Assembly: GCA_027482185.1 (NCBI GenBank)
Contig: JAIXWF010000011.1
Span: 310,001-374,000 of the forward strand
DNA: 64,000 nucleotides
Reading direction: 5' to 3'
Origin: Opitutaceae bacterium
GTDB taxonomy: Bacteria > Verrucomicrobiota > Verrucomicrobiia > Opitutales > Opitutaceae
In this document: positions 1-64,000 of the stretch, piece by piece
How the letters are laid out: every line of letters begins with the position of its first letter
How positions within the stretch are numbered: position 1 is the stretch's first letter
Notes under the pieces: generated by a model
What the model saw: the letters and a program-made list of their open reading frames with translations, nothing else
Database searches by the model: none
Told to the model about the DNA's origin: nothing
Program-made: the position numbers and the translations under genes

Positions 1-538
1 AGATCGTGTTGTTGCCGGCGCCGACATGGTAGATCCAATCGACGGTCGGCCGCCCGCCGGCCGCGAAACCGAAGGCGGCGCGCGTCGGGAAATAGGCCGT
101 CGCCGCGCCCTGAAACGTGCGCGAGAGCGACTTCACATTCGCCGCGAGCACGGCGCCCTGATGCTGCACGAGGCTGAACGATTGGTTGCCGCCGAAGAAA
201 CCGCCGTTGACGGCGGCGTACACGCGGCCCGTTTCCGCCGCGGCGAACTGCGTCGGCGTGCGCGCCGCCGCCGCGAGCACGGGTTTGAAGCCGACGCTCG
301 GCGAGGTCGGGTCCCAGACCAGGGCCGCGGACTTCACCGTCACGCCGCCGGAGGTTCCTTCGAAAACGTAGAGCTGCAGTCCCGCGGGAAAGCCCGCCAT
401 CGCCTCCGGCGCGAGCCGCCAGCCGGCGGGCGGCGAAATCAGATTCGCCGGGGCCGGCACGAGCCCGGTCTGCGCCGCCACGCGCAGCACCAAGGCCGCG
501 GCCCCCGCCGCCCACCACCAAAGGCACCGCTGCTTCAC
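1..538 (-). CDS. Phosphodiester glycosidase-like secreted protein (NAGPA/DUF2233 type), 3' end outside window
   Basis: The first 179 codons are visible; the gene runs off the left edge. The GTG start (538-536) overlaps the upstream gene's TGA in a GTGA junction, which implies translational coupling. The N-terminus is a short basic stretch followed by a Trp/Ala/Leu-rich hydrophobic segment, read as a signal peptide. The mature part contains an AAVNGGFFGG segment, the characteristic motif of the phosphodiester glycosidase (NAGPA/DUF2233) fold, preceded by a region about product values and a conserved T-x-F-A-x-x-E-T-G-R-V-Y run. Family knowledge: these proteins cleave or bind phosphodiester-linked sugars. 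The substrate cannot be told. It is the last visible gene of an operon with a GMC oxidoreductase and its small partner. Confidence 0.72.
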   Translation of the reverse strand, partial: MKQRCLWWWAAGAAALVLRVAAQTGLVPAPANLISPPAGWRLAPEAMAGFPAGLQLYVFEGTSGGVTVKSAALVWDPTSPSVGFKPVLAAAARTPTQFAAAETGRVYAAVNGGFFGGNQSFSLVQHQGAVLAANVKSLSRTFQGAATAYFPTRAAFGFAAGGRPTVDWIYHVGAGNNTI

Positions 539-1086
539 GTGGCCCAGCTGCGGTCGCCCGGCCGCAGCGGCACCGAGCCGCGGTAGCCGCCCGGCACGGG
601 TTCGTAGCGCAGGGCCTGCGTCGCGCCCGCTTCCGACGTGAAGTATCCGAACATCGTCAGCTCCTTGATCAGCCGGAACGGATTCGTCGCCCCGCGCGCC
701 GTCTCGGCCGCGGCGCGTTTCTCGTAGGCCAGCAGCACGGCCTCGCGCGCCGGCGCCGGCAAACCGGCGAACGCGCCGCCGGAATTGCTCCGGCTCGCCG
801 TCTCGATCTCGGCCAGGCCGCGCCGCAGGGCCGCGACGGCGTCGGCCGGCTGGCACTCCGCCGCCATCATGAAAATGAAGCGCCCGATGCCCACGCTGCC
901 GGCGCCCGGCGAATCCGGCGTCGTCGGCAAAATCGTTTCCCCGATGGCATCGAGCAGCGCCGCCTCCGCGTCCGTGGCGCCGGCCGGCAACGGCAACGCG
1001 GCCCAGGTCCGGACGGGCAACGTGAGCCCGAGGGCGGCCGCGGCGGCGAAGGCCGCGCCTTGGAAAATCGCTTCGCGGCGGTTCAC
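535..1086 (-). CDS. Gluconate 2-dehydrogenase subunit 3 family protein
   Basis: 183 aa starting at GTG 1086, which overlaps the GMC gene's stop as GTGA. The N-terminus carries an RREAIF twin-arginine-like motif followed by an Ala-rich hydrophobic stretch, so export by Tat (possibly carrying the GMC partner with it) is likely. The mature part has the ETILPTTPDSPGAGSVGIGRF segment (here split for description) and a KELTMFGYFTSE motif, both typical of the gluconate 2-dehydrogenase subunit 3 family (Pfam DUF1338-unrelated, Gluconate_2-dh3). In characterised enzymes this small subunit accompanies the FAD subunit of a membrane-associated sugar or polyol dehydrogenase. The gene lies directly after the GMC oxidoreductase and is translationally coupled to genes on both sides, which strongly supports a heteromeric complex. 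Confidence 0.88.
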   Translation of the reverse strand: MNRREAIFQGAAFAAAAALGLTLPVRTWAALPLPAGATDAEAALLDAIGETILPTTPDSPGAGSVGIGRFIFMMAAECQPADAVAALRRGLAEIETASRSNSGGAFAGLPAPAREAVLLAYEKRAAAETARGATNPFRLIKELTMFGYFTSEAGATQALRYEPVPGGYRGSVPLRPGDRSWAT

Positions 1087-2798
1087 AGATTGCCTTTCTT
1101 CATTTCCTCGCCGGCATGCCGCGCGGCGCGGGCCGCGAGCGCCATGAACGTGAGGGACGGGTTTTGCGTGCCGGTGGAGGCCATGCTGGCGCCGTCGGTC
1201 ACGAAGACGTTCGGGCAGGCGTGCAATTGGTTCCAGCCGTTGACCAGCGAGGTCTTGGGATCGCGGCCCATGCGCACGCCGCCCATCTCGTGGATGTCGA
1301 GGCCGGGCCGGCGTTTGTCGTCGACGGCGCGGATGTTCTTCGCGCCGGCGGCCGCGAGCATCGCTTCGCCCTGGGCGAGAAAGTCCTTCAGCAGCTTCTC
1401 GTCGTTGTCGTGGTAGCCGATCGACGTCACGAGCTGCGGGATGCCCCAGGCGTCTTTTTTCTCGGGGTCGAGGCGCACGTGGTTTTCGTACCTCGGGACG
1501 GTCTCGCCCTGCATCATCATGAAGATGCCCCAGGGGCCGGGACGCGTGATCTTTTCCTTGAAGGCGGCGCCGAGGCCCGGCATGCCGTTGCCCTGCTGCC
1601 AACCGGAACGCGAGGCGCCGAAGAAGACCATGTAGCCGCGCTGGAAATCCGTTTCCTGCCGCCGCACGTTGCGGAAATTCGGCATCATCACCTGCGTCGG
1701 CCGCCGGCCCGAGTAGTACGAATCCGCGAAGCCGTCGACCGAGGCGTGCAGGCTGCCGCGGTAGTTGTGGAACGCAACGAAGCGCCCGAGCAACCCGTGG
1801 TCGTTGCCCAGGCCGGCAGGGAAACGCGCCGACTTCGAATTCAGCAAAATCAGATTCGTGTTGAGGCACGCAGCGTTCACGAAAATGACGCGGGCAAAAA
1901 ACTCCGTCACGGCCTTCGTCTGCGCGTCGACCACCCGCACGCCGCTGGCGCGGCCCGTCGCCGGATCGTGCAGGATCGATTCCACGACCGAATGCGGCCG
2001 CAGCGTGAGATTCCCGGTCTTGGCCGCCCAGGGCAGCGTGCCGGAGTTGGAACTGAAGTACGCGCCGAAGGGGCAGCCGCGATAGCAAAGGTTGCGCGCC
2101 TGGCATTTGCCGCGGCCCTGCTCGTAGTGCAGCGGCTGCGGCTCCGTGAGGTGCGCGCAGCGGCCCTGGATGACATGCCGGTCTTTGAACGCGCCCATGA
2201 TGCCGCGCTGCAGGTGGCGCTCCACGTCGTTCATTTCCCACGGCGGCAACGATTCGCTGTCGGGCAGGGTTTCGAGGCCGTCGCGGTTGCCGCTGATGCC
2301 GACGAACTTCTCGACGTGCGCATACCAGGGCGCGAGGTCGTCGTAGCCGATCGGCCAATCCGCAATGCCGTCGCGCACCGCGCCGTCGAAGTCGAATCGG
2401 CTCCAGCGCTGCGTCTGCCGCGCCCAGATGAGCGACTTGCCGCCAACCTGGTAGCCGCGGATCCAGTCGAAGGGCTTTTCCTGCACGTAGGGGTGCTCGC
2501 GGTCTTTGACGAAAAAGTGCGCCGTGCTTTCGTCGTAGGCGTAGCAACGCTTCACGATCGGGTCCGCTTTCGCCACGGTCTCGGGCAGACGGCCGCGGTG
2601 CGGAAACTCCCACGGATGCTTCAGCGCCGTCGGGTAATCCTCGACGTGCTTCACGTCGCGGCCGCGCTCGAGCACGAGCGTCTTCAGGCCCTGCTCGCAG
2701 AGCTCCTTCGCCGCCCAGCCGCCGCTGATGCCGGAGCCGATCACGATCGCGTCGTAGGTGTGGGCGCGCGCGCCGGAGGTCGTGGGGTGGTTCGCCAT
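1083..2798 (-). CDS. GMC family FAD-dependent oxidoreductase
   Basis: 571 aa. A GSGISGG dinucleotide-binding motif at residues 21-27 marks the FAD Rossmann fold near the N-terminus. The C-terminus has the GMC signature: HEMGG (catalytic His region), then DGASMASTGTQNPSLTFMAL containing the second active-site Asn/His position. A Cys-rich stretch, CQARNLCYRGCPFGAYF, in the middle is typical of the bacterial sugar/polyol dehydrogenase branch. No signal peptide is present; Tat co-export with the RR-bearing small subunit is a reasonable inference. The substrate is probably a sugar or sugar alcohol, with electrons passed to a cytochrome, but no cytochrome is encoded next to it in the visible part. 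First gene of the operon; divergent from the esterase gene. Confidence 0.93.
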   Translation of the reverse strand: MANHPTTSGARAHTYDAIVIGSGISGGWAAKELCEQGLKTLVLERGRDVKHVEDYPTALKHPWEFPHRGRLPETVAKADPIVKRCYAYDESTAHFFVKDREHPYVQEKPFDWIRGYQVGGKSLIWARQTQRWSRFDFDGAVRDGIADWPIGYDDLAPWYAHVEKFVGISGNRDGLETLPDSESLPPWEMNDVERHLQRGIMGAFKDRHVIQGRCAHLTEPQPLHYEQGRGKCQARNLCYRGCPFGAYFSSNSGTLPWAAKTGNLTLRPHSVVESILHDPATGRASGVRVVDAQTKAVTEFFARVIFVNAACLNTNLILLNSKSARFPAGLGNDHGLLGRFVAFHNYRGSLHASVDGFADSYYSGRRPTQVMMPNFRNVRRQETDFQRGYMVFFGASRSGWQQGNGMPGLGAAFKEKITRPGPWGIFMMMQGETVPRYENHVRLDPEKKDAWGIPQLVTSIGYHDNDEKLLKDFLAQGEAMLAAAGAKNIRAVDDKRRPGLDIHEMGGVRMGRDPKTSLVNGWNQLHACPNVFVTDGASMASTGTQNPSLTFMALAARAARHAGEEMKKGNL

Positions 2799-2907
2799 CG
2801 CGCCGGAGTCGAAGGACCGCGCGCCGAAAATTCAAGCGCGGGCTCGCGGCGGCGTTTGCGTCAAGGAACGGACCGGGTTTCGTCCGCGAATCCGAGCCGA
2901 AGCCGCC

Positions 2908-3633
2908 GTGACGCCCGCCTTTTCCATTTCCTCCCCGCAGACCGGCACCGTGTATCCGGTGTATGTCCACGCCGCCCCCGACGGCGCGCCCGCCGTGCTT
3001 TGCCTCGACGGCGACGACCAATTTGCGCCCCTGGTGGCGGCCTACGAAGCCCTGCGCGGCGCCGGCACCGTGCCGCCGCTCCGCCTGGTCGGCCTCGGCT
3101 ACGGCGCGAGTTACGCGAAGCCCGGCAACCGCCGCGGCCGCGATTACACGCCGACCGCGCATCCGGATGAGCCGACCAGCGGCGGCGGCGCGGCGTTCAT
3201 CGCCTTCCTGCGGGAAACGTTCTGGCCGGAGCTCGCGCGTCGCGGGGCGATCGACGGCACCGTCCGCGGGGTCGCCGGCCATTCACTCGGCGCGCTGCTC
3301 GTGCTGCAGGCGCTGTGGCAGGACGAACCGTTCTTCACGCACCATCTCGCGAGCGCGCCGTCGATCTGGTGGGACAGCCGCAGCATCTTGCGCCTCGGCC
3401 GCGAGCGCCACGACCGCAACCCCGCGCTGCCCGCGCGGCTGTTCCTCTCCGTCGGCGAACGCGATTCCGAGTCGATGCTCGGCGACCTCGCGTTGCTGGA
3501 AGCACAATTGGCCGCAGCGCCGTTCGCCGGGCTCGCGGTGACGTCGCGACGTTTCCCGCGCCGCAACCACTTCAACGTCCTGCCCGATGCTTTCGGCGCG
3601 GGGTTGGCCGCGTTGTTCGGTGCCGCGCCTTAG
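2908..3633 (+). CDS. Alpha/beta-hydrolase esterase (esterase D / IroE-like)
   Basis: 241 aa from GTG 2908. This start was chosen because the open frame upstream overlaps the divergent GMC gene and does not resemble the family. The nucleophile elbow is GHSLGA with Ser126; an acidic residue in VGERDSE (Asp186 or nearby Glu) and His221 in RRNHFNV complete a plausible catalytic triad. The order and spacing match the putative-esterase family of predicted alpha/beta hydrolases (COG2819), which includes siderophore esterases of the IroE type and carboxylesterases. No signal peptide, so probably cytoplasmic. Divergent from the GMC operon with a roughly 110-base gap. The substrate is not predictable. 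Confidence 0.85.
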   Translation: MTPAFSISSPQTGTVYPVYVHAAPDGAPAVLCLDGDDQFAPLVAAYEALRGAGTVPPLRLVGLGYGASYAKPGNRRGRDYTPTAHPDEPTSGGGAAFIAFLRETFWPELARRGAIDGTVRGVAGHSLGALLVLQALWQDEPFFTHHLASAPSIWWDSRSILRLGRERHDRNPALPARLFLSVGERDSESMLGDLALLEAQLAAAPFAGLAVTSRRFPRRNHFNVLPDAFGAGLAALFGAAP

Positions 3634-3644
3634 ACTCACCAAAC

Positions 3645-3820
3645 AATTGGCCACAGAGGACACAGAGCCAAACCGGAGGATCACAGAGATTCAGAGAAAG
3701 CTACCCGCCGTATCGGCCAATCCCGCCGGTCCGGTGCGCCAACCTGATTCCGCTGCGGCAAGCGGCTCTCCGTGGACTCGGTTCGTCTCTCCGTGACCTC
3801 TGTGACCCAAGTCAGGCGAT
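3645..3820. repeat. Intergenic CACAGAG-type repeat, inverted arrangement
   Basis: The gap between the esterase and the amidase gene (3634-3906) holds short reiterated words. On the left is CACAGAGGACACAGAG, followed by further ATCACAGAG and TTCAGAGAAAG units. On the right (about 3765-3815) the same words occur in reverse complement as CTCCGTGACCTCTGTGAC. The two blocks are about 100 bases apart and inverted. A related block occurs near 55190-55235 in this window. I see no open frame of interest here. The arrangement suggests a dispersed intergenic repeat family, not coding sequence. Confidence 0.55.
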
Positions 3821-3906
3821 CGATCCACGGCAGTCCCGTCCCATCCGGTTCTCTTCGCCCTGAGAGATTGCCGCGACGGCAACAGCCGCTACGCCTCCTT
3901 CGCTTC

Positions 3907-6678
3907 ATGGCCCCCCGTCTCCCCTCCCTGCTTGCCGGACTCTGCCTAGGCGCTCTCGCCCTCACCGCGGCTCCCCTGCGCCCGCTCGATTCCGCCGCCC
4001 GCACCGCACTCGCCGCCGAGGCGTTCGCCGCCGTGCGCGCCGCCTCGGCGCCGGCGGAGCTGTTGCCCGCGCCGCAGGTGCTCGGCTCGCGCCTCGAGGG
4101 CACGCGGCTGACGCTCGAACTCGGCGCCGAGCTGCTCGCCTACGGCCCGGGCACGTTGGCATTCGAACGTGCGCTGGCGCCGTTGCTCGAAGCCGCGGCC
4201 GATGTGCTGCGGCCGGAGTTTTCCGCGTTCGAAATCTACATCACGGTCGCGGGTATCCCCTTGGAAAACGTGCTCGCCGCCGCGGAACGTCCCGCGGTCG
4301 CCGCCGCACCGCCGACCTTGTTGACCCCGCCGCCCCGCGCCGGTCTTTCCGGCCGCCGCGTCGCCGTCAGCCCGGGCCACGGCTATTACCTTCTCGGCAG
4401 CACCTACGTCCTGCAGCGGAGTTTCTTTTCCGGCATCGTCGAGGATTTCGTGAACCACGACTTCATCACGCTGCTCGACGGTCTGCTGCGCGAATCCGGT
4501 TCCACCGTCCTGCCCACCCGCAATCTCGACCGCAACGCCGGCCTCGGCGAAACGGGCTTCCCGAAATGGCAGGAAGCCGCGCGCTACCACGTGAAAGCCA
4601 TCGGCGCCGACTCTTCGATCTGGAACGAAGCCGGCTTCACCCACCTCGAACAGGACATCCGCTGCCGCCCGCGTTGGGCCAACTCCGTCAACGCCGACGT
4701 TCTCGTCAGCCTCCACAACAACGGCGGCGGCGGCACCGGCACCGAGACCCTCTACGACACCAACAACGGCTTCGGCCCCGAGAGCCGCCGGCTCGCCGAC
4801 GCCCTCCACGCGCGCGTGATCGCCGCCATCCGCCGCGATTTCAACCCGGCCTGGGCCGACCGCCGCGTCCAAGGCTTCAACGGCAGCTACGGCGAGAACC
4901 GCCTCGCGACGCGCCCCGCCGTCATCATGGAGATCGCGTTCATGGACCGGCCCGAACCGGACAACGCCGCCCTGCGCAACGAGGCCTTCAAGCGGCTCGT
5001 CGCCGCCGCGATCCGCGACGGCCTGCGCGATTTCTTCGACGGCTCGCCCGCCGGCGTCCCGCTGCCGCCCGAGCGCCTGCAGGCCGTCCCCGAACCCACC
5101 GCCATCGCCCTGAGCTGGACCGACCTCGCGACCAACGAGACCGGCTTCCGCGTCGAGCGCCGCAGCGGCGCCTCCGGGGCGTGGACCCCACTCGCCACCC
5201 TCGCCGCCAACGCCACTTCGCACCGCGACAGCACCGTCGCCCCCGGCACCGTCTATACGTACCGCGTGGTTTCCTTCAACGCGACCGGCGATGCCGCGCA
5301 ATTCTCCAACGAAACCGAAGCCGCCCCCGTCGCGGCGCTCTCCCTCAGCCCGCTCCGCACCGCGCCGCCCTTCACCTGGGGCCAAGGGATCGCGACGCCC
5401 GTCACTGTGACCGATCCCGCCGGCCGCCCCGTGGCCGGCGCGGCTGTCAGCGGCCTCGACGGCCTGCGCAATCGGCCGTTCGCCGCGGCCATCACCGACG
5501 CCGAAGGCCGCGTGTCCTTCACGACCGCCGTCCCGCCCGGCCTCGCCGCCGGCAGCTACCGCCTCTCCTTCACCGCCACCGCCCTCGGCTACGCGCCCGG
5601 CGCCGCCGCGACGCGCGATGTGCTCGTCGAAGTTCCCGCCGGCACCGCCGCGGGCACGCCGCTCTTCTCCATTTTGCCCGCAGACCAGACGGTCCCGGCC
5701 GGCACGGCGGTCACCTTCACCGCCGCGGCCGCGGGCACCGGGACCGTGGCGTATCAGTGGTTCCGTGACGGCACCGCCCTGCCCGGCGCCACGCAGCCGA
5801 CGCTGACGTTGCCGCGCGCCGCCGCCGCCGATGCCGGCGCCTACACTGTCGCCGCCGCCAACGCCGTCGGCCGGACCGCAAGTCCGCCCGCCGTCCTGGC
5901 AATTTCGCCCGCCGCCTGGCTGAGCAACGTTTCCCTCCGCACCACGCTCGCCGCCGGCCAAAACGTGATCGTCGGCTTCGTGGTCGCCGGGGGCACCAAG
6001 GAATTGCTCGTCCGCGCCGCCGGCCCCGCCCTCGCCGGCTTCGGTCTCGCGGGCGCGATGCCCGACCCGCGGCTCGAACTGTACCGCGGCGCCGTCCGCC
6101 TCACCGCCAACAACGACTGGCCATCGGCCCTCGCCGCGACGACCTCGGCGCTCGGCGCGTTTCCCTTCGCCGCGGCCAGCCGCGACGCCGCCCTGCTCCA
6201 GCCGCTTGCCGGCGACGCCACCGTCCAGGTTTCCGGCGCGGTCGGCGGCACCGTCCTGATCGAAGGCTACGACGCCGGCCGCGGCAGCGCGGTGCGGCTG
6301 GTCAATCTCTCCGCCCGCAACCGCGTCGGCACCGGCGGCGACATTCTCATCGCCGGCTTCTTCGTCGCCGGCACCGGCAGCCAACGCGTGCTCGTGCGCG
6401 CCGTCGGCCCCGGCCTCGCGCCCTTCGGCGTCACGGGCTTCCTCGCGGATCCGAAACTCGAACTCTTCGACGGCACCGCGCGCCTCGCGGAAAACGACAC
6501 TTGGGCCGCCGACCTCGCACCGACGTTTGCCGCGGTCGGCGCCTTTGCGCTGCCGGCCGGCAGCCGCGACGCCGCCCTCGTGGCCGCGTTGCCCGCAGGC
6601 CGCTCCTACACCGTCCAGATTTCCGGCGTCGGCGGCGCCACCGGCGAAGCCCTCGTTGAGGTCTACGAATTGCCCTGA
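3907..6678 (+). CDS. Secreted N-acetylmuramoyl-L-alanine amidase with FN3, Ig and twin C-terminal modules
   Basis: 923 aa. ATG 3907 gives a clean signal peptide (MAPRLPSLLAGLCLGALALT). The amidase_3-type domain spans about residues 150-375. SPGHG supplies the first zinc His, the E of VEDFVNHD the Glu ligand, SLHNN the second His, and MEIAFMD the catalytic Glu region. It is followed by a fibronectin type III domain (about 385-475), an Ig-like domain (about 600-680, with YQWFRDG) and two tandem copies of a roughly 120-residue module. The protein ends in ALVEVYELP. The same twin module ends two other proteins in this window. Role: cleavage of peptidoglycan stem peptides outside the cytoplasm, with the C-terminal domains probably for binding or surface attachment (inference). 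Confidence 0.88.
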   Translation: MAPRLPSLLAGLCLGALALTAAPLRPLDSAARTALAAEAFAAVRAASAPAELLPAPQVLGSRLEGTRLTLELGAELLAYGPGTLAFERALAPLLEAAADVLRPEFSAFEIYITVAGIPLENVLAAAERPAVAAAPPTLLTPPPRAGLSGRRVAVSPGHGYYLLGSTYVLQRSFFSGIVEDFVNHDFITLLDGLLRESGSTVLPTRNLDRNAGLGETGFPKWQEAARYHVKAIGADSSIWNEAGFTHLEQDIRCRPRWANSVNADVLVSLHNNGGGGTGTETLYDTNNGFGPESRRLADALHARVIAAIRRDFNPAWADRRVQGFNGSYGENRLATRPAVIMEIAFMDRPEPDNAALRNEAFKRLVAAAIRDGLRDFFDGSPAGVPLPPERLQAVPEPTAIALSWTDLATNETGFRVERRSGASGAWTPLATLAANATSHRDSTVAPGTVYTYRVVSFNATGDAAQFSNETEAAPVAALSLSPLRTAPPFTWGQGIATPVTVTDPAGRPVAGAAVSGLDGLRNRPFAAAITDAEGRVSFTTAVPPGLAAGSYRLSFTATALGYAPGAAATRDVLVEVPAGTAAGTPLFSILPADQTVPAGTAVTFTAAAAGTGTVAYQWFRDGTALPGATQPTLTLPRAAAADAGAYTVAAANAVGRTASPPAVLAISPAAWLSNVSLRTTLAAGQNVIVGFVVAGGTKELLVRAAGPALAGFGLAGAMPDPRLELYRGAVRLTANNDWPSALAATTSALGAFPFAAASRDAALLQPLAGDATVQVSGAVGGTVLIEGYDAGRGSAVRLVNLSARNRVGTGGDILIAGFFVAGTGSQRVLVRAVGPGLAPFGVTGFLADPKLELFDGTARLAENDTWAADLAPTFAAVGAFALPAGSRDAALVAALPAGRSYTVQISGVGGATGEALVEVYELP

Positions 6679-6679
6679 T

Positions 6680-6703
6680 CGGCCGGACGCGAGCGTCCGG
6701 CCG
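6680..6703 (+). terminator. Hairpin after the amidase gene
   Basis: A perfect 10-bp stem (CGGCCGGACG, loop CGAG, CGTCCGGCCG) begins two bases after the stop codon. No T-run follows, so it is a terminator-like hairpin and not a canonical rho-independent terminator. A GTTGAAAGTTGAAAG stretch follows; a similar GTTGAGAGTTGAG follows the protein ending at 55057. Confidence 0.5.
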
Positions 6704-6882
6704 GTTGAAAGTTGAAAGACCGGACCGAGTCACGGAACACGCCGCCGAAGCCGGCAACCTGACGAACCGAACGGTTTTGCGCTCAACTCTCGACCCAGCC
6801 CTCTCACCTGCGTGAGTTCGGCCGAGGCGACCACCCGCGGCGCCGGGCTCGACAAACGCGGCCGGCGCGAAAAATTGGCCGC

Positions 6883-8592
6883 ATGGCTCCACTCCGTTTC
6901 GCCGCCGCGCTCTGCCTCGCCGCCGGCCTGACGTCGTTCGCGGCCGCCGCCGAATCGCCGTTGGCCTCGTGGCTCACGCCCCCGGCGGCCGACCTATCGG
7001 ACCCGACGGCCGGCAACCGCCTTGCCCGCCTGGAAAACGGCTACGACGCCCTCCTGCTCCGCGTGCACTTGATCCGCCAGGCGCAGCGCTCCGTTTCGAT
7101 CCAGACCTTCATCTGGACCAACGACGAATGCGGCCGCCTGCTGATCTGCGAACTCATCGAGGCCGCGCGCCGCGGGGTGAAGGTGCGCATCTTGGCGGAC
7201 CATCTTGTTTCCGATCAGGACCCCGACACCGTCGCCTTCCTCGCCACCGCGCACCCGAACCTGGAAGTGAAGCACTACCGGCCGGCCATGTCGCGGCTCA
7301 AACCCTCGCTCTGGCACAACGCCGTCGCCGCCGTCACTTCGTTCCGCGGCCTCAACCAGCGCATGCACAACAAGGTGCTGCTCGTCGACGAGGCCGTGCT
7401 CATCACCGGCGGCCGCAACATCGAGAACACCTACTACGACCACTCGACCGGGATGAATTTCCGCGACCGCGACGTCGTCGCCGCCGGCCCCGTCGTACGC
7501 GCCGCCGTCGCTTCGTTCGAGGCCTTCTGGGCCTACCGCCACGCGGTGCCGAGCCGCGAATTGACCGATGTCGCCGCGGCCATCGCCAAGGGCACCTTCC
7601 GCCGTTTCCCCCACCGTTCGGACTACGACTTCGGTCCGCACTTCAAAGATCTCGACCGCGAGGCGTCGGACGGGGCGGCCATCGCCGCGCGTTTCGGCGC
7701 GGTGCTGCAGCCCGTGCGCAAAGTGACCTTCATCGCCGACGATCCCGGCAAGGGCACCGGCTTCTTTTCCAGCACCGCGCGCATCACCGCGGAGCTCCGG
7801 GCCGTGTTGGAAAAAGCGGAAACGTCGATCGTGATGCAGACGCCGTACCTCGTCCTCAGCCGGCCGGCGCGCAAACTCCTGCGCGAACTGCGCGCCGCGC
7901 GTCCCGGCCTCGCGGTGCGCATTTCGACCAACAGCTTCGCTTCGACCGACAACCTCTTCGCCTACTCCGCAAACTACCGGCTGCGGAACGAGTACGTAGA
8001 GGACCTGCACCTGCGCATCTTCGAGTCCAAGCCCCTGCCCGCGAACCTGCTCGCGCACTTTCCCCGCCATTCCGAGATGGCCGCCCACGCCGCGCGCACC
8101 GCGAAGCCCGGCCGGCCCGCGCCGGCGCCGTTCCTTTGCCTCCACGCCAAGTCGCTCGTCGTCGACGGCCGCATCGCCTTCGTCGGTTCCTACAACCTCG
8201 ATCCGCGTTCCGAGAATCTGAATACGGAGGTCGGCCTGCTGGTCGAGGACGAGGCCTTCGCCCGCGGCCTGCAGGCGGAAATCGAGGCCGACATGGAACC
8301 GGGCAACAGCTGGGTCATCGCGCGCCGCGCGCTGCCGCTCGGGCTCGAAACCGTCAACGGCCTCGTCGGCGATCTGCTCGCCCTCAGCCCGATCGAGATT
8401 TGGCCCGTGCAAAACACCAGCAGCTTCGAGCTCCGCCCCGGCGCCGCGGCCGTGCCGCCCGAGCACCCGCGTTTCCACGAGCACTACCGCGACGTCGGCG
8501 CTTTCCCCGGCACCGACGGTCTCCTTTCCACGAAGGAAATCGTGACGCGCCTCTACAAGGCCGTCGGCTCCCCGCTGACGCCGATTCTCTAG
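6883..8592 (+). CDS. Phospholipase D family protein (cardiolipin synthase ClsC/YmdC-like)
   Basis: 569 aa. The N-terminus is a signal peptide or membrane anchor (LRFAAALCLAAGLTSFAAAA). Two HKD motifs are present: HNKVLLVDEAVLITGGRN in the first half and HAKSLVVDGRIAFVGSYN in the second. Each is followed by the Gly-Gly/Ser-Asn element typical of phosphatidyltransferases. Length and domain layout match the ClsC/YmdC branch better than short PLD nucleases. Expected reaction: transphosphatidylation forming cardiolipin, or phosphodiester hydrolysis, at the periplasmic face. It is followed 88 bases later by a histidine-kinase-like gene in the same direction; no other lipid gene is adjacent. Confidence 0.88.
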   Translation: MAPLRFAAALCLAAGLTSFAAAAESPLASWLTPPAADLSDPTAGNRLARLENGYDALLLRVHLIRQAQRSVSIQTFIWTNDECGRLLICELIEAARRGVKVRILADHLVSDQDPDTVAFLATAHPNLEVKHYRPAMSRLKPSLWHNAVAAVTSFRGLNQRMHNKVLLVDEAVLITGGRNIENTYYDHSTGMNFRDRDVVAAGPVVRAAVASFEAFWAYRHAVPSRELTDVAAAIAKGTFRRFPHRSDYDFGPHFKDLDREASDGAAIAARFGAVLQPVRKVTFIADDPGKGTGFFSSTARITAELRAVLEKAETSIVMQTPYLVLSRPARKLLRELRAARPGLAVRISTNSFASTDNLFAYSANYRLRNEYVEDLHLRIFESKPLPANLLAHFPRHSEMAAHAARTAKPGRPAPAPFLCLHAKSLVVDGRIAFVGSYNLDPRSENLNTEVGLLVEDEAFARGLQAEIEADMEPGNSWVIARRALPLGLETVNGLVGDLLALSPIEIWPVQNTSSFELRPGAAAVPPEHPRFHEHYRDVGAFPGTDGLLSTKEIVTRLYKAVGSPLTPIL

Positions 8593-8680
8593 GACCCATT
8601 TGCCCGCGCGCCGCGCCAAGGCAGCCGATGCCCCGACAAACCCAAGATCCGCGTAGCGGCTCCGCGGCGCCGGCGGCATC

Positions 8681-9646
8681 ATGGCCGGACCCGGACCCGC
8701 CATGGTTGAACGCGAGATCACTGCCATCCCTCCCCTCACGCCCGCGGAGCGTTCGGTCGTCGAAAGCCACTCCCTGCTGAACCTCTACAATGTCGTGCGC
8801 GGCGAGCTCACGAATCTGGGCGTGCTGCTCGCGGAAAACGAAAACCTCTTCGCCGCCGCCCTCGATGCCTGCGACCGGCGCGTCGCCCGTGTCGCGGCCG
8901 CCGGCACGGCCCTGGCGGACGCGGTGCGCGACCAGGAGTTCGAATCCATCGTGCACCTCGAGATCGAGGCGCGGCTCGACCAATTTCCCGCCCGGCGCAC
9001 CGACCCCGAGGTGCACACCTCGATTTCCAATCTCGATTCGTTTCTCTGGATCCTGCACGTCCGCACGCTCGAGTTCTCGGCGCGGGCCGCCGCCCCGGGA
9101 CGCTGGGTGCAGCTGAACGCAGCCGACCTCGTCGCCGATTTCCAGGAATGGTTCCGCGGCCTCGAGCAATTCAGCCACGGCCGCCTGCACTTCGTCTACA
9201 ACCTCGCGCTGCAGGGCCCCCGCGACACCTACGTCGACCTGTGCTTCGAAGGCCGCCACGGCGGCCTGATCCGGATTCCCGCCGTGCTCAAGGACGTGCT
9301 GCGCGATCTCGTCGCCAACGCCCGCAAATACACCGCGCCGGGCGGCCAACTGCGCGCCGCGCTGCACTGCGGCGCGGACGGCGTGCGCATCGCCGTCGAC
9401 GACACGGGCCGCGGCATTCCCGCAGAGGAAATCGAATCCGTCGTCGGTTTCGGCCGCCGCGGCAGCAACGTGGGCGACGTGCGTTCGCTCGGCGCCGGCT
9501 GCGGGCTGACCAAGGCCTTTCTCGTCACCCGCGAACTCGGCGGCCGTTTCTGGATCGCCTCGGCGGTCGGCCGCGGCACGCGGGTGCGCCTGCACATCCC
9601 GGCGGAGAGCGGCCCGGGCCCTGCGGACGCCAGCCTCCTCGGCTGA
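8681..9646 (+). CDS. Soluble histidine kinase-like ATPase protein
   Basis: 321 aa from ATG 8681; ATG 8702 is an equally possible start and removes seven residues. The C-terminal half is a GHKL ATPase: N-box DLVANARKYT, G1 box DDTGRGIP, a G2-like SLGAGCGLTKAF and the closing GTRVRLHIP. In the N-terminal half VVESHSLLNLYN resembles an H-box with a possible phosphoacceptor His, embedded in helical sequence. No transmembrane segment or input domain is recognisable, so it is probably a cytoplasmic sensor kinase that receives its signal from a partner. No response regulator is adjacent. Confidence 0.8.
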   Translation: MAGPGPAMVEREITAIPPLTPAERSVVESHSLLNLYNVVRGELTNLGVLLAENENLFAAALDACDRRVARVAAAGTALADAVRDQEFESIVHLEIEARLDQFPARRTDPEVHTSISNLDSFLWILHVRTLEFSARAAAPGRWVQLNAADLVADFQEWFRGLEQFSHGRLHFVYNLALQGPRDTYVDLCFEGRHGGLIRIPAVLKDVLRDLVANARKYTAPGGQLRAALHCGADGVRIAVDDTGRGIPAEEIESVVGFGRRGSNVGDVRSLGAGCGLTKAFLVTRELGGRFWIASAVGRGTRVRLHIPAESGPGPADASLLG

Positions 9647-9658
9647 CGCCGCGTTCCC

Positions 9659-12600
9659 TCACGGCTTCGGCAACGGCACCTGCTGCTGCGTGCGCAAGTA
9701 GGCGATGAGGTCGCGGACCTCGTCGTTCGACAGTGTCTTGAGCAGCCCCTCGGGCATCAGCGACACCGGCGACTTCTCGCGCGCCTGGATGTCGGCCTTG
9801 GCCACCACGGTCTCCTGGCCGACCATGCGCAACGTCACCTGCTGTTCATCCTCAGCGGCCACGTTGCCCGCGAGCGTACGGCCGTCGCGGGTCGTGATCG
9901 TGGTGAGGTGGTAGCCCTCCTGCATCACTTCGCTCGGGTTCACGATTTCGGTGAGGATGTAATCGAGGTTCGCGCGGTTCGAGCCGGTGAGGTCGGGACC
10001 GATCTTGCCGCCGGTCCCGTAGAGGGTGTGGCAGGCGCTGCACGTGCGTTCGAAAACAGCGCGGCCGTTCGGCAGGTCCGCGCGCGCGAGCACGCCCTCG
10101 TTCAACCGCCGCTTCAGGGCCGCCATCTCCGTGAGTTTCGCCTCGTCGGGCACGGCCAACGGTCCCCAGAAATCGACGAAGCCCGGCCCGAGCACGCGCT
10201 GCAATTGCCGCGCCGCGAAGGCGGAGATTTCCGTCTTCGCGATTCCCTGCGACTTCAAGGCCGCCAGCAGCCGCTCGGCGCTGGGCCGCCGCGCCGCCAG
10301 CGTCAGCACCGCTTCCGCGCGGTCCACCGCCGGCCACGCGGCAAAACGCGCCAAAATCGCCTCCGCGAGTTTGCGATCCTCGAAAGCCGCCGCCGCCCGC
10401 AGCGCGTCGCGGCGCAGCGCGGCGTCGTCGAGCAACGCGATCACCGCCGGCACGGCCGGGACGTAGGCGTCGCGGGCAAACGCCGCCAGGATCTCGCGCC
10501 GGCGGCCGGCCTCGGCTGCCGGATTCTGCAGGATCGCCAATTGGGCCGCCGCGGCCTGGGCGTCGCCGAAGCGTTGGCCGATCTCCAGCAGCAGGGCGCG
10601 GATGCGCGGCGTTACCCCTTGCTGCAGGGCCGACGCCGTCGTTTCCCAGTTCGCCGGCGCCGCCGCCTCGCGCCGACCGAGGCCGGCGAGCCCGTCGCGG
10701 AAGCCCTCGAGCAACGCCTCGCGAAGCTCGGCGCCGCGGGCCGTCCCGATGGCCGCCGCCACCGCGTCGAGTTCCCGGGCCGCCGTGGCCCGCCGCGCGG
10801 CGAATTGCTGCAGCCGCGGCAACGCGCCCTGCGCGGCCAGTGCCAGCGCCCGCGCGGGCTCCGCCGCCACCAGCGGCTCGAATGCAAACCAAAGCAGTTT
10901 CGGCAGATTGTGGTCGGCCGCGTCCCCGCCGTGGCGCAGCAGGGCGCCGACAATTTCCCAGCGCTCGGCCGCGGGCAACCGCAGCGCCATCGAAGCGAGG
11001 TAGCGCCGGACCACCGGAGAGGGATCCTCCGCCGCCAGCCGCGCGAACTCCGCCGTGACCGCGGGTCCGGGCGAGCCGCCCTCGCACAGCAGTTCGATCG
11101 CCCAACCGCGCACGTAGGGTTCCGGCGCGCGCAGCAACTCCGCGAGGCGCGCCTGCGGCAGATTGCCCGTCACATGCAGCGCCCACAGCGCCCGCAGCTT
11201 CCGCGCCGCCGAGTCGCCCGAAGCGAACAGCTCCCACAGTTTTGCCGGCACCTGCGGATCGAGCCGGCCCGCCGCCGCGCGCTGCTGCAGCTGCAAACGG
11301 GCGCGGCGCACATACCAGTCGTTCCGGTGCGTCTGCAGTTGCACGAGCTCGAGGTCGCTGCGGGCCGCAAGGTCCAGCCCGGTCGGGTTGGCGAGACCCT
11401 TGGGAGCGAAACGGAAAATGCGGCCGGTGCCCTTGTCGTTGACGGAATTGCCGCAGATGTCGGCGTCGTGCCAATCGAGGATGTACACGGCGCCGTCGGG
11501 CCCGGTCTCGACGCTGAAGCCGATCCACTGCGGATCGTTGGCGAGCAGCGCGTCGTCGCCGTGCCGGCCGATGAAGCCCGAGCCCGCCGGTTCGAGCACG
11601 TCGGTGAGCAGCGCGCGTTCGTGGAGATTGGCCATGAAGATGCGGTTGCGGTACGCGGCCGGAAACTCGTCGGCGAGGTAGATGCGCGCGCCGCCGTGGG
11701 CGGAACGGTGGCGGTGGTCGGCGATCGTCTTGATGTCGTCGTAGACGTACGGGTTGATGTGCCGGCCGCCTTGGCGGTGGTAGATGCCGTTCGGGATCAC
11801 GTGCCAGAGGTGCGGGATGACGCAGGCGGTGATGAACATCTGGCCGTGGTCGTCGAAATCGAGCCCCCACGGGTTGCTGAAGCCGTGCGCGACGATCTCG
11901 AAACGGTCCTTGGTCGGATGGTAGCGCCACACACCGCCGTCGATGTATTGGCCGCCGACCACCGCCATCTTTTCGGGAAACGCCTCGCCCGTGCGGTACA
12001 GTTTCCCACCGTCCGCCGGTTTGCCGACGGTCGAGCGCGTGGCGTAGCCCTGGCAGCCGTACAGCCAGCCGTCGGGCCCCCACGTGAAACTGTTGAGCGT
12101 CTCGTGCCGGTCCTGGATGCCCCAGCCCGTCAGCCGGATCTCGATCTTGTCCGCGTCGGCGCGGTCGTCGCGGTCGCGGTCCGGCACGAACAGCAAATTG
12201 GGCGGCGCACCGAGCCAGAGCCCGTCGAAGCCCACGGCGATCGCCGAAGGGAACGGGATGCCTTCGAGAAACACCTTCCGCGTATCCATTTTCCCGTCAC
12301 CGTCCGTATCCTCGAGAATGACGATTCGGCTGTCGCCCGAGTTCGCGAAGCCCTCGCGCCGGTTCTCGTAGTCGCGGTTCTCCGCCACCCAGAGCCGGCC
12401 GCGGTCGTCCCAGCAGAACGCCATCGGCTGCGTGATCGCGGGTTCGGCCGCCGCCAGTTTCACTTCGAAACCGGATGGCACGGTCATTTTCGCGACCGCC
12501 TCCTCGCCGGTGAGGAACTTCGCCCGCTTGCCTTCCTCGCGCGCGAGCAGCCACACGGCGCTGTCCAGGTTCTCGCCGGTGTAATCCTTCCACGCTTGGT

Positions 12601-13465
12601 CGATCTGCAGGTCGCTGAATCCGCCGGTGTAGGCGACGAGGCGGTGCCGCACCGTCACGGTCTTGCCGGCGGCGATTTTCCAGTCGCCCAGGATCGCGCG
12701 GCTCGGGCCGACGCCGAATTGGCCGTCGACGCGCCAGGGCTGCGGGTAGCCGGGGTTGAGCGGATGGTCGAAGATCGCGAAGTGGGCCTGGTCGGTACGG
12801 CCCGGGACCTGCAGGCCGACGTCGAGCCACACGGCGCGCTGGCCGTTGGCGCGCTCGCCGCGCTGGCGGTTGCTGTTCACGATCGCACCCGGCATCCCGC
12901 TGCGCCAAGGCATGCGGACGAAAAGGCCGCCGTAGGCATATTCCGAAACGATGACCTCGGCCACCGCCTCGCCGGTCCATTCCAGATCGAGCAGGAAACG
13001 CCCCTCGCTCTCGCGCATCGACCACCGCTGCGTTTCCCGCAGCACCGGATTGCCGTCCGCGCCGAGCAGGTCGTAGTCCGTGCGCCAAACGACTTCCTCG
13101 CCCCGGGCGGCGATGACCTGCAGCCCGGTGCGGCGCCAATAACCGGCCCCCGGGTTGTGGAAGTAGTCGCGGCCGTTGAGCCGCGTCATTCCCCAATAGA
13201 TCCCGGTCTGGTGCCGGTGGTGGCCCGGACTGAATTCCGTCAGCACGCCCTTGCCGTCCGGTGCGGCGATCGGATGCAGGTAGGGCCGCATCTCCGCGCC
13301 GGCCTGCTGCACGAGCACCGGTTCGCCGCCGCCGGAACGGAACACGGAGATCGTGCCCCCGACGGCGTCTTCCTTGACTTGCAACGGCGCCGCTACGGCG
13401 ACGGCGGCCAGACCGGCGGACCAAAGGAGACTGCGCAGGACGGCCCGGAAGGTAATCGGCATCAT
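9659..13465 (-). CDS. Giant secreted PVC-type dehydrogenase/c-type cytochrome fused to a DUF6807 (PmoA-like) domain
   Basis: 1268 aa from ATG 13465, chosen because it gives a signal peptide (LRSLLWSAGLAAVAVAAP); the open frame continues upstream without family similarity. Residues about 28-310 match the DUF6807/PmoA-like fold (SPGHHRHQTGIYWGMT). About 330-740 is the membrane-bound dehydrogenase beta-propeller of planctomycetes and verrucomicrobia (FCWDDRGRLWVAENRDYENR). A helical HEAT-like stretch follows, and the C-terminus holds a c-type heme site CSACH near residue 1142 with GPDLTGSNRANLDYIL. Expected role: periplasmic oxidation of a sugar or polyol with electron transfer to the heme. The fusion of the first two domains is the notable point. 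Confidence 0.88.
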   Translation of the reverse strand: MMPITFRAVLRSLLWSAGLAAVAVAAPLQVKEDAVGGTISVFRSGGGEPVLVQQAGAEMRPYLHPIAAPDGKGVLTEFSPGHHRHQTGIYWGMTRLNGRDYFHNPGAGYWRRTGLQVIAARGEEVVWRTDYDLLGADGNPVLRETQRWSMRESEGRFLLDLEWTGEAVAEVIVSEYAYGGLFVRMPWRSGMPGAIVNSNRQRGERANGQRAVWLDVGLQVPGRTDQAHFAIFDHPLNPGYPQPWRVDGQFGVGPSRAILGDWKIAAGKTVTVRHRLVAYTGGFSDLQIDQAWKDYTGENLDSAVWLLAREEGKRAKFLTGEEAVAKMTVPSGFEVKLAAAEPAITQPMAFCWDDRGRLWVAENRDYENRREGFANSGDSRIVILEDTDGDGKMDTRKVFLEGIPFPSAIAVGFDGLWLGAPPNLLFVPDRDRDDRADADKIEIRLTGWGIQDRHETLNSFTWGPDGWLYGCQGYATRSTVGKPADGGKLYRTGEAFPEKMAVVGGQYIDGGVWRYHPTKDRFEIVAHGFSNPWGLDFDDHGQMFITACVIPHLWHVIPNGIYHRQGGRHINPYVYDDIKTIADHRHRSAHGGARIYLADEFPAAYRNRIFMANLHERALLTDVLEPAGSGFIGRHGDDALLANDPQWIGFSVETGPDGAVYILDWHDADICGNSVNDKGTGRIFRFAPKGLANPTGLDLAARSDLELVQLQTHRNDWYVRRARLQLQQRAAAGRLDPQVPAKLWELFASGDSAARKLRALWALHVTGNLPQARLAELLRAPEPYVRGWAIELLCEGGSPGPAVTAEFARLAAEDPSPVVRRYLASMALRLPAAERWEIVGALLRHGGDAADHNLPKLLWFAFEPLVAAEPARALALAAQGALPRLQQFAARRATAARELDAVAAAIGTARGAELREALLEGFRDGLAGLGRREAAAPANWETTASALQQGVTPRIRALLLEIGQRFGDAQAAAAQLAILQNPAAEAGRRREILAAFARDAYVPAVPAVIALLDDAALRRDALRAAAAFEDRKLAEAILARFAAWPAVDRAEAVLTLAARRPSAERLLAALKSQGIAKTEISAFAARQLQRVLGPGFVDFWGPLAVPDEAKLTEMAALKRRLNEGVLARADLPNGRAVFERTCSACHTLYGTGGKIGPDLTGSNRANLDYILTEIVNPSEVMQEGYHLTTITTRDGRTLAGNVAAEDEQQVTLRMVGQETVVAKADIQAREKSPVSLMPEGLLKTLSNDEVRDLIAYLRTQQQVPLPKP

Positions 13466-13578
13466 GGGGAAAGGGGTTCGGAACCGGCGCAGCCAAGCGG
13501 ACAACCGCCCGCCGCGGCAACCCGAAGTCGCGGGTTGCGGAAGAACGAAACGACGCGCCGCCGTCGCCGCGCGCCCGC

Positions 13579-14310
13579 CTATTCCGGTTGCGGGGACTGC
13601 GGCGCGAGGAGCGTGAGCTCCGGATCGCGCAGCCATGACGCGGTCTTGGCGCCGGTGAGTTGCGCGGCGACCACCGCCGGCCGCACGCCGATGCCCCGCA
13701 GCGCGAAGGCCGCCGCTTCGCGCACGACCGTCTCCAGATTTCCCCGGTACGACACCGGGGGCCGACCGGCCAAGCGCATCAAACAAATCATGGAGGCGGT
13801 GTGATGCATGAACCAGAATAGGTTTTCATCCGCTCCGTCCGCCGCTTCGCAGTCCCCGGCCGCCCGCGCCGCCGCGAGGCCGGCCCCCAATTGCTTCCGC
13901 AGCATCCGGAACCGGGGCGCCATCAGCACCGTCCGCGCAAACCGGCCGTCCTCCACGAGACTGCGGTAGAGCAGGCGCAGGGACGTGTCGGCGTCGGCCG
14001 CGCGCTTGATGACGATGCTGCGGACGACGAAGTAGACGAGCCGCGCCAGCATTCCGGTGCCGGGGGCGAGCCCCGCGATACGCCGGTAGTCGAGCTCGAA
14101 GCTGTGCGCGCAGTACTCGTAGATCTCGCGGTTGAGCGCTTCCTTGCTGGGGAAATGCCGGAAGAGCAGGGCCTCCGAAATGCCGGCGGCGGCGGCCAGC
14201 TCGCGGGTCGTGACGCCGTCGAAGCCTTTCCGGGCGAGCAACGGCAGCACGGCGTGGGCGATGGCGGTCTTGCGCTGGTCGGCGGGCAGGCGGCGGCGGG
14301 GTCGCGGCAT
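13579..14310 (-). CDS. TetR family transcriptional regulator
   Basis: 243 aa from ATG 14310. The N-terminal helix-turn-helix is clear: VTTRELAAAAGISEALLFRH followed by FPSKEALNREIYEY, the usual TetR DNA-binding layout at residues about 30-70. The remainder is helical and forms the ligand-binding domain, with no family-specific motif I recognise. It is divergent from the TonB receptor gene, and a perfect inverted repeat lies in the shared control region, so autoregulation and control of the receptor are likely. Similar 14-base sites occur at the two other control regions of the nucleoside island. Confidence 0.93.
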   Translation of the reverse strand: MPRPRRRLPADQRKTAIAHAVLPLLARKGFDGVTTRELAAAAGISEALLFRHFPSKEALNREIYEYCAHSFELDYRRIAGLAPGTGMLARLVYFVVRSIVIKRAADADTSLRLLYRSLVEDGRFARTVLMAPRFRMLRKQLGAGLAAARAAGDCEAADGADENLFWFMHHTASMICLMRLAGRPPVSYRGNLETVVREAAAFALRGIGVRPAVVAAQLTGAKTASWLRDPELTLLAPQSPQPE

Positions 14311-14382
14311 GGTCGAAAAAGGGGTCCGTTCAGGCTGACCGGTGGCCCCGCGGCGCGGCAAAACATTTCGGCGGCCCGCCGC

Positions 14383-14398
14383 TAGTAAGCGTTTACTA
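14383..14398. promoter_or_regulatory. Candidate TetR operator (perfect 6-4-6 palindrome)
   Basis: TAGTAA-GCGT-TTACTA is a perfect inverted repeat in an otherwise GC-rich control region. It lies 72-87 bases upstream of the TetR start and 60-75 bases upstream of the TonB receptor start. Size, symmetry and position are those of a TetR operator. The 14-base core AGTAAGCGTTTACT recurs in related form at 18772 and 29938. Confidence 0.72.
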
Positions 14399-14458
14399 AC
14401 TTTATTCCCGTCCCCGGGACGGCGGCACGTGAAATGCTTTCCCGCCGCACCCACCACC

Positions 14459-16954
14459 ATGAAATCCGTTCCCGCGAAAGTCTGGCGTCCGGCGCTCGCC
14501 GCCGTGCTGCTGTCCGCTCCCGCCGCCTTCGGCCAGCCGGCCGCCGGCGAGCCCATCACGAAACTCGAGAAGTTCGTCCTCGACGAGAAGACCGTCGATC
14601 CCGTCGGCGTCATCCCCAACGCCCCGGCCGACTCCGTCTTCGGCATCGGCCTCAAGTCGATCGACACCCCGCGCTCCATCAGCGTGGTCACCGCGGAGAT
14701 GATCGACCTCTTCGACATCGACGACATCAACGACCTCGTCGCCCTCGCCGCCGGCACCTACACGAGCTCCTTCTTCGGCGTCGCCGGCGCCCTCGATATC
14801 CGCGGCGCCCCCGGCGAGACGTTCTTCCGCGGCATGAAGCGGATCAAGAACCCGGGCAATTTCCCGACCCCGATCGGCGCCTCCGACCGCATCGACATCG
14901 TCAAGGGCCCGCCCTCGCCGATCTTCGGCCCCGGCCCCATCGGCGGCTACCTCAACTTCATCCCCAAGTCCGCCCGCGCCTCCACCGGCCGCTACCTCGG
15001 CAAGCCCACCGGCAAACTCACCGCCACCCTCGGCGCCTGGGACAAACGCGTCGCCACCGCCGAGGTCGGCGGCCCCGCCCCGCTCGCCGGCAAGAAAGGC
15101 GGCTACTACGCCTACATCCTGACCGAGAACTCCGGCAGCTTCTACGACAACAGCTTCCAGGACCAATTCATCCTGCAGACTTCGTTCGACTACGATCTCA
15201 CGGATTCGGTCCGGCTCCAGTTCGGCGAACAGTACCACTACTACGCCGGCACCGAAAACGCCGGCTGGAACCGCATCTCGCAGAACCTGATCGACAACCA
15301 CGTCTACATCACGGGCAGCCCGCCCAGCGTCGACACCGACGGCGACGGCCGCAACAGCGCCGCCGAACTCGCCGCCGCCGGCCTGACGGTCCTGAACTTC
15401 GCCATCGCCAACAAGCCCTACGGCAACACGAACCCGGCCGCGCCGAACGCGTTCTACGCGCTGCTCAATCCCGGCACCACGAAGCTCGAGCGCAACCAGG
15501 TCCTGATTGCCGAGGAAGACCTCGCCGACTCCAAGAGCTTCGGCGCCTTCGTCGACGTCACCAAGACGTTCCGCAACGGCGCGACGCTGACGAACAAGAT
15601 GTTTTTCGACTACCTCGACCGCTTCAAATACGCCGCCTACGGCTTCTCGCAGAAGCAGGAAGCGACGACTTTCGAGAACAAGCTCGTCGGCGAGTTCTCC
15701 TCGGGCACCACCGAAGGTTTCAAGGCCAGCAACGCCGTCGCCGCCTCCTACTACTTCAACCACGCCAACGGCCGCAGCGACACCTCGAGCGAGATCTTCG
15801 AGCGCCGCGACATCTCCAAACCGTCGACTTCGATCGACAAGATGCACCACGCCGCGCTCCGCCCCGACCTCAAGCCTTGGAACAACGACATCACGTCGAA
15901 GTACACGGACCTCAGCCTCGGTTTCGTCTCCAATCTGAGCTGGAAGGATCGCACCCATCTCGTGCTCGGCGGCCGCGTCGACTACATCCCGAAGATCACC
16001 TCCAAGCAGAACGGCATCGGCGCCCCGCTCGTGCGCCCCGCCCCCCTGCCCGGCCGCGTGCAGTTCGCCCGCGGCGAAGTGGTCGAGGGCGACGACAAGG
16101 ACACCTCGTGGAACGTCAGTCTTTCCCAGAACCTGATCCGCAATTCCGGCAACATCGACGAACTGACGGTGTACGGCACCCGCGCGCGCCAGGCCCTCCT
16201 GAACTCCGGCCAGGCCGGCGAAGTCGTCCCGGGCATCGTGATCTCCGGCGCCCTCAACGGCACCAACCTCAAGGAGGCCGGCTTCAAGACCTCCCTCTTC
16301 AAGGGCAAACTCTTCGCCTCCGTCGCGCTCTACGAACAGGAACGCGTGGGCGTGTCCGACGGCGCCGTCGACACCACCGTGACCTCGACCAAGGGCCGCG
16401 GCACCGAACTCGAGGTGCGCTGGGTCCCGGTCAAGGAGTTCACCCTCTCCCTCGCCGCCAACTGGCAGAAGACGGTCTACAACCCGCCGCTCGTCCTCCA
16501 GCCCTCCGGCCTCTTCTCCGTCAACGCCGGCACGCAATGGGGCAATCCCGCCATCACCGGCGTCCCCGGCGCCAATTCGTACGGCGGCACCGTCTTCTCC
16601 GTCGTGCCCGCGGCCCTCGCTTCGACCGATTTCCACGAGCGCGCCGGCGTGCCCGACAAGGTCGTCAGCCTCACGTCCTCGTACCAGTTCGCCAAGCACT
16701 TCACCGCCACGCTGAGCGCGACCTACCAGGCCTCCGTCGCCGCCGACCGCTTCAAGTCGGTCATTCTGCCCTCGGCCACGGTCCTCAACGGCTCCCTCAC
16801 CTACCACGTCGGCGATTGGGGCTTCAAAGTCTCCGTCACCAACATCACCGACGAATGGTACTACCGTTCGAACTTCCCCGACATCTTCGGCGGCGCGGTG
16901 GTGCTCCCGATGCCGGAACGCGGCTACGAGTTCAGCGCTTCGTTCAAGTTCTGA
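14459..16954 (+). CDS. TonB-dependent outer-membrane receptor
   Basis: 831 aa from ATG 14459 with a signal peptide (ALAAVLLSAPAAFGQ). The plug domain starts directly after it (about residues 40-190), with DTPRSISVVTAEMIDLF, LDIRGAPGETFFRG and RIDIVKGPPSPIFGPG, the last being the usual plug-barrel hinge. The rest is a beta-barrel rich in aromatic alternating strands and ends in SASFKF, the terminal-Phe barrel signature. No STN domain, so no trans-membrane sigma signalling is expected. The family usually imports siderophores, cobalamin or sugars. Here the gene opens a purine-nucleoside island and shares a palindromic operator with a TetR gene, so a nucleoside or nucleic-acid-derived substrate is possible (inference). 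Confidence 0.92.
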   Translation: MKSVPAKVWRPALAAVLLSAPAAFGQPAAGEPITKLEKFVLDEKTVDPVGVIPNAPADSVFGIGLKSIDTPRSISVVTAEMIDLFDIDDINDLVALAAGTYTSSFFGVAGALDIRGAPGETFFRGMKRIKNPGNFPTPIGASDRIDIVKGPPSPIFGPGPIGGYLNFIPKSARASTGRYLGKPTGKLTATLGAWDKRVATAEVGGPAPLAGKKGGYYAYILTENSGSFYDNSFQDQFILQTSFDYDLTDSVRLQFGEQYHYYAGTENAGWNRISQNLIDNHVYITGSPPSVDTDGDGRNSAAELAAAGLTVLNFAIANKPYGNTNPAAPNAFYALLNPGTTKLERNQVLIAEEDLADSKSFGAFVDVTKTFRNGATLTNKMFFDYLDRFKYAAYGFSQKQEATTFENKLVGEFSSGTTEGFKASNAVAASYYFNHANGRSDTSSEIFERRDISKPSTSIDKMHHAALRPDLKPWNNDITSKYTDLSLGFVSNLSWKDRTHLVLGGRVDYIPKITSKQNGIGAPLVRPAPLPGRVQFARGEVVEGDDKDTSWNVSLSQNLIRNSGNIDELTVYGTRARQALLNSGQAGEVVPGIVISGALNGTNLKEAGFKTSLFKGKLFASVALYEQERVGVSDGAVDTTVTSTKGRGTELEVRWVPVKEFTLSLAANWQKTVYNPPLVLQPSGLFSVNAGTQWGNPAITGVPGANSYGGTVFSVVPAALASTDFHERAGVPDKVVSLTSSYQFAKHFTATLSATYQASVAADRFKSVILPSATVLNGSLTYHVGDWGFKVSVTNITDEWYYRSNFPDIFGGAVVLPMPERGYEFSASFKF

Positions 16955-16981
16955 CCCGCGGCGCCCAAGTTCCTCCCTTCG

Positions 16982-17010
16982 AGACCGGCCTTCGCGGCCG
17001 GTCTTTTTTT
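16982..17010 (+). terminator. Rho-independent terminator of the TonB receptor gene
   Basis: AGACCGGCC, loop TTCGC, GGCCGGTCT forms a perfect 9-bp stem followed by seven T residues, 27 bases after the stop codon. Canonical form. Confidence 0.92.
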
Positions 17011-17012
17011 GC

Positions 17013-17055
17013 GTAGCCCGGCGCTTCAGCCCGCGTAGCCCGGCGCTTTAGCCCG
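17013..17055. repeat. Two direct REP-like units
   Basis: GTAGCCCGGCGCTTCAGCCCG (17013-17033, described by its ends) and a second copy differing only by C to T (17035-17055) follow the terminator. They match one arm of the palindrome at 23452-23511 beside the RAYT gene. The likely interpretation is REP elements mobilised by that transposase family. Confidence 0.65.
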
Positions 17056-17266
17056 GGTTCTGAGTGGTCAGCATTCAGCCGTCAGCTCTCAGCATTCAGC
17101 AACCAAAGTTGACCCCACCGCCTTCCGCCGTACGCCCACCGCGATCCGGCCCGCGCATCCCCGCCGCGAAGCCGCCCGGCAACCCGCGGCCCGCGTTCCG
17201 CGCTTCACTTCAGCTTAGAGCTTAAAGCTTACCGCTTACAGCTCCCAGCTCTCCGCTTCGCATCTC
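17056..17266. repeat. Low-complexity intergenic word repeats
   Basis: No gene is supported between the REP units and the end of the deaminase gene. The stretch contains reiterated CAGCATTCAGC / GTCAGCTCTCAGCATTCAGC words (about 17069-17100). Nearer 17210-17265 there are AGCTTAGAGCTTAAAGCTTA / CAGCTCCCAGCTCT words. Such reiterations look like decayed tandem or dispersed repeats. Confidence 0.5.
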
Positions 17267-18688
17267 TCACATCTTCCACGTCCGCTTCGCATACGGGCTC
17301 GGTTCGGCTTTCACGGTCTCGAGCGTCTTGCGCCAATCGGCGCCGAGCATCTTCGCCGCGAAAGCCGCGACCGCCGCCTCGTACTCCGCAAGCAATTTCG
17401 CCTTCACCGGCGCCGGCAGGAACGCGTACTCGAGGCTCGCGCGCCCGAGGGAAACGGTCTCGTCCCAGGTCAGCGCAAAGGTCCGCACCGCCGTGTAGTA
17501 CTCGTCGGTCATGTTCGAATGCCACATGCCGCGGTCGTCCGTGTTGAGGCACACGGGAATGCCGAAACGCAGATACTCGGGAAACGGATGCACCGTCACG
17601 TCCGGCGTGTATTCGAGCAGCTGGTTGCTGACCAAATTGATTTCGACGAGGAATCGGTTGGCCCGCATCAGCAGCATCGTGTCGGGGTCGGTGATCAGAT
17701 TGACGCCGTGGCCGATGCGCGTCGCGCCGAGCAGCAGGGTGTCGCGCACGTGGGCGTTGGGTTCGTCGACTTCGCCGGCGTGGATCGAAATGCCGATGCC
17801 CGGATACTGCCGCCGCATCGCGCGGTAGGTCTCGAGAAAACGGCGGGGGAAGCCTTTGTCGTTGTCCTCGCGGCCGGCCATGTTGATGCCGACCCAGCGG
17901 TCGCGGTGCGCGTCGAGAAACGCGTAAGTCCGCCCGATCTCCGCCTCGGCGATGGGCGCAAACCGCAGCACCGTGCTGAGAAACCGCACCGTCACCCCCG
18001 TCGCCACCGCATCCGGCTGCGCGAGCCGCGCCTCGTAGCGTTTCGCCATCTCCTCCGGCGGCAGCACCTTGCCGTTCTGGTCCTGCATGCCGAACGCCGG
18101 CGCCTGGAACTCGAGGTAACGCAGCCCCTCGGCCCCGAAACGCTTCATGTTTTCCACGAGCAGCTCCGGCACCGTGTGCGCGTCGAGAATCAGTTCGTTC
18201 AACCGGGCCCAGGTGAATTCGAAAAACTCATCGCGGCCCTCGCCGGGCTGGTCGAGGACCACGCCCGACATCCAGGCCGCCTTCTCCTCGGCGGTGAAGT
18301 CACGCAGCGCCTTGAACTCGGCCTTCACACCCGCCGGGAGTTTGTCGTAGCTCGAACCGCGGATCGTCACGCCGAGCATGTGGTCGAGGTTGCGGCCGCG
18401 CCAATTGAGCCCGGAGGTGCCCGCATTCGCAAACCGGGTGCGGGCGTAAAACACCTGCCCGCCGTTGCGTTGCGGATCCGTCGCGATCGCCCACCAGACC
18501 TCCGGCCAGCCCGCGCCCCCGAGGTGGTTGTGCAGGTCGCCGCCCTTCGGCAACGCCCACAGCAGCGCGTAGAGTTCGGCCGGCGAGGCCTCCCGGCGGA
18601 TGGCGGCAAAGCGCTCGGCCGCGGTTTCGGCCGCAGGGGCGGCGACGGCGGTCAACCCGGCGAACAGGCAGCAAAGTCGGAATATCAT
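17267..18688 (-). CDS. Exported adenosine deaminase (ADGF-like), paralogue 1
   Basis: 473 aa from ATG 18688 with a signal peptide (FRLCCLFAGLTAVAAPAAE). All hallmarks of the metal-dependent adenosine deaminase barrel are present. These are the HNH zinc pair (His53, His55) in KGGDLHNHL, SIHAGE with the third His ligand and catalytic Glu, RIGHGVNL, and NTDD with the terminal Asp ligand. Length and the inserted N-terminal region match extracellular ADGF-type enzymes better than the 330-residue cytoplasmic Add. Expected reaction: adenosine (or deoxyadenosine) to inosine plus ammonia in the periplasm. Divergent from the ABC importer operon. Confidence 0.92.
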   Translation of the reverse strand: MIFRLCCLFAGLTAVAAPAAETAAERFAAIRREASPAELYALLWALPKGGDLHNHLGGAGWPEVWWAIATDPQRNGGQVFYARTRFANAGTSGLNWRGRNLDHMLGVTIRGSSYDKLPAGVKAEFKALRDFTAEEKAAWMSGVVLDQPGEGRDEFFEFTWARLNELILDAHTVPELLVENMKRFGAEGLRYLEFQAPAFGMQDQNGKVLPPEEMAKRYEARLAQPDAVATGVTVRFLSTVLRFAPIAEAEIGRTYAFLDAHRDRWVGINMAGREDNDKGFPRRFLETYRAMRRQYPGIGISIHAGEVDEPNAHVRDTLLLGATRIGHGVNLITDPDTMLLMRANRFLVEINLVSNQLLEYTPDVTVHPFPEYLRFGIPVCLNTDDRGMWHSNMTDEYYTAVRTFALTWDETVSLGRASLEYAFLPAPVKAKLLAEYEAAVAAFAAKMLGADWRKTLETVKAEPSPYAKRTWKM

Positions 18689-18707
18689 GCCTCCGGGCAG
18701 CACCGCA

Positions 18708-18732
18708 CGTGCCAGCGGCCGCCGCTGGCACG
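18708..18732. promoter_or_regulatory. Inverted repeat between the deaminase and ABC operons
   Basis: CGTGCCAGCGG, loop CCG, CCGCTGGCACG is a perfect 11-bp stem in the 66-base gap between divergent starts. It could be an operator or the leader hairpin of either transcript. There is no T-run, so a terminator is unlikely. Confidence 0.45.
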
Positions 18733-18754
18733 GGATTCGCTCTCCCTCCGGCGG

Positions 18755-19501
18755 GTGATTTCCCTGAGCCAAGTAAGCAAACACTATACTAACGGCCCCG
18801 CCGCCGTGGCCGGCGCGGACCTGGCGGTCGCCCGCGGCGAGCTCGTGAGCCTGCTCGGACCCTCCGGCTGCGGTAAAAGCACCCTCCTCCGCATCGCGGC
18901 CGGGCTCGAGGTCCCCGACGCCGGCACGGCCGAAATCGACGGCCTCGCCCCGGCCGAAGCGTGCCGGCGCGGCGCGCTCGGCGTCGCCTTCCAGCGCCCC
19001 GCGCTCGTGCCTTCCCGCACCGCCCTCGAAAATGTCGCGTTGACCCTCGAGCTCCTGCGGCCGGCGGCGGCGCTCGACCCGCGCGAATTGCTGGAAACCT
19101 TCGGGCTGGGGGCGTTTTTGCATCATTATCCGCACCAACTGTCCGGCGGCATGCAGCAACGCGTCAACATCGCGTGCGCGCTGGTCCACGGGCCCGCCGT
19201 GCTGTTGCTCGACGAGCCCTTCGGCGCCCTCGACGAACTCACCCGCGCCGACCTGACCGCCTGGCTCCGCGGCGTGCTCGCGCGCACCGGCCAGACCGTC
19301 CTGCTTGTCACCCACAGCGTCGAGGAAGCCGTCGCCCTCTCCCACCGCATCGCGATGCTCTCACCCCGCCCGGGCCGGATCCGCGCCGTCCTCGACGTCC
19401 CGGCCGCCGCCCGCACCGACGATTGGACCGCTCCCGCCGCCATCGCCATGGTCGCCGCGGTGCGCCGGCAGCTGCGCGAGTTCGTGCCCGCCGCCGCATG
19501 A
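18755..19501 (+). CDS. ABC transporter ATP-binding protein (SsuB/TauB type)
   Basis: 248 aa from GTG 18755, chosen because it places the A-loop VSKHY at residues 7-11, the usual distance from the Walker A motif GPSGCGKST (35-43). Signature LSGGMQQRV, Walker B VLLLDEPFGALD and switch His in VTHSVEEA follow in order. The subfamily is that of nitrate/sulfonate/taurine-type importers. The stop overlaps the permease start as ATGA. Codons 7-13 are unusually AT-rich (GTA, AAA, TAT, ACT) and coincide with the second AGTAAG-N5-ACT site, so this stretch may also be an operator. Context suggests a purine nucleoside or related base as substrate. Confidence 0.92.
   Translation: MISLSQVSKHYTNGPAAVAGADLAVARGELVSLLGPSGCGKSTLLRIAAGLEVPDAGTAEIDGLAPAEACRRGALGVAFQRPALVPSRTALENVALTLELLRPAAALDPRELLETFGLGAFLHHYPHQLSGGMQQRVNIACALVHGPAVLLLDEPFGALDELTRADLTAWLRGVLARTGQTVLLVTHSVEEAVALSHRIAMLSPRPGRIRAVLDVPAAARTDDWTAPAAIAMVAAVRRQLREFVPAAA
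18772..18794. promoter_or_regulatory. Candidate TetR-type operator inside the ATPase reading frame
   Basis: AGTAAGCAAACACT (18772-18785) shares AGTAAG and the final ACT with the palindrome core at 14384 and the site at 29938. Read on the minus strand, the stretch TTAGTATAGTGTTTGCTTAC resembles the site upstream of hupE over about 24 bases. It lies 84-97 bases upstream of the deaminase start and 17-30 bases inside the ATPase gene. Confidence 0.45.
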
Positions 19502-20238
19502 AACCGTGGCTGCCAGTCCTCGGCGTCGCCGCTCTCGCCCCGCTCGCCTGGCAGGCGGCGATCTGGATCTTCGCGCCCCCGCCGGCCCTGCTGCCGTCGC
19601 CCGCGCTGGTCGCCGGCGTGCTCTGGTCCGAGCGCCGCGAGCTCGCCGGCCACACCTTGGTCACGTTGGGCGAGGCCGTCGGCGGCTACGCCCTCGCCAA
19701 CCTGCTCGCCCTCGGGCTCGCGTTCCTGTTCTACCGGCTCCGGACCGCCGAGGCCGTCCTCGCCCCGTGGCTCGTGGTCGCGAAGAACATCCCGTTTCCC
19801 GCCCTCGCCAGCATTCTCGTCGTGCTCCTCGGCGACACCCTCGCCCCCAAGCTCGTCGTCGTCGTCCTCGTCACGTTCTTCCCGATTCTCGCCAACGTGA
19901 GCCAGGGCCTGCGCTCCGCCGACCCCGTGCTCGTCGACCGCCTGCGCACCCTGCACGCCACGCCGGGCCAGATCTTCCGCAAGGTCGCCTGGCCGGCCGC
20001 GCTCCCCGCCTATTTCGCGGCCCACGAGATTGCGTTCACCGGCAGCATCATCGCCGCGATCGCCGCGGAATGGCTCTTCGCCCAACGCGGCCTCGGCTAC
20101 CTCATCGTGCACGCGACCACGCAATTCCGCACCGACCGCCTCTTCGCCGTCACGCTGATCGCCAGCGCCCTCGCGATCGCGGCCTACGGGCTGGTGCGCC
20201 TCGCCGCCGCGCGCGTCCTGCGCTGGCGCCGTCTCTGA
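19498..20238 (+). CDS. ABC transporter permease (SsuC type)
   Basis: 246 aa from ATG 19498, which overlaps the ATPase stop by four bases. About six hydrophobic segments are visible, starting with LPVLGVAALAPLAWQAAIWI. The cytoplasmic EAA-like loop is DRLRTLHATPGQIFRKVAWP, the contact site for the ATPase. This is the single-permease type that normally works as a homodimer with a SsuB-like ATPase and an NMT1/SsuA-like binding protein, both encoded in this operon. Confidence 0.9.
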   Translation: MKPWLPVLGVAALAPLAWQAAIWIFAPPPALLPSPALVAGVLWSERRELAGHTLVTLGEAVGGYALANLLALGLAFLFYRLRTAEAVLAPWLVVAKNIPFPALASILVVLLGDTLAPKLVVVVLVTFFPILANVSQGLRSADPVLVDRLRTLHATPGQIFRKVAWPAALPAYFAAHEIAFTGSIIAAIAAEWLFAQRGLGYLIVHATTQFRTDRLFAVTLIASALAIAAYGLVRLAAARVLRWRRL

Positions 20239-20243
20239 TTTAC

Positions 20244-21242
20244 ATGTCCCTGTTTCCCGGCCTGTCATCCGCCTCGCCCCTCCCCGTGCGCGTGGTGCTG
20301 CTCAGCACCTACCGCCGCGGTCTCCAACCGTGGATCGATCGCGAGGGCCTGCGCGGTCCCGTGCCCATCGGAAACGGCGGCGAACTCTTTCTCAATGACC
20401 GCGGCTGCGCCGGGCTCGTCACCGGCATGGGCGCCATCAACGCCACCGCCACGACCCTGGCCTTCGGCTTCGATGCGCGCTTCGACGTCGCGTCGGCGTA
20501 CTGGTTCATCGCCGGGCTCGGCGGCATCGATCCCGAGGACGCCGGCCTCGGCAGCGCGGTCTGGACGGAGTGGATCGTCGACGGCGACCTCGTCCACGAA
20601 ATCGACGCCCGCGAAATCCCGCCCGACTGGTCCACCGGCCGGCTCGTGCTCAACACCGCGCGCCCCTTCGCCCCGCCGCCGCCGCGCGCCGGCACCGCCT
20701 TCGGCGTCCGCGAGGTCTACCGCCTCAATCCGGCCCTGCGCGACTGGGCGCTGCGCCTCACCGCCGCCACGCCATTGGCCGATACCCCCGCGGTGGCCGA
20801 CTTCCGCCGGACCTACGCGGACAGTTTCCCCGTCGCCGCGCAGCCGCCGCGCGTGCTCGCCGGCGACATCATCGCCGCCAGCACCTATTGGCACGGCGCC
20901 AAACTCAACGACTGGGCCAACCGCTGGGTCGATTTCTGGACCGAGGGCCGCGGCAAGATGGTAATCACCACCATGGAGGACGCCGGCCGCGCCGCCGCCG
21001 TCCAGACGCTCGCCGCCGCCGGCCGCGCCGATTTCTCGCGGCTGCTCTGCCTGCGCACCGGCTGCAATTTTTCCCGCCCGCCGGCCGGGCTCGACGTCGT
21101 CCGCAGCCTCGGCGGCGACACCGGCCACGATCCGTTCATCGGCGAAGGTCCCTGCCTCGAAAACATGATCCGCGTCGGCGGCCCCGTCCTCGACGCGCTC
21201 CTCGCCGACTGGCCCCGCTACGCCCGCGAGACCCCGGCCTGA
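20244..21242 (+). CDS. NUP family purine nucleoside permease-like protein, no signal peptide
   Basis: 332 aa from ATG 20244, five bases after the permease stop. The sequence matches the purine nucleoside permease (NUP) family: VTGMGAINATATTLAFGFD, a GLGGIDPEDAGLGSAVW segment, the WIVDGDLVHEIDAREIP run, and ASTYWHGAKLNDWANRWVDF. It is closely related to the protein at 22382-23455, but it lacks the N-terminal signal and is shorter. Family knowledge: the fungal member is implicated in purine nucleoside transport, and the fold resembles nucleoside phosphorylases, so an enzymatic role (cytoplasmic nucleoside cleavage) should be considered. Being inside the ABC operon supports a purine role. Confidence 0.87.
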   Translation: MSLFPGLSSASPLPVRVVLLSTYRRGLQPWIDREGLRGPVPIGNGGELFLNDRGCAGLVTGMGAINATATTLAFGFDARFDVASAYWFIAGLGGIDPEDAGLGSAVWTEWIVDGDLVHEIDAREIPPDWSTGRLVLNTARPFAPPPPRAGTAFGVREVYRLNPALRDWALRLTAATPLADTPAVADFRRTYADSFPVAAQPPRVLAGDIIAASTYWHGAKLNDWANRWVDFWTEGRGKMVITTMEDAGRAAAVQTLAAAGRADFSRLLCLRTGCNFSRPPAGLDVVRSLGGDTGHDPFIGEGPCLENMIRVGGPVLDALLADWPRYARETPA

Positions 21243-22375
21243 TGCGCGCCCGGCCCCTCTCCTCCTTCGGCCGGCGTTTCGCCGCGACCTGCGCCCTGCT
21301 GGCGACCTTGGCCCTGGCCGGCTGCGCGCGCGATGCGCCGCCCGCGGCCGTCGCCGCTGCGCCGGAGCCGTTTGCCGCCACGCTCGCGCGCGTGCAGGCC
21401 GTGCTGCCGGCGAAGCACTATGTGAACAACGACTACCTGCCCGCCGCCGGGGCGCCCGTTCCCGCGTGGACGGAGAAACGCCGGATCCGCGTCGGCCTGC
21501 CCTGGCTGCTCAACGACGAGGAGGCGCCGTGGTTCGTTGCCGATTCCCAGGGCTTCTTCGCCGCCGCGGGTCTCGAGGTCGAACTGCTCCCGGGCGGCCC
21601 CGGGAAAAACTACCTCGCCCAACTCGCGGCCCGCACGATCGACATCGGCGTGATCAACATGAGCACGCACGTCGCCAAGTTTGTCGCCAGCCCCACCGGC
21701 GCCGACGTCGTCATCGTCGGCGCGATCCTGCGGCGCACCCCCGAGGTCATCCTCGCCCTCGACGCCGCGGTCCCCTCCGACCAACCCAGCGCGCGGCCCC
21801 TCACCGCCCGCGACCTCGTCGGCCGCCGGATCGGCATCGAAACGACGTCCCAGTATCTCGTCGAAGCCGTCTTCGAACGCGCCGGCCTGCCGAAGGACAG
21901 CGCCACGCTCGTCCGGGTCACGACCGTCGACGCCCTCGTGCACGGCCGCGTCCAAGCCGTCATCGCCTGGATCGTGAACCAGCCCCGCCTGCTCGAGGAC
22001 GCCGGCTACCGCAACTGGCACGCGCTGCGTTTGGCCGATCTCGGCTGGGAGGACTACGCGGACGTCAGCGTCGTCCGGCCCGATTTGCTCGATTTCGATC
22101 CCCAGTTGGTCCGCCGCTACCTCTGGGCCCTGCGACAGGCCGTCGAGTTCATGCTCGACCATCCGGCCGAAGCGGCCGCGATTACGCGCCGGCGCGCGAC
22201 CGACGCCGCCCTGTCCGAAACGCAGATCCGGAGGCGGTTCGAACTGCAGGAGCCGCTGATCGTGGCCGGCGACCGCGCCAATCTCTTGCGCGTCGATCCC
22301 GCCGCCCTCGACCGCACCGCCGCGCATCTCGTGCGCGCCGGCATCCTCGCGCTGCCTGCCGCCCCGCGTCGCTGA
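21242..22375 (+). CDS. ABC transporter substrate-binding lipoprotein (NMT1/SsuA type)
   Basis: 377 aa from ATG 21242, one base overlapping the previous stop (TGATG). A lipobox LALAGC near residue 25-30 follows a hydrophobic signal, so the protein is a lipoprotein. The mature part has the NMT1/THI5-like binding fold: RIRVGLPWLLNDEEAPWFVA at the start of lobe 1, GFFAAAGLEVELLPGGPG, and GRRIGIETTSQYLVEAVFE at lobe 2. It is encoded between two NUP genes, an unusual insertion that suggests the importer and the NUP proteins act together. The ligand is likely a purine base, nucleoside or precursor (inference). Confidence 0.9.
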   Translation: MRARPLSSFGRRFAATCALLATLALAGCARDAPPAAVAAAPEPFAATLARVQAVLPAKHYVNNDYLPAAGAPVPAWTEKRRIRVGLPWLLNDEEAPWFVADSQGFFAAAGLEVELLPGGPGKNYLAQLAARTIDIGVINMSTHVAKFVASPTGADVVIVGAILRRTPEVILALDAAVPSDQPSARPLTARDLVGRRIGIETTSQYLVEAVFERAGLPKDSATLVRVTTVDALVHGRVQAVIAWIVNQPRLLEDAGYRNWHALRLADLGWEDYADVSVVRPDLLDFDPQLVRRYLWALRQAVEFMLDHPAEAAAITRRRATDAALSETQIRRRFELQEPLIVAGDRANLLRVDPAALDRTAAHLVRAGILALPAAPRR

Positions 22376-22381
22376 TTTCCC

Positions 22382-23455
22382 ATGAAACCAACCCGTCTCT
22401 TCCTCTGTTTGGTCGCCGCGGCCCTGGTCGCCCGCGCCGCCGAAAAACCGATTCCCGTCAAAGCCGTCATCGTCGTCACCTACGAGGACGGCGCCTACAC
22501 CGGCGACAAACCCGGCGGCCTCCAGCCGTGGGCCGAAGGTGAAAAACTCGACCGGATCGTGCCCGTGCCCGGCACGTTCCGCGGCGACATCGTGATGAAC
22601 GCCGACGGCGTCGTCGGCCTCGTCTCCGGCCGCGGCCCCATCAACGGCGCCAGCTCCGTCATGGCCCTCGGCCTCGACCCGCGTTTCGATTTCTCGAAGG
22701 CGTACTGGTTCCTCACCGCGCTCACCGGCTTCGACCCGCACGACGCCTCCCTCGCCTCCGTGATGTGGGGCCAATGGATCGTCGACGGCGACTGGGCCCA
22801 CGAAGTCGACGCGCGCGAATTGCCGCAGGACTGGGACACGACCTACTTCCCGGTCCACGCCACCTCGCCCGACCAGAAACCCGCCGCCCGCGGCTCGACG
22901 GAACTGCTCGCCGTGCGCGAGGCCTACCGGCTCAACCCCGCGCTGTCGGCCTGGGCGTATCAATTGACCAAGGACACACCGCTCGCCGACACGCCCGGCA
23001 TGGCGGAGTACCGGAAACGGTTCGTCGGTTTCCCCAACGCCCAGCGCCCGCCGTTCGTGCTGCAAGGTTCGAATCTCGCCGCCGGCACGTATTGGCACGG
23101 GGTGAAGCGCACGGATTGGGCCAACCGCTGGGTCAAACTTTGGACCGACGGCGCCGGCAACTTCGTCTCGACGTCGACACCGGACGGCGGCCGCATCGGC
23201 GCCCTCACCGCGCTCGCCCGCGCCGGCAAAGTCGACCTGCAACGCGTCATGCAGATGCACGCCGCGATGAACTTCTCGATGCAGGCGCCCGGCATGACGG
23301 CTCTCGAGAGCGTGAACTACGACACCCCGGGCCGCCCGCACCCCGGCATGGCGCCCGCGCTCGTTTCGTCGTACGCCGTCGGCAGCCGCGTGCTCCGCGA
23401 GCTCGTGCGCAACTGGGACCGCTATCGGGACGAGATCCCCGGCAAGACCCCGTAG
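22382..23455 (+). CDS. NUP family purine nucleoside permease-like protein, exported
   Basis: 357 aa with a signal peptide (TRLFLCLVAAALVARAAE). It shares the family hallmarks with the protein at 20244: GDIVMNADGVVGLVSGRGPI, YWFLTALTGFDPHDASLASV, WIVDGDWAHEVDARELP and AGTYWHGVKRTDWANRWVKL. The signal indicates a periplasmic location, in contrast to its paralogue. It begins six bases after the binding-protein stop, so it is the last gene of the five-gene operon. Its TAG stop is inside the left arm of the 23452-23511 palindrome. Confidence 0.88.
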   Translation: MKPTRLFLCLVAAALVARAAEKPIPVKAVIVVTYEDGAYTGDKPGGLQPWAEGEKLDRIVPVPGTFRGDIVMNADGVVGLVSGRGPINGASSVMALGLDPRFDFSKAYWFLTALTGFDPHDASLASVMWGQWIVDGDWAHEVDARELPQDWDTTYFPVHATSPDQKPAARGSTELLAVREAYRLNPALSAWAYQLTKDTPLADTPGMAEYRKRFVGFPNAQRPPFVLQGSNLAAGTYWHGVKRTDWANRWVKLWTDGAGNFVSTSTPDGGRIGALTALARAGKVDLQRVMQMHAAMNFSMQAPGMTALESVNYDTPGRPHPGMAPALVSSYAVGSRVLRELVRNWDRYRDEIPGKTP

Positions 23456-23511
23456 CCCGGGCCTTCAGCCCGGGTGCAGGGGAAACATCCCGGGCTGAAG
23501 GCCCGGGCTAC
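23452..23511. repeat. REP palindrome between convergent genes
   Basis: A perfect 23-bp inverted repeat (left arm 23452-23474 beginning GTAGCCCGGGCCTTCAGCCC, right arm 23489-23511) separated by 14 bases. The stop codon of the NUP gene lies in the left arm, and the stop codon of the RAYT frame lies in the right arm. It shares the GTAGCCCGG...CTTCAGCCCG core with the two units at 17013-17055. It could also act as a bidirectional terminator. Confidence 0.85.
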
Positions 23512-24115
23512 GGAATCCGCCACGGCCACGCGGATGCATCTCGGACCAATCCGGCCTTGACCGGGTTCTGGACAATATAGGCCGCGATGCGCGCGCGCTC
23601 GGCCTCGTGGCGCAGCCATCGGTCGAACCACGACTCCTGCCAGAACGCTCCTGTTCGGCCGAGGACGAGATTGGCCGCGCGCGCAACGCGACCCTTCCAG
23701 GCCGCGAGCATTCGTCGCAAGGGGACGATTTCGCTCCGCGTAGGCTCGACGATGAAATGAACATGGTTGGGCATCGCGACCGCTGCGGAGACACGCCAGC
23801 CGGTGCGGATTTCCAAATCCGCCCAGTGCGCCATGACAATTCGCGCCGCGTCGGCAGTATTGAAAGGAGAGAAACCGAAACCTTGATCGACGTATTTCTC
23901 GCAGATCGCAAAGGACGCACGTTGCAGCGTCACACTTTCCGGTGACCCAGGGGGATCTCCGCGAGGCAGAGATGGACTTCCCGCAGGCGAGCGACGACGT
24001 CCGGCGGCAGCGAACCGGCGCAACGAACGGTGACAAAGTGGGGCCGACCCGCGACTTCCCAGTGGGGCAGACGGTGATGCCAGCGTTCGCGGGTATCGCT
24101 CAAGGTGCCGGACAT
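23508..24115 (-). pseudogene. RAYT (REP-associated Y1 transposase), frameshifted
   Basis: The first part is read from ATG 24115 (MSGTLSDTRERWHHRLPHWE, then FVTVRCAGSLPPDVVARLRE) and meets a stop at 23930. The remainder continues in another frame (TLQRASFAICEKYVDQGFGF, then the HUH motif MPNHVHFIVEP, the catalytic-Tyr region FWQESWFDRWLRHEAERARI and YIVQNPVKAGLV) to 23508. Adding one base to the G5 run at 23950-23954 (C5 in the coding strand) would join both parts in phase as AEIPPGSPESVTLQRAS. So this is either a one-base inactivating deletion, a homopolymer sequencing error, or slippage. The family processes REP palindromes by single-strand transposition; one such palindrome abuts the gene. 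Confidence 0.85.
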
Positions 24116-24184
24116 GTCGCGAACCTGCGAAGCAGTCGCGCGGCAACAAGGGGCAATGAGACGAAATCAGATGAACGGCCCGGG

Positions 24185-25288
24185 CTACCTCGCCGCCTCC
24201 CGCACTGCCGCGAGATACACCGCGCGATCCGCTTCCGGCAACCACGCGATCCGAAAACTGTTTTCCGCCAACGTCACGATCTCCGCCTTCGTCAATCCGA
24301 CCGTGCGGTGCACGCCGAGCATCAGGTCGCCGACGAGCAAGCCGCGCATCAGGCCGGGGTCGTCGGAGTTGATCGTGACCAGCAGCCGCAGCTCGAGCAT
24401 GCGCTTCACGGCCTTCGCCCGGAATTCGAGGCGCCCGGGAATATCCGCTTCCATCAACGTCGGGCAAACCGTCAGCCCGATGCCCCGCGCCTTCACCGCC
24501 GCGATCAACGCGGGGTCGTCGAGCACGTTGATGCCGTGGTCGATGCGCTCCACCTTGAGTTCGTCGAGGCAACCCCAGTGGTGCGCGAGCGTGTTCGGCT
24601 GGTTCACGTCGCAGTGCGAGGTCGCCCGCAGCCCGAGCGAACGCGCCCGGGCGAACACGCCGGCGAACTTCCGCGGAAAGTCTTTCTCCTCCGGATTGTC
24701 GAGCCCGACGCCGAGGATGCGCCGGTGCCACGGTTTGCTCGCTTCCAAGATCGCGAGCGCGGATTCCACGGAACGGTCGCGGTTGAAACACATGATGTAC
24801 TCGACGCGCACGCCGAATTCGTTCCGCGCCGCCGCCTGCGCCGCGAGCAACCCGGCGAACACCGTCGCGAGCGGAATGCCGCGCTCCGTGTGCATCTGCG
24901 GATCGAAGAACATTTCCGTATAAACAATCCCCTGCGCCTTGGCCCGCCGCAGGTGCGCGACCGCCACCTCCCGGAAGTCCGCCTCCGTGCGGATCACCGA
25001 GAGCAGCTCCTCGTAAACTTCGATGAACGACTTCAGGTCCCGGCCGTCGCGTTGCCTTTGGCGCACCGCCGCCGCCGTCGCATAGCGCCCCGGCAGGGAA
25101 TTCCGTTTTGCCAATTCGAGGTAATGCTCCGGTTCCAACGTGCCCTCGAAGTGCACGTGCAATTCCGCTTTCGGAATCGACCAGATGAACGCCTTGGTGG
25201 CCGCCTCATCCGCCGCCGATGCCGCGGCCTGCACCGCCGCCGCGAAGGCAATCACCGCCGCCCAAAGCCCAAGCCCCGTCCGCTTCAT
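24185..25288 (-). CDS. Exported adenosine deaminase-family protein, divergent paralogue
   Basis: 367 aa from ATG 25288, overlapping the upstream stop as ATGA, with an Ala-rich signal peptide. His44 and His46 (ELHVHFEGT), His225, His251 (ERIDHGINVL) and Asp309/Asp310 (NSDD) keep the metal-site pattern. The normal HAGE motif is replaced by HCDVNQ, so Val228 stands where the catalytic Glu is expected, with Asp227 next to it. The protein is nearer in length to cytoplasmic Add/adenine deaminases than the other two paralogues. Substrate and even activity are therefore uncertain; a modified adenine or other N6-substituted purine is possible (inference). Last gene of a four-gene minus-strand operon. 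Confidence 0.83.
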   Translation of the reverse strand: MKRTGLGLWAAVIAFAAAVQAAASAADEAATKAFIWSIPKAELHVHFEGTLEPEHYLELAKRNSLPGRYATAAAVRQRQRDGRDLKSFIEVYEELLSVIRTEADFREVAVAHLRRAKAQGIVYTEMFFDPQMHTERGIPLATVFAGLLAAQAAARNEFGVRVEYIMCFNRDRSVESALAILEASKPWHRRILGVGLDNPEEKDFPRKFAGVFARARSLGLRATSHCDVNQPNTLAHHWGCLDELKVERIDHGINVLDDPALIAAVKARGIGLTVCPTLMEADIPGRLEFRAKAVKRMLELRLLVTINSDDPGLMRGLLVGDLMLGVHRTVGLTKAEIVTLAENSFRIAWLPEADRAVYLAAVREAAR

Positions 25289-26724
25289 GGAAACGTCAGC
25301 CCGAACTGCCGCGCCGCATAGCCGAAGGTCACGGGTTTCGTGCCGGCGAGGGCGTCGCGCCAATTCCCCGCCGCCAATTTCCTTTCGAAGGCATCCAGCT
25401 CCGCGTCGTGCGCCGCGATCAGCCGCGCTTTGGTCGCCGGATCGAGAAACGCGTGCGCCAAGCTCGCGCGGCCGATTTGCCGGATCTCCGACCAGGCCAG
25501 ACGGTACCGCGTCACCGCCACGTAGTACTCGTCCGTCATCGTCGAGTGCCACCAGCCGCGGTCGTCGGTGTTGAGGCAAACGGGAATGCCGAGCCGCAGG
25601 TATTCGGGAAACGGATGCACCGCCAGGTCCGGCGTGTATTCGAGAAGGTGGTTGCTGATCAGGTTGATCTCCACGAGCCAACTCCGATTCCGCATCAGCA
25701 GCAGCGTATCCGGGTCCTTGATCAGCGTCACGGCATGCCCGATCCGGCTCGCCCCGAGCAGCAGCGTGTCGCGCACGTGCGTGTTGGGTCCGTCCATTTC
25801 GCCGGCGTGGATCGAAATTCCGATGTCGGCATGGCTGCGGCGCTGCTCGCGGAACGTGGTGAGGAAGCGGCTCGGGTAGCCGGTGCCGCGTTCCTCGATG
25901 CCGGCGAGATTGATCCCGACCCAACGGCCGCGGTGCCGATCGAGAAACTTGAAGATCCGGACGACCTGCGCTTCCGCGTCGGCAATGTACCGGTTGCCCG
26001 TGATCTGGAATCGCACCTCGACGCCCGTGGCTTTCGCGTCCGGCCGCTGTAACGCCGCCTCGTAGATCGCGGCGGCTTCGTCTTCGGGAATCGGTTTCCC
26101 TTCCGGGGTCTGCTGCGTGAACGGCGACGCCTGCAGTTCCAAGTACCGCACGCCCTCCGCCCCGTAGAGCTTCATCGTTTCGACGAGCAGCTCCGTCATC
26201 ACGACGGGGTCCTGCCCGAGGTGCGCCAGCCGCTGCCGCGGGGCGGCGAAAAACGTGTACCGCCCCTCGCCGGGCCGGTCGATCTGGTACTGCGAGATCC
26301 ACGCCGCGCGTTCCTCGGCCGTAAGCTCGCCGAGCGGTTTCCAGTCCCCGCGCGTCGCCTCGGGCAAAGCCCGCCACGCCGCGGCCCGGATCGTCTCGAA
26401 CGGATACACCGGCTCCGGCGCCGCAAGGTTGAAGGTCCCGCCGCCGCGCACGCGGGTGTAGTAGTCGGCACGGCCCTTGAGCGCCGGATCGGTTGCCGCC
26501 CGGAACCACTGCTCGGGAAAATAGGAACCGGGCAGATGGTTGTGCAGATCGCCGCCCTTCGGCAGCGCGTACAGCAGGGTGTACAATTCGCGGGCCGAGG
26601 CGCCGGCGCGGATCTCGTTCCACCGCGCTTCGAAATCGGCGCGCGCGGGCACCGCCGCCACGATCGCCACCGCACCCGCGGCGAGCGCCGCGGCCCAGCC
26701 GCGGACCGAGCGATGCGTTACCAT
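25285..26724 (-). CDS. Exported adenosine deaminase (ADGF-like), paralogue 2
   Basis: 479 aa from ATG 26724 with a signal peptide (WAAALAAGAVAIVAAVPARA). It is co-linear with paralogue 1 over its whole length. Shared elements are LPKGGDLHNHL with His61 and His63, ISIHAGE with the third His and catalytic Glu, RIGHAVTL (Ala in place of the Gly of paralogue 1), and NTDDRGWWHSTMTDEYY. It starts seven bases inside the 3' end of the adenine deaminase-like gene, so the two are translationally coupled. Expected role: periplasmic deamination of adenosine-type nucleosides. The similarity to paralogue 1 indicates duplication within the island. Confidence 0.91.
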   Translation of the reverse strand: MVTHRSVRGWAAALAAGAVAIVAAVPARADFEARWNEIRAGASARELYTLLYALPKGGDLHNHLPGSYFPEQWFRAATDPALKGRADYYTRVRGGGTFNLAAPEPVYPFETIRAAAWRALPEATRGDWKPLGELTAEERAAWISQYQIDRPGEGRYTFFAAPRQRLAHLGQDPVVMTELLVETMKLYGAEGVRYLELQASPFTQQTPEGKPIPEDEAAAIYEAALQRPDAKATGVEVRFQITGNRYIADAEAQVVRIFKFLDRHRGRWVGINLAGIEERGTGYPSRFLTTFREQRRSHADIGISIHAGEMDGPNTHVRDTLLLGASRIGHAVTLIKDPDTLLLMRNRSWLVEINLISNHLLEYTPDLAVHPFPEYLRLGIPVCLNTDDRGWWHSTMTDEYYVAVTRYRLAWSEIRQIGRASLAHAFLDPATKARLIAAHDAELDAFERKLAAGNWRDALAGTKPVTFGYAARQFGLTFP

Positions 26725-28643
26725 ACGACGGGATGGCGGTTGCCGTTGGTCACGTTCACGAACCCGACCGGGTCCGCGTCGTTCGGCGCCACCAACACCC
26801 AACGCCACGGCGTGCAGGTCAGGAAAACAACCGTGAGGTACTTCGGGAAACCCGGCGGCAAGGGCCGCGCGCTCGTCGGCGACGCCGGCATCCACTCCAC
26901 CTTGTCGGCGGCGTCGAGCAGCGCCTCCATCTCCTTCGCCGCCTCGGCCGCCGGCCGCTGCGTGAAGATGCCGCCGATCTCGTAGCGGATGCGCGCGGTG
27001 ACTTTGCCGTTGTGCACGAGCACCCAGCCGCCGCCCATCTTCGCGAGTTCGTTCGCCGCCAGCGCCATCGCGCTGTCGCTCGTGCCGAACACCCAGATGT
27101 TGTGGATGTCGTGCATGTACGACGAGGCGAGCGCGCTGTCCGCCGACATCGGGCCGGCATGCCGCCAGAACATCTTGGATACGCCTTTGCCGTGGAAGCG
27201 GTCGACGACCGCCACCTTGGAAATGTAGCGCTTCAAATCGCGCTGCACCTTGCCGTCGACGACCGGCAATTCGGCCGTGAGGTAGTCGTCCTTGAACCAG
27301 AACGGCTCGAGCAGCGCCGCCGTCGCGGTCTTGCGGTCGGGCGCCGGCGCCGCGATCTCGAAATCCGCCGCCGTCAACGTGCGGCCGATCTTGATCGTGT
27401 TGTGCGCCCACGCCGGGTACTCGATCTTCGGCACCGGCAGGAGAAACTTGCCGTTCTCCGCGGCCAATTGCCCGTCCGCGAAGACGCGGCCGATCTTCAC
27501 GAGCTTCGGATCTTCCTTGAGCAAGATGATGTCCGCCGCGCGGCCCGGGGCGATCGAGCCCACGAGGTGCTCGATGTGCCAGTGCCGCGCGGGATAGTAG
27601 CTCGCCATCGCGTACGCGGCTTCAACCGGTGCGCCGGCCCCGATGGCCAGCCGCACGTTGAAGTCCATCGTGCCGTTCTTCAACGAATCGTAGGCGTCGC
27701 GGTCGTCGGTCGTGATCGCGAGGTTCGACCAGTCGTTGAGTTTCTCCTGCACCAGCCGCGGGACCAGCGCCGGGATCGTACTCGGCGTCATCTGCACCGT
27801 CACGCCGCGCCGCAGTTTGTCCCAGCCTTCCTGCGCCTGGCGCACGGAGTGGTCGGACGAAAGACCGGCGGCGGAGAACGCGTTGATGGTGTCGAAATCC
27901 GTCAGGCCCGAGCCGTGGCCCTCGACCACGCCGCGCGCGTCCCACGTCGCCTGGATCACCTGCCACATGCGCGAGTAGCCGGGGTTCGCGGGGTTCGCGA
28001 CCGCGGGCCAGTCCATGACCTCGTCGAGACCGAGGACGCGCAGGTCTTTGGCCATGTTTTCGCGGATTTCCTTGTAGCCGTAGTATCCGCCGCCGAGCTC
28101 GAAGGCCGTCGGCGGCGTCGCGGAACTCAGCGCCACGAAATGCTTGAACGGCGAGCCGGCGTCGCGGGCTTTGAGCCAGAACTCGACGTTGTGCTCGCCG
28201 TCGACGTTGCCGAATTCATGCGTGCCGTCGACGGTCCACGTGTTGCCCTGCGCGATGACGAGCGCGGCCTCGTATTCCGGCGTGATGTGGGTGCTTTCGA
28301 TGTGCTTGTGGGATTCGCCGAAGCCGGGCACGGCCCACTCGCCCTTCGCGTCGACGATGCGGTCGCAGCGCCCGGGCCATTTGCCGACGGGGCCGACCCA
28401 CGCGATGCGCGGGCCCTTGATCACGATGTCCTGCGCCGGCTCCCATTGGAGCGTGAAAACGTTCAGCACGGTCGCGCCGCGCACGATGAGGTCGGCGGGT
28501 TCGCGGCCGAGGGCGACCTGCACGAGTTGCTGGCGCAGCTTCGTCTCGGCGTTGAAGACAAAGGGCTCGGCGGCCGGGAGCCGCAGCGTCGCGAGGCCGA
28601 GCAAGGCGGCCGCGACAGCGAGGAGACGGAGGTTCGATTTCAT
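26718..28643 (-). CDS. Exported adenine deaminase-like amidohydrolase
   Basis: 641 aa from ATG 28643 with a signal peptide (LRLLAVAAALLGLATLRLPA). It follows the adenine deaminase (COG1001) pattern: ADLIVRGATVLNVFTLQWEP, then the metal-binding PGFGESHKHIESTHITPEYE (His112, His114), a middle GHGSGLTDFDTINAF, ITTDDRDA, the composite-barrel GSIAPGRAADIILL, and a C-terminal region with VAVVDRFHGKG. The family normally uses iron or manganese to convert adenine to hypoxanthine. The signal peptide is unusual, since characterised Ade enzymes are cytoplasmic. It lies 14 bases after hupE and overlaps the next deaminase by seven bases. Confidence 0.87.
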   Translation of the reverse strand: MKSNLRLLAVAAALLGLATLRLPAAEPFVFNAETKLRQQLVQVALGREPADLIVRGATVLNVFTLQWEPAQDIVIKGPRIAWVGPVGKWPGRCDRIVDAKGEWAVPGFGESHKHIESTHITPEYEAALVIAQGNTWTVDGTHEFGNVDGEHNVEFWLKARDAGSPFKHFVALSSATPPTAFELGGGYYGYKEIRENMAKDLRVLGLDEVMDWPAVANPANPGYSRMWQVIQATWDARGVVEGHGSGLTDFDTINAFSAAGLSSDHSVRQAQEGWDKLRRGVTVQMTPSTIPALVPRLVQEKLNDWSNLAITTDDRDAYDSLKNGTMDFNVRLAIGAGAPVEAAYAMASYYPARHWHIEHLVGSIAPGRAADIILLKEDPKLVKIGRVFADGQLAAENGKFLLPVPKIEYPAWAHNTIKIGRTLTAADFEIAAPAPDRKTATAALLEPFWFKDDYLTAELPVVDGKVQRDLKRYISKVAVVDRFHGKGVSKMFWRHAGPMSADSALASSYMHDIHNIWVFGTSDSAMALAANELAKMGGGWVLVHNGKVTARIRYEIGGIFTQRPAAEAAKEMEALLDAADKVEWMPASPTSARPLPPGFPKYLTVVFLTCTPWRWVLVAPNDADPVGFVNVTNGNRHPVVW

Positions 28644-28657
28644 AAAGCTTAAGGAGG

Positions 28658-29929
28658 TCACCCGAAGAGCCGCTGCCCGGTCCAAGCCAGGCCCACGGCC
28701 GCGATCAGCCCGCAGGCCGGGATCACGATGCGCGGTCGGTACCAGGTCCGGTTCCGCCACCAGCCCACGGCGCCGAAGGCCAGGGCGATCACGGTGAGCT
28801 GGCCGAAATCGACCCCGAAGTTGAACGCCAGCAGCGCGGTCAGGAATTCCCGCCGCGGCAACGGCACCTCGGCCAGGCTGCTCGCAAACCCGAGGCCGTG
28901 CAGGAGCCCGAAGCCGAAGACCACCGCCAGCCGCGCCGAGGAAAGCTTCGGCCGGAAGATGTTTTCCAGGGCAACGCAGGCGATCGACAACGCGATCAAC
29001 GGTTCGACGATCCGCGACGGCACCGCCACGAGGCCGTACGCCGCAAGTCCGAGCGTCGTCGTGTGCGCGACGGTGAAGGCCGTGGTCTGCGTCAGCAGCG
29101 GCCGCCACGCCGGCGCCAGCAGGAACAGTCCGAGCACAAACAGGATATGGTCCGCGCCGCGCGGCAGGATATGCAGAAACCCGAGCCAGAGATACTGTCC
29201 GGCGGTTTCGAGGTGCTGGGCGATGCGCAGCGCGGTCGGGGAGACATTCGCCGCCGCGTCGGCGGTGGCCGCCGGCACAGATGCGGCTGCCGGTGCCGGA
29301 GCGGCCGCAAGGCCCGCCGCGGCCGGCGGCGGCACCAGATCGCCCAACACGGATTCGGGCACGGTAAACTCCCGGCTCGCCGTCCCCGGCAGCTCGACCC
29401 AGCGCGTGATCGCCACCTCCCGGGCCGGGGCGACGCACGACAGCGCCACCGGATACTCGAGCGGCGCCTGCGCGGCCGTGGCCAGCGCCAGTACCTTGGC
29501 GCCGGTCGGCCACACCGCCGCCAGTTCGAAGGTCGTCATCGCGGCCACGTTGGGATCCGCCACCTCGCCGGGCGCGACCTGCGGCAAGCGCGCCCGCAGG
29601 AACCGCAACGGCACGCGCACGCCGTCGGCCTGCATCGCCAGCCAGCCGTCCAGCCGCGGGCCCAGTTCGCCGGTGATGCGCTCCCGGCCGGCCGCATCCG
29701 CCGCGAGCAGAGCCGCGTAGCCCGCCGGCCCGCCCAGCGCCTGGGTCAGATCGAGGTCGACCGTCACCCGCAGCTCCGGCCCGGCCCCGAACGCCACGGC
29801 CACGCGCGTCATGTTCAGCAGGTGCGCCTCCGCCGCGGCCGGGAAGGCCAAGGCCAACCCCGGCAGCCAACGCAACAGCAGGCGGGCGATTCGGCGGCGC
29901 ACGGGCCCGCAGAGCAGCCGCAGTGCCAT
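28658..29929 (-). CDS. HupE/UreJ-like membrane permease with periplasmic N-terminal domain
   Basis: 423 aa from ATG 29929. A signal sequence (LLRWLPGLALAFPAAAEA) precedes a soluble domain of roughly 200 residues. The C-terminal half has about six membrane segments with the HupE/UreJ pattern: FLHILPRGADHILFVLGLFL, TTAFTVAHTTTLGLA, IALSIACVALENI, FGLLHGLGFASSL and FNFGVDFGQL. The conserved His and Asp residues in these segments are thought to bind nickel or cobalt in the family. It is the first gene of an operon with three metal-dependent deaminase-type enzymes, so metal supply to their periplasmic active sites is a reasonable inference. An AGTAAG-N5-ACT site lies just upstream of the start. 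Confidence 0.86.
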   Translation of the reverse strand: MALRLLCGPVRRRIARLLLRWLPGLALAFPAAAEAHLLNMTRVAVAFGAGPELRVTVDLDLTQALGGPAGYAALLAADAAGRERITGELGPRLDGWLAMQADGVRVPLRFLRARLPQVAPGEVADPNVAAMTTFELAAVWPTGAKVLALATAAQAPLEYPVALSCVAPAREVAITRWVELPGTASREFTVPESVLGDLVPPPAAAGLAAAPAPAAASVPAATADAAANVSPTALRIAQHLETAGQYLWLGFLHILPRGADHILFVLGLFLLAPAWRPLLTQTTAFTVAHTTTLGLAAYGLVAVPSRIVEPLIALSIACVALENIFRPKLSSARLAVVFGFGLLHGLGFASSLAEVPLPRREFLTALLAFNFGVDFGQLTVIALAFGAVGWWRNRTWYRPRIVIPACGLIAAVGLAWTGQRLFG

Positions 29930-29937
29930 CCGGACGA

Positions 29938-29951
29938 AGTAAGTGAATACT
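29938..29951. promoter_or_regulatory. Candidate TetR-type operator upstream of hupE
   Basis: AGTAAGTGAATACT shares 11 of 14 bases with AGTAAGCGTTTACT at 14384. It ends nine bases before the hupE start, in the ribosome-binding-site region, where a bound repressor would block transcription or initiation. An overlapping TACTTTC/AGTAGAGT element extends it on one side, as in the 18772 site. Confidence 0.45.
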
Positions 29952-30190
29952 CTACTTTCCGGCGCCGGCCGCGGCGCCGCGGGCCCCGGCCCGGGTGCGG
30001 GCGGAGGGCCGCGCTTCGCGGTTGAACTTCGGGGCCGTTCGGGTCCACTCCCGTTCCCCAACGCCCTTTCCGCACCGTGCCCCGTTTCCGGACGGGCCCG
30101 CGTCGCGTTTTCCTCCCGGCCCCGCGCTTCCGTTCCCGCGGCTCGGCCCCTCCCCAACCGACGGTTGACGCCGTCCCCCACGTTCCGCCC

Positions 30191-32656
<2,466 letters not shown>

Positions 32657-32657
32657 A

Positions 32658-32697
32658 CCGTCCGGCTCCGGCCGCCCGGTGCGGCCGGTCCGGACGG
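32658..32697. terminator. Bidirectional hairpin between convergent genes
   Basis: CCGTCCGG-CT-CCGGCCGC pairs with GCGGCCGG-T-CCGGACGG (about 17 bp with one small bulge). It fills the 45-base gap between the convergent histidine kinase and chemoreceptor genes. No T-run on either strand. Confidence 0.55.
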
Positions 32698-32701
32698 ATG
32701 C

Positions 32702-34411
32702 TCAGTGCGTCAAATCCGCGAACGCGTCGTCCGACGCGCCCCGGGCCGCGGGCGGCTGATGCGTGGTGATGCCGCTGCGGGCGGTCTTCGCGGGCCGCGG
32801 GCGGAATTTCTCCGCGGGCCGCGCGGCGGCGCGATCGGTCAGCCGGGCGCCCTCCGGGCGCAGTTCGCCGGACCGGCCCTTCAGGTCGTTTGCGCGCCGT
32901 CCGCCGATCAGGGCGAAGAGTTGGCCGACGAGGCCGTTGAGCTCCGCCGCCTGCGCATTGAGCTCTTCCGCCGCGGACGCGGATTCCTCCGCGGCTGCCG
33001 CGTTGGACTGGGTCACCTTGTCGAGCTCCACTGCGGAGGTGTTCACCTGGTGGATGCCCTGCGATTGCTCCGACGACGCCTGCGCGATCTCCGCCACAAG
33101 GCTGTCGAGTTGGCGGACCTTTTCGATGATTTGGCCGAGGGATTCGGCCACTTCCGCGCCGATGCGCGAGCCTTCCTCGCTGTTGTGCAGGGCGGACTCG
33201 ATCTTTCCGGCCGTCTCGCGGGCCGCGCTCGCGGAACGCTGGGCCAAGGCCCGCACTTCCTCCGCGACGACGGCGAAGCCGGCTCCGGCCTCCCCGGCGC
33301 GCGCCGCTTCGACCGCGGCATTGAGCGCCAGCAGATTGGTCTGGAAGGCGATTTCGTCGATCGTCTTCACGATCTTGGCGATCTCGCCGCTCGACCCCTT
33401 CAGCTGCCCCATCGCGGAATTGAGTTGGTCGACCGAAGCGGCCCCGCGGTCGGCCGAGGTCCGCGCGGCATTGGCCAGTTCCTTGGCGTTCGCGGCATGG
33501 TCGGCGTTGCGCTTGGTGACTCCCGACATCTGCTCCAACGCGGCGCTCGTTTCCTCGAGCGAGGCGGCCTGCTGGCTCGCGCCTTCCGCCAAAGTCTGGC
33601 TCGAGGAGGAAACCTGCGTGGCGGCGGCGGCAATCTGCTCGGAGCCGGCGATGAGGGAGTTGCTCGCCGTCCGGAGCGGATTGACGATCATCCGCTGCGA
33701 AAGAACCCAGAAACCCACCATCGCGCCGACGGTAAGCGGCAGCATCCAGGCCAAGGTAACCATCATGCCGTGGCGCACGGAGGCATCGACGCGGGCGAAA
33801 TCGGTCTTGAGCACGAAGGCGCCGTGGACTTCCCCGGCCTTCCAGTTTTCCATCTGGAAGCCGACGATGTCTTTGCCGTCCTTGGTCGGACTGTTCGCGG
33901 GGTCGCCGTGGCAAGTCAGGCAGTCCTGCGTGAGCTTCACCGGCCGGGCCAGCAGAATGGTATTGGTCGCGCGGTCGGCCTTGAACAATTCGGGCACCGT
34001 ACCGCTCTCGAGCACCTTGAGGAGTTCCGCCTCCTCGGGCCGCGGTTTGTTTTTCGAGTTGCGGGCGTTGTTTTTCGGCACCCGGAATTCGAAGCCGAGA
34101 TCCTGCGCCGCCTTGCCGGCCGCCTTCCAGGCCGCCACGACCGGAATCGTGTCGTACAGCGCGCTGCCCCGCAGATCGCCCGACGCCTTGTAATCGGCGA
34201 GGAGCTTCTCGAGATTGAAGGCGCCGCTGTTGCCGAGATCGGAGATGCTGCCGCGCACATCCTCCGCTTCGACGAGCGTCGAGTGCATCGTATCCTGCAG
34301 CAATCGGATTCCTTGGGCTTCCAGTTCCTGCTTCTGGACAAAAAGAGCGGCACACACCGTGACCGCGATGGCGGCGAAAGCCGCGAGGAGAATTTTGGTA
34401 CTGAGGTTCAT
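32702..34411 (-). CDS. Methyl-accepting chemotaxis protein with DUF3365 heme sensor domain
   Basis: 569 aa. One N-terminal membrane segment (about 8-25) precedes a periplasmic Tll0287-like/DUF3365 domain carrying the heme c motif CLTCH (Cys164, Cys167, His168). A second membrane segment (about 212-232) follows. The cytoplasmic part is a methyl-accepting signalling domain with the conserved hairpin tip [20 protein letters not shown]. Alanine-rich flanks carry possible methylation Glu/Gln pairs. The C-terminal tail is basic and proline-rich. Likely senses redox state or a diatomic gas via heme. It is convergent with the ethylene-receptor-like kinase; no che genes are nearby, so the core machinery must be elsewhere. 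Confidence 0.92.
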
Positions 34412-34827
34412 GGGACAGGACGCGAGGGGATTGGGGTCGGAGCATCGTCGTATCGGACCTGAAACTACGGCGCTGAAGGCATCTACGGGATTCGACTAGT
34501 CGCGCGGCCACGCTGCCGGAGATCCGCCCGATCGCACCTGACGGCCGCCCGATCGAGCCCGAGGGTCGCCGGTCCGGCGGCACCGACCGCTGCAAGGCAA
34601 CGACTTGGCCGCTTCCGCGCCAGCGCCCCGCCCACGGGTCGACGCGCCGGCCGGATCACCGGCTACTGAAGTAAAACTAGGGGGACGCACCTGCCGGCGC
34701 CGCGGCGCGCCTTGCCGCGCTCGCCGTGGACCGGCAATGTTCGGGCTAGCCATGCCGCGGCGAAAAGGTCTGGCTACACGGTTTCCAACCACTCCTTCCG
34801 TTCGCCTTTTTCCGCACCCGACTTCGT
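34412..34827. other. Intergenic region, no gene recognised
   Basis: About 416 bases separate the chemoreceptor start from the small periplasmic protein. A repeated GCCCGATCG word (34518-34560) and several GC-rich self-complementary runs are visible. I could not match a known riboswitch or RNA. It presumably holds divergent promoters for the two flanking genes. Confidence 0.4.
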
Positions 34828-35271
34828 ATGAACAAACTCGCGCTCCTCGTCCTTGCCGTTTCCCTCCCCGTCGCCGGCGTTCGCGCCGCCGACACCAAAG
34901 CCGCCGCGCCGTCGGCCCCGGCGCCCAAGCAGCAGAAGCTTCTCAAAGTTTCGACGCTCAACACCGCCGAGGCGAACCGCGAATTCCAGGCCAACGTCCA
35001 GTTGATCCAGGCGCAGCGCGAGGCGGCCGTCCAAATCAACGCCGCGATGGAGAAGGAAACGGACGCGGCGAAAAAGAAGGAACTCAAGAGCCAGCTCGAC
35101 GCGCTGATCGCCAAGCTGAACGAGAACAACGAAAAGATGCGCAAGGCCTACGGCTTTTCACTCGAGCGCAATTACACCATGGAGATCGAGAAGGCCCATG
35201 TGTACATGCTCGTGACCGACGAGGAAGCCGCGAAGATCGAGGCGGCCCAGAAGGCCGCGCCGAAAAAGTAA
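34828..35271 (+). CDS. Small periplasmic coiled-coil protein, unknown function
   Basis: 147 aa with a signal peptide (LALLVLAVSLPVAGVRAAD). The mature part has a short Ala/Pro linker, then continuous charged helix with heptad spacing of Leu/Ala (QINAAMEKETDAAKKKELKS onward), and a Lys-rich end. The pattern resembles OmpH/Skp-like helical proteins only in a general way; I do not recognise the family. A canonical terminator follows directly, so it is a monocistronic gene. Length and composition suggest a structural or chaperone-like periplasmic role (weak inference). Confidence 0.75.
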   Translation: MNKLALLVLAVSLPVAGVRAADTKAAAPSAPAPKQQKLLKVSTLNTAEANREFQANVQLIQAQREAAVQINAAMEKETDAAKKKELKSQLDALIAKLNENNEKMRKAYGFSLERNYTMEIEKAHVYMLVTDEEAAKIEAAQKAAPKK

Positions 35272-35282
35272 GGCGATTGCCC

Positions 35283-35311
35283 GCCGGACCCCGCCCGGGT
35301 CCGGCTTTTTT
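35283..35311 (+). terminator. Rho-independent terminator
   Basis: GCCGGACCC, loop CGCCC, GGGTCCGGC: a perfect 9-bp stem followed by six T residues, 11 bases after the stop codon at 35271. Confidence 0.92.
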
Positions 35312-35346
35312 GCGCCCGCGCCCCGGCGTTCGCCGCGACCGCGGCT

Positions 35347-36048
35347 TCAGGGCTCGGTGTCGTCCGCCAACCAGCCGAACAGGCGGGCGTAGGTGTAGCT
35401 CACCAGCTCGAGGAGCTCGGTCTTGACGCCGACGCTCGACCGCCACCACGTGCGGGCGTCGTACCGCTCGTCCGGCACCGCCACGATGCCGATCGCCACC
35501 CCGGAGCCGAAGGCCTGTTCGTACATCAGCCGGGTGCGGCGGGCATGGGCCCCCGGGGTCATCACGCAGATTGCCCGCGGCATCGGGCCGCGGGCCCCGA
35601 GCCAAGCCCTCACGGCCTGGGCCGAAGCCAACGTCCGGTCCCGCTTCACCTTCGGTCCCGCCACCGCCGCCACCGCCGCCGCGGGCGCCCCGAGCCGCAG
35701 CAGGGTCGCGCGCCCGAGCTCGGCGTAGGAGCCGTAGTCGGACAGCGCCTCCCCGCGCTCCATCGGCCCCCCGGAGGCCACGATTTGTTTGTATCCGCCT
35801 TGCCGGTACTCGGCCCAGGCGGCCGCAACGACAAAGTCCGGGGACCACGCCTCGACCACGAGCACCTCCGCGGCCGGGACGCGGGCGGTCACGGCCAGGA
35901 ACCGCGGCAGGCCCAGCGCGCCTCCCGCCGCGATCGCCGCCGCGGCCAGCCCGGCCAACAGCAGCGTCCGCCACGTCGGCACCGGCACCGTCCGGCGGCG
36001 GAACCAGCGGCCGGCGGCGGCGAGATCACGTTCGGAACCGGCGGGCAT
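35347..36048 (-). CDS. YdcF/ElyC (DUF218) family membrane protein
   Basis: 233 aa from ATG 36048; a longer frame upstream would overlap the divergent gene at 36131, so this start is preferred. One membrane segment (LLLAGLAAAAIAAGGALGL) is followed by a DUF218 domain. Family features are VLVVEAWSPDFVVAAA at the start, a KQIVASGGPME strand-loop, SYAELGRATLLRLG, the SAQAVRAWL helix, and TPGAHARRTRLMYEQAFG with the conserved His-x-x-Arg. The family includes ElyC/SanA envelope proteins; the reaction is not established. Divergent from the TIM-barrel gene. Confidence 0.8.
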   Translation of the reverse strand: MPAGSERDLAAAGRWFRRRTVPVPTWRTLLLAGLAAAAIAAGGALGLPRFLAVTARVPAAEVLVVEAWSPDFVVAAAWAEYRQGGYKQIVASGGPMERGEALSDYGSYAELGRATLLRLGAPAAAVAAVAGPKVKRDRTLASAQAVRAWLGARGPMPRAICVMTPGAHARRTRLMYEQAFGSGVAIGIVAVPDERYDARTWWRSSVGVKTELLELVSYTYARLFGWLADDTEP

Positions 36049-36130
36049 CAGCGCAATCAGCCGGCTTTGGCCGCCGCTGACAAGCGCCCGGCGCGCTCGA
36101 CACCCCGGCCCGGAACGCCACCATCGCTCC

Positions 36131-37018
36131 ATGCGACTGCGGACTTCGCTGTTTCGTCTCGGGCTCGGCCTGGGTTCCGCGACCGTCGCCCTGCCGGGAG
36201 CGGAGGAACGCAACGCCATCTGGGAACGCGACCGGCTGGTCGCCTGGTGCATCGTGCCGTACGACGCCGCCAAACGCGACGCCCCCGCCCGCGCCGCGAT
36301 GCTGCAGCGCCTGCAGTTGCGCCGCCTCGCCTACGACTGGCGGGCGGAACATGTGCCGCACTTCGACGCCGAGGTCGCGGCCATGCGGAACGCGGGCATC
36401 GAGTTCACCGCGTGGTGGTTTCCCTCCCGCCTCGATCCGACCGCCGAACGCATCCTCGAGTGCATCGCCCGGCACCGGATCAGGCCCCAGCTCTGGGTCA
36501 CGGGCGGAGGCGCCCCCGCAGGTTCGCCGGCCGAACAGGCGGCGCGCATCGAAAGCGAATTGGCCCGCCTGCGGCCCATCGTTGCCGCCGCCGCCCGGCT
36601 CGGTTGCCAAGTCGGACTCTACAACCACGGCGGTTGGTTCGGGCAGCCCGACAACCAGCTCGCCCTGCTGGCGCGCCTCGAGGCGGAAGGCGCCCGCCAT
36701 GTCGGCCTCGTCTACAATTTCCACCACGGCCACGACGATCTGGATCGTTTTCCCGAGATCTGGGCCCGCATCCGTTCCCGCACCCTCGCGGTCAACTTGA
36801 ACGGCATGAAGTCCGGCGGCGATCGGAGCGGCGACAAAATCCTCCGGCTCGGCTCCGGCGATCGCGAAGCGGAGATGATCCGCACCATCGTCGCCTCGGG
36901 CTGGAGCGGGGCCGTCGGTATTCTCAACCACCGAACCGACGTCGACGCGGAAGTCGGACTCGCCGGCAACCTCGCGGGGCTCGAAAAACTGCGATCCGTT
37001 CCGCCCGCCGCGCGCTGA
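36131..37018 (+). CDS. Exported TIM-barrel protein (sugar phosphate isomerase/epimerase-like)
   Basis: 295 aa from ATG 36131 with an N-terminal hydrophobic signal (FRLGLGLGSATVALPGAE). The body has repeating beta-strand/helix units consistent with the xylose isomerase-like barrel: GIEFTAWWF, RPQLWVTGGG, CQVGLYNHGGWFGQPDN, HVGLVYNFHHGHDDLDRFPE, and a final WSGAVGILNHR. His/Asp/Glu residues in these strands could bind metal. Verrucomicrobia and planctomycetes carry many exported members annotated as sugar isomerase/epimerase with unknown substrates. No sugar operon is adjacent, so the assignment stays general. Confidence 0.78.
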   Translation: MRLRTSLFRLGLGLGSATVALPGAEERNAIWERDRLVAWCIVPYDAAKRDAPARAAMLQRLQLRRLAYDWRAEHVPHFDAEVAAMRNAGIEFTAWWFPSRLDPTAERILECIARHRIRPQLWVTGGGAPAGSPAEQAARIESELARLRPIVAAAARLGCQVGLYNHGGWFGQPDNQLALLARLEAEGARHVGLVYNFHHGHDDLDRFPEIWARIRSRTLAVNLNGMKSGGDRSGDKILRLGSGDREAEMIRTIVASGWSGAVGILNHRTDVDAEVGLAGNLAGLEKLRSVPPAAR

Positions 37019-37033
37019 TCGAAGGACCGGCCT

Positions 37034-37831
37034 TCAGCGCCGGGCGAAACGCCGGGCGCGGACCATCCCCATCAGCCCGAGCGCCAGCAGCAGCGACGTG
37101 GCGGCGCCGTCCGGCACTTCGTTCGTGGTGATCGTGAACGTCACGCCGTTGTTGTAAAAGTGGCAGTCGGGGTCGAAGCCGAGACCGAAGTCCGCGTACG
37201 TGGTGCCGCCGGTGTGGCCGTTGGAAATGTACTGGGCCAGCGTGGACAGACCCAACGGATTGCTGCCGAACTCGAAGACGAAGCTCGGCTTCGTGGCCGG
37301 GCCGTCGGCGTCGTGGTACTGCGTGAGGAGAATGTTGGTCGCACCCGTCGCGAGCAGCGCGCCCGCGGAGGTGTTGGCGTAGCCGTAGGCCACCCACTTG
37401 CCGTTGACGCGGTTGCCGGCGATCTTGCCCGCGAAGTAGTCGCTGAGCACGCCTTGGTTGATCCCGTTGTCGGTCGGATCGTCGGTGATCCGCTTCACGC
37501 CGGTTTTCGGATTGTCGAGCAGGTGGATGAACAGGTTGTTGTTCGTGTCGCGCGCGTCCCAGTTGTAGATGTTCGCGATCGTCAGCGTGGCCGCGGAAAT
37601 CGCGTAACGCCCGGACGCCAGCTCGCTCTTGAGCGTGGCGTAGGACGCACTCCCGGCCGTCGTCCCGGTGATGCCCCACGTGTACGCGCTCGTGTGGTCG
37701 AGATCCCCGAGATCATTGACATTGCTGTCGCCGCCGAAGGTGTCCGTGGGGCGAAACGTGAACGTGGTGGCGGACGCCGAGAGAACCAACCCAAGGGCCC
37801 AGGCGGCGGAAAAAATTGTGCGCAGATTCAT
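37034..37831 (-). CDS. Secreted VPDSG-CTERM-type protein
   Basis: 265 aa from ATG 37831 with a signal peptide (FSAAWALGLVLSASAT). The mature part is Thr/Ser/Asn-rich, low in charge, and typical of secreted beta-rich proteins. The C-terminus is a tripartite sorting signal: VPDGAAT, a hydrophobic stretch (SLLLALGLMGMV) and a basic tail (RARRFARR). This matches the VPDSG-CTERM signal of verrucomicrobia, recognised by an exosortase-type enzyme (family knowledge). No exosortase is encoded in the window. The function of the mature protein is unknown. A second such protein is at 46800. Confidence 0.84.
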   Translation of the reverse strand: MNLRTIFSAAWALGLVLSASATTFTFRPTDTFGGDSNVNDLGDLDHTSAYTWGITGTTAGSASYATLKSELASGRYAISAATLTIANIYNWDARDTNNNLFIHLLDNPKTGVKRITDDPTDNGINQGVLSDYFAGKIAGNRVNGKWVAYGYANTSAGALLATGATNILLTQYHDADGPATKPSFVFEFGSNPLGLSTLAQYISNGHTGGTTYADFGLGFDPDCHFYNNGVTFTITTNEVPDGAATSLLLALGLMGMVRARRFARR

Positions 37832-38075
37832 GGCAGTGGTCGGCAGGTGGGTCTTTACGGACCCAGTGCTTTCGTACCTGCGTACTAGCACCGCCTGTGC
37901 CGGCCGGCGGGAAATACGCCCGACGATCTATTTGTATACTGCCCTGCAACCTTTTGCGCGACTCGCCTTTTTTTCACCCCACACCGGTCGCAACGAGAAT
38001 GTAAGCTTCACCGACGTCGGCGGCTAACCGTTTGCAACGACCTGCCTCGCTCCCGTGCCGACGCCGGCGCCTCGG

Positions 38076-38759
38076 CTAGCCGCCGGAACCGGCCTGGGGT
38101 CGCGGGACTTCCAGTTGCGCGATGAAGGGGGCCAGCGGCGCCAGCACGCGCGAGGTGGCAAGATAGGCGGCGGCTTCGTCCTTGCGCCCGCGGGACCGCA
38201 GGCTCGCGTACACATGGAGTTCGAATTGCCGCACCAGCACCTCGTGCGCGGCGCGCAAGCCGAAGCCCGCCAGCAGGGCCGCCAACGCTTCGATCGTCGA
38301 AAACCGTCCCGCCTCCGTCTGGGCCCGCAGGCCGAAGCGGCTCGCTCCGTCCATGGGCAAATTCACCAGCCGGCCCCAGCCGACCACCTCGCGCACCATC
38401 GCCGAAGCTTCGCGCCACGAACCGTCGAGCAAAACGATCTGCACGGTTTCCGGCGGCGGCCATGCCTCGGCCGCGAGCGTCGCGCCCTGCGGGTGCAGCA
38501 GCCAGAGTTCGCGGCCGGGCTGCCGCACCTCAGCCGCCCCAAGCCGGCGCTCCCGGCGCCACAGGTGCAAGCGCGCCGCCGGCAGGATCCGCGGGATCAG
38601 GTTGCCGGTGCTGCTCGGCCGATAGACTTCGCGGTGGTGCATCAGCACATCGACCTCGAGCCCGCACGCCGCCGTTTCCGCCGCCGCGCACACGCACCAG
38701 CGCGCCTGCAGGCGGCAAGCCGGGCAACGCGTGGAAAAACTCTGCACCAACCGGCGCAT
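38076..38759 (-). CDS. DTW domain protein (tRNA-uridine aminocarboxypropyltransferase family), first copy
   Basis: 227 aa from ATG 38759. An N-terminal zinc-knuckle-like CPACRLQARWCVC precedes the DTW domain. The domain has HHREVYRPSSTGNLIPRILP, the name-giving motif as LLDGSWREA (DGSW in place of DATW/DGTW), and LPMDGASRFGLRAQTEAGR. Members (TapT/TuaA) use S-adenosylmethionine to add an aminocarboxypropyl group to uridine in tRNA, giving acp3U. It lies 20 bases downstream of engB in the same direction, so it is the third gene of the ykgJ-engB-DTW cluster. A second DTW gene is at 52078. Confidence 0.85.
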   Translation of the reverse strand: MRRLVQSFSTRCPACRLQARWCVCAAAETAACGLEVDVLMHHREVYRPSSTGNLIPRILPAARLHLWRRERRLGAAEVRQPGRELWLLHPQGATLAAEAWPPPETVQIVLLDGSWREASAMVREVVGWGRLVNLPMDGASRFGLRAQTEAGRFSTIEALAALLAGFGLRAAHEVLVRQFELHVYASLRSRGRKDEAAAYLATSRVLAPLAPFIAQLEVPRPQAGSGG

Positions 38760-38779
38760 GCGGGAATCGCGGCCGTGCC

Positions 38780-39388
38780 TCAGCCGGCCGCCCGGCCCGC
38801 CTCGGCCAAGCGGCGCCCGATGCTGGCGAGAATTTCGCCGCGCCCCCGTTTGGTTTCCGACGAGCTCCGCAGCACTTCCGGCACCGCCCGCCCCGCCGGC
38901 AGCGCCGCCAGAAACTGCGCGATCGCGGACGCGGTCTTCGCGTCGGACTGCTTGTCCGTCTTCGTGAAAATCAGCCCCCACGGCACACCCGTGCCCTCCA
39001 GCCACTGCAGGAAATCGAGGTCGATCGCCTGCGGGGGCAGGCGCGAATCGATGAGCACATAGACGCCGCGCAGGTTCCGCCGCCCCGCCAGGTAGTCCGC
39101 CACGGCCGTGTTGAACTCCATCCGCCGCTGCCGCCCCACCTCCGCGTAACCGTAGCCGGGCAGATCGACCAGCGACCACGCGCCGTTCACGACGAAGAAA
39201 TTGATCAGCTTCGTCTTGCCGGGAAGGTCGGAAACCTTCGCCAGGTCGCGCCGGGCCGCGAGCAGGTTGATCAGCGACGATTTGCCCACGTTCGAACGGC
39301 CGATGAACGCGAACTCCGGCAACGCCCACGCCGGGCACGCCCTCAGCTCGGGCGCGCTGACTTCGAATTCGACGGAGACAATTTTCAC
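38780..39388 (-). CDS. engB: Ribosome biogenesis GTPase EngB/YsxC
   Basis: 202 aa from GTG 39388, overlapping the upstream stop as GTGA. The GTPase motifs are G1 GRSNVGKSS, G2 region PGKTKLINF, G3 DLPGYGYAEV and G4 TKTDK. The C-terminal SSSETKRGRGEI supplies the G5-like element. Length is usual for the family. It assists assembly of the large ribosomal subunit and is usually essential. The co-transcribed Cys-cluster protein upstream and DTW protein downstream suggest a small translation-related operon. Confidence 0.95.
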   Translation of the reverse strand: MKIVSVEFEVSAPELRACPAWALPEFAFIGRSNVGKSSLINLLAARRDLAKVSDLPGKTKLINFFVVNGAWSLVDLPGYGYAEVGRQRRMEFNTAVADYLAGRRNLRGVYVLIDSRLPPQAIDLDFLQWLEGTGVPWGLIFTKTDKQSDAKTASAIAQFLAALPAGRAVPEVLRSSSETKRGRGEILASIGRRLAEAGRAAG

Positions 39389-39675
39389 GGGCCCGCCCTC
39401 CTCATGCCGCCGGCCAGCGTCCGGAGGCAAAGCTCCCCGCCGCGGTCGAAATCCCGGCAGGTCTGCGGCCGCCGGTCGTAGATCGTGCACAGGGCGGTGA
39501 CCGGATCGAGCGCCGCGCAGGCCCCGTCGCCCCGCTGGTCCATGCACGCCACGCCGTCATGCCACACCTGATACTCCGCCGGCACCGCCTCGTCCCCGGG
39601 CCGCAACTCCACCACGAGATGGCAGCAACGGCCGCATCCGGCGCAGGCGGGCAGGTTTTCGGCGAGGGTCGGCAT
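39385..39675 (-). CDS. YkgJ family cysteine cluster protein
   Basis: 96 aa from ATG 39675; an alternative ATG at 39699 adds eight residues. The Cys pattern CAGCGRCC near the N-terminus, then CMDQ, CAAL and LCTIYDRRPQTCRDF, is that of the YkgJ-like zinc/iron-chelating family (Pfam CxxCxxCC). The biochemical role of the family is not established. The stop overlaps the engB start by four bases, so the two are coupled. Confidence 0.85.
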   Translation of the reverse strand: MPTLAENLPACAGCGRCCHLVVELRPGDEAVPAEYQVWHDGVACMDQRGDGACAALDPVTALCTIYDRRPQTCRDFDRGGELCLRTLAGGMRRAGP

Positions 39676-39779
39676 GCGGGAACGGACGACCATGCACACC
39701 TGCGCCGCGGGCGCGATACCTCGTTTCCGCCGGCGCTTTTGGGCGTGCCACCGCCGCCGGGCGCGCGTCAGCTCGCCGG

Positions 39780-40277
39780 ATGCACACCGAGAAACCGGCC
39801 GAGCCGATCGCGCCCGGCGTGACCGTCGGCCACGTCCACCTCAAGGTCTCCGATCTCGACCGCGCGCTCGCCTTCTACGCGGGCGTCCTCGGCTTCGAAA
39901 TCACCCAGCGCTACGGCCGCGACGCCGTGTTCCTTGCCGCCGGCGGCTACCACCACCACCTCGGGCTCAACACGTGGGAAAGCCGCGGCGGCCCGCCCCC
40001 GGCCCGCGGCACCACGGGGCTGTTCCATGTCGCCTTCCTTTACCCGACCCGCGCGCTTCTGGCCGACGCGCTGCGGCGCCTCGTCCGGCACGGCATCCCG
40101 CTCGACGGCGCCGCGGACCACGGGGTCAGCGAGGCGCTCTACTTGCGCGACCCGGACGGCAACGGCGTCGAGCTCTACTGGGACCGCCCCCGCGAACAAT
40201 GGCCGATGACCGCCGCCGGCGGCCTGGCGATGGTCACACAGCCGCTCGATCTCGAGACTCTGCTCGCCGCCGGGTAA
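39780..40277 (+). CDS. Vicinal oxygen chelate (VOC) protein, CatE/glyoxalase-like
   Basis: 165 aa. The first metal-binding strand is VGHVHLKVSDLDRALAFY, typical of the N-terminal VOC half. LYLRDPDGNGVELYWDRP closes the fold with the conserved Glu ligand. A second His is in LFHVAFLYPTRA. Resemblance is to catechol-2,3-dioxygenase-type CatE domains, but a single domain of this length could equally be a hydrolase or glutathione-independent lyase. It is a single gene, divergent from the ykgJ-engB genes. Confidence 0.85.
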   Translation: MHTEKPAEPIAPGVTVGHVHLKVSDLDRALAFYAGVLGFEITQRYGRDAVFLAAGGYHHHLGLNTWESRGGPPPARGTTGLFHVAFLYPTRALLADALRRLVRHGIPLDGAADHGVSEALYLRDPDGNGVELYWDRPREQWPMTAAGGLAMVTQPLDLETLLAAG

Positions 40278-40295
40278 ACCGGCGGCCCCGCCCGC

Positions 40296-40727
40296 TCAGA
40301 GTCGGCTGCGCGGCCGATACCGCGGCAGCCAGGAAGCCTCCACGGCCCCGGCCGGCGCGGGCGCCGCGGGCCGGCTCGGGTTTGCCGCGGGCCGCTGCAC
40401 CTTGACGGGATGCGGCAGGAAAAACCCGGCGGTTTCCCCGGATTCGGTCTTTATCTGCCAGACGTCGACGCTCTTGCCGGCCCGACCGGCCTTGGCCGGT
40501 TCGGTCCAACCGACGAGCGGACCGTAGAAAACAATTTCGCCGCAACGGTCGTAGGTCCAGACTTCGAACCCGAATCCGCCGGAACGAAGGAGCGGCTTGC
40601 CGAGCAACGCAGCCGCCTGCTCGGCCGACATGCCGAGCCGAACTTCCTCCCAGGGTTCCGCTCCGCGCAGTCCGGAAATTCCGCCGGCGGCGACGCAGCA
40701 AGCGAGGATACGGCAAACGACGTTCAC
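40296..40727 (-). CDS. Secreted SmpA/OmlA (BamE-like) domain protein
   Basis: 143 aa from GTG 40727. The start is uncertain, as the purine-rich AAGGA lies immediately next to it. A Cys-containing hydrophobic N-terminus (CRILACCVAAGGISG) is read as a signal sequence. EEVRLGMSAEQAAALLGKPL and VWTYDR follow the SmpA/OmlA-like pattern, in which a helix-Gly-x-Pro unit packs on strands. A Pro/Ala-rich tail ends the protein. Related small proteins bind outer-membrane assembly factors; here only the fold resemblance can be claimed. Confidence 0.55.
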   Translation of the reverse strand: MNVVCRILACCVAAGGISGLRGAEPWEEVRLGMSAEQAAALLGKPLLRSGGFGFEVWTYDRCGEIVFYGPLVGWTEPAKAGRAGKSVDVWQIKTESGETAGFFLPHPVKVQRPAANPSRPAAPAPAGAVEASWLPRYRPRSRL

Positions 40728-40795
40728 TCCTTCTGCATCGGCGCGGAACGGATCCGCTGAAGCGCGGCGACGCCCGCCGGCCGCGAACCGAGCCG

Positions 40796-41398
40796 TCAGG
40801 CCGGCACCACGCGTCCGGAAGTCCGCCGCTCGACGGCGGCCCACGTTTGCCGGCGCTCGCGCGCGACAAACCAAAGCGGCCGGCCGTCGTCGTCGAGTAC
40901 CGGCGCGATCGCGATCTCGACCGCGTAGGGCGTGCCGTCTTTGTGATAGTTCACCAGTGTTTCCCGGCAGGATTCCAAACGGGCCAAGGCGGTGCGGATC
41001 CGCTGCACGGCGACCGGATCCGTCGCCGGGCCCTGCAGGAATTTGCCGGGCCGGCGCCCTTGCACTTCCGCCATCGCGTAACCGCAAAGATTCAGAAAAG
41101 CGGAATTCACCCATTCGATCCGCCCGTCCCCGCCGGTCACGACCACCGCGTCGCGTTCGCGCGGCTGCGGGCGGTCCGCCAAGGCGGCCAGCACCCGCGA
41201 CCTGAGTTGCGCCGGCGGTTGCGCCGCGGGCGGCACCGTGGCCAGCGCCACCGACGCCCCGACCCGTTGCAAAGCCGCAACCTGGGCCTGCGCCTCCGCG
41301 TGAAACTCCAGCACCAGTTCGAAGTTCTCCCGCTCCGAAGCCGTCATGGCGCCGGACACGTAGAGCGCCGCACGGTCCTGGAGCATCTCGGTCAACAT
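40796..41398 (-). CDS. PAS domain protein with anti-sigma-like N-terminus
   Basis: 200 aa from ATG 41398. Residues 1-75 are helical (LYVSGAMTASERENFELVLE onward) and resemble the N-terminal region of RskA-type anti-sigma proteins. Residues about 80-190 form a PAS domain (WVNSAFLNLCGYAMAEVQGR, KFLQGPATD, ETLVNYHKDGTPYAVEIAIA). No kinase or other output domain and no membrane segment are present. The PAS pocket lacks the LOV cysteine, so light sensing through flavin-Cys bonding is not expected. Possibly a stand-alone sensor that controls a sigma factor or kinase (inference). It is followed by the SmpA-like gene in the same direction. Confidence 0.75.
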   Translation of the reverse strand: MLTEMLQDRAALYVSGAMTASERENFELVLEFHAEAQAQVAALQRVGASVALATVPPAAQPPAQLRSRVLAALADRPQPRERDAVVVTGGDGRIEWVNSAFLNLCGYAMAEVQGRRPGKFLQGPATDPVAVQRIRTALARLESCRETLVNYHKDGTPYAVEIAIAPVLDDDGRPLWFVARERRQTWAAVERRTSGRVVPA

Positions 41399-41466
41399 CG
41401 GGAAAACCGCTATGCGGAAGGTCCGGTTCGTCAAAGCCGTTTTCGACTTCCCGTCCGCGCGGACGG

Positions 41467-42330
41467 CTAACCCAGGCGCAGTTCGCCGCAAGCAATCAGG
41501 TAACGGCGCCGGATCGTACCCAGCCAGTCGCCGAAATCCCCGATCTGCACCCCCGATTCCTCCAGCCAAAGCGGGGAAGGCAGTTCGGGAATCTTTTCTT
41601 CCGGCACGCAGAACAGGGACCGCGCCCAGCGCGCGGTCGCGAGGACCATGCTGAGTTTGCGGTGTTCGACGTCCGCCTCCGGATCCAGCTGGTGCCGCAC
41701 CGCCGAGATCACGTCGGGCGCAAAGCCCCAGAGCTCAAGCAAGGCCGCGCCCGCCTCCGCGTGCGTGAAACCCAGCCACTCCTGCTCCGCCGGCGCATAG
41801 TCGAGCGGATAGCCGGAAGAGACCAGGGTCGGCGCCCGACGTTGGCCGGACGCGTGCCGGTCGATGACCAGGAGACCGATGCCGTGCATCAGACCGGCGG
41901 TGTAGGCGCCGCTCCGGTCCACGTCGCTGCGCTCGGCCAAACTGGAAGCGGCGATCGCGCAGGCCACCGCCCGGGACCAAAGACTCTGGGCATCAAGCTG
42001 GTAGGTCTGCAGCGGTTGTCCGACCAGATGCGCCGCCACGGCGTAGGTCACCAGTTCGTGCACGCCGGAGAGCCCGACGCGTTGGATCGCCTCCATGATC
42101 GTGGACACGGGCGCCCCACGGCCGAACTGGGTGCTCTGCGCCATCCGCACCACCCGCGCGGCCAACCCCGGCTCGAGTTTCACGACCTCCGCGATTTCCT
42201 CGATCGTGGCGTCCGGCGAAGCGACGATCTCCTGGAGCTTGTGCAGCACCTTCGGCGTCGGCGGCAGGTTTTGCAGCCGACGAACCATGGATTGCGGCGT
42301 CGGCCGCAGAAAAGGCAGTGTGAATCCCAC
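41467..42330 (-). CDS. HDOD domain signalling protein
   Basis: 287 aa. The HDOD domain covers about residues 15-215: LPPTPKVLHKLQEIVASPDA, ATIEEIAEVVKLEPGLAARV, RVVRMAQSTQFG, IMEAIQRVGLSGVHELV and the AGLMHGIGLLVIDR segment corresponding to a degenerate HD-type metal site. No catalytic HD pair is evident, as usual for HDOD proteins, which are regulators and not phosphohydrolases. No other output domain. It lies just upstream of the PAS protein in the same direction, suggesting a small signalling unit. Confidence 0.88.
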   Translation of the reverse strand: MGFTLPFLRPTPQSMVRRLQNLPPTPKVLHKLQEIVASPDATIEEIAEVVKLEPGLAARVVRMAQSTQFGRGAPVSTIMEAIQRVGLSGVHELVTYAVAAHLVGQPLQTYQLDAQSLWSRAVACAIAASSLAERSDVDRSGAYTAGLMHGIGLLVIDRHASGQRRAPTLVSSGYPLDYAPAEQEWLGFTHAEAGAALLELWGFAPDVISAVRHQLDPEADVEHRKLSMVLATARWARSLFCVPEEKIPELPSPLWLEESGVQIGDFGDWLGTIRRRYLIACGELRLG

Positions 42331-42398
42331 ATCCGGTCATCGTCTCAGCGGGAGCCGAGTTAAATGAAGACCGGCGCCGGGCGTCCGGCCGTCGGCGG

Positions 42399-44096
42399 CT
42401 AGGGCTTGGCCGGGCCGGCGGCTTTTTCCCGTTCCTCGACCCAGCGCAACAGCGGCCCGTAGCGTTCCGCGGACTCGGCGTCCAACGCGGCGGCCTGCCG
42501 GGCTCTGACCAGCGCCAGCGTCTCGGAAAACCGGCCGGCGGCGACCTGTTCGTTTGCGGCCGCCACGGTCGCCTCGAACCGCCGCGTTTCCAGCTGCTGC
42601 GTCGCCTGGCGCCGGATCGCCGCCCCGTACCGCGGGTTGCGCGCCAGCTCCTCCAGATCGGCGGCGAGCGCCGCCTCGTCCCCCAGCCGCTCGTACAAGC
42701 TGGCCCGATACAACCGGACCAGGCCCGATTCGTCGGCCGCCGTCACGCCGGCCCCGAGCTCCTCGGCGTGGACCGGGCCGACCTCGGGCCGGAGGTAGAA
42801 CGCGCGGCCCAGCAGCCGGTACGAGTCGGGATCGCCGGGACGCAGCTCGAGCGCCCGGCGGATTTCCGCCAGCGCCTCTTCCACGAAAATTCCGCCGGCG
42901 CCGACGCGGTCCACCCCGACCACCGTCTGGTCCATCCGGTCGCTCGCCGAGACCTGGAAGGCGACGGGGTTCCCCGAACCGGCCGAGATCGCCTCGCGGT
43001 AGTACCGCACCGCCGACTCGCGGTCGCCCTTCCGCCGCGCCCGGCGGGCCTGCGCCTCCTTGACCGGGGCCGCCTCCGGTTCCGCCGCCACCGCGCGCAG
43101 CAACTCCAGCTCCGCTTCCGCGTCCCGCCCGCGCACCGCCAGGAGCTCGGACAGGTGCAGCGAAACGGCCGCCGGCGTCGCCGGGCCGGTCTCCATCCGT
43201 GCCCGGACGGCCGCTTCGTCGAACGGCAGCGTGCGGACGGACTGCTTGTTCCGCAGATGCGCCTCGATCCGTTTGATCCATTCGTTCGGCGGTACTCCGG
43301 TCGCGGCAGCCATGGCGTCCAGGCCGCCCTTGACCCGCAGCGCATCCTGCAACTTTTCGAATCGCGCGAGGCCCTCGCCGTCGGCCAGCCAGATCCAATG
43401 CATCAGCGCCCAGGACTGCGCATGGAACGGCCGGGGCCGGCCGTCGTTGCCGACGTAGTCCTTCGATCCCGCGTGCACATCGAAGAATCTCGGCCAAGGC
43501 AGCGGATCGGCGACCCAGCTCAGGATATCCCCGCGGTCGAAATTCCCCACCGTGAGGACGCCCTTCCGCAGCGCGACGGTGGCGAGCACCTTGCCCGTGC
43601 CCTGCCCCGCCCAAAGTGGCACGGCATAGCCGGCGCGCCGCAGCGCCCATAGCGTCTCGAACTCGAACGCCAGTTGCAGCGTGAACGTCCGGGTCCCGGT
43701 CAGCACCTGGCCCAGCAACGTGACGCCGTCGACGTCGGTCGTGACCGAAATGCTTTCGGAACGCGCGACCTCGGACGGAAAGCGGCGCTCGAATTCGCGC
43801 TGGTTGCGGAACAACATCACCCGCGTCGGCGGGAGGCGCCGCGCCCGCGGTCCGATCAGCTCGGCCAAGGCGTAACGGAACGCCGAATACTGGACGGCGA
43901 ACTCGGCCGCGTCCTTCGGCGCCGCATCGGTCAGGACCTCGACGTAGTCCGTGCGCGCCCGGGTCCACTTGCCGCGGTCGTCCGCGGCGGCCGCCGGACC
44001 CGCCGCCGCGCCCAGCAGGACCGCGCCGACCAGGCTCCGGATCAGGCTTCGGGCCGGTCCCGGCCGCACTCCCCCAACGAATCTGGAAATTGCCAT
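42399..44096 (-). CDS. Secreted TPR protein with degenerate metallopeptidase-like N-terminal half
   Basis: 565 aa from ATG 44096, with a hydrophobic signal (SLIRSLVGAVLLGAAAGPAA). The N-terminal half resembles peptidase-MA-like regions that often precede TPRs: YVEVLTDAAPKDAAEFAVQY, RVMLFRNQREFERRFP, and FHAQSWALMHWIWLADG. The zinc motif HExxH is not present at the expected place (FEFETLWALRR), so the half is probably non-catalytic. The C-terminal half has repeated 34-residue helical pairs (for example EEALAEIRRALELRPGDPDS), that is TPR. A scaffolding role in the periplasm is likely. Confidence 0.75.
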   Translation of the reverse strand: MAISRFVGGVRPGPARSLIRSLVGAVLLGAAAGPAAAADDRGKWTRARTDYVEVLTDAAPKDAAEFAVQYSAFRYALAELIGPRARRLPPTRVMLFRNQREFERRFPSEVARSESISVTTDVDGVTLLGQVLTGTRTFTLQLAFEFETLWALRRAGYAVPLWAGQGTGKVLATVALRKGVLTVGNFDRGDILSWVADPLPWPRFFDVHAGSKDYVGNDGRPRPFHAQSWALMHWIWLADGEGLARFEKLQDALRVKGGLDAMAAATGVPPNEWIKRIEAHLRNKQSVRTLPFDEAAVRARMETGPATPAAVSLHLSELLAVRGRDAEAELELLRAVAAEPEAAPVKEAQARRARRKGDRESAVRYYREAISAGSGNPVAFQVSASDRMDQTVVGVDRVGAGGIFVEEALAEIRRALELRPGDPDSYRLLGRAFYLRPEVGPVHAEELGAGVTAADESGLVRLYRASLYERLGDEAALAADLEELARNPRYGAAIRRQATQQLETRRFEATVAAANEQVAAGRFSETLALVRARQAAALDAESAERYGPLLRWVEEREKAAGPAKP

Positions 44097-44215
44097 CGTG
44101 ATGGACCGGAGGCACGCGACCCGCGTATCCGGACGGCGCCCGAGTTGAGGCCCGCGCGCCCGCGACGCAATCCCGCGCCGGACGCCATGACGGAGAATCC
44201 GGCCGTCCGCCGGCG

Positions 44216-46351
44216 TCAGTTTGCCAACTCGTAGACTTCGAGCAAAGCCTCGCCGGCCGCGGCCGGATCGCGGCTGTGCACGACCGCCGTGTAGCTCGCG
44301 CCGGCCGGCAACGTGACCACGACCGCCGCATCCCGGCTGCCGGGCGCGAGGGCCGGCGCCCCGGCCTCCGCAAACACCGCCGCCAGCGCTTCCGACCAAT
44401 CGTCGCTTTCCGCGATCTTCAGATCTCCGGCGCCGAAGATCTCCAGCACGGGATCGGCCAAAGCGGAAGTCACGCCGTACCGCTCGAGCTGCGGCCCAAG
44501 TGCCCGGATCAGCAGCCGGCGGCTCCCGGTGCCGGTCAGACCGAACCCGCCGATAAGCACACCGTCGCCGGCAGCCACCGCCGCGCGGGCGGAGACATTC
44601 ACGATCCGGGAACTGCGCGCCGGCGCGGGATCGTAGATTTCGACCAGCGCCAACCCGGCGCCCGTCGCCCGTACCTGTGCGGTGCCTGCTCCGGCGGGCG
44701 CCGCGGCGAGGAGCGCCGCGTCCGCACTGCCGGCCGGCAAAGAAAACGCCCCCGCCGCCGCAAAATCCGCCGCGAGAGCCGGCGACCAATCGTCGTTGGC
44801 GGCGAATTTCTCCGCCGCCGCATCGAACAGCTCGAGCCGCGGATCCTCCACCGCGTCGCGCACGCCGAATTGCGCCAGCGCCGGACCGATCGCCCGGATC
44901 AGCAGCGGCTTGGCCGCGGCGCTGTGCAGGACGTAACCGATCGTGAGCACCGCGCGCTCGTCCGCCAAAACCGAACGGACCGACAGATTTGCCAAATACG
45001 CCGCCGGGCGTACCGGCGGCTCGACGGGAACCGGCGGCTGCACCGGCGGCGGCGCTTGCACCGAGACCGACACCGGCGCGCTGGTCGCCGTACCCAGTTC
45101 ATTCGTCACCGCGACCGTGTATTGTCCGGAGTCGGCGGGGGTCGCCGCCGCGATCAGCAGGGTGGCGGACGTCGCACCCGGGATCGCGAGCCCGTCCTTG
45201 AACCACTGGTACGTCATCGGCGCATTGCCGAACGCCGAGACGGAAAGGGAGACCGGATTTCCGGCCAGAACCGTCCCTGCGGACGGCATGATCGCCACCT
45301 GCAGGTCGACCGGCGCCGAAGGCCGACGCGTGAATTCGATCTCCCACTTGGAGATGCCGTTCACATAAAGCCGTGCGACGCGCCCCGCGAGCCGATCGGT
45401 TCCGCCGGACTCGAGACCCATCACTTGGGGATAGAAGAAGTACCAGCCCGAGAATTGGGCCTTGTCCAAAATCTTCACCGGTTCCGACCAGCCTTCCGGC
45501 CGGCCCAGATCGGGGTTGAACGAAACGTAGACGCCCTCCTGCGCCCAGCCCGGCTCGCCTGAAGCCCGGTTGAGCAACATCACGTAGCAGCGAAGATATG
45601 TGTTCCAGTGGACCGACGGACCCCAAAGGGCGTCCGGATCGCGTCGCTGCCACGCTTTTTGCACCGGGAAGATCGGCGTCACCCGACCGCCCTTGCCCGG
45701 CTCCGTCCACGTCCCGTTGTGAAGCTTCCAGACTTTGCCGACGGGATTGAACCGATCCTCGTAGGCCATCCGCGCCACCGCCACCCCCTGCGACTCCGCC
45801 GCCCCGCCGTAATTGTCGAAAAAGAAATAGAACCACTTCTTCTCCCGGTCCGCGAGCACCGTGAAGTCGCCGTGCCCGCCCGCAAAGTAGCCGTTGCGCG
45901 CCGTCGGATCGATGGGATCGCCGGACTCCAGCACATGGCCGAGATCCCGCAGCGAACGCCCTCCGTCGAGCGAAACGACGGCTCCGATCTTGGGCGCCGT
46001 CAGCGTCGAGTTCGGCACCAATCCGATCGGCTCCGTGTGGTACCAGCCCCACAGCACTCCGTCGTCATCCGGCGCCACCGACTCCATCCAGTGCGGCCAA
46101 GCGTTCGGCGTCTCCAGACTCACTTCCTGCGTGGTCCACGGCCCGAATTGATCCGGCCCGACGCTCAATTGCGGCCGGCCATGCGAACCAAACCAGTGCA
46201 ACTTGCCGTCCCGCCAAAACGCCGGGCTGTTGCTGTCGACCTGGGTGGGCATCTTCACTTCCGCCGCCGCGAGCACCCGCGCCTCTTGGGCCGACAAGGC
46301 TACCGCCAAAAAGCCGAACAGCAGGCTGAGGCGCGCAAGAAAGGTGGGCAT
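44216..46351 (-). CDS. Secreted glycoside-hydrolase-like beta-propeller protein with Ig and twin C-terminal modules
   Basis: 711 aa from ATG 46351, giving a signal peptide (LARLSLLFGFLAVALSAQ); ATG 46396 is possible. Residues about 30-355 form a propeller with segments such as SPAFWRDGKLHWFGSHGRPQ, GYFAGGHGDFTVLADREKKW and YFFFDNYGGAAESQGVAVAR. This is the pattern of five-bladed glycosidase or DUF4185-like proteins. An Ig-like domain (YQWFKDGLAIPGATSATLLI) follows, then two copies of the module seen in the amidase at 3907, ending LLEVYELAN. No catalytic acid pair could be assigned with certainty. Probably a surface-attached carbohydrate-active protein. Confidence 0.75.
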   Translation of the reverse strand: MPTFLARLSLLFGFLAVALSAQEARVLAAAEVKMPTQVDSNSPAFWRDGKLHWFGSHGRPQLSVGPDQFGPWTTQEVSLETPNAWPHWMESVAPDDDGVLWGWYHTEPIGLVPNSTLTAPKIGAVVSLDGGRSLRDLGHVLESGDPIDPTARNGYFAGGHGDFTVLADREKKWFYFFFDNYGGAAESQGVAVARMAYEDRFNPVGKVWKLHNGTWTEPGKGGRVTPIFPVQKAWQRRDPDALWGPSVHWNTYLRCYVMLLNRASGEPGWAQEGVYVSFNPDLGRPEGWSEPVKILDKAQFSGWYFFYPQVMGLESGGTDRLAGRVARLYVNGISKWEIEFTRRPSAPVDLQVAIMPSAGTVLAGNPVSLSVSAFGNAPMTYQWFKDGLAIPGATSATLLIAAATPADSGQYTVAVTNELGTATSAPVSVSVQAPPPVQPPVPVEPPVRPAAYLANLSVRSVLADERAVLTIGYVLHSAAAKPLLIRAIGPALAQFGVRDAVEDPRLELFDAAAEKFAANDDWSPALAADFAAAGAFSLPAGSADAALLAAAPAGAGTAQVRATGAGLALVEIYDPAPARSSRIVNVSARAAVAAGDGVLIGGFGLTGTGSRRLLIRALGPQLERYGVTSALADPVLEIFGAGDLKIAESDDWSEALAAVFAEAGAPALAPGSRDAAVVVTLPAGASYTAVVHSRDPAAAGEALLEVYELAN

Positions 46352-46799
46352 CTTCGGCTGGGAGTGACGGCTGGGGAACCTATTCCGTTTCGTCACGAAT
46401 CGGTAAACCCCCGAACGAAACTATGGAAACGTTCTCGTTCGTCGACCTCCGCCCAAGGCCCGGGAGCAAGCGACGCGTCGCGCAGCCCCCAGAAGCAAGG
46501 CTCCCCCCACCTCCCTCCGTGTTAGGTTTCAATCTCGTACGGACCCAACCGAGAGCCTCGTGTGCCCCCTAAAGCGTCGGCTTTTTTTACACTCTTCACC
46601 CTTCCGCACGCGCCATAAGGGCAAATGAGTCTCGCCGGAGGCAAATCGCTATTAACTCCATATCAATGTTTTAAATATCTAAAAACCCACTCCTTTTCCT
46701 CCTGGCCCACGCAATGGCACATAGACTGCTAAAGATGAAGAGCTTCGGATAGTTCCTCCAAGGAAACATCCACCCCGGCTGAATCAGACCAACACCCGC
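46352..46799. promoter_or_regulatory. 448-base divergent control region, lower GC than its surroundings
   Basis: No gene is supported. On the side of the glycosidase-like gene an inverted repeat CGAACGA / TCGTTCG (46412-46418, 46435-46441) brackets TGGAAACGTTCTC, which resembles a LacI-family operator. Between about 46640 and 46690 the sequence is strikingly AT-rich (TATCAATGTTTTAAATATCT), suggesting the promoter of the VPDSG-CTERM gene. AAGGAAAC at 46759 is too far from the 46800 start to be its ribosome-binding site. Confidence 0.5.
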
Positions 46800-47546
46800 A
46801 TGAAACAGAAACTCCTCACCTCTATTCTCGCGCTTTTCGCGGCTACCTCCGCGTTTGCCACTCCGTTCACGCAAACGTCCCCGACCGCCAACGGCGCGGT
46901 TCCGAGCGGCGTCACCGCGGTCGGCGGTATCGTCTTCGACGCCCGCGGCGTCAATAATGCCGAGCTCACCGCCCAGCGCGCCGCCACCGGCCTCTGGAGC
47001 GGTTTCTCCGGCGCCGGCAACAACCCGCTCACCATCGGAACCCAGACCGGCCTCACGGCGGGTCTGCTCGGCCAACTCGGCGGCGGCTTTTCCGAACTCG
47101 CCATCCGCATCACGCTGTTCGACGGCGACACCGGCGCAGGCAACTTCGACTTCAACCAAAACACGCTGTCGATCAACAATATCAACATCGGCAATTTCAG
47201 TTCGGTGGTCACGCAGGAAACCAACTCCAGCGGCACCACGGTGATCTCGAGCAGCACCGGCTTCCGCGACAGTCGCCTCGACACCGGCTGGTTCCATGTG
47301 ACGAACGCGGTGACCTTGGCCAGCATCTACTCCTCGATCCTCTCCACGGGTAACGCGGTGTACCGCCTGCACGACGTCGATCCGAACGACAACAACTACG
47401 ACTTCACCCGCGGCGTGAACGGCAGCCTCATCAACGTCGAGCTCCCGCCGGTCGTCGTTCCCGCTCCGGACTCCGGCGCCACCTTCGGCCTGCTCGCCCT
47501 CTCCGGCTTCGGCCTGCTGCTGGCCCGCCGCCGCCGCAACGCCTGA
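46800..47546 (+). CDS. Secreted VPDSG-CTERM protein
   Basis: 248 aa with a signal peptide (KLLTSILALFAATSAFAT). The mature region is rich in Asn, Ser, Thr and Gly with low charge. The C-terminal signal is classical: APDSGATF, a hydrophobic stretch (GLLALSGFGLLLA) and RRRRNA. Exosortase-type processing at the envelope is expected from the family. The mature part is not recognisably homologous to the protein at 37034, so only the sorting signal is shared. A long AT-rich leader precedes it and a strong terminator follows, indicating a regulated monocistronic gene. Confidence 0.88.
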   Translation: MKQKLLTSILALFAATSAFATPFTQTSPTANGAVPSGVTAVGGIVFDARGVNNAELTAQRAATGLWSGFSGAGNNPLTIGTQTGLTAGLLGQLGGGFSELAIRITLFDGDTGAGNFDFNQNTLSINNINIGNFSSVVTQETNSSGTTVISSSTGFRDSRLDTGWFHVTNAVTLASIYSSILSTGNAVYRLHDVDPNDNNYDFTRGVNGSLINVELPPVVVPAPDSGATFGLLALSGFGLLLARRRRNA

Positions 47547-47570
47547 TCCGGAACTCAAGCTCAGCTCTCG

Positions 47571-47603
47571 ACACCCGGTCCACTTTGGACCGGGTGTTTT
47601 TTT
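47571..47603 (+). terminator. Rho-independent terminator
   Basis: ACACCCGGTCC, loop ACTTT, GGACCGGGTGT gives a perfect 11-bp stem followed by seven T residues, 25 bases after the VPDSG-CTERM stop codon. Confidence 0.94.
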
Positions 47604-47650
47604 GTCCGCGTCGGACGACCCCGGCTCCCGGGTCCTTGTTCGCGCGCGCC

Positions 47651-49141
47651 TCAGCGATAGTCCGCCCCGGTCAAACTTTGCAGGACCGAGCGTTGCCACG
47701 CCGCCAACGCCTTGCCGAGTCGCTCCGCCGCTTCGGGGTGGGCCGAGATCACGTTCGTCTTTTCCGCCGGATCCGCCTGCAAATCGAACAACTCGGTGCC
47801 CGTGCCGCGCGCCCCGTCGATCACCAATTTGAAACGGCCGTCGACGACCGCCCGCGACCCGCCGAAGTCGGCGTCCCGGACCTGCGGATACTTGAAGTTG
47901 AGGAAATTCCGCGTCGCCAATCCGTCCGGCCCGAGCTTCGCCAGCGGCGTCGTGCCCTTTTGCAGCTCGGGATCGAGGTACGGCTCCGTGCCCGCTTCCC
48001 GGCCCGGCCCGCCGTCCCAGAAGAACAACGGCTGCGTCCGCGCCGGTTCGCGCCCGTCGAACAGCGGCACCAAACTCGTGCCGTCGAGCGGCCGTTGCGG
48101 CAATTTGGCCCCGGCCAATTCGCACAGCGTCGGCAGCATGTCGCTGGTAAACGCGTTCGCGGCGGAAGCCCGCGGCGCCGCGATCCGGGCCGGCCACTCG
48201 ATCACGCCCGCGACGCGAATGCCGCCTTCGTACACACTCCCCTTGTGCCCGCGGAACGGCACCGTCGCCACCGCTTCCTCGGGCGTGCCGTTGTCGCCGC
48301 AGTACCACAGCAACGTGTTCTCCCGCAGCCCCGTCGCCTTCAGGCCCGTGCGCAACTGGCCGATCGCCCGGTCCATCGCCGTGATCTCGGCAAAACGCTC
48401 CCGCAGCACCTCGCGTTGCAACCGCGTCACCGTGCGGCCCGTTTCGTTGGAGGTGAGCTTCACCTGCCGGTTCGCGAAGGTCTCCGGCAGCCGGTCGTAG
48501 AGCGCCAGGTCTTGCGGCAGCCCCTGGTACGGCTCGTGCGGCGAACCGAACCACACCACGACGAAAAACGGCCGGCCCTGCGCCTTGGCCTTCGCGATGA
48601 AGCGCAGCGCCTCCGCCACCACGACCTCGGAACTCTCGCCCTTGATCACCGCGGGCGCGGCGCCGTTGCGCGAAAACGTCGCGTCCAATTCGAAGAAGTT
48701 GTCGTGCGAAAGCCATTCCTCGAAACCCATCGCCCCGGGGTTGGTCGGCGACGACGCCTTCACCGGCCCGAGGTGCCACTTGCCGAAATGGCCCGTCGCG
48801 TAGCCCGCGTCGCGCAGCAGCCGCGCGATGCCGATCTCCTCGGGCCGCAACGACCAACCCGGTTTGAACGTGCCGTAGCGGTGATGGTGCCGGCCCGTGA
48901 TCACCGTGCCGCGCGTCGGCGAGCAACTCGCGCCGGCCGAATAGAAACGATCCAGCCGGAGGCCCGTCGCCGCCATCTGGTCGAGCGCCGGCGTCTTGAG
49001 ATAGGGGTGGCCGTTGTAGGCGGTCTCGTCCCAGCCGTGGTCGTCGCCCATCAGCAACACGATGTTCGGCCGGTCGGCCGCGCGGGCCGCCAGCAAACCG
49101 AGGAAAACGCAGGACACGAAACGCAGGGCACGGAGGAACAT
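47651..49141 (-). CDS. Secreted formylglycine sulfatase
   Basis: 496 aa from ATG 49141 with a signal peptide (LRFVSCVFLGLLAARAAD). Sulfatase hallmarks: RPNIVLLMGDDHGWDET with the metal-binding Asp pair, and CSPTR at residues 73-77, where Cys73 is the formylglycine precursor (C-x-P-x-R). GHFGKWHLG and a downstream WYCGDNGTP-type metal site are also present. Length is usual for arylsulfatase A-like enzymes. Verrucomicrobia use many of these to desulfate polysaccharides. No dedicated polysaccharide operon surrounds it; the divergent neighbour is trmO. The activating FGE enzyme is not in the window. Confidence 0.93.
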   Translation of the reverse strand: MFLRALRFVSCVFLGLLAARAADRPNIVLLMGDDHGWDETAYNGHPYLKTPALDQMAATGLRLDRFYSAGASCSPTRGTVITGRHHHRYGTFKPGWSLRPEEIGIARLLRDAGYATGHFGKWHLGPVKASSPTNPGAMGFEEWLSHDNFFELDATFSRNGAAPAVIKGESSEVVVAEALRFIAKAKAQGRPFFVVVWFGSPHEPYQGLPQDLALYDRLPETFANRQVKLTSNETGRTVTRLQREVLRERFAEITAMDRAIGQLRTGLKATGLRENTLLWYCGDNGTPEEAVATVPFRGHKGSVYEGGIRVAGVIEWPARIAAPRASAANAFTSDMLPTLCELAGAKLPQRPLDGTSLVPLFDGREPARTQPLFFWDGGPGREAGTEPYLDPELQKGTTPLAKLGPDGLATRNFLNFKYPQVRDADFGGSRAVVDGRFKLVIDGARGTGTELFDLQADPAEKTNVISAHPEAAERLGKALAAWQRSVLQSLTGADYR

Positions 49142-49312
49142 GGCGAAAAGCCGGGCCCGGCGCGGCCGGCGGAGGGGGCCGGTACGCCCCGGGAAGAGGG
49201 GCTGTTCCCGACCGTGCCGATCCGGGCCCGCGAGACAAGGGGCGAATCCCAGCCGTTGCGAAAGGCCCACTTCGGGAGTGACCTCCCCGCGGCCGTTTCG
49301 CTTGCTGGGGCC

Positions 49313-50122
49313 TTGCTCCCGTCGCTCACCCTCCAACCGATCGGCTTCCTGCGCACGCGGCAGCAGGTGAAGTTCGAGGCCGGCCATCAGCCGGTGACCG
49401 CGGCCGCGCCCGACTGCGAACTGGAGCTGTTGCCGGACCGCGGTTTCGAAACCGCGCTGCAGGATCTCGCCGGGATCGAGCGGATCTGGCTGCTTTCCTG
49501 GTTCCACCGCAACGCCGGCTGGCGCCCGCTCGTGCTGCCGCCGCGCGGTCCGTCGCGCCGCCGCGGTGTCTTCGCCACGCGCTCGCCCCACCGGCCCAAT
49601 CCGCTCGGCCTCACCGCCGTGCCGCTGCTCGGCATCGCGGGCCGCCGCCTGCTCCTCGGTCCCTGCGATCTCGTCGACGGCACGCCCATCCTCGACGTGA
49701 AACCCTACGTCCCCGCGCACGACGCGTTTCCCGGTTCCCGCGCCGGCTGGATCGACGAACTCGACGCCGCGCTCGGGGCCCCCGCGCGCTTCGCCGTTGC
49801 CTTCGCCCCCGAGGCCGAAGCGCAGGCCGCGTGGCTGCGGGAAAACCACGCGATCGATTTCACCGCGCGCCTGCGCGAGATCCTCGCCCGCGATCCCTCG
49901 CCGCACCGCACGCGCCGCGTGCGCCGCCGCCCCGGCGAGCGCTTCGACATCGGCTGCGGCGCCTGGCGCGCCGTCTTCACCGTCGCCGGCACCGCGGTGG
50001 AAATCCAGCGGCTCGAACCCGCCTACCCGCTCACGTTTCTCAATCGCCCCGGCTACGAGGCGGTGCCCGACCGCGACGCCCAGCTCGCGTTCCTCGCCCG
50101 CTGGGGCGGCGCGGCCCCCTGA
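49313..50122 (+). CDS. trmO: tRNA (N6-threonylcarbamoyladenosine37-N6)-methyltransferase TrmO
   Basis: 269 aa if TTG 49313 is the start; no ATG or GTG is available in frame nearby, so this start is tentative. The TrmO (TsaA/UPF0066) signature is complete: PIGFLRTRQQVKF near the N-terminus, RIWLLSWFHRNAGW, GVFATRSPHRPNPLGLTAVP (SAM-binding region) and LDVKPYVPAHD. A C-terminal extension follows the core. The enzyme methylates the t6A37 base in threonine tRNAs. Divergent from the sulfatase gene. Confidence 0.9.
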   Translation: MLPSLTLQPIGFLRTRQQVKFEAGHQPVTAAAPDCELELLPDRGFETALQDLAGIERIWLLSWFHRNAGWRPLVLPPRGPSRRRGVFATRSPHRPNPLGLTAVPLLGIAGRRLLLGPCDLVDGTPILDVKPYVPAHDAFPGSRAGWIDELDAALGAPARFAVAFAPEAEAQAAWLRENHAIDFTARLREILARDPSPHRTRRVRRRPGERFDIGCGAWRAVFTVAGTAVEIQRLEPAYPLTFLNRPGYEAVPDRDAQLAFLARWGGAAP

Positions 50123-50257
50123 GCCGCGTATCCGGATCGGCACAACACCGCGGCTTCGGTTGTTTACTTTCGCGCGCCGCGCCCCGACTGTGGCCCACGC
50201 CTTCGGAGAAACGAACATTCCGCCGGTGAGACAACCCTCAGCGAAAGACCACCTACC

Positions 50258-50404
50258 ATGGGCGACCGTTCTCCCAAATCAGTCCAGAAATCCGCCACGC
50301 AAAAGCAGTCGAAAGCCGACGCCGTGAGCAGCAAGAAACAGCAATTGCTTGCCGCGCAGCAGGCCACCAAGGCCAAGCTCGCCGCGAACAAGAAGAAAAA
50401 GTAA
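50258..50404 (+). CDS. 48-residue lysine/glutamine-rich protein, unknown
   Basis: ATG 50258 to TAA 50404. The peptide opens MGDRSPKSVQKSATQKQSKA and ends in AANKKKK. It is rich in Lys, Gln, Ser and Ala, with no hydrophobic segment, so it is a small basic soluble protein that could bind nucleic acid or ribosomes (inference from composition only). Support for a real gene: a canonical terminator begins 18 bases after the stop, a plausible AAAGACC leader precedes it, and no larger frame covers it. Confidence 0.66.
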   Translation: MGDRSPKSVQKSATQKQSKADAVSSKKQQLLAAQQATKAKLAANKKKK

Positions 50405-50421
50405 CCGCCGCGGTTTTCCCG

Positions 50422-50452
50422 AATCCCGATCGTCCGCGATCGGGATTTTTTT
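50422..50452 (+). terminator. Rho-independent terminator
   Basis: AATCCCGATCG, loop TCCG, CGATCGGGATT: perfect 11-bp stem with a run of seven T residues. It serves the small basic protein gene. Confidence 0.94.
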
Positions 50453-50555
50453 GCGCCCGGCGACGGCGCACCTCCGCGCGGCTATCGTTCGTCCGTTTTC
50501 CGCTCCTTCAACGTTCGACTTCCGTCCTTCAAACGCGCACCGCGCCGCGGCGCGC

Positions 50556-51407
50556 TCAGTGCGTCATCACGTAGACGAGGATGTTGATCGCAAGCGGGTA
50601 CGCGATTTTCTCCGCGTACTTCTCGAAGTACTCGTGGTTCTCGCCCTCGCGCTCCCAGCCGTCGCTGTCGTCGGAATTGTGCAGCGCCATCGCGACCAGC
50701 CGGCCCTGGCGGTCGAAAATCACCCGGTGCTGGATCTGCGTCCCCGGAATCTTGATCCCCATCCGGATATTCGGGACCTGTTGCTTTTCGCGGATCGTCA
50801 CCACGGCGCGGTACAACGGATGCCCGATCGGCAATTCCTCGAACTTCAATCCCGGCAATATCGCCGCGAACAGCCGCTCGATCAGCACCCAGTCGGCGTC
50901 GCCCCAGGAATCCGTCATCAGCAAAAAGCCGCCGTTCAACAGGTAGTTTCTCAGCGCCAGGATTTCCGCTTCCGTCAAGCCGATCGCCCCCGGCGCGGCC
51001 GCGAAGAGGAACGGATAGTTGGGCAGCTCCGGGTCCGTCGCCAAAATCAAACGCGCGTCCGGATCGACCCGCAGCGACGTCAACTGCTGCAGCCGGTACG
51101 AAAGATTGAGATCCGCATCCGGCAGGTCCGTGGTCCAGCCGCCGCGCCGCGCACCCGGCGGCCGCGGCGCCGTGTCGTAGCGCAGCCGGGCGAACGTGAA
51201 CACATCCGTGCGGTAGCCCGGCGGATTTTCCCACTCCGGGGTACCGACGCTGCGCGAACCGATCTCCCGCGCCGTCCGCGTGCCCGGCGGCACATGGATT
51301 TGCCCGCCTCCGAAACCGCGGTTCTGCGCCCACAACCCGGCCGCCACGAGCAACCCCGCCGCCGGCAGCAACCGACGCAGGCATCGCGAAGTGACGAAGG
51401 CACGCAT
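50556..51407 (-). CDS. Secreted DUF4159 family protein
   Basis: 283 aa with a signal peptide (LRRLLPAAGLLVAAGLWAQN). The body matches DUF4159: FTFARLRYDTAPRPPGARRG, WTTDLPDADLNLSYRLQQLT, LRNYLLNGGFLLMTDSWGD, LPIGHPLYRAVVTIREKQQV and a C-terminal HNSDDSDGWEREGENHEYFE. The fold is thought to be glutamine-amidotransferase-like without the catalytic Cys. In many bacteria such genes sit with MoxR and VWA genes; here none are adjacent. Function unknown. Confidence 0.84.
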   Translation of the reverse strand: MRAFVTSRCLRRLLPAAGLLVAAGLWAQNRGFGGGQIHVPPGTRTAREIGSRSVGTPEWENPPGYRTDVFTFARLRYDTAPRPPGARRGGWTTDLPDADLNLSYRLQQLTSLRVDPDARLILATDPELPNYPFLFAAAPGAIGLTEAEILALRNYLLNGGFLLMTDSWGDADWVLIERLFAAILPGLKFEELPIGHPLYRAVVTIREKQQVPNIRMGIKIPGTQIQHRVIFDRQGRLVAMALHNSDDSDGWEREGENHEYFEKYAEKIAYPLAINILVYVMTH

Positions 51408-51470
51408 GCGGTCCCGATTAGCCCCGTTCCGCGCCGCGGCGCAAACCGAATGCCGCCGCGCCGCCTCCGC

Positions 51471-51971
51471 TCATTCGATCTCCGCCGGTCGGCCGATCGC
51501 CGACTGGTAGGATTGGTGCAACAGAAACGTCTGCCAGGCCCCGAGCTTCTGCCCGAGTTGCGCCCCCAGGTAAAGGAGCAGCGCCACGACGGCCATTCCG
51601 CCCACCACCCACAGCCCCCACGGTTCGGACTTCGTCGAGTATTGCGCAAACGCCAGCACCCCGGAAAACGTGCCGAGCAAGCCGCTGATCAGATAGCCGT
51701 AGAGAAAGATGCCCCAGACTTCGATTTCCGGCCCGTAGGTGCCGTGGATGCGCGTCGTGCCTTCGGCCGTCGCATCGATCGTGAGGAACAGCCGCGGCGA
51801 CCAGAAGCGGCGCTCCGCCGCCGCAATATGCACGCCGATGAAACCGGGAAACGCCTTCACTTCGAACTTCGGTTCCTGTCCGGAAAAAAACTCCACGATC
51901 CGCGCGCGCGTCGCGTCGGGCGTGGCATCCACGGTGTGCTCGAACCGGGGCCGGATATGGAAACTGCTCAT
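51471..51971 (-). CDS. Two-helix membrane protein with soluble N-terminal domain, unknown
   Basis: 166 aa. The N-terminal ~90 residues alternate strands (FHIRPRFEHTVDATPDATRA, TIDATAEGTTRIHGTYGP) and could be a START/SRPBCC-like domain. Two hydrophobic helices follow (about 88-108 IFLYGYLISGLLGTFSGVLA and 118-138 WGLWVVGGMAVVALLLYLGA). I do not recognise the family. It lies upstream of the DUF4159 gene in the same direction with a 63-base gap; co-transcription is possible. Confidence 0.72.
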   Translation of the reverse strand: MSSFHIRPRFEHTVDATPDATRARIVEFFSGQEPKFEVKAFPGFIGVHIAAAERRFWSPRLFLTIDATAEGTTRIHGTYGPEIEVWGIFLYGYLISGLLGTFSGVLAFAQYSTKSEPWGLWVVGGMAVVALLLYLGAQLGQKLGAWQTFLLHQSYQSAIGRPAEIE

Positions 51972-52077
51972 GACCTGAAGGGGCGACAGATCGGAAAACG
52001 GCGGGGGTGGCGCCGCGGGGCTCCCTACGGCATAGGCCCGCCGCGCCGCCGGTCAATCGCGCAGCACGCCCCGCCCC

Positions 52078-52794
52078 TCACTCCCCCGGCAACGCCGGAA
52101 AGATCCGCCGCCGCGCGGGCCGCACCGGCGTCGCCGGCACCGCGGGCTTCGGCCGCAAAACATGCCGCCGCCGGCCCAGCCGCGCCGCCTCCTCCGCGAA
52201 CCGCACCTGCACCGCCTGCATGCGCGCGAACAAGCCCAGCAATTCGTCCGGCCGCTCGTAGCGGTCCAGCCCCGCCCGCTCCAGCGCGAGCAAGGTTTCG
52301 TGCGTCGCCTCCAACGTCGAAAGACAGCCCGGCTCCGGCTGACGCTTGATCACGTAACGGCTCGGCGCCGCCCCCGAAAACATGATCCGCGGCAAACGCT
52401 GCAGGCTCGGACTGAACTTCCACATCCGCCGCGCCAACCGCCACGTCGCATCCAGCAAAATCACGACCAGTCTCCGGCCGCCCAGTTCCGCCGCCGGAAA
52501 TTCGCCCCGCGACAAGTCCCGCGCCTCCGGTCCCGGATACAGCAGCACCGGGAAGTTTCCCGGATCGGCGAGCAACGCCTGCACCGCCTCGTGCTCGTCG
52601 AAACCCACGCCCATATGGATTTCCGAATCCGTCAGGCACAGGTGCGTGAGCCGGCCCGTCGCCGCCTTCACGTGCTTGAATTCCTCCGGATGCATCAGGA
52701 AAACGAACTTCGTCTTCGTCCGCTGGGGCGTGATCGACCCGCACCAGCACAGCGGCTGCGGCCAAAAACAGCGGTAACACATCGGTCGTCCCAT
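52078..52794 (-). CDS. DTW domain protein (tRNA-uridine aminocarboxypropyltransferase family), second copy
   Basis: 238 aa. N-terminal zinc-binding CYRCFWPQPLCWC, then a DTW domain with MHPEEFKHVKAATGRLTHLC, the motif as LLDATWRLARRM, and RLPRIMFSGAAPSRYVIKRQ. The C-terminal tail is basic (RRRHVLRPKPAVPATPVRPA). In the family these proteins install acp3 on tRNA uridine. The copy at 38076 is clearly divergent (DGSW motif, different N-terminal region), so the two may modify different positions, as shown for TapT and related paralogues in other bacteria. Confidence 0.88.
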   Translation of the reverse strand: MGRPMCYRCFWPQPLCWCGSITPQRTKTKFVFLMHPEEFKHVKAATGRLTHLCLTDSEIHMGVGFDEHEAVQALLADPGNFPVLLYPGPEARDLSRGEFPAAELGGRRLVVILLDATWRLARRMWKFSPSLQRLPRIMFSGAAPSRYVIKRQPEPGCLSTLEATHETLLALERAGLDRYERPDELLGLFARMQAVQVRFAEEAARLGRRRHVLRPKPAVPATPVRPARRRIFPALPGE

Positions 52795-52912
52795 GCCGCA
52801 CCGTGACGCGCCGCCGCGCCCGGGTGAAGCCTGCGTTGGCGGCCCCTGCCGCGCGGACTTCGCAAGTATGCGTATTCAGCGACGGCCCGGCCCGCGGTAA
52901 AGTCCCGGCGCC

Positions 52913-55057
52913 ATGACGTCGCCCCTTCGCCCCTTCTTCCGCAGTCTTCCTCTCCTGCCTTGGCTCGCCGCCTTGGCCATCTTGCTGCTCCTCGTCCCGC
53001 GCGGCCGCGCCCAGACCCAGCCGACCTGGACCAACGTCGCGCACAACCTCGGGAGCAATTTCAGCGAAATCACCAGCGTCGCCTACGGCAACGGCACCTT
53101 CGTCGCCGTCGCCGCGCTGCCCATCCCGGGCACCACCGTCGCGCCGCTCTACGTCGCCACCAGCACCGACGGCCTCACGTGGACGTCGCGCACCGTCAAT
53201 GCCACGCTCTTCCGCACCTACGTCAGCCGCATCCGTTTTTTCAACGGCCGCTTCATCATCTCCTACGGCGGCCAGGTCGGCGCCGATTTCGGCAGTGCGC
53301 GCGCCGACTTCTACGCCACCAGCACCGACGGCGTCACCTGGACCAATATTCCGCAGTCCGCCGGGATTTCCTTCACGGAAATGATTTTTGCCAACGGCCG
53401 CTACTACGTGGTCACGGGCTCGGCGCTGATCAGCTCCACCGATCTCACCAACTGGACCACGCACACCACGCCTCTCACGGGCATCTTCAGTTTCCTCGAC
53501 ATCGCCTTCGGCAACGGCCGCTTCTTCGCCACCACCAACGGCGCCGGCGGTGTCGTCACCAGCACCGACGGCACGACCTGGACGCAGGTGCCGTTCTTCG
53601 CCCAGCTCGGCGGCTACCGGGCCGAGTTCCTCGACGGCACTTGGTTCTTCTACAGCCAGGGCAACAACGCGGTGAGCACGGACGGCACGACGTTCACCTC
53701 CGTCGTCCGCTCGAACACCACGCCGGGCGGCACCGCCTCGATCCTCGCCATGAACGGCCGCATCATCGCACCCGGCCCCGGCTACTACTGGGCCGGCGTC
53801 AATGGGCGCGACTGGGCCCAATTCGGCCTCTGGCCCACGGTCCAGGGTTCGCTGTTCAATTCCTACTTCGAAGTGGCCTACGGCGCCGGCCGTTACGTCG
53901 CGGTCGGATCCGCCCTGCTCGGCCGCACCTACAGCGGCCTGATCATCACGCTGGCCGACGCCTCGGCCCCGCCGCTCGTGTTCCCCGTCGCCCCCGCCAT
54001 CACCGCCGCGCCGGTCGCCACCGCGGCCGTCCTCGGCGGACCCGCGACCTTCTCCGTCACCGCCACCGGCGCCGGCAACACGTATCAGTGGCTCAAGGAC
54101 AACGTCGCCATCGCCGGCGCCACCTCCGCCACCTACACCATCGCCGCCGTCACCGCCGCCTCCGCCGGCAACTACAGCGTCCGCATCGTCAATTCCCTCG
54201 GTACCGTCACCAGCACGCCCGTCGCCCTCACGCTCGTGACCGCCAGCAACGCCGGCCGCCTCGTCAACATGTCCATCCGCACCGGCGCGGGCACCGGCGA
54301 CGCGACGTTGATCGTCGGCGTCGGGCTCGGCGGCGCCGGCACCTCCGGCAGCAAGGCCGTCCTCCTCCGCGGCGTCGGCCCCACGCTCGGCGCCTTCGGC
54401 GTCGGCGGCACCCTCGCCGATCCGGTCATGACCGTCTTCCAGGGCACGACCCAGGTCGCCGCCAACGACAACTGGGACGCCGCCGCCGGCGCCACCTTCG
54501 GCCCGCTCGGCGCCTTCGCCTTCGCCGCCGGCTCCCGCGATGCCGCGATCTACAACGCCGCGATCCCCTCCGGCTCCTACTCGATCCAGATCGTCGGCCA
54601 AAACAACGGCACCGGCATCGCCCTCGCCGAAATCTACGACGCCACGCCCGCCTCCGCCTTCTCCGCCGCCACCCCGCGCCTCGTGAATGTCTCCGCCCGC
54701 ACCCAGGTCGGCACGGGCGACGGCGTCCTCATCGCCGGCTTCGTCGTCGGTGGCCAGACCCCCGTGCGCGTCCTCATCCGCGCCGTCGGTCCCACCCTTA
54801 CGGCCTTCGGCGTCGGCGGCGCCCTCGCCGATCCGAAGCTCGACGTCTTCTCAGGCACCACGGTCGTCGCCTCGAACGACAACTGGGAAGCCGCCACTGC
54901 CGCCAACTTCAGCCGCGTCGGCGCCTTCGCCTTCACCGCCGGCAGCCGCGACGCCGCCCTCGTCGCCACCTTGAATCCCGGCAGCTACACCGCCCAAGTC
55001 AGCGGCGTGAACAACACGACCGGCGTCGCCCTCGTCGAAGTTTACGAACTGCCGTGA
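52913..55057 (+). CDS. Secreted BNR-like propeller protein with Ig and twin C-terminal modules
   Basis: 714 aa with a signal peptide (LPLLPWLAALAILLLLVPRG). Residues about 35-355 have recurring TSTDGLTWTS, TSTDGVTWTN and TSTDGTTWTQ segments, each preceded by a GNGTFVAV/GNGRFFAT-type strand, the pattern of exo-sialidase-like propeller proteins. An Ig-like domain (YQWLKDNVAIAGATSATYTI) follows at about 365-440. Two tandem copies of the same ~120-residue module found in the amidase and the propeller protein at 44216 complete it, ending LVEVYELP. No catalytic residues identifiable. Likely a binding or adhesion protein on the cell surface. Confidence 0.82.
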   Translation: MTSPLRPFFRSLPLLPWLAALAILLLLVPRGRAQTQPTWTNVAHNLGSNFSEITSVAYGNGTFVAVAALPIPGTTVAPLYVATSTDGLTWTSRTVNATLFRTYVSRIRFFNGRFIISYGGQVGADFGSARADFYATSTDGVTWTNIPQSAGISFTEMIFANGRYYVVTGSALISSTDLTNWTTHTTPLTGIFSFLDIAFGNGRFFATTNGAGGVVTSTDGTTWTQVPFFAQLGGYRAEFLDGTWFFYSQGNNAVSTDGTTFTSVVRSNTTPGGTASILAMNGRIIAPGPGYYWAGVNGRDWAQFGLWPTVQGSLFNSYFEVAYGAGRYVAVGSALLGRTYSGLIITLADASAPPLVFPVAPAITAAPVATAAVLGGPATFSVTATGAGNTYQWLKDNVAIAGATSATYTIAAVTAASAGNYSVRIVNSLGTVTSTPVALTLVTASNAGRLVNMSIRTGAGTGDATLIVGVGLGGAGTSGSKAVLLRGVGPTLGAFGVGGTLADPVMTVFQGTTQVAANDNWDAAAGATFGPLGAFAFAAGSRDAAIYNAAIPSGSYSIQIVGQNNGTGIALAEIYDATPASAFSAATPRLVNVSARTQVGTGDGVLIAGFVVGGQTPVRVLIRAVGPTLTAFGVGGALADPKLDVFSGTTVVASNDNWEAATAANFSRVGAFAFTAGSRDAALVATLNPGSYTAQVSGVNNTTGVALVEVYELP

Positions 55058-55064
55058 GCCTATC

Positions 55065-55260
55065 GGCCGTTGAGAGTTGAGTGCCGAGAGTTGAGAAATC
55101 GAGCCGCGGAAAACCGATCGGACGCGCCAAAGGTTCGGCTCTCAATTCGCGATGCGCCGGCCGCTGCGGGCCGGTGCCACGAACTCAATGTTCTCCGTGG
55201 CCTCCCGTCCCGCTCCGTGTCCTCCGTGACCCCGGCTCGGCGGATCGGCCCGATTTTGGG
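55065..55260. repeat. Intergenic word repeats after the propeller protein
   Basis: Immediately after the stop lies GTTGAGAGTTGAGTGCCGAG, similar to the GTTGAAAGTTGAAAG after the amidase at 6703. From about 55190 the words TCCGTGGCCTCC / GCTCCGTGTCCTCCGTGACC appear, the same family as the CACAGAGGACACAGAG block at 3645-3820. No gene is supported in this gap. Confidence 0.55.
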
Positions 55261-55296
55261 TTCGTGCCGCGACCTCACCCGCGTAGGCAAGAGCCC

Positions 55297-55653
55297 GTGC
55301 ATTTCTCCCTCGACGGCCTCTGGCAACCGACCTCAGCCGAATTCTCCGGCGCCAAGGCCCCGGCGGAAATCCTCGAACGCACCGAACTCGAACTGAGCCT
55401 CGGCCGCTACACGGTGCGGTTCGGCGGCGAAGCGAGCGATGCCGGCACCTTCACCGCCGATGCCGCCATGATTACATTGCTGAGCGTCGAAGGCACCAAT
55501 GCCGGCCGGACGATTCCCTGCGTCTACCAACTCAAGGGCGATCTCCTCCGCATTTGCTTCGGTCTCGACGGCACCCGCCCCGCGACCTTCGCGACCGCCG
55601 CCGGCGACCAACGCTACCTCGTCACCTATCGCCGCCGCCCCGCCGCCAAGTAA
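55297..55653 (+). CDS. TIGR03067-like domain protein
   Basis: 118 aa from GTG 55297; the open frame extends upstream but without similarity. The pattern is a compact beta-sandwich: LDGLWQPTSAEFSGAKAPAE at the start, then ELELSLGRYTVRFGG, TITLLSVEG-type and LRICFGLDGTRPATFATAAG. This matches the TIGR03067 family found mainly in planctomycetes and verrucomicrobia, function unknown. No signal peptide is visible, so it may be cytoplasmic or start elsewhere. Its stop codon is inside the hairpin at 55644-55672. Confidence 0.75.
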   Translation: MHFSLDGLWQPTSAEFSGAKAPAEILERTELELSLGRYTVRFGGEASDAGTFTADAAMITLLSVEGTNAGRTIPCVYQLKGDLLRICFGLDGTRPATFATAAGDQRYLVTYRRRPAAK

Positions 55654-55699
55654 CCTTTGGGGTTACTTGGCGATTCCGTTCGCAACGTGCGGAATCGCC
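55644..55699 (+). promoter_or_regulatory. Two overlapping, mutually exclusive hairpins
   Basis: First stem: CGCCAAGTAACC (55644-55655) with GGTTACTTGGCG (55661-55672), perfect 12 bp, loop TTTGG; it contains the TAA stop of the upstream gene. Second stem: GGCGATTCCG (55669-55678) with CGGAATCGCC (55690-55699), perfect 10 bp. The right arm of the first and left arm of the second share 55669-55672, so only one can be fully formed. Located 97 bases before the next start codon. Confidence 0.55.
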
Positions 55700-55795
55700 G
55701 GCTCCGGTCGGCACGGGTGCCCCGCGCGCTGCTCGGCGCCGAAAATCCGCTCGCCCGCCGCGGGGCCTCCGCGTCTGCTTCGCCCGCCCCACCCC

Positions 55796-57475
55796 ATGCG
55801 CCCCGTTCTGCGTGCCGCCCTGCTGCTTCTGAGTCTGCAAATCGGCCTCGCCGCTCCCGCCCTCCCGGAATGGAAGGATCCCAAGGGCGCCGTTTTCCGG
55901 GGCGAGCCGGCCGAAGTCGTGGGTCCGCTGGCCCTCTTCCGCACCGGCGCCGCCACCAGCCGCTTCCTGCCGTTGCGCGCGCTTCCGCCCGACGATATCC
56001 TGCGTTTCCACGCCGCCATCGCCGAAAGGCCGGCGCGCGCGGCCCGCTGGAGCGAAGCCCAGGGCGCCGCCACCCGCGAATTGGTCGGACGCCTGATCCG
56101 CCTCGAAAACCGCAGCGCCAATCCGGTCGATCTCTCGGCGTTGCCCGAACCGGAATTGCTCTTCGTCGCCTTCCGCGCCGCTGCGACCGGCAGCACCTGG
56201 CGGCTCTTCGACAACCTCGCGCCCTTCCTCACGCGCATCCAACGCGTCTACCCCGGCCGCACCGCCGCCGTCATCGTCAACCAGGGCCGCACCGAACTCG
56301 ACCTGCCGCCCGGCCGGCACTGGCTGCAGGCCGATCCGAAACGCGCCGGAGAAATGAAACTGCTCGGCCGATTCTCCCCGGGCGCCGGAACCGCCCTGAT
56401 TCTGATGACCCGCGAGGGCGTTCCGCTCCTCGGCGCACCGGTGAACGATCTCGCCGAAATCACCGCCTTCGTCGACCGCGCCAGCGAACTCCTCTGGCAA
56501 ATCAATCCCGCCAATCCGCGCACCGCCGCCGACCGCTCCCACTACCTGAAGCTTGTCCGCCCGCGGCAATTCGCCGCCGCCGCCGCCGAACCACTGCTGA
56601 TCGCGGAGATGTTCAAGGCCGAGGGCCTGCGCCGCTACGGCGTCGAGGCAATTGAGGCGCGGATCGACGTCGCCGACACCGGCGCCGTCGCCGCGGTCGA
56701 GCTCCTGCCGGAGTCGCGGCTGCCCGCCGAACTCCGGCCGACCATCGCCGGCGCGATCCGCCAGCTCGCCCTCTTCGCCCCGGCCATCGACCAAGGCCGC
56801 CCCGTCGCCGGCCGCTACGATTACCGGTTCCGCGTCGGGCCGCCCGAACCCCAGCTCGCCGCCGATGCCGCCTGGGTCAACGGCGAGGCCCGCGCGGAGC
56901 TGCCGTTCAAATCCTGGCTCGTTCTGAAGCCCGTGCGCGTGCCCGAACAGGTCTTCAGCGGCATCGAGCGCGTCGGCGCCGACGGCACCTACATCATGCA
57001 GGCCGTCACCGCCGGCGAAGCCGGCAAGATCTCCGTCGCCGCGCAGAAGAACTCCTTCAACCAGGATTGGTTCGCCGAAGCCGGCGCCGCGAGCGTCCGG
57101 CCCCGCGCCGGCGACCGCCAGGAGGTCGACGGCAAGAAACTCGTGTGGCGGAAACTCGTGCCCGAACACGGGCTCGTCGACTTGCTCGAGGGCGACGGCC
57201 ACGACGCCCACAACTACAGTATCGGCTATGCTTGGACGGAGATCGAAGTCGCCGCCGACACCGACGCCTGGCTCGGGATCGGCAGCGACGACGGCCTCCG
57301 GATCTGGCTCAACGGCGACCTGGTCAACGACCGCTGGGTGCAGCGCACGAGCCGGCTCGACGACGACGTCGTCCCGCTCCGGCTCAAACAGGGCGCCAAC
57401 ACCTTCCTGATCAAGATCCAGAACATGAAGGGCCAGTGGAGCTTCACGGCCCGGCTCCGCGTCCGCAGTCCCTGA
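55796..57475 (+). CDS. Secreted SHD1-like protein with C-terminal carbohydrate-binding-like domain, unknown
   Basis: 559 aa from ATG 55796 with a signal peptide (LRAALLLLSLQIGLAAPA). Residues about 20-55 (EWKDPKGAVFRGEPAEVVGP) resemble the SHD1 domain common in planctomycete and verrucomicrobial secreted proteins. A middle section (about 60-400) is unrecognised; RYGVEAIEARIDVADTGAV has helical character. The C-terminal ~90 residues have WLGIGSDDGLRIWLNGDLVN, close to the PA14/GLUG-type sugar-binding elements in DNA-free secreted proteins of this phylum. No catalytic motif recognised. Confidence 0.65.
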   Translation: MRPVLRAALLLLSLQIGLAAPALPEWKDPKGAVFRGEPAEVVGPLALFRTGAATSRFLPLRALPPDDILRFHAAIAERPARAARWSEAQGAATRELVGRLIRLENRSANPVDLSALPEPELLFVAFRAAATGSTWRLFDNLAPFLTRIQRVYPGRTAAVIVNQGRTELDLPPGRHWLQADPKRAGEMKLLGRFSPGAGTALILMTREGVPLLGAPVNDLAEITAFVDRASELLWQINPANPRTAADRSHYLKLVRPRQFAAAAAEPLLIAEMFKAEGLRRYGVEAIEARIDVADTGAVAAVELLPESRLPAELRPTIAGAIRQLALFAPAIDQGRPVAGRYDYRFRVGPPEPQLAADAAWVNGEARAELPFKSWLVLKPVRVPEQVFSGIERVGADGTYIMQAVTAGEAGKISVAAQKNSFNQDWFAEAGAASVRPRAGDRQEVDGKKLVWRKLVPEHGLVDLLEGDGHDAHNYSIGYAWTEIEVAADTDAWLGIGSDDGLRIWLNGDLVNDRWVQRTSRLDDDVVPLRLKQGANTFLIKIQNMKGQWSFTARLRVRSP

Positions 57476-57512
57476 ATGGACCGCCGCCCCGATCGGCGCG
57501 GTCGCGGCAGTC

Positions 57513-58310
57513 TCACCGCTCCAAGGCCTGCAGCGCGCCCTCGGGCACGGCGACGGTCGTCGCGCCGACGGCGCTGAACCGCGTGCTCCACTGCTGCATG
57601 GTCCACGCGACGCCCTTGGTCCGCGCATCCGGAAAACCGATCCCCAGCACGACATGGTACTCCGCGATCCCGGCGTCGCCGACTTTGAAGATCACCGTGC
57701 CGTGCACCTCGGGCGCCCGCTTCGCCTCCGGGCCGCCCCAGGCCTGCTCGATCGCCTTTTCCGGCAGCTCCGCCAAATACAGACCTTGCTCGCGGCGCAC
57801 GGCTTTGAAATCGACCATCAGGTCGATCAGCTCCTCGACCGCCGGCCGCACCGCCATGGCCTTGCCCGCCGCCGCAATAAACCGCGTCCGCCGCACGCTT
57901 TTCCCTTCGAACAGGAGGTCCCGGTCGGCCGCTCCGGCCTCGCGCAACGCATCGCGCCGCAACCAACCCGTCGGCGTAAGCACGACGGCATCGCCGTGCC
58001 GCGTCAGCGCCGTGATCGCCACGGGTACGTCGCGCGTCGGCGGCAGCGTCACGGACGTGAGTCCCGCCGCATCGGACTCGCCGCGTGTTTCGACCGCCGC
58101 CGACGGATCGAACCGCGGCGCCGTCGATGTCCCGCCAAACTTCCGCCGCACCGTTGTCTCCCAAGCATAGCTCGTACGCGCCAGCCCGGAAATCAACGCC
58201 CGCAATTCCGCCGCCTCATCCGCCTTAATCGATTCCGGCGCGACAAGTCCGCCGAGCACGGCCCAGGCCACGAATCGCCAAAGCCGAATCTTGAGAAACC
58301 GGGAATTCAT
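57513..58310 (-). CDS. Secreted protein, unknown
   Basis: 265 aa from ATG 58310; a longer frame upstream to 58400 is less likely because it lacks a signal-peptide start. Signal: LWRFVAWAVLGGLVAPESIK. The remainder has no known motif; VAITALTRHGDAVVLTPTGW and a C-terminal AEYHVVLGIGFPDARTKGVA suggest beta structure. It lies convergent with the SHD1-like gene with a 37-base gap. Unknown function; only export is supported. Confidence 0.65.
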   Translation of the reverse strand: MNSRFLKIRLWRFVAWAVLGGLVAPESIKADEAAELRALISGLARTSYAWETTVRRKFGGTSTAPRFDPSAAVETRGESDAAGLTSVTLPPTRDVPVAITALTRHGDAVVLTPTGWLRRDALREAGAADRDLLFEGKSVRRTRFIAAAGKAMAVRPAVEELIDLMVDFKAVRREQGLYLAELPEKAIEQAWGGPEAKRAPEVHGTVIFKVGDAGIAEYHVVLGIGFPDARTKGVAWTMQQWSTRFSAVGATTVAVPEGALQALER

Positions 58311-58405
58311 GCGGCGCAGTCCTCGTGCTAATCCGCCCCTCCCGCGAAACACGAGGCCGGAAAACGGACGAAGCCACCCCGCCCGTAGCGTTTGCGACAT
58401 CGTCC

Positions 58406-58434
58406 AAAAAAAAGCCCCGCCGAAGCGGGGCTTT
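58406..58434 (-). terminator. Rho-independent terminator of nrdA
   Basis: Read on the minus strand: AAAGCCCCGC, loop TTCG, GCGGGGCTTT and then a run of eight T residues. It begins about ten bases after the nrdA stop. Canonical. Confidence 0.93.
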
Positions 58435-58443
58435 GAAGTTCAG

Positions 58444-61400
58444 TTACTGGCAGGCTTCGCATTCCTCGCCGCGGCGCATCGCCTCGATGCTGCAGGCTTT
58501 CTTTTCCTCGGCGGTGTAGGTCTTCTTGGCGGTCGCCGCGGCGGCGTCGGCCTTGATCTGCTCCTTGCTGTGCGTGCCGCCGGTGTCGCCGGAGTTCTGG
58601 CCGCCGTTCTGGCCTTCCTTGATCGCGCCGCGCACTTCCTTCTTCACGGCCACCGTCGCCTTCTCGATGTTCGAGGCGCCGAGGCTGCGGAGGTAGTACG
58701 TCGTCTTCAGGCCCACGTGCCACGCCTGGCGGTACATGTGGCTGAGGGTCTTCAGGTCCGGCGTCTTGATCCAGAGGTTCACGCTCTGCGCCTGGTCGAT
58801 CCACTTCTGGCGGCGCGCGGCGGCGTCGATGATCCACTTGGCGTCGATGTCGAAGGCCGTGAGGTACTTCGCCTTCAGGTCGGCGGGGATGCGCTCGATG
58901 TCCTTCAGCTCGCCGTCGAAGTACTTCAGGTTGTCGATCATGTCCTGGTCCCACAGGCCGCGGGCCTTGAGATCCTTCACGAGGAACGGATTCAGCACGA
59001 TGAATTCGCCCGAGAGGTTCGATTTCACGAACAGGTTCTTGTACGTGGGCTCGATGCAGGGGCTCGTCGCCGTGATGTTCGAGATCGTCGCCGTGGGCGC
59101 GATCGCGAGGCAGTTGGAATTGCGCATGCCCTGGGCCGCGATCTTCGCGCGCAGGGGCGTCCAGTCCATCTTGCCGCCGCGGGGCACTTCGACTTCCACG
59201 CCGCGTTCCTTTTCGAGCAGGTCGAGCGTGTCCTGCGGCAGCAGGCCGCGGCTCCACTTCGAACCCTGGTAGCTCTGGTACGTGCCGCGCTCGGCCGCGA
59301 GGTCGGAGCTGGCTTCGTAGGCGTAGAACGCGATCGCTTCCATCGCCTCGTCGTTGAACTCGACCGCCTCGGGCGACGCGAAGGCGTGGCCGCGGAGGTA
59401 GAGCGCGTGCGCCAGACCCATCACGCCGAGCCCGATCGGGCGGTGGCGCAGGTTCGAGGTCTTGGCGGCGACCGTCGGGTAGAAGTTGATGTCGATCACG
59501 TTGTCCAGCGCGCGGACCGCCATGCGGATGGTCTCGCGGAGCTTGGCGTGGTCGAGGGAGCCGTCGGGCTTGAGGTGCGTCTCGAGGATGACGGAGCCGA
59601 GGTTGCACACGGCGGTCTCGTCGTTGCTCGTGTTGAGCGTGATCTCGGTGCAGAGATTCGACGAGTGGATGACGCCGGCGTGGTCCTGCGGGGAACGGAT
59701 ATTGCAGGCGTCCTTGAACGTGATCCAGGGATGGCCGGTCTCGAAGAGCATCGAGAGCATCTTCTTCCAGAGCTCGAGGGCCTCGACCTTCTGGCCGTGG
59801 ACCTTGCCCTCTTCGGCGAGCTTCTCGTACTCGAGGTAGCGCTTCTCGAAGGCGGCGCCGTAGAGCTCGTGGAGGTCCTTGACCTGGTTGGAGCGGAAGA
59901 GCGTCCACGACTGGCGGGCCTCCATGCGCTTCATGAACAGGTCGGGAATCCAGTTCGCCGTGTTCATGTCGTGCGTGCGGCGGCGGTCGTCGCCCGTGTT
60001 CTTGCGCAGCTCGAGGAACTCGAAGATGTCGTTGTGCCAGGTTTCCAGATACGCGCAGCCGGAGCCCTTGCGTTTGCCGCCCTGGTTGACGGCGACGAGC
60101 TGGTCGTTGTGCAGCTTGAGGAACGGGATGACGCCCTGGGATTCGCCGTTGGTGCCCTGGATGTGCGCGCCGGTGCCGCGGACCGCGGTCCACGAACCGC
60201 CGAGGCCGCCGGCCCACTTGGCGAGGAACGCGTTGTCGGCGATGCCGCGGAGCATGATGCTCTCGAGGGAATCGTCGACGTAGTAGAGGTAGCAGGAGCT
60301 GAGCTGCGAGTGGAGCGTGCCGGAATTGAAGAGCGTCGGCGTGCTGCTGCAGAAACGGCGGCTCTTGTAGAGCTCGTAGAGGCCGGTGACGCGCGATTCG
60401 CGGTCGCCCTGCTCGTCGAGCATCAGGCCCATGGACACGCGCAGCCAGAAGAACTGCGGCGTCTCGATGCGGCGCGCCGGCGAACGCGTTTTGTCGATGA
60501 TGAGGTACCGGTCGTACATCGTCTGGATGCCGAGGAAATCGAACTCGAGGTCCGAGGACGGATCGAGGACGGCGGCCAGCTTGCCGAGATCGTAGTCGAG
60601 GAGGCGCGGGTTGAGGCGCTTGATGGCGACGCCGTGCTCGAGGTACTTGCGGAAGGCGCGTTGGTGGGCGCCCTTCAGGGCCCCGATGCCGTCCTTCATG
60701 ATGTCCCAGCCGAGGACTTCCTCGTAGATGTAGGTAAGCTGGATGCGGCCGGCGAACTTGGCGAAATCGGCGTCCTTCTCGATCATCGTCTTCGAATTGA
60801 GGACGATGGTGGCGTCGAGGTCCTTCTGGCTGATCTGGTCATAGACGGAACGGCGGAGCTCGGCTTCGATCTCGTCGTTGGTCAGGCACAGGTCGAGGCC
60901 GATGCGGGCGAACTCGATGCGCTTGCGGAGGTCGGCGCCATCCCAGAACACGTTCGTGCCGTCGGCCTTCTTGACCACGATCATCGAGGCCTGGCCGGGG
61001 GCGGCGGCGGCGGGCGCGGTTTCCGGGGCGGCTTCGCCGAGGCCGGTGTCGCGGGCGATCGTGCGCTGGGCGCGGAACAGGATGTAGGCCTCGGCGACCT
61101 TGTAGTGGCCGGCCTTCATGAGTTCCTCCTGCACCATGTCCTGGATCTCCTCGATGTGGACGAAGGATTGCTTGGAGGAGTGGACGCGCTCCGAGACGGC
61201 TTTGGTGATGGCGACGGCGGGGGCGGAGTCGCGCTGGAGGGAGAGGAAGGTCTTGCGGACGGCGATCTCGACCTTCTGTTCGCTCCACGGCACGACCTGG
61301 TTGTTGCGACGGATGACGCGGAGCGTCGACTGCGCGGCGGACTCGCGGTCGATGGCGATCTTGCGGGCGCGGTTGAGCAAGAGGCTCTTGGCGACGAAGT

Positions 61401-61785
61401 AGGCGTTGTTGTCGACCAGGGTCTTTTCGAGCAGCTCGTAGAGGGCGTTGAGCGAAAGGCGGAGCGGCGACTGCTTGCGGCCGAGCTCGCGCAGGTTGCC
61501 GGCGATCTCGCGGCAGATCTTGGCGACCCAGACGCGGTTGGCGTCGGTGAAGATGTCTTTCTCGCCCTTGGCCAAGGCGACGTTGGTCAGGGCCTTGCCG
61601 AGAGTGTCGGCGACCTCGGAAAGCACGAACTTCTCCTCGCCGTGCGGGCAGAGGAGGACGATGGGCGGCAGCTCGATCGCCTCGCCGGCGAGCACGTCGC
61701 GCCAAGCATAGTGCGGCTTCTGTTCGATGGGCGCGTGGACGGTGCGTTTGAGGGCGAGATCGTGCGCGAGGGTGGGTTGGCTCAT
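58444..61785 (-). CDS. nrdA: Class I ribonucleoside-diphosphate reductase, alpha subunit
   Basis: 1113 aa, longer than the usual 760-850. Three ATP-cone-like regions precede the barrel: a degenerate one (about 40-140), a clear one (about 155-245, VIRRNNQVVPWSEQKVEIAV) and another (about 265-355, VVKKADGTNVFWDGADLRKR). Active-site features are FCSSTPTLFNSGTLHSQLS, SSNLCTEITLN, ETAVCNLGSVIL and SNCLAIAPTATISNI. The C-terminus ends CEACQ, the redox Cys pair reduced by thioredoxin or glutaredoxin. It catalyses NDP to dNDP. Multiple ATP-cones are typical of chlamydial class Ic NrdA, in agreement with the NrdB sequence. Confidence 0.96.
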   Translation of the reverse strand: MSQPTLAHDLALKRTVHAPIEQKPHYAWRDVLAGEAIELPPIVLLCPHGEEKFVLSEVADTLGKALTNVALAKGEKDIFTDANRVWVAKICREIAGNLRELGRKQSPLRLSLNALYELLEKTLVDNNAYFVAKSLLLNRARKIAIDRESAAQSTLRVIRRNNQVVPWSEQKVEIAVRKTFLSLQRDSAPAVAITKAVSERVHSSKQSFVHIEEIQDMVQEELMKAGHYKVAEAYILFRAQRTIARDTGLGEAAPETAPAAAAPGQASMIVVKKADGTNVFWDGADLRKRIEFARIGLDLCLTNDEIEAELRRSVYDQISQKDLDATIVLNSKTMIEKDADFAKFAGRIQLTYIYEEVLGWDIMKDGIGALKGAHQRAFRKYLEHGVAIKRLNPRLLDYDLGKLAAVLDPSSDLEFDFLGIQTMYDRYLIIDKTRSPARRIETPQFFWLRVSMGLMLDEQGDRESRVTGLYELYKSRRFCSSTPTLFNSGTLHSQLSSCYLYYVDDSLESIMLRGIADNAFLAKWAGGLGGSWTAVRGTGAHIQGTNGESQGVIPFLKLHNDQLVAVNQGGKRKGSGCAYLETWHNDIFEFLELRKNTGDDRRRTHDMNTANWIPDLFMKRMEARQSWTLFRSNQVKDLHELYGAAFEKRYLEYEKLAEEGKVHGQKVEALELWKKMLSMLFETGHPWITFKDACNIRSPQDHAGVIHSSNLCTEITLNTSNDETAVCNLGSVILETHLKPDGSLDHAKLRETIRMAVRALDNVIDINFYPTVAAKTSNLRHRPIGLGVMGLAHALYLRGHAFASPEAVEFNDEAMEAIAFYAYEASSDLAAERGTYQSYQGSKWSRGLLPQDTLDLLEKERGVEVEVPRGGKMDWTPLRAKIAAQGMRNSNCLAIAPTATISNITATSPCIEPTYKNLFVKSNLSGEFIVLNPFLVKDLKARGLWDQDMIDNLKYFDGELKDIERIPADLKAKYLTAFDIDAKWIIDAAARRQKWIDQAQSVNLWIKTPDLKTLSHMYRQAWHVGLKTTYYLRSLGASNIEKATVAVKKEVRGAIKEGQNGGQNSGDTGGTHSKEQIKADAAAATAKKTYTAEEKKACSIEAMRRGEECEACQ

Positions 61786-62090
61786 GGCGGCGGGCGGAAG
61801 CTGAAGCGGTTGAAGCGAAAAACGAAACGGACGGTTGGTTGGAAAACGGGAAAATCGGAAAAGCGCCGACCCTCGACCATCCCGTGTTCAGCTTTCGTTT
61901 CCAGCGGCGGCGTTCGCGGGGCGAACCCGGCCGGGGAGGCGAAAGATGAAGACCGGAAGGAGGAAGGAACAGCGCAGTGCCCGCTGGGGACGGGCGGAAC
62001 GGAAGGGACAGGTAAGGGGTAGAGGGAAACGAAGAACGAAAAAGGGGACGGAAAGCCGCTGCCGCGGGAAGCGGCGCGGCCGGCGGCAGC
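61786..62090. other. 305-base gap between nrdB and nrdA
   Basis: The two subunit genes are not overlapping; the gap is purine-rich on the plus strand (GAAAAACGAAACGGACGGTT, GAAGAACGAAAAAGGGGACG). I see no open frame or obvious terminator. It may contain a separate nrdA promoter, or simply be read through from nrdB. Confidence 0.45.
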
Positions 62091-63176
62091 TCAGAGCTCG
62101 TCGTCGCTGGCGACGTTGAGCGAGGAGGCTTTCTGGTACTCGGTGACGCGGCCTTCGAAGAAGTTCTGCTCCTTCTTGATGTCCATCATCTCGGCAAGCC
62201 AGGGCAGCGGATTGCGGACGCCAGGGTTGAGGAGGGCGAGGCCGCAGCCCTCGAGCCGGCGGTCGGCGATATAGTCGATGTAGGTGAGGAACTCGTCGAT
62301 CGCGAGGCCGACGGCGTTGACCGGCAGGCAGTCGCGGATGAATTCCTTTTCCAGCGTGATGGCTTCGCGCATGAGCTCGCGCAGCTCCTCCTTGAACTCG
62401 GCGGTCCAGATCTCGCGGTTCTCCTCGACGAGATCCATGAACAGATTCCGGAAGACCTCGATGTGGTTGGACTCGTCGCGCAGCGTGTAGCGGAACATCT
62501 GGCCGATGCCGGGAAACTTGTTCTGCCGGTAGAGCGACAGCACCATGCCGAAGAGGCCGTAGAACTGCGTGCCCTCCATGCACTGGCCGAAGACGAAGAT
62601 GTTTCGCGCCAGGAGCTTCTTGTTCTCGGGCTTGGTCAGATCGAGGTCGCGGCGCAGGTCGCGGGAGACCTTGGTGACGAATTCGTTTTTGCGGACGATG
62701 GTCGGCACATCCTCGAACATCGCCTCGCACTCGTGCGGGTTGATGCCCAGCGAGGCGATCATGTAGAGCAGCGAATCGGCGTGGATGTTTTCCTCGTGGG
62801 CGTGGCGCCCGAGCACGAGCTTGAGCTCCGGGGCGGTGACGAGTTCGCGGACGACGTGCTGGATGTTGTCGCCGACGATGCCTTCGGCCGCCGAGAAGTA
62901 GCCGATGCCCATGCGGATGATCCAGCGCTCGACCTCGGAGAGGGATTTTTCGTCGCGCCACTGCTCGATGTCCTTGCCCATCGGGATGTCCTCGGGCTCC
63001 CAGTGGTTGGCCTTCATCTTCCGGTAGAGATCGTAGGCCCACTGGTACTTCAACGGCAGCAGGTTGAAGGTCATCGTCTCGCGGCCATTGATGACCCGCT
63101 TGCCGGCGAAGGCGGCTTCGGCTTTGGCTTCGTCGAGGACGAAGGTCTTGGCACCGATCTGAAACGTTTTTTGCAT
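62091..63176 (-). CDS. nrdB: Class I ribonucleotide reductase, beta subunit, class Ic-like (Leu at radical site)
   Basis: 361 aa. Metal ligands by pattern: Glu98 (GYFSAAE), Glu129 and His132 (ENIH), Glu201 (CMEGTQFYG), Glu235 and His238 (DESNH). The residue four after His132, which is the radical Tyr122 in Escherichia coli and Phe127 in Chlamydia, is Leu136 (ENIHADSL). The first ligand is Glu, as in chlamydial class Ic, and not Asp. So a Mn/Fe cofactor without tyrosyl radical is predicted. Near the C-terminus, VTEYQKASSL supplies Tyr347 for radical transfer. Located upstream of nrdA in the same direction; nrdA carries three ATP-cones. Confidence 0.93.
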   Translation of the reverse strand: MQKTFQIGAKTFVLDEAKAEAAFAGKRVINGRETMTFNLLPLKYQWAYDLYRKMKANHWEPEDIPMGKDIEQWRDEKSLSEVERWIIRMGIGYFSAAEGIVGDNIQHVVRELVTAPELKLVLGRHAHEENIHADSLLYMIASLGINPHECEAMFEDVPTIVRKNEFVTKVSRDLRRDLDLTKPENKKLLARNIFVFGQCMEGTQFYGLFGMVLSLYRQNKFPGIGQMFRYTLRDESNHIEVFRNLFMDLVEENREIWTAEFKEELRELMREAITLEKEFIRDCLPVNAVGLAIDEFLTYIDYIADRRLEGCGLALLNPGVRNPLPWLAEMMDIKKEQNFFEGRVTEYQKASSLNVASDDEL

Positions 63177-63289
63177 GGGACTGGCGGAAGGCGGCGGAAA
63201 AGGAGTGAAAAGGCGGAAAAGAGGGCTGGTTTCGGGGACAGCAGGACCCTAGGCGACTAAAAGTTGTTGGGAGTTATTGACGCGTTGTT

Positions 63290-63330
63290 GACCACAACAG
63301 GATGTGGTTCCCAACCGCGGCGACCACAAC
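63290..63330. promoter_or_regulatory. Inverted and direct ACCACA repeats upstream of nrdB
   Basis: ACCACA (63291-63296) pairs with TGTGGT (63303-63308) around a six-base spacer. GACCACAAC occurs at 63290-63298 and again at 63322-63330, 32 bases apart, close to three helical turns. Located 115-155 bases upstream of nrdB. They do not match the NrdR-box consensus, so the regulator is unknown. Confidence 0.4.
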
Positions 63331-63399
63331 CCATGGTACCGCAGTTTTTTTCCGTCAATTCGTTTGTCGTGATTTCGGGGTGAATTTTTCGGCCAATTT

Positions 63400-64000
63400 T
63401 GGCTTGCCCAAAGACTTGGAACTTTGCCCCGAGGGAAAAAAACACCGCCCGCGCGGCCGGTTGCGGGCGGCCCGCCCCGGCGCCCGCCGGCGGGTACCGC
63501 CGACGATTCCCCTAACCGCTCCCAGTCCGCCGGTTGCGCAATCCAGGCACCCTCCGCCGGCGACCCCGGGCGGCCCCGCGGGGTCCCGGATCCGGCGGCC
63601 CGGGGCGGAACCCGCCCCGGCGCCCGGCCGGCGGCGTATCGGAAACGGAATGACACCGGATCCCGCCGGTCCGTTTTGCCTCGGAAAAACCGCCCCGGCG
63701 GCGTCTCCGCAATCCGGTGACACGGGACTGTAACACAAAATTGGAGACATCGGCGGCCATCAGGGCCGCTGCTCGGCCGCCGCGCCCAGCATTAGCGGAA
63801 CTGCAACCCCGGCCCGGCCGGCCGGCCGGCGGGCGAGCCGCCCGGCGAATCCGTTTTCCCGATACAGCCGGGCGGACGCTTCGGTATCCGAAATCCGGAT
63901 TCACCGTCGGCGGCGTCCTGCGGCACGCCCCGGACGGCCGGCGAAGGGACGCCGCCCGGCGCGCCCGGGACCGGCGGCCGCGCGCGGCGGACGGGCAAAA
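63400..64000. other. GC-rich end of window, no gene supported
   Basis: Apart from the AT-richer leader of nrdB (to about 63440), this stretch has extremely high GC with runs such as CCGGCCGGCCGGCCGGCGGG near 63810. Several frames are open by composition alone, but none shows a start, motif or codon pattern like the real genes here. It may hold the control region of a gene beyond the right edge. Confidence 0.5.

Follow-up and report, generated by a model that had tools for sequence, protein, structure and literature searches.

A putative purine-nucleoside utilisation locus, combining exported deaminases and NUP-family proteins, recurs in part across Opitutales

Twelve named genes were placed at positions 13579..29929 of the window, that is, the whole 64-kb stretch of Opitutaceae DNA analysed here, the boundaries being the stop of the gene for a TetR-family regulator (13579) and the start of a HupE/UreJ-like gene (29929). 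The regulator (13579..14310, minus strand; PF00440, TetR_N, 53.6 bits) is divergent from a TonB-dependent receptor (14459..16954, plus strand; Plug domain PF07715, 40.1 bits), and next to the latter lies ADGF1, an exported A_deaminase protein of the ADGF type (17267..18688, minus strand; PF00962, 120.6 bits). Five plus-strand genes then code for an SsuB/TauB-like ABC ATPase (18755..19501; PF00005, ABC_tran, 104.6 bits, its NCBIfam relatives falling below their own cut-offs), an ABC permease (19498..20238; PF00528, BPD_transp_1, 87.3 bits), NUP1, a NUP-family protein devoid of signal peptide and GDxPGE loop (20244..21242), an NMT1/THI5-like substrate-binding lipoprotein (SBP; 21242..22375; PF09084, 97.6 bits) with a lipobox and matches to THI5-type structures, and NUP2, an exported NUP-family protein in which PGE is changed to PGG, ME to TP and R to H (22382..23455). 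The ATPase start was set by inspection at the GTG at 18755, the profile scans having taken 18758-19501. The remaining genes, all on the minus strand, code for a HupE/UreJ-like membrane protein with a predicted exported N-terminal part (28658..29929), an exported adenine-deaminase-like protein, ADE (26718..28643; PF13382, Adenine_deam_C, 103.6 bits, together with Amidohydro_1, and a match to 3nqb), ADGF3, a second exported protein of the ADGF type (25285..26724; PF00962, 114.6 bits), and ADA2, a further exported A_deaminase protein (24185..25288; PF00962, 205.9 bits). The genes named in an earlier note on this DNA were all found at this place, with Pfam matches over cut-off that included three to A_deaminase and two to NUP. 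Their description as contiguous holds for the twelve named genes, but an unlisted ORF resembling a REP-associated tyrosine transposase (23508..23939, minus strand; NF047646, 79.3 bits, cut-off 80) interrupts them as an apparent insertion; beside it lies a perfect 25-nt inverted repeat, between the ends of NUP2 and ADA2 and hence between two operons.

From strand and spacing we infer five transcription units, namely the regulator (minus), the receptor (plus), ADGF1 (minus), ATPase-permease-NUP1-SBP-NUP2 (plus), in which intergenic gaps are of at most 6 bases or replaced by overlaps, and HupE-ADE-ADGF3-ADA2 (minus), with one 14-base gap and overlaps after that. Neither RNA families over the gathering score nor tRNAs were found in the 64-kb window. 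Judged by hydropathy and inspection of the N-termini rather than by a dedicated signal-peptide program, ADGF1, ADGF3, ADA2, ADE and NUP2 carry Sec-type N-termini and the SBP a lipobox, NUP1 having neither, in agreement with the earlier claim that one NUP protein is exported and the other is not.

The HxH, HAGE, GH and TDD motifs can all be read in ADGF1 and ADGF3, and the last three of these also align in the PDB match of ADGF1. Both proteins score below the equivalog cut-off of the adenosine deaminase model TIGR01430 (120.8 and 129.1 bits, respectively, versus 216.55), unlike ADA2, which exceeds it (280.6 bits). In ADA2, the catalytic glutamate of HAGE is absent, SHCDV standing there both in the window and in the two relatives that cover the site; the TIGR01430 score counts against the protein being catalytically changed. 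Close relatives of ADA2 (E <= 1e-40) occur in 2 of 199 other genomes of the family. The proposal of three exported deaminase-family proteins is well founded as regards Sec-type N-termini and A_deaminase matches, and needs qualifying for ADA2, which lacks the HAGE glutamate though it lies over the NCBIfam cut-off. Among ten relatives of the ADGF proteins whose N-termini were read, five (L046, L048, L065, L067 and L157) show a twin-arginine motif and the other five hydrophobic Sec-like stretches, L043 being the least clear.

ADE, with its two domains and Sec-type N-terminus, bears out the exported adenine deaminase-like enzyme proposed before. It keeps HKH, THE, GH and TDD, corresponding to the adenine deaminase motifs HxH, HE, GH and TDD, and scores below the equivalog cut-off of the adenine deaminase model TIGR01178 (262.5 versus 472.5 bits); for the DHE motif, the window and L154 have DHS where L039, L043 and L153 have HE. 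By its sequence scores, the exported adenine-deaminase-like protein is a branch apart from canonical adenine deaminase: among 103 genomes of the order it is found in six (G000, G004, G032, G047, G078 and G099), all NUP-bearing, at 106-126 bits to PF13382, canonical adenine deaminases scoring at least 162 bits. A sub-threshold PF13382 match is the only one in G011. The exported branch adjoins NUP in three of its six genomes (G000, G004 and G047), and the N-termini of its relatives look exported in L039, L043 and L153, are less clear in L154 and are cut in L155. In the clusters of G030, G032, G048, G064 and G078 a canonical adenine deaminase with no visible signal accompanies NCS2. The exported branch also adjoins HupE in five of the six genomes, L043 having no HupE match, which suggests metal handling rather than purine uptake for the HupE/UreJ-like protein (PF13795, HupE_UreJ_2, 156 bits), with a putative role in nickel or cobalt transport; its place in the contiguous block stands as first described.

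The ABC importer is complete, as had been claimed, with SBP (PF09084), permease (PF00528) and ATPase (PF00005) together in one operon. NMT1 importers serve many compounds, and the cargo of this one could instead be another nitrogen heterocycle, such as a thiamin precursor, cytosine or a barbiturate-like ring, in which case the locus would serve mixed nucleobase and vitamin salvage rather than purine nucleosides. The closest solved relatives of the SBP, THI13/THI5 and a thiamin-precursor binding protein, are consistent with this. The best relatives of the SBP by sequence, five copies in one genome (G118), are 33-39% identical to it. Five NMT1 SBPs of the window subfamily (L172-L175) lie amid NCS2 permeases, creatininase-family proteins, an AtzD-type ring-opening amidohydrolase (over the NCBIfam cut-off) and a cytosine-deaminase-like protein (below the cut-offs), surroundings that speak for a purine-related locus; those of L173 and L174, however, adjoin the cyanuric-acid-type and cytosine-deaminase-like enzymes, as another heterocycle would lead one to expect. 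We regard this alternative as unlikely, as an NMT1 importer (SBP-permease-ATPase) occurs together with NUP, NCS2 and ADGF in L073 and L179, and the one in the window has around it four deaminase-like proteins, three of the A_deaminase family and one resembling adenine deaminase. The cargo would most probably be a nucleobase or nucleoside, and less probably a thiamin-type pyrimidine or another ring.

The association of these genes was examined in relatives. NUP is present in 27 of the 103 genomes of the order, and the ADGF subfamily, represented by 12 full-length matches that score 385 bits or more against ADGF3, in 11, all of them NUP-bearing. A NUP match lies at most 2.1 kb from 11 of these 12 copies (9 of 10 when the window's own two are set aside), the twelfth being on a 6.1-kb contig (G063:C240) where no NUP match was found, and six of the 12 genomes in which NCS2 base permeases were sought have one lying between the two genes. 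Across 200 genomes of the family, NUP was found in 78 and ADGF in 54, 51 having both, so that 51/54 ADGF-bearing genomes carry NUP versus 27/146 of the others (odds ratio 75, Fisher p 7e-24, relatedness ignored). Linkage is looser at this level: a NUP match lies within 10 kb of 18 of the 56 family ADGF copies and of none of the other 38, five of which share a contig with a more distant NUP, many contigs being short. Nine short NUP fragments, none on a contig with an ADGF copy, were left out of this distance count.

Beyond the family, the best 80 of 494 NUP loci come from Opitutaceae, metagenome-assembled genomes labelled Bryobacterales and other Acidobacteria (such labels can be wrong), Cytophagales and others, and many are cut by contig ends. 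In their available flanks, A_deaminase was matched in 22, NCS2 in 19 and TonB in 12; in loci from outside Opitutales, most of the deaminase matches have an identity of 23-32%. The TonB receptors near NUP, in Opitutales too, share just 22-34% identity with that of the window. A complete example (L176) holds an amidase, two NUPs, NCS2, ADGF, adenine deaminase and TonB. A second such example (L179) comprises RidA, an NMT1-type SBP, a permease, an ATPase read from the sequence, an amidase, an amidohydrolase, TonB, NUP, NCS2 and ADGF, as well as a pbuX-like permease and an exported-looking SAM hydroxide adenosyltransferase. Neither the order ATPase-permease-NUP-SBP-NUP nor the exact gene order of the window was found among the loci fetched.

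The earlier note had named neighbourhood comparison as a check on a single purine-nucleoside unit, and its outcome in Opitutales favours one: ADGF, NUP and NCS2 tend to be kept together, the adenine deaminase, the TonB receptor and the NMT1 importer following in part. The unit holds in this sense, as loci in which ADGF, NUP and NCS2 re-associate, but linkage is incomplete and not universal, and it is therefore to be described as a recurring association and not as a fixed operon. The same incomplete linkage leaves room for the view that chance joined two or three independent modules, each serving a different nutrient (TetR-TonB, the ABC-NUP operon and the HupE-ADE-ADGF3-ADA2 operon), into a patchwork, as do the separate transcription units, the REP transposase-like ORF lying between two of them, and the position of exported ADE and HupE away from NUP in G032, G099 and G078. 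We consider a patchwork improbable, in that the same families meet again in several genera and, among eight fetched family loci with a NUP-unlinked ADGF, five still hold NCS2, adenine deaminase, TonB receptor, amidase, RidA or ABC permease genes, three having none of these.

A motif common to three 5' regions, AGTAAG-N5-ACT, also argues against a patchwork. Its sites, all read on the plus strand, lie in the TetR/TonB divergent intergenic region (14384..14397, as a candidate operator), among the opening codons of the ATPase, 84 nt upstream of where ADGF1 starts (18772..18785), and just upstream of the HupE start (29938..29951). Three copies were counted in 64 kb versus none expected, the motif having been picked by eye in these regions before the statistics were made. 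A longer form has two exact matches in the 6.4-Mb genome, both in the island, and a further match with one mismatch elsewhere; reversed, as a control, it matched once. When the three regions were scanned without bias, a test that favours shared regulation just moderately, one pattern was common to them; in 300 shuffles, none of them as A/T-rich, the mean was 0.2 and the maximum 4. The best 20-mer match between the second and third sites (16/20) was equalled in 8 of 100 shuffles. Because the unbiased scan is moderate, which also leaves a patchwork some support, and the second site lies in coding sequence, co-regulation through this motif is suggestive only. The palindrome GTGCCAGCGG-N3-CCGCTGGCAC, between ADGF1 and the ABC operon, was rejected as a shared operator, being present in a single copy.

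NUP1 and NUP2 both match the NUP family model PF06516 far over its cut-off of 27 (285.2 and 309.7 bits). Hydropathy shows no membrane-spanning segment in NUP1 and only the signal peptide in NUP2; with no multiple membrane segments, a membrane permease was ruled out for both. The predicted model of NUP1 is a compact alpha/beta structure for which 49 of the 50 fold matches listed were MTA, SAH or futalosine nucleosidases, as were all 50 listed for the NUP model of L073. The model and hydropathy point to a soluble MTAN-like fold, contrary to the role in uptake first attributed to NUP. Sequence profiles hardly connect the two families: a PDB sequence search with NUP2 alone gave one non-significant match, a 24-sequence NUP profile gave none at E <= 10, and profile-profile comparison of NUP with PNP_UDP_1 reached only 5% and 8% probability (E 0.007 and 0.004), although the stretches that it aligned are plausible. 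In the weak hhalign alignment (8% probability), the MTAN regions of Glu174 and Asp197 pair with the MED of NUP and the N of LRTASN, and Glu12 was matched to E49 by helix position only, Glu12, Glu174 and Asp197 being the catalytic residues of MTAN.

E49, E267 and R293 (L073 numbering) are kept in 134, 135 and 135, respectively, of 136 aligned NUPs, a count over fetched NUPs from which three short and three duplicate ones were left out. E49 is gone from both NUP1 and NUP2, and E267 and R293 also from NUP2. A third NUP in the same genome, on contig C3 (L033), keeps all three residues and a signal, and has a TonB-receptor match and exported-looking amidases as neighbours. A second region of C3 carries an exported-looking MTAN-like PNP_UDP_1 protein (L165), which scores 93.8 bits to PRK05584 where the cut-off is 169. 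With it are another adenine deaminase, two NCS2 permeases and some partial matches to TonB. The lost residues and the intact NUP elsewhere would fit decaying window copies with no role, the deaminases alone mattering, a reading that we doubt given the full-length frames of NUP1 and NUP2, their scores to the family model, the retention of most other invariant columns and the position of both within a tightly packed operon. The best NUP1 relative outside its own genome, in 200 family genomes, is 50% identical (G080), and none close enough for a check of purifying selection was found among them. With the predicted catalytic glutamate lost, NUP1 (cytosolic) and NUP2 (exported) are most readily explained as nucleosidases that have been altered or put to a new use in connection with the importer.

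Taken together, we consider it fairly probable that the island is a purine-nucleoside utilisation locus in a form specific to its lineage. In gene content, conservation and neighbourhood the locus is real and recurring, and its component families are all known; its function is deduced throughout, from predicted fold and export, and we infer what the substrates are, which residues are catalytic and in what order the steps run. The TonB receptor would admit nucleosides or a larger purine source. Going by family and motifs, the exported ADGF deaminases would convert adenosine or deoxyadenosine to inosine and exported ADE adenine to hypoxanthine, both freeing ammonia in the periplasm. MTAN-fold nucleosidases would cut the N-glycosidic bond there. 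In relatives this would fall to the linked NUP; the likeliest candidates in this genome are the intact exported NUP of C3 and the exported MTAN-like protein of the second C3 region. Base or nucleoside would then be taken in by the window's NMT1-type importer and by NCS2 permeases coded at other places in the genome, HupE probably serving metal supply. Such a locus may offer Opitutales, and perhaps some Acidobacteriota and Cytophagales, a route to nitrogen and carbon from extracellular purine nucleosides. More tentatively, and with considerable doubt, the NUP family might consist of exported MTAN-fold nucleosidases feeding base permeases in at least three phyla, two copies of which, their catalytic glutamate lost, would have become here the nucleoside-binding partners of an NMT1-type importer, one on each side of the membrane.

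Among enzymes of known structure, MTA/SAH nucleosidase and futalosine hydrolase (PDB 4wkb, 5b7q and 4bmx) share the predicted fold of NUP and differ from it in a sequence identity of 9-16%, in a loop inserted before helix 1 and in a profile match that is undetectable. 7-Deaza nucleosides resist cleavage, and one MTAN structure, 1nc1, is listed with 5'-methylthiotubercidin as its bound ligand. The Candida albicans NUP, named a purine nucleoside permease and likened to the window proteins by name and description rather than by sequence, is reported, in the available part of the source, as a transporter that lets an adenine-requiring yeast grow on adenosine and does not make yeast toyocamycin-sensitive, its authors concluding that adenosine is transported and toyocamycin is not (PMC9431476). 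A secreted nucleosidase would also explain this result, if adenine were freed for uptake while 7-deaza nucleosides remained uncleaved; this reinterpretation is ours and not the authors'. The family may be misnamed, the modelled fold, the lack of membrane segments and the neighbours pointing to an exported nucleosidase, a function that can now be tested. Among the titles and abstract beginnings of the literature matches listed, none dealt with a bacterial gene cluster containing NUP or treated NUP as a nucleosidase.

The ADGF proteins resemble the secreted adenosine deaminases of animals (ADGF) in being secreted A_deaminase proteins, but that of the window is bacterial and lies well below the TIGR01431 family cut-off (ADGF1, 85.9 versus 315 bits). 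For the locus as a whole, two kinds of system come closest. In Ca. Izemoplasmatales, purine deaminases are likewise clustered, and serve the use of purines from nucleic acids; those loci are tied to xanthine dehydrogenase, with no mention of NUP, TonB receptor or NMT1 importer in the portion of the report available (PMC8289736). The literature matches listed included none on the second kind, the SusCD-type ribose and nucleoside scavenging loci of Bacteroidetes. These loci combine TonB-dependent uptake with the cleavage of nucleosides either outside the cytoplasm or during entry, a coupling that the island would share. It differs from them in that neither SusD nor a sugar kinase was found among the gene products scanned at 13579-29929, and in that exported deaminases and NUP/MTAN-fold proteins stand here, joined in relatives by base permeases.

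A perfect palindrome, GTGCCAGCGG-N3-CCGCTGGCAC, lies at window positions 18709-18731, in the gap between the divergent starts of the ADGF-type deaminase gene ADGF1 and the ABC importer operon, and is found in a single copy in the whole window. A perfect 25-nt REP-like inverted repeat (23450-23513) adjoins an ORF resembling REP-associated tyrosine transposases (23508-23939), with related imperfect copies at approximately 17011-17057. Outside the island lie a sensor kinase gene (30191-32656, plus strand), whose product carries an N-terminal ethylene-receptor-type (ETR1_N) domain as well as PAS domains and a receiver domain, and a gene for a large, exported-looking DUF6807-DUF7133-cytochrome c protein (9659-13465, minus strand), which adjoins the TetR gene. 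Elsewhere in this genome, amidase genes with exported-looking N-termini (L033:12423-17307, minus strand) lie between an intact NUP gene and a TonB-receptor match; there are three similar ORFs, two of them confirmed by Pfam.

Among loci of relatives, one combining TonB, NUP, NCS2 and ADGF genes also encodes an exported-looking SAM hydroxide adenosyltransferase (SAM_HAT; L179:9098-9976, minus strand), a possible source of periplasmic adenosine. A large cluster (L172-L175, G118:C12) is probably an N-heterocycle catabolism island: besides several NMT1 substrate-binding proteins and three NCS2-type permeases, it encodes a ring-opening amidohydrolase of the AtzD type, FAD proteins and members of the creatininase family. 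Immediately past an ADGF gene, ZnuA (identified by Pfam) and metal-type ABC genes (read from sequence; L073:13868-17897, minus strand) give a second hint of metal supply next to ADGF-type deaminases.

Judging from the appearance of their N-termini, members of this single deaminase subfamily may differ in export route, being twin-arginine in some relatives (L046, L048, L065, L067 and L157), whereas the ADGF proteins of the window look Sec-like.
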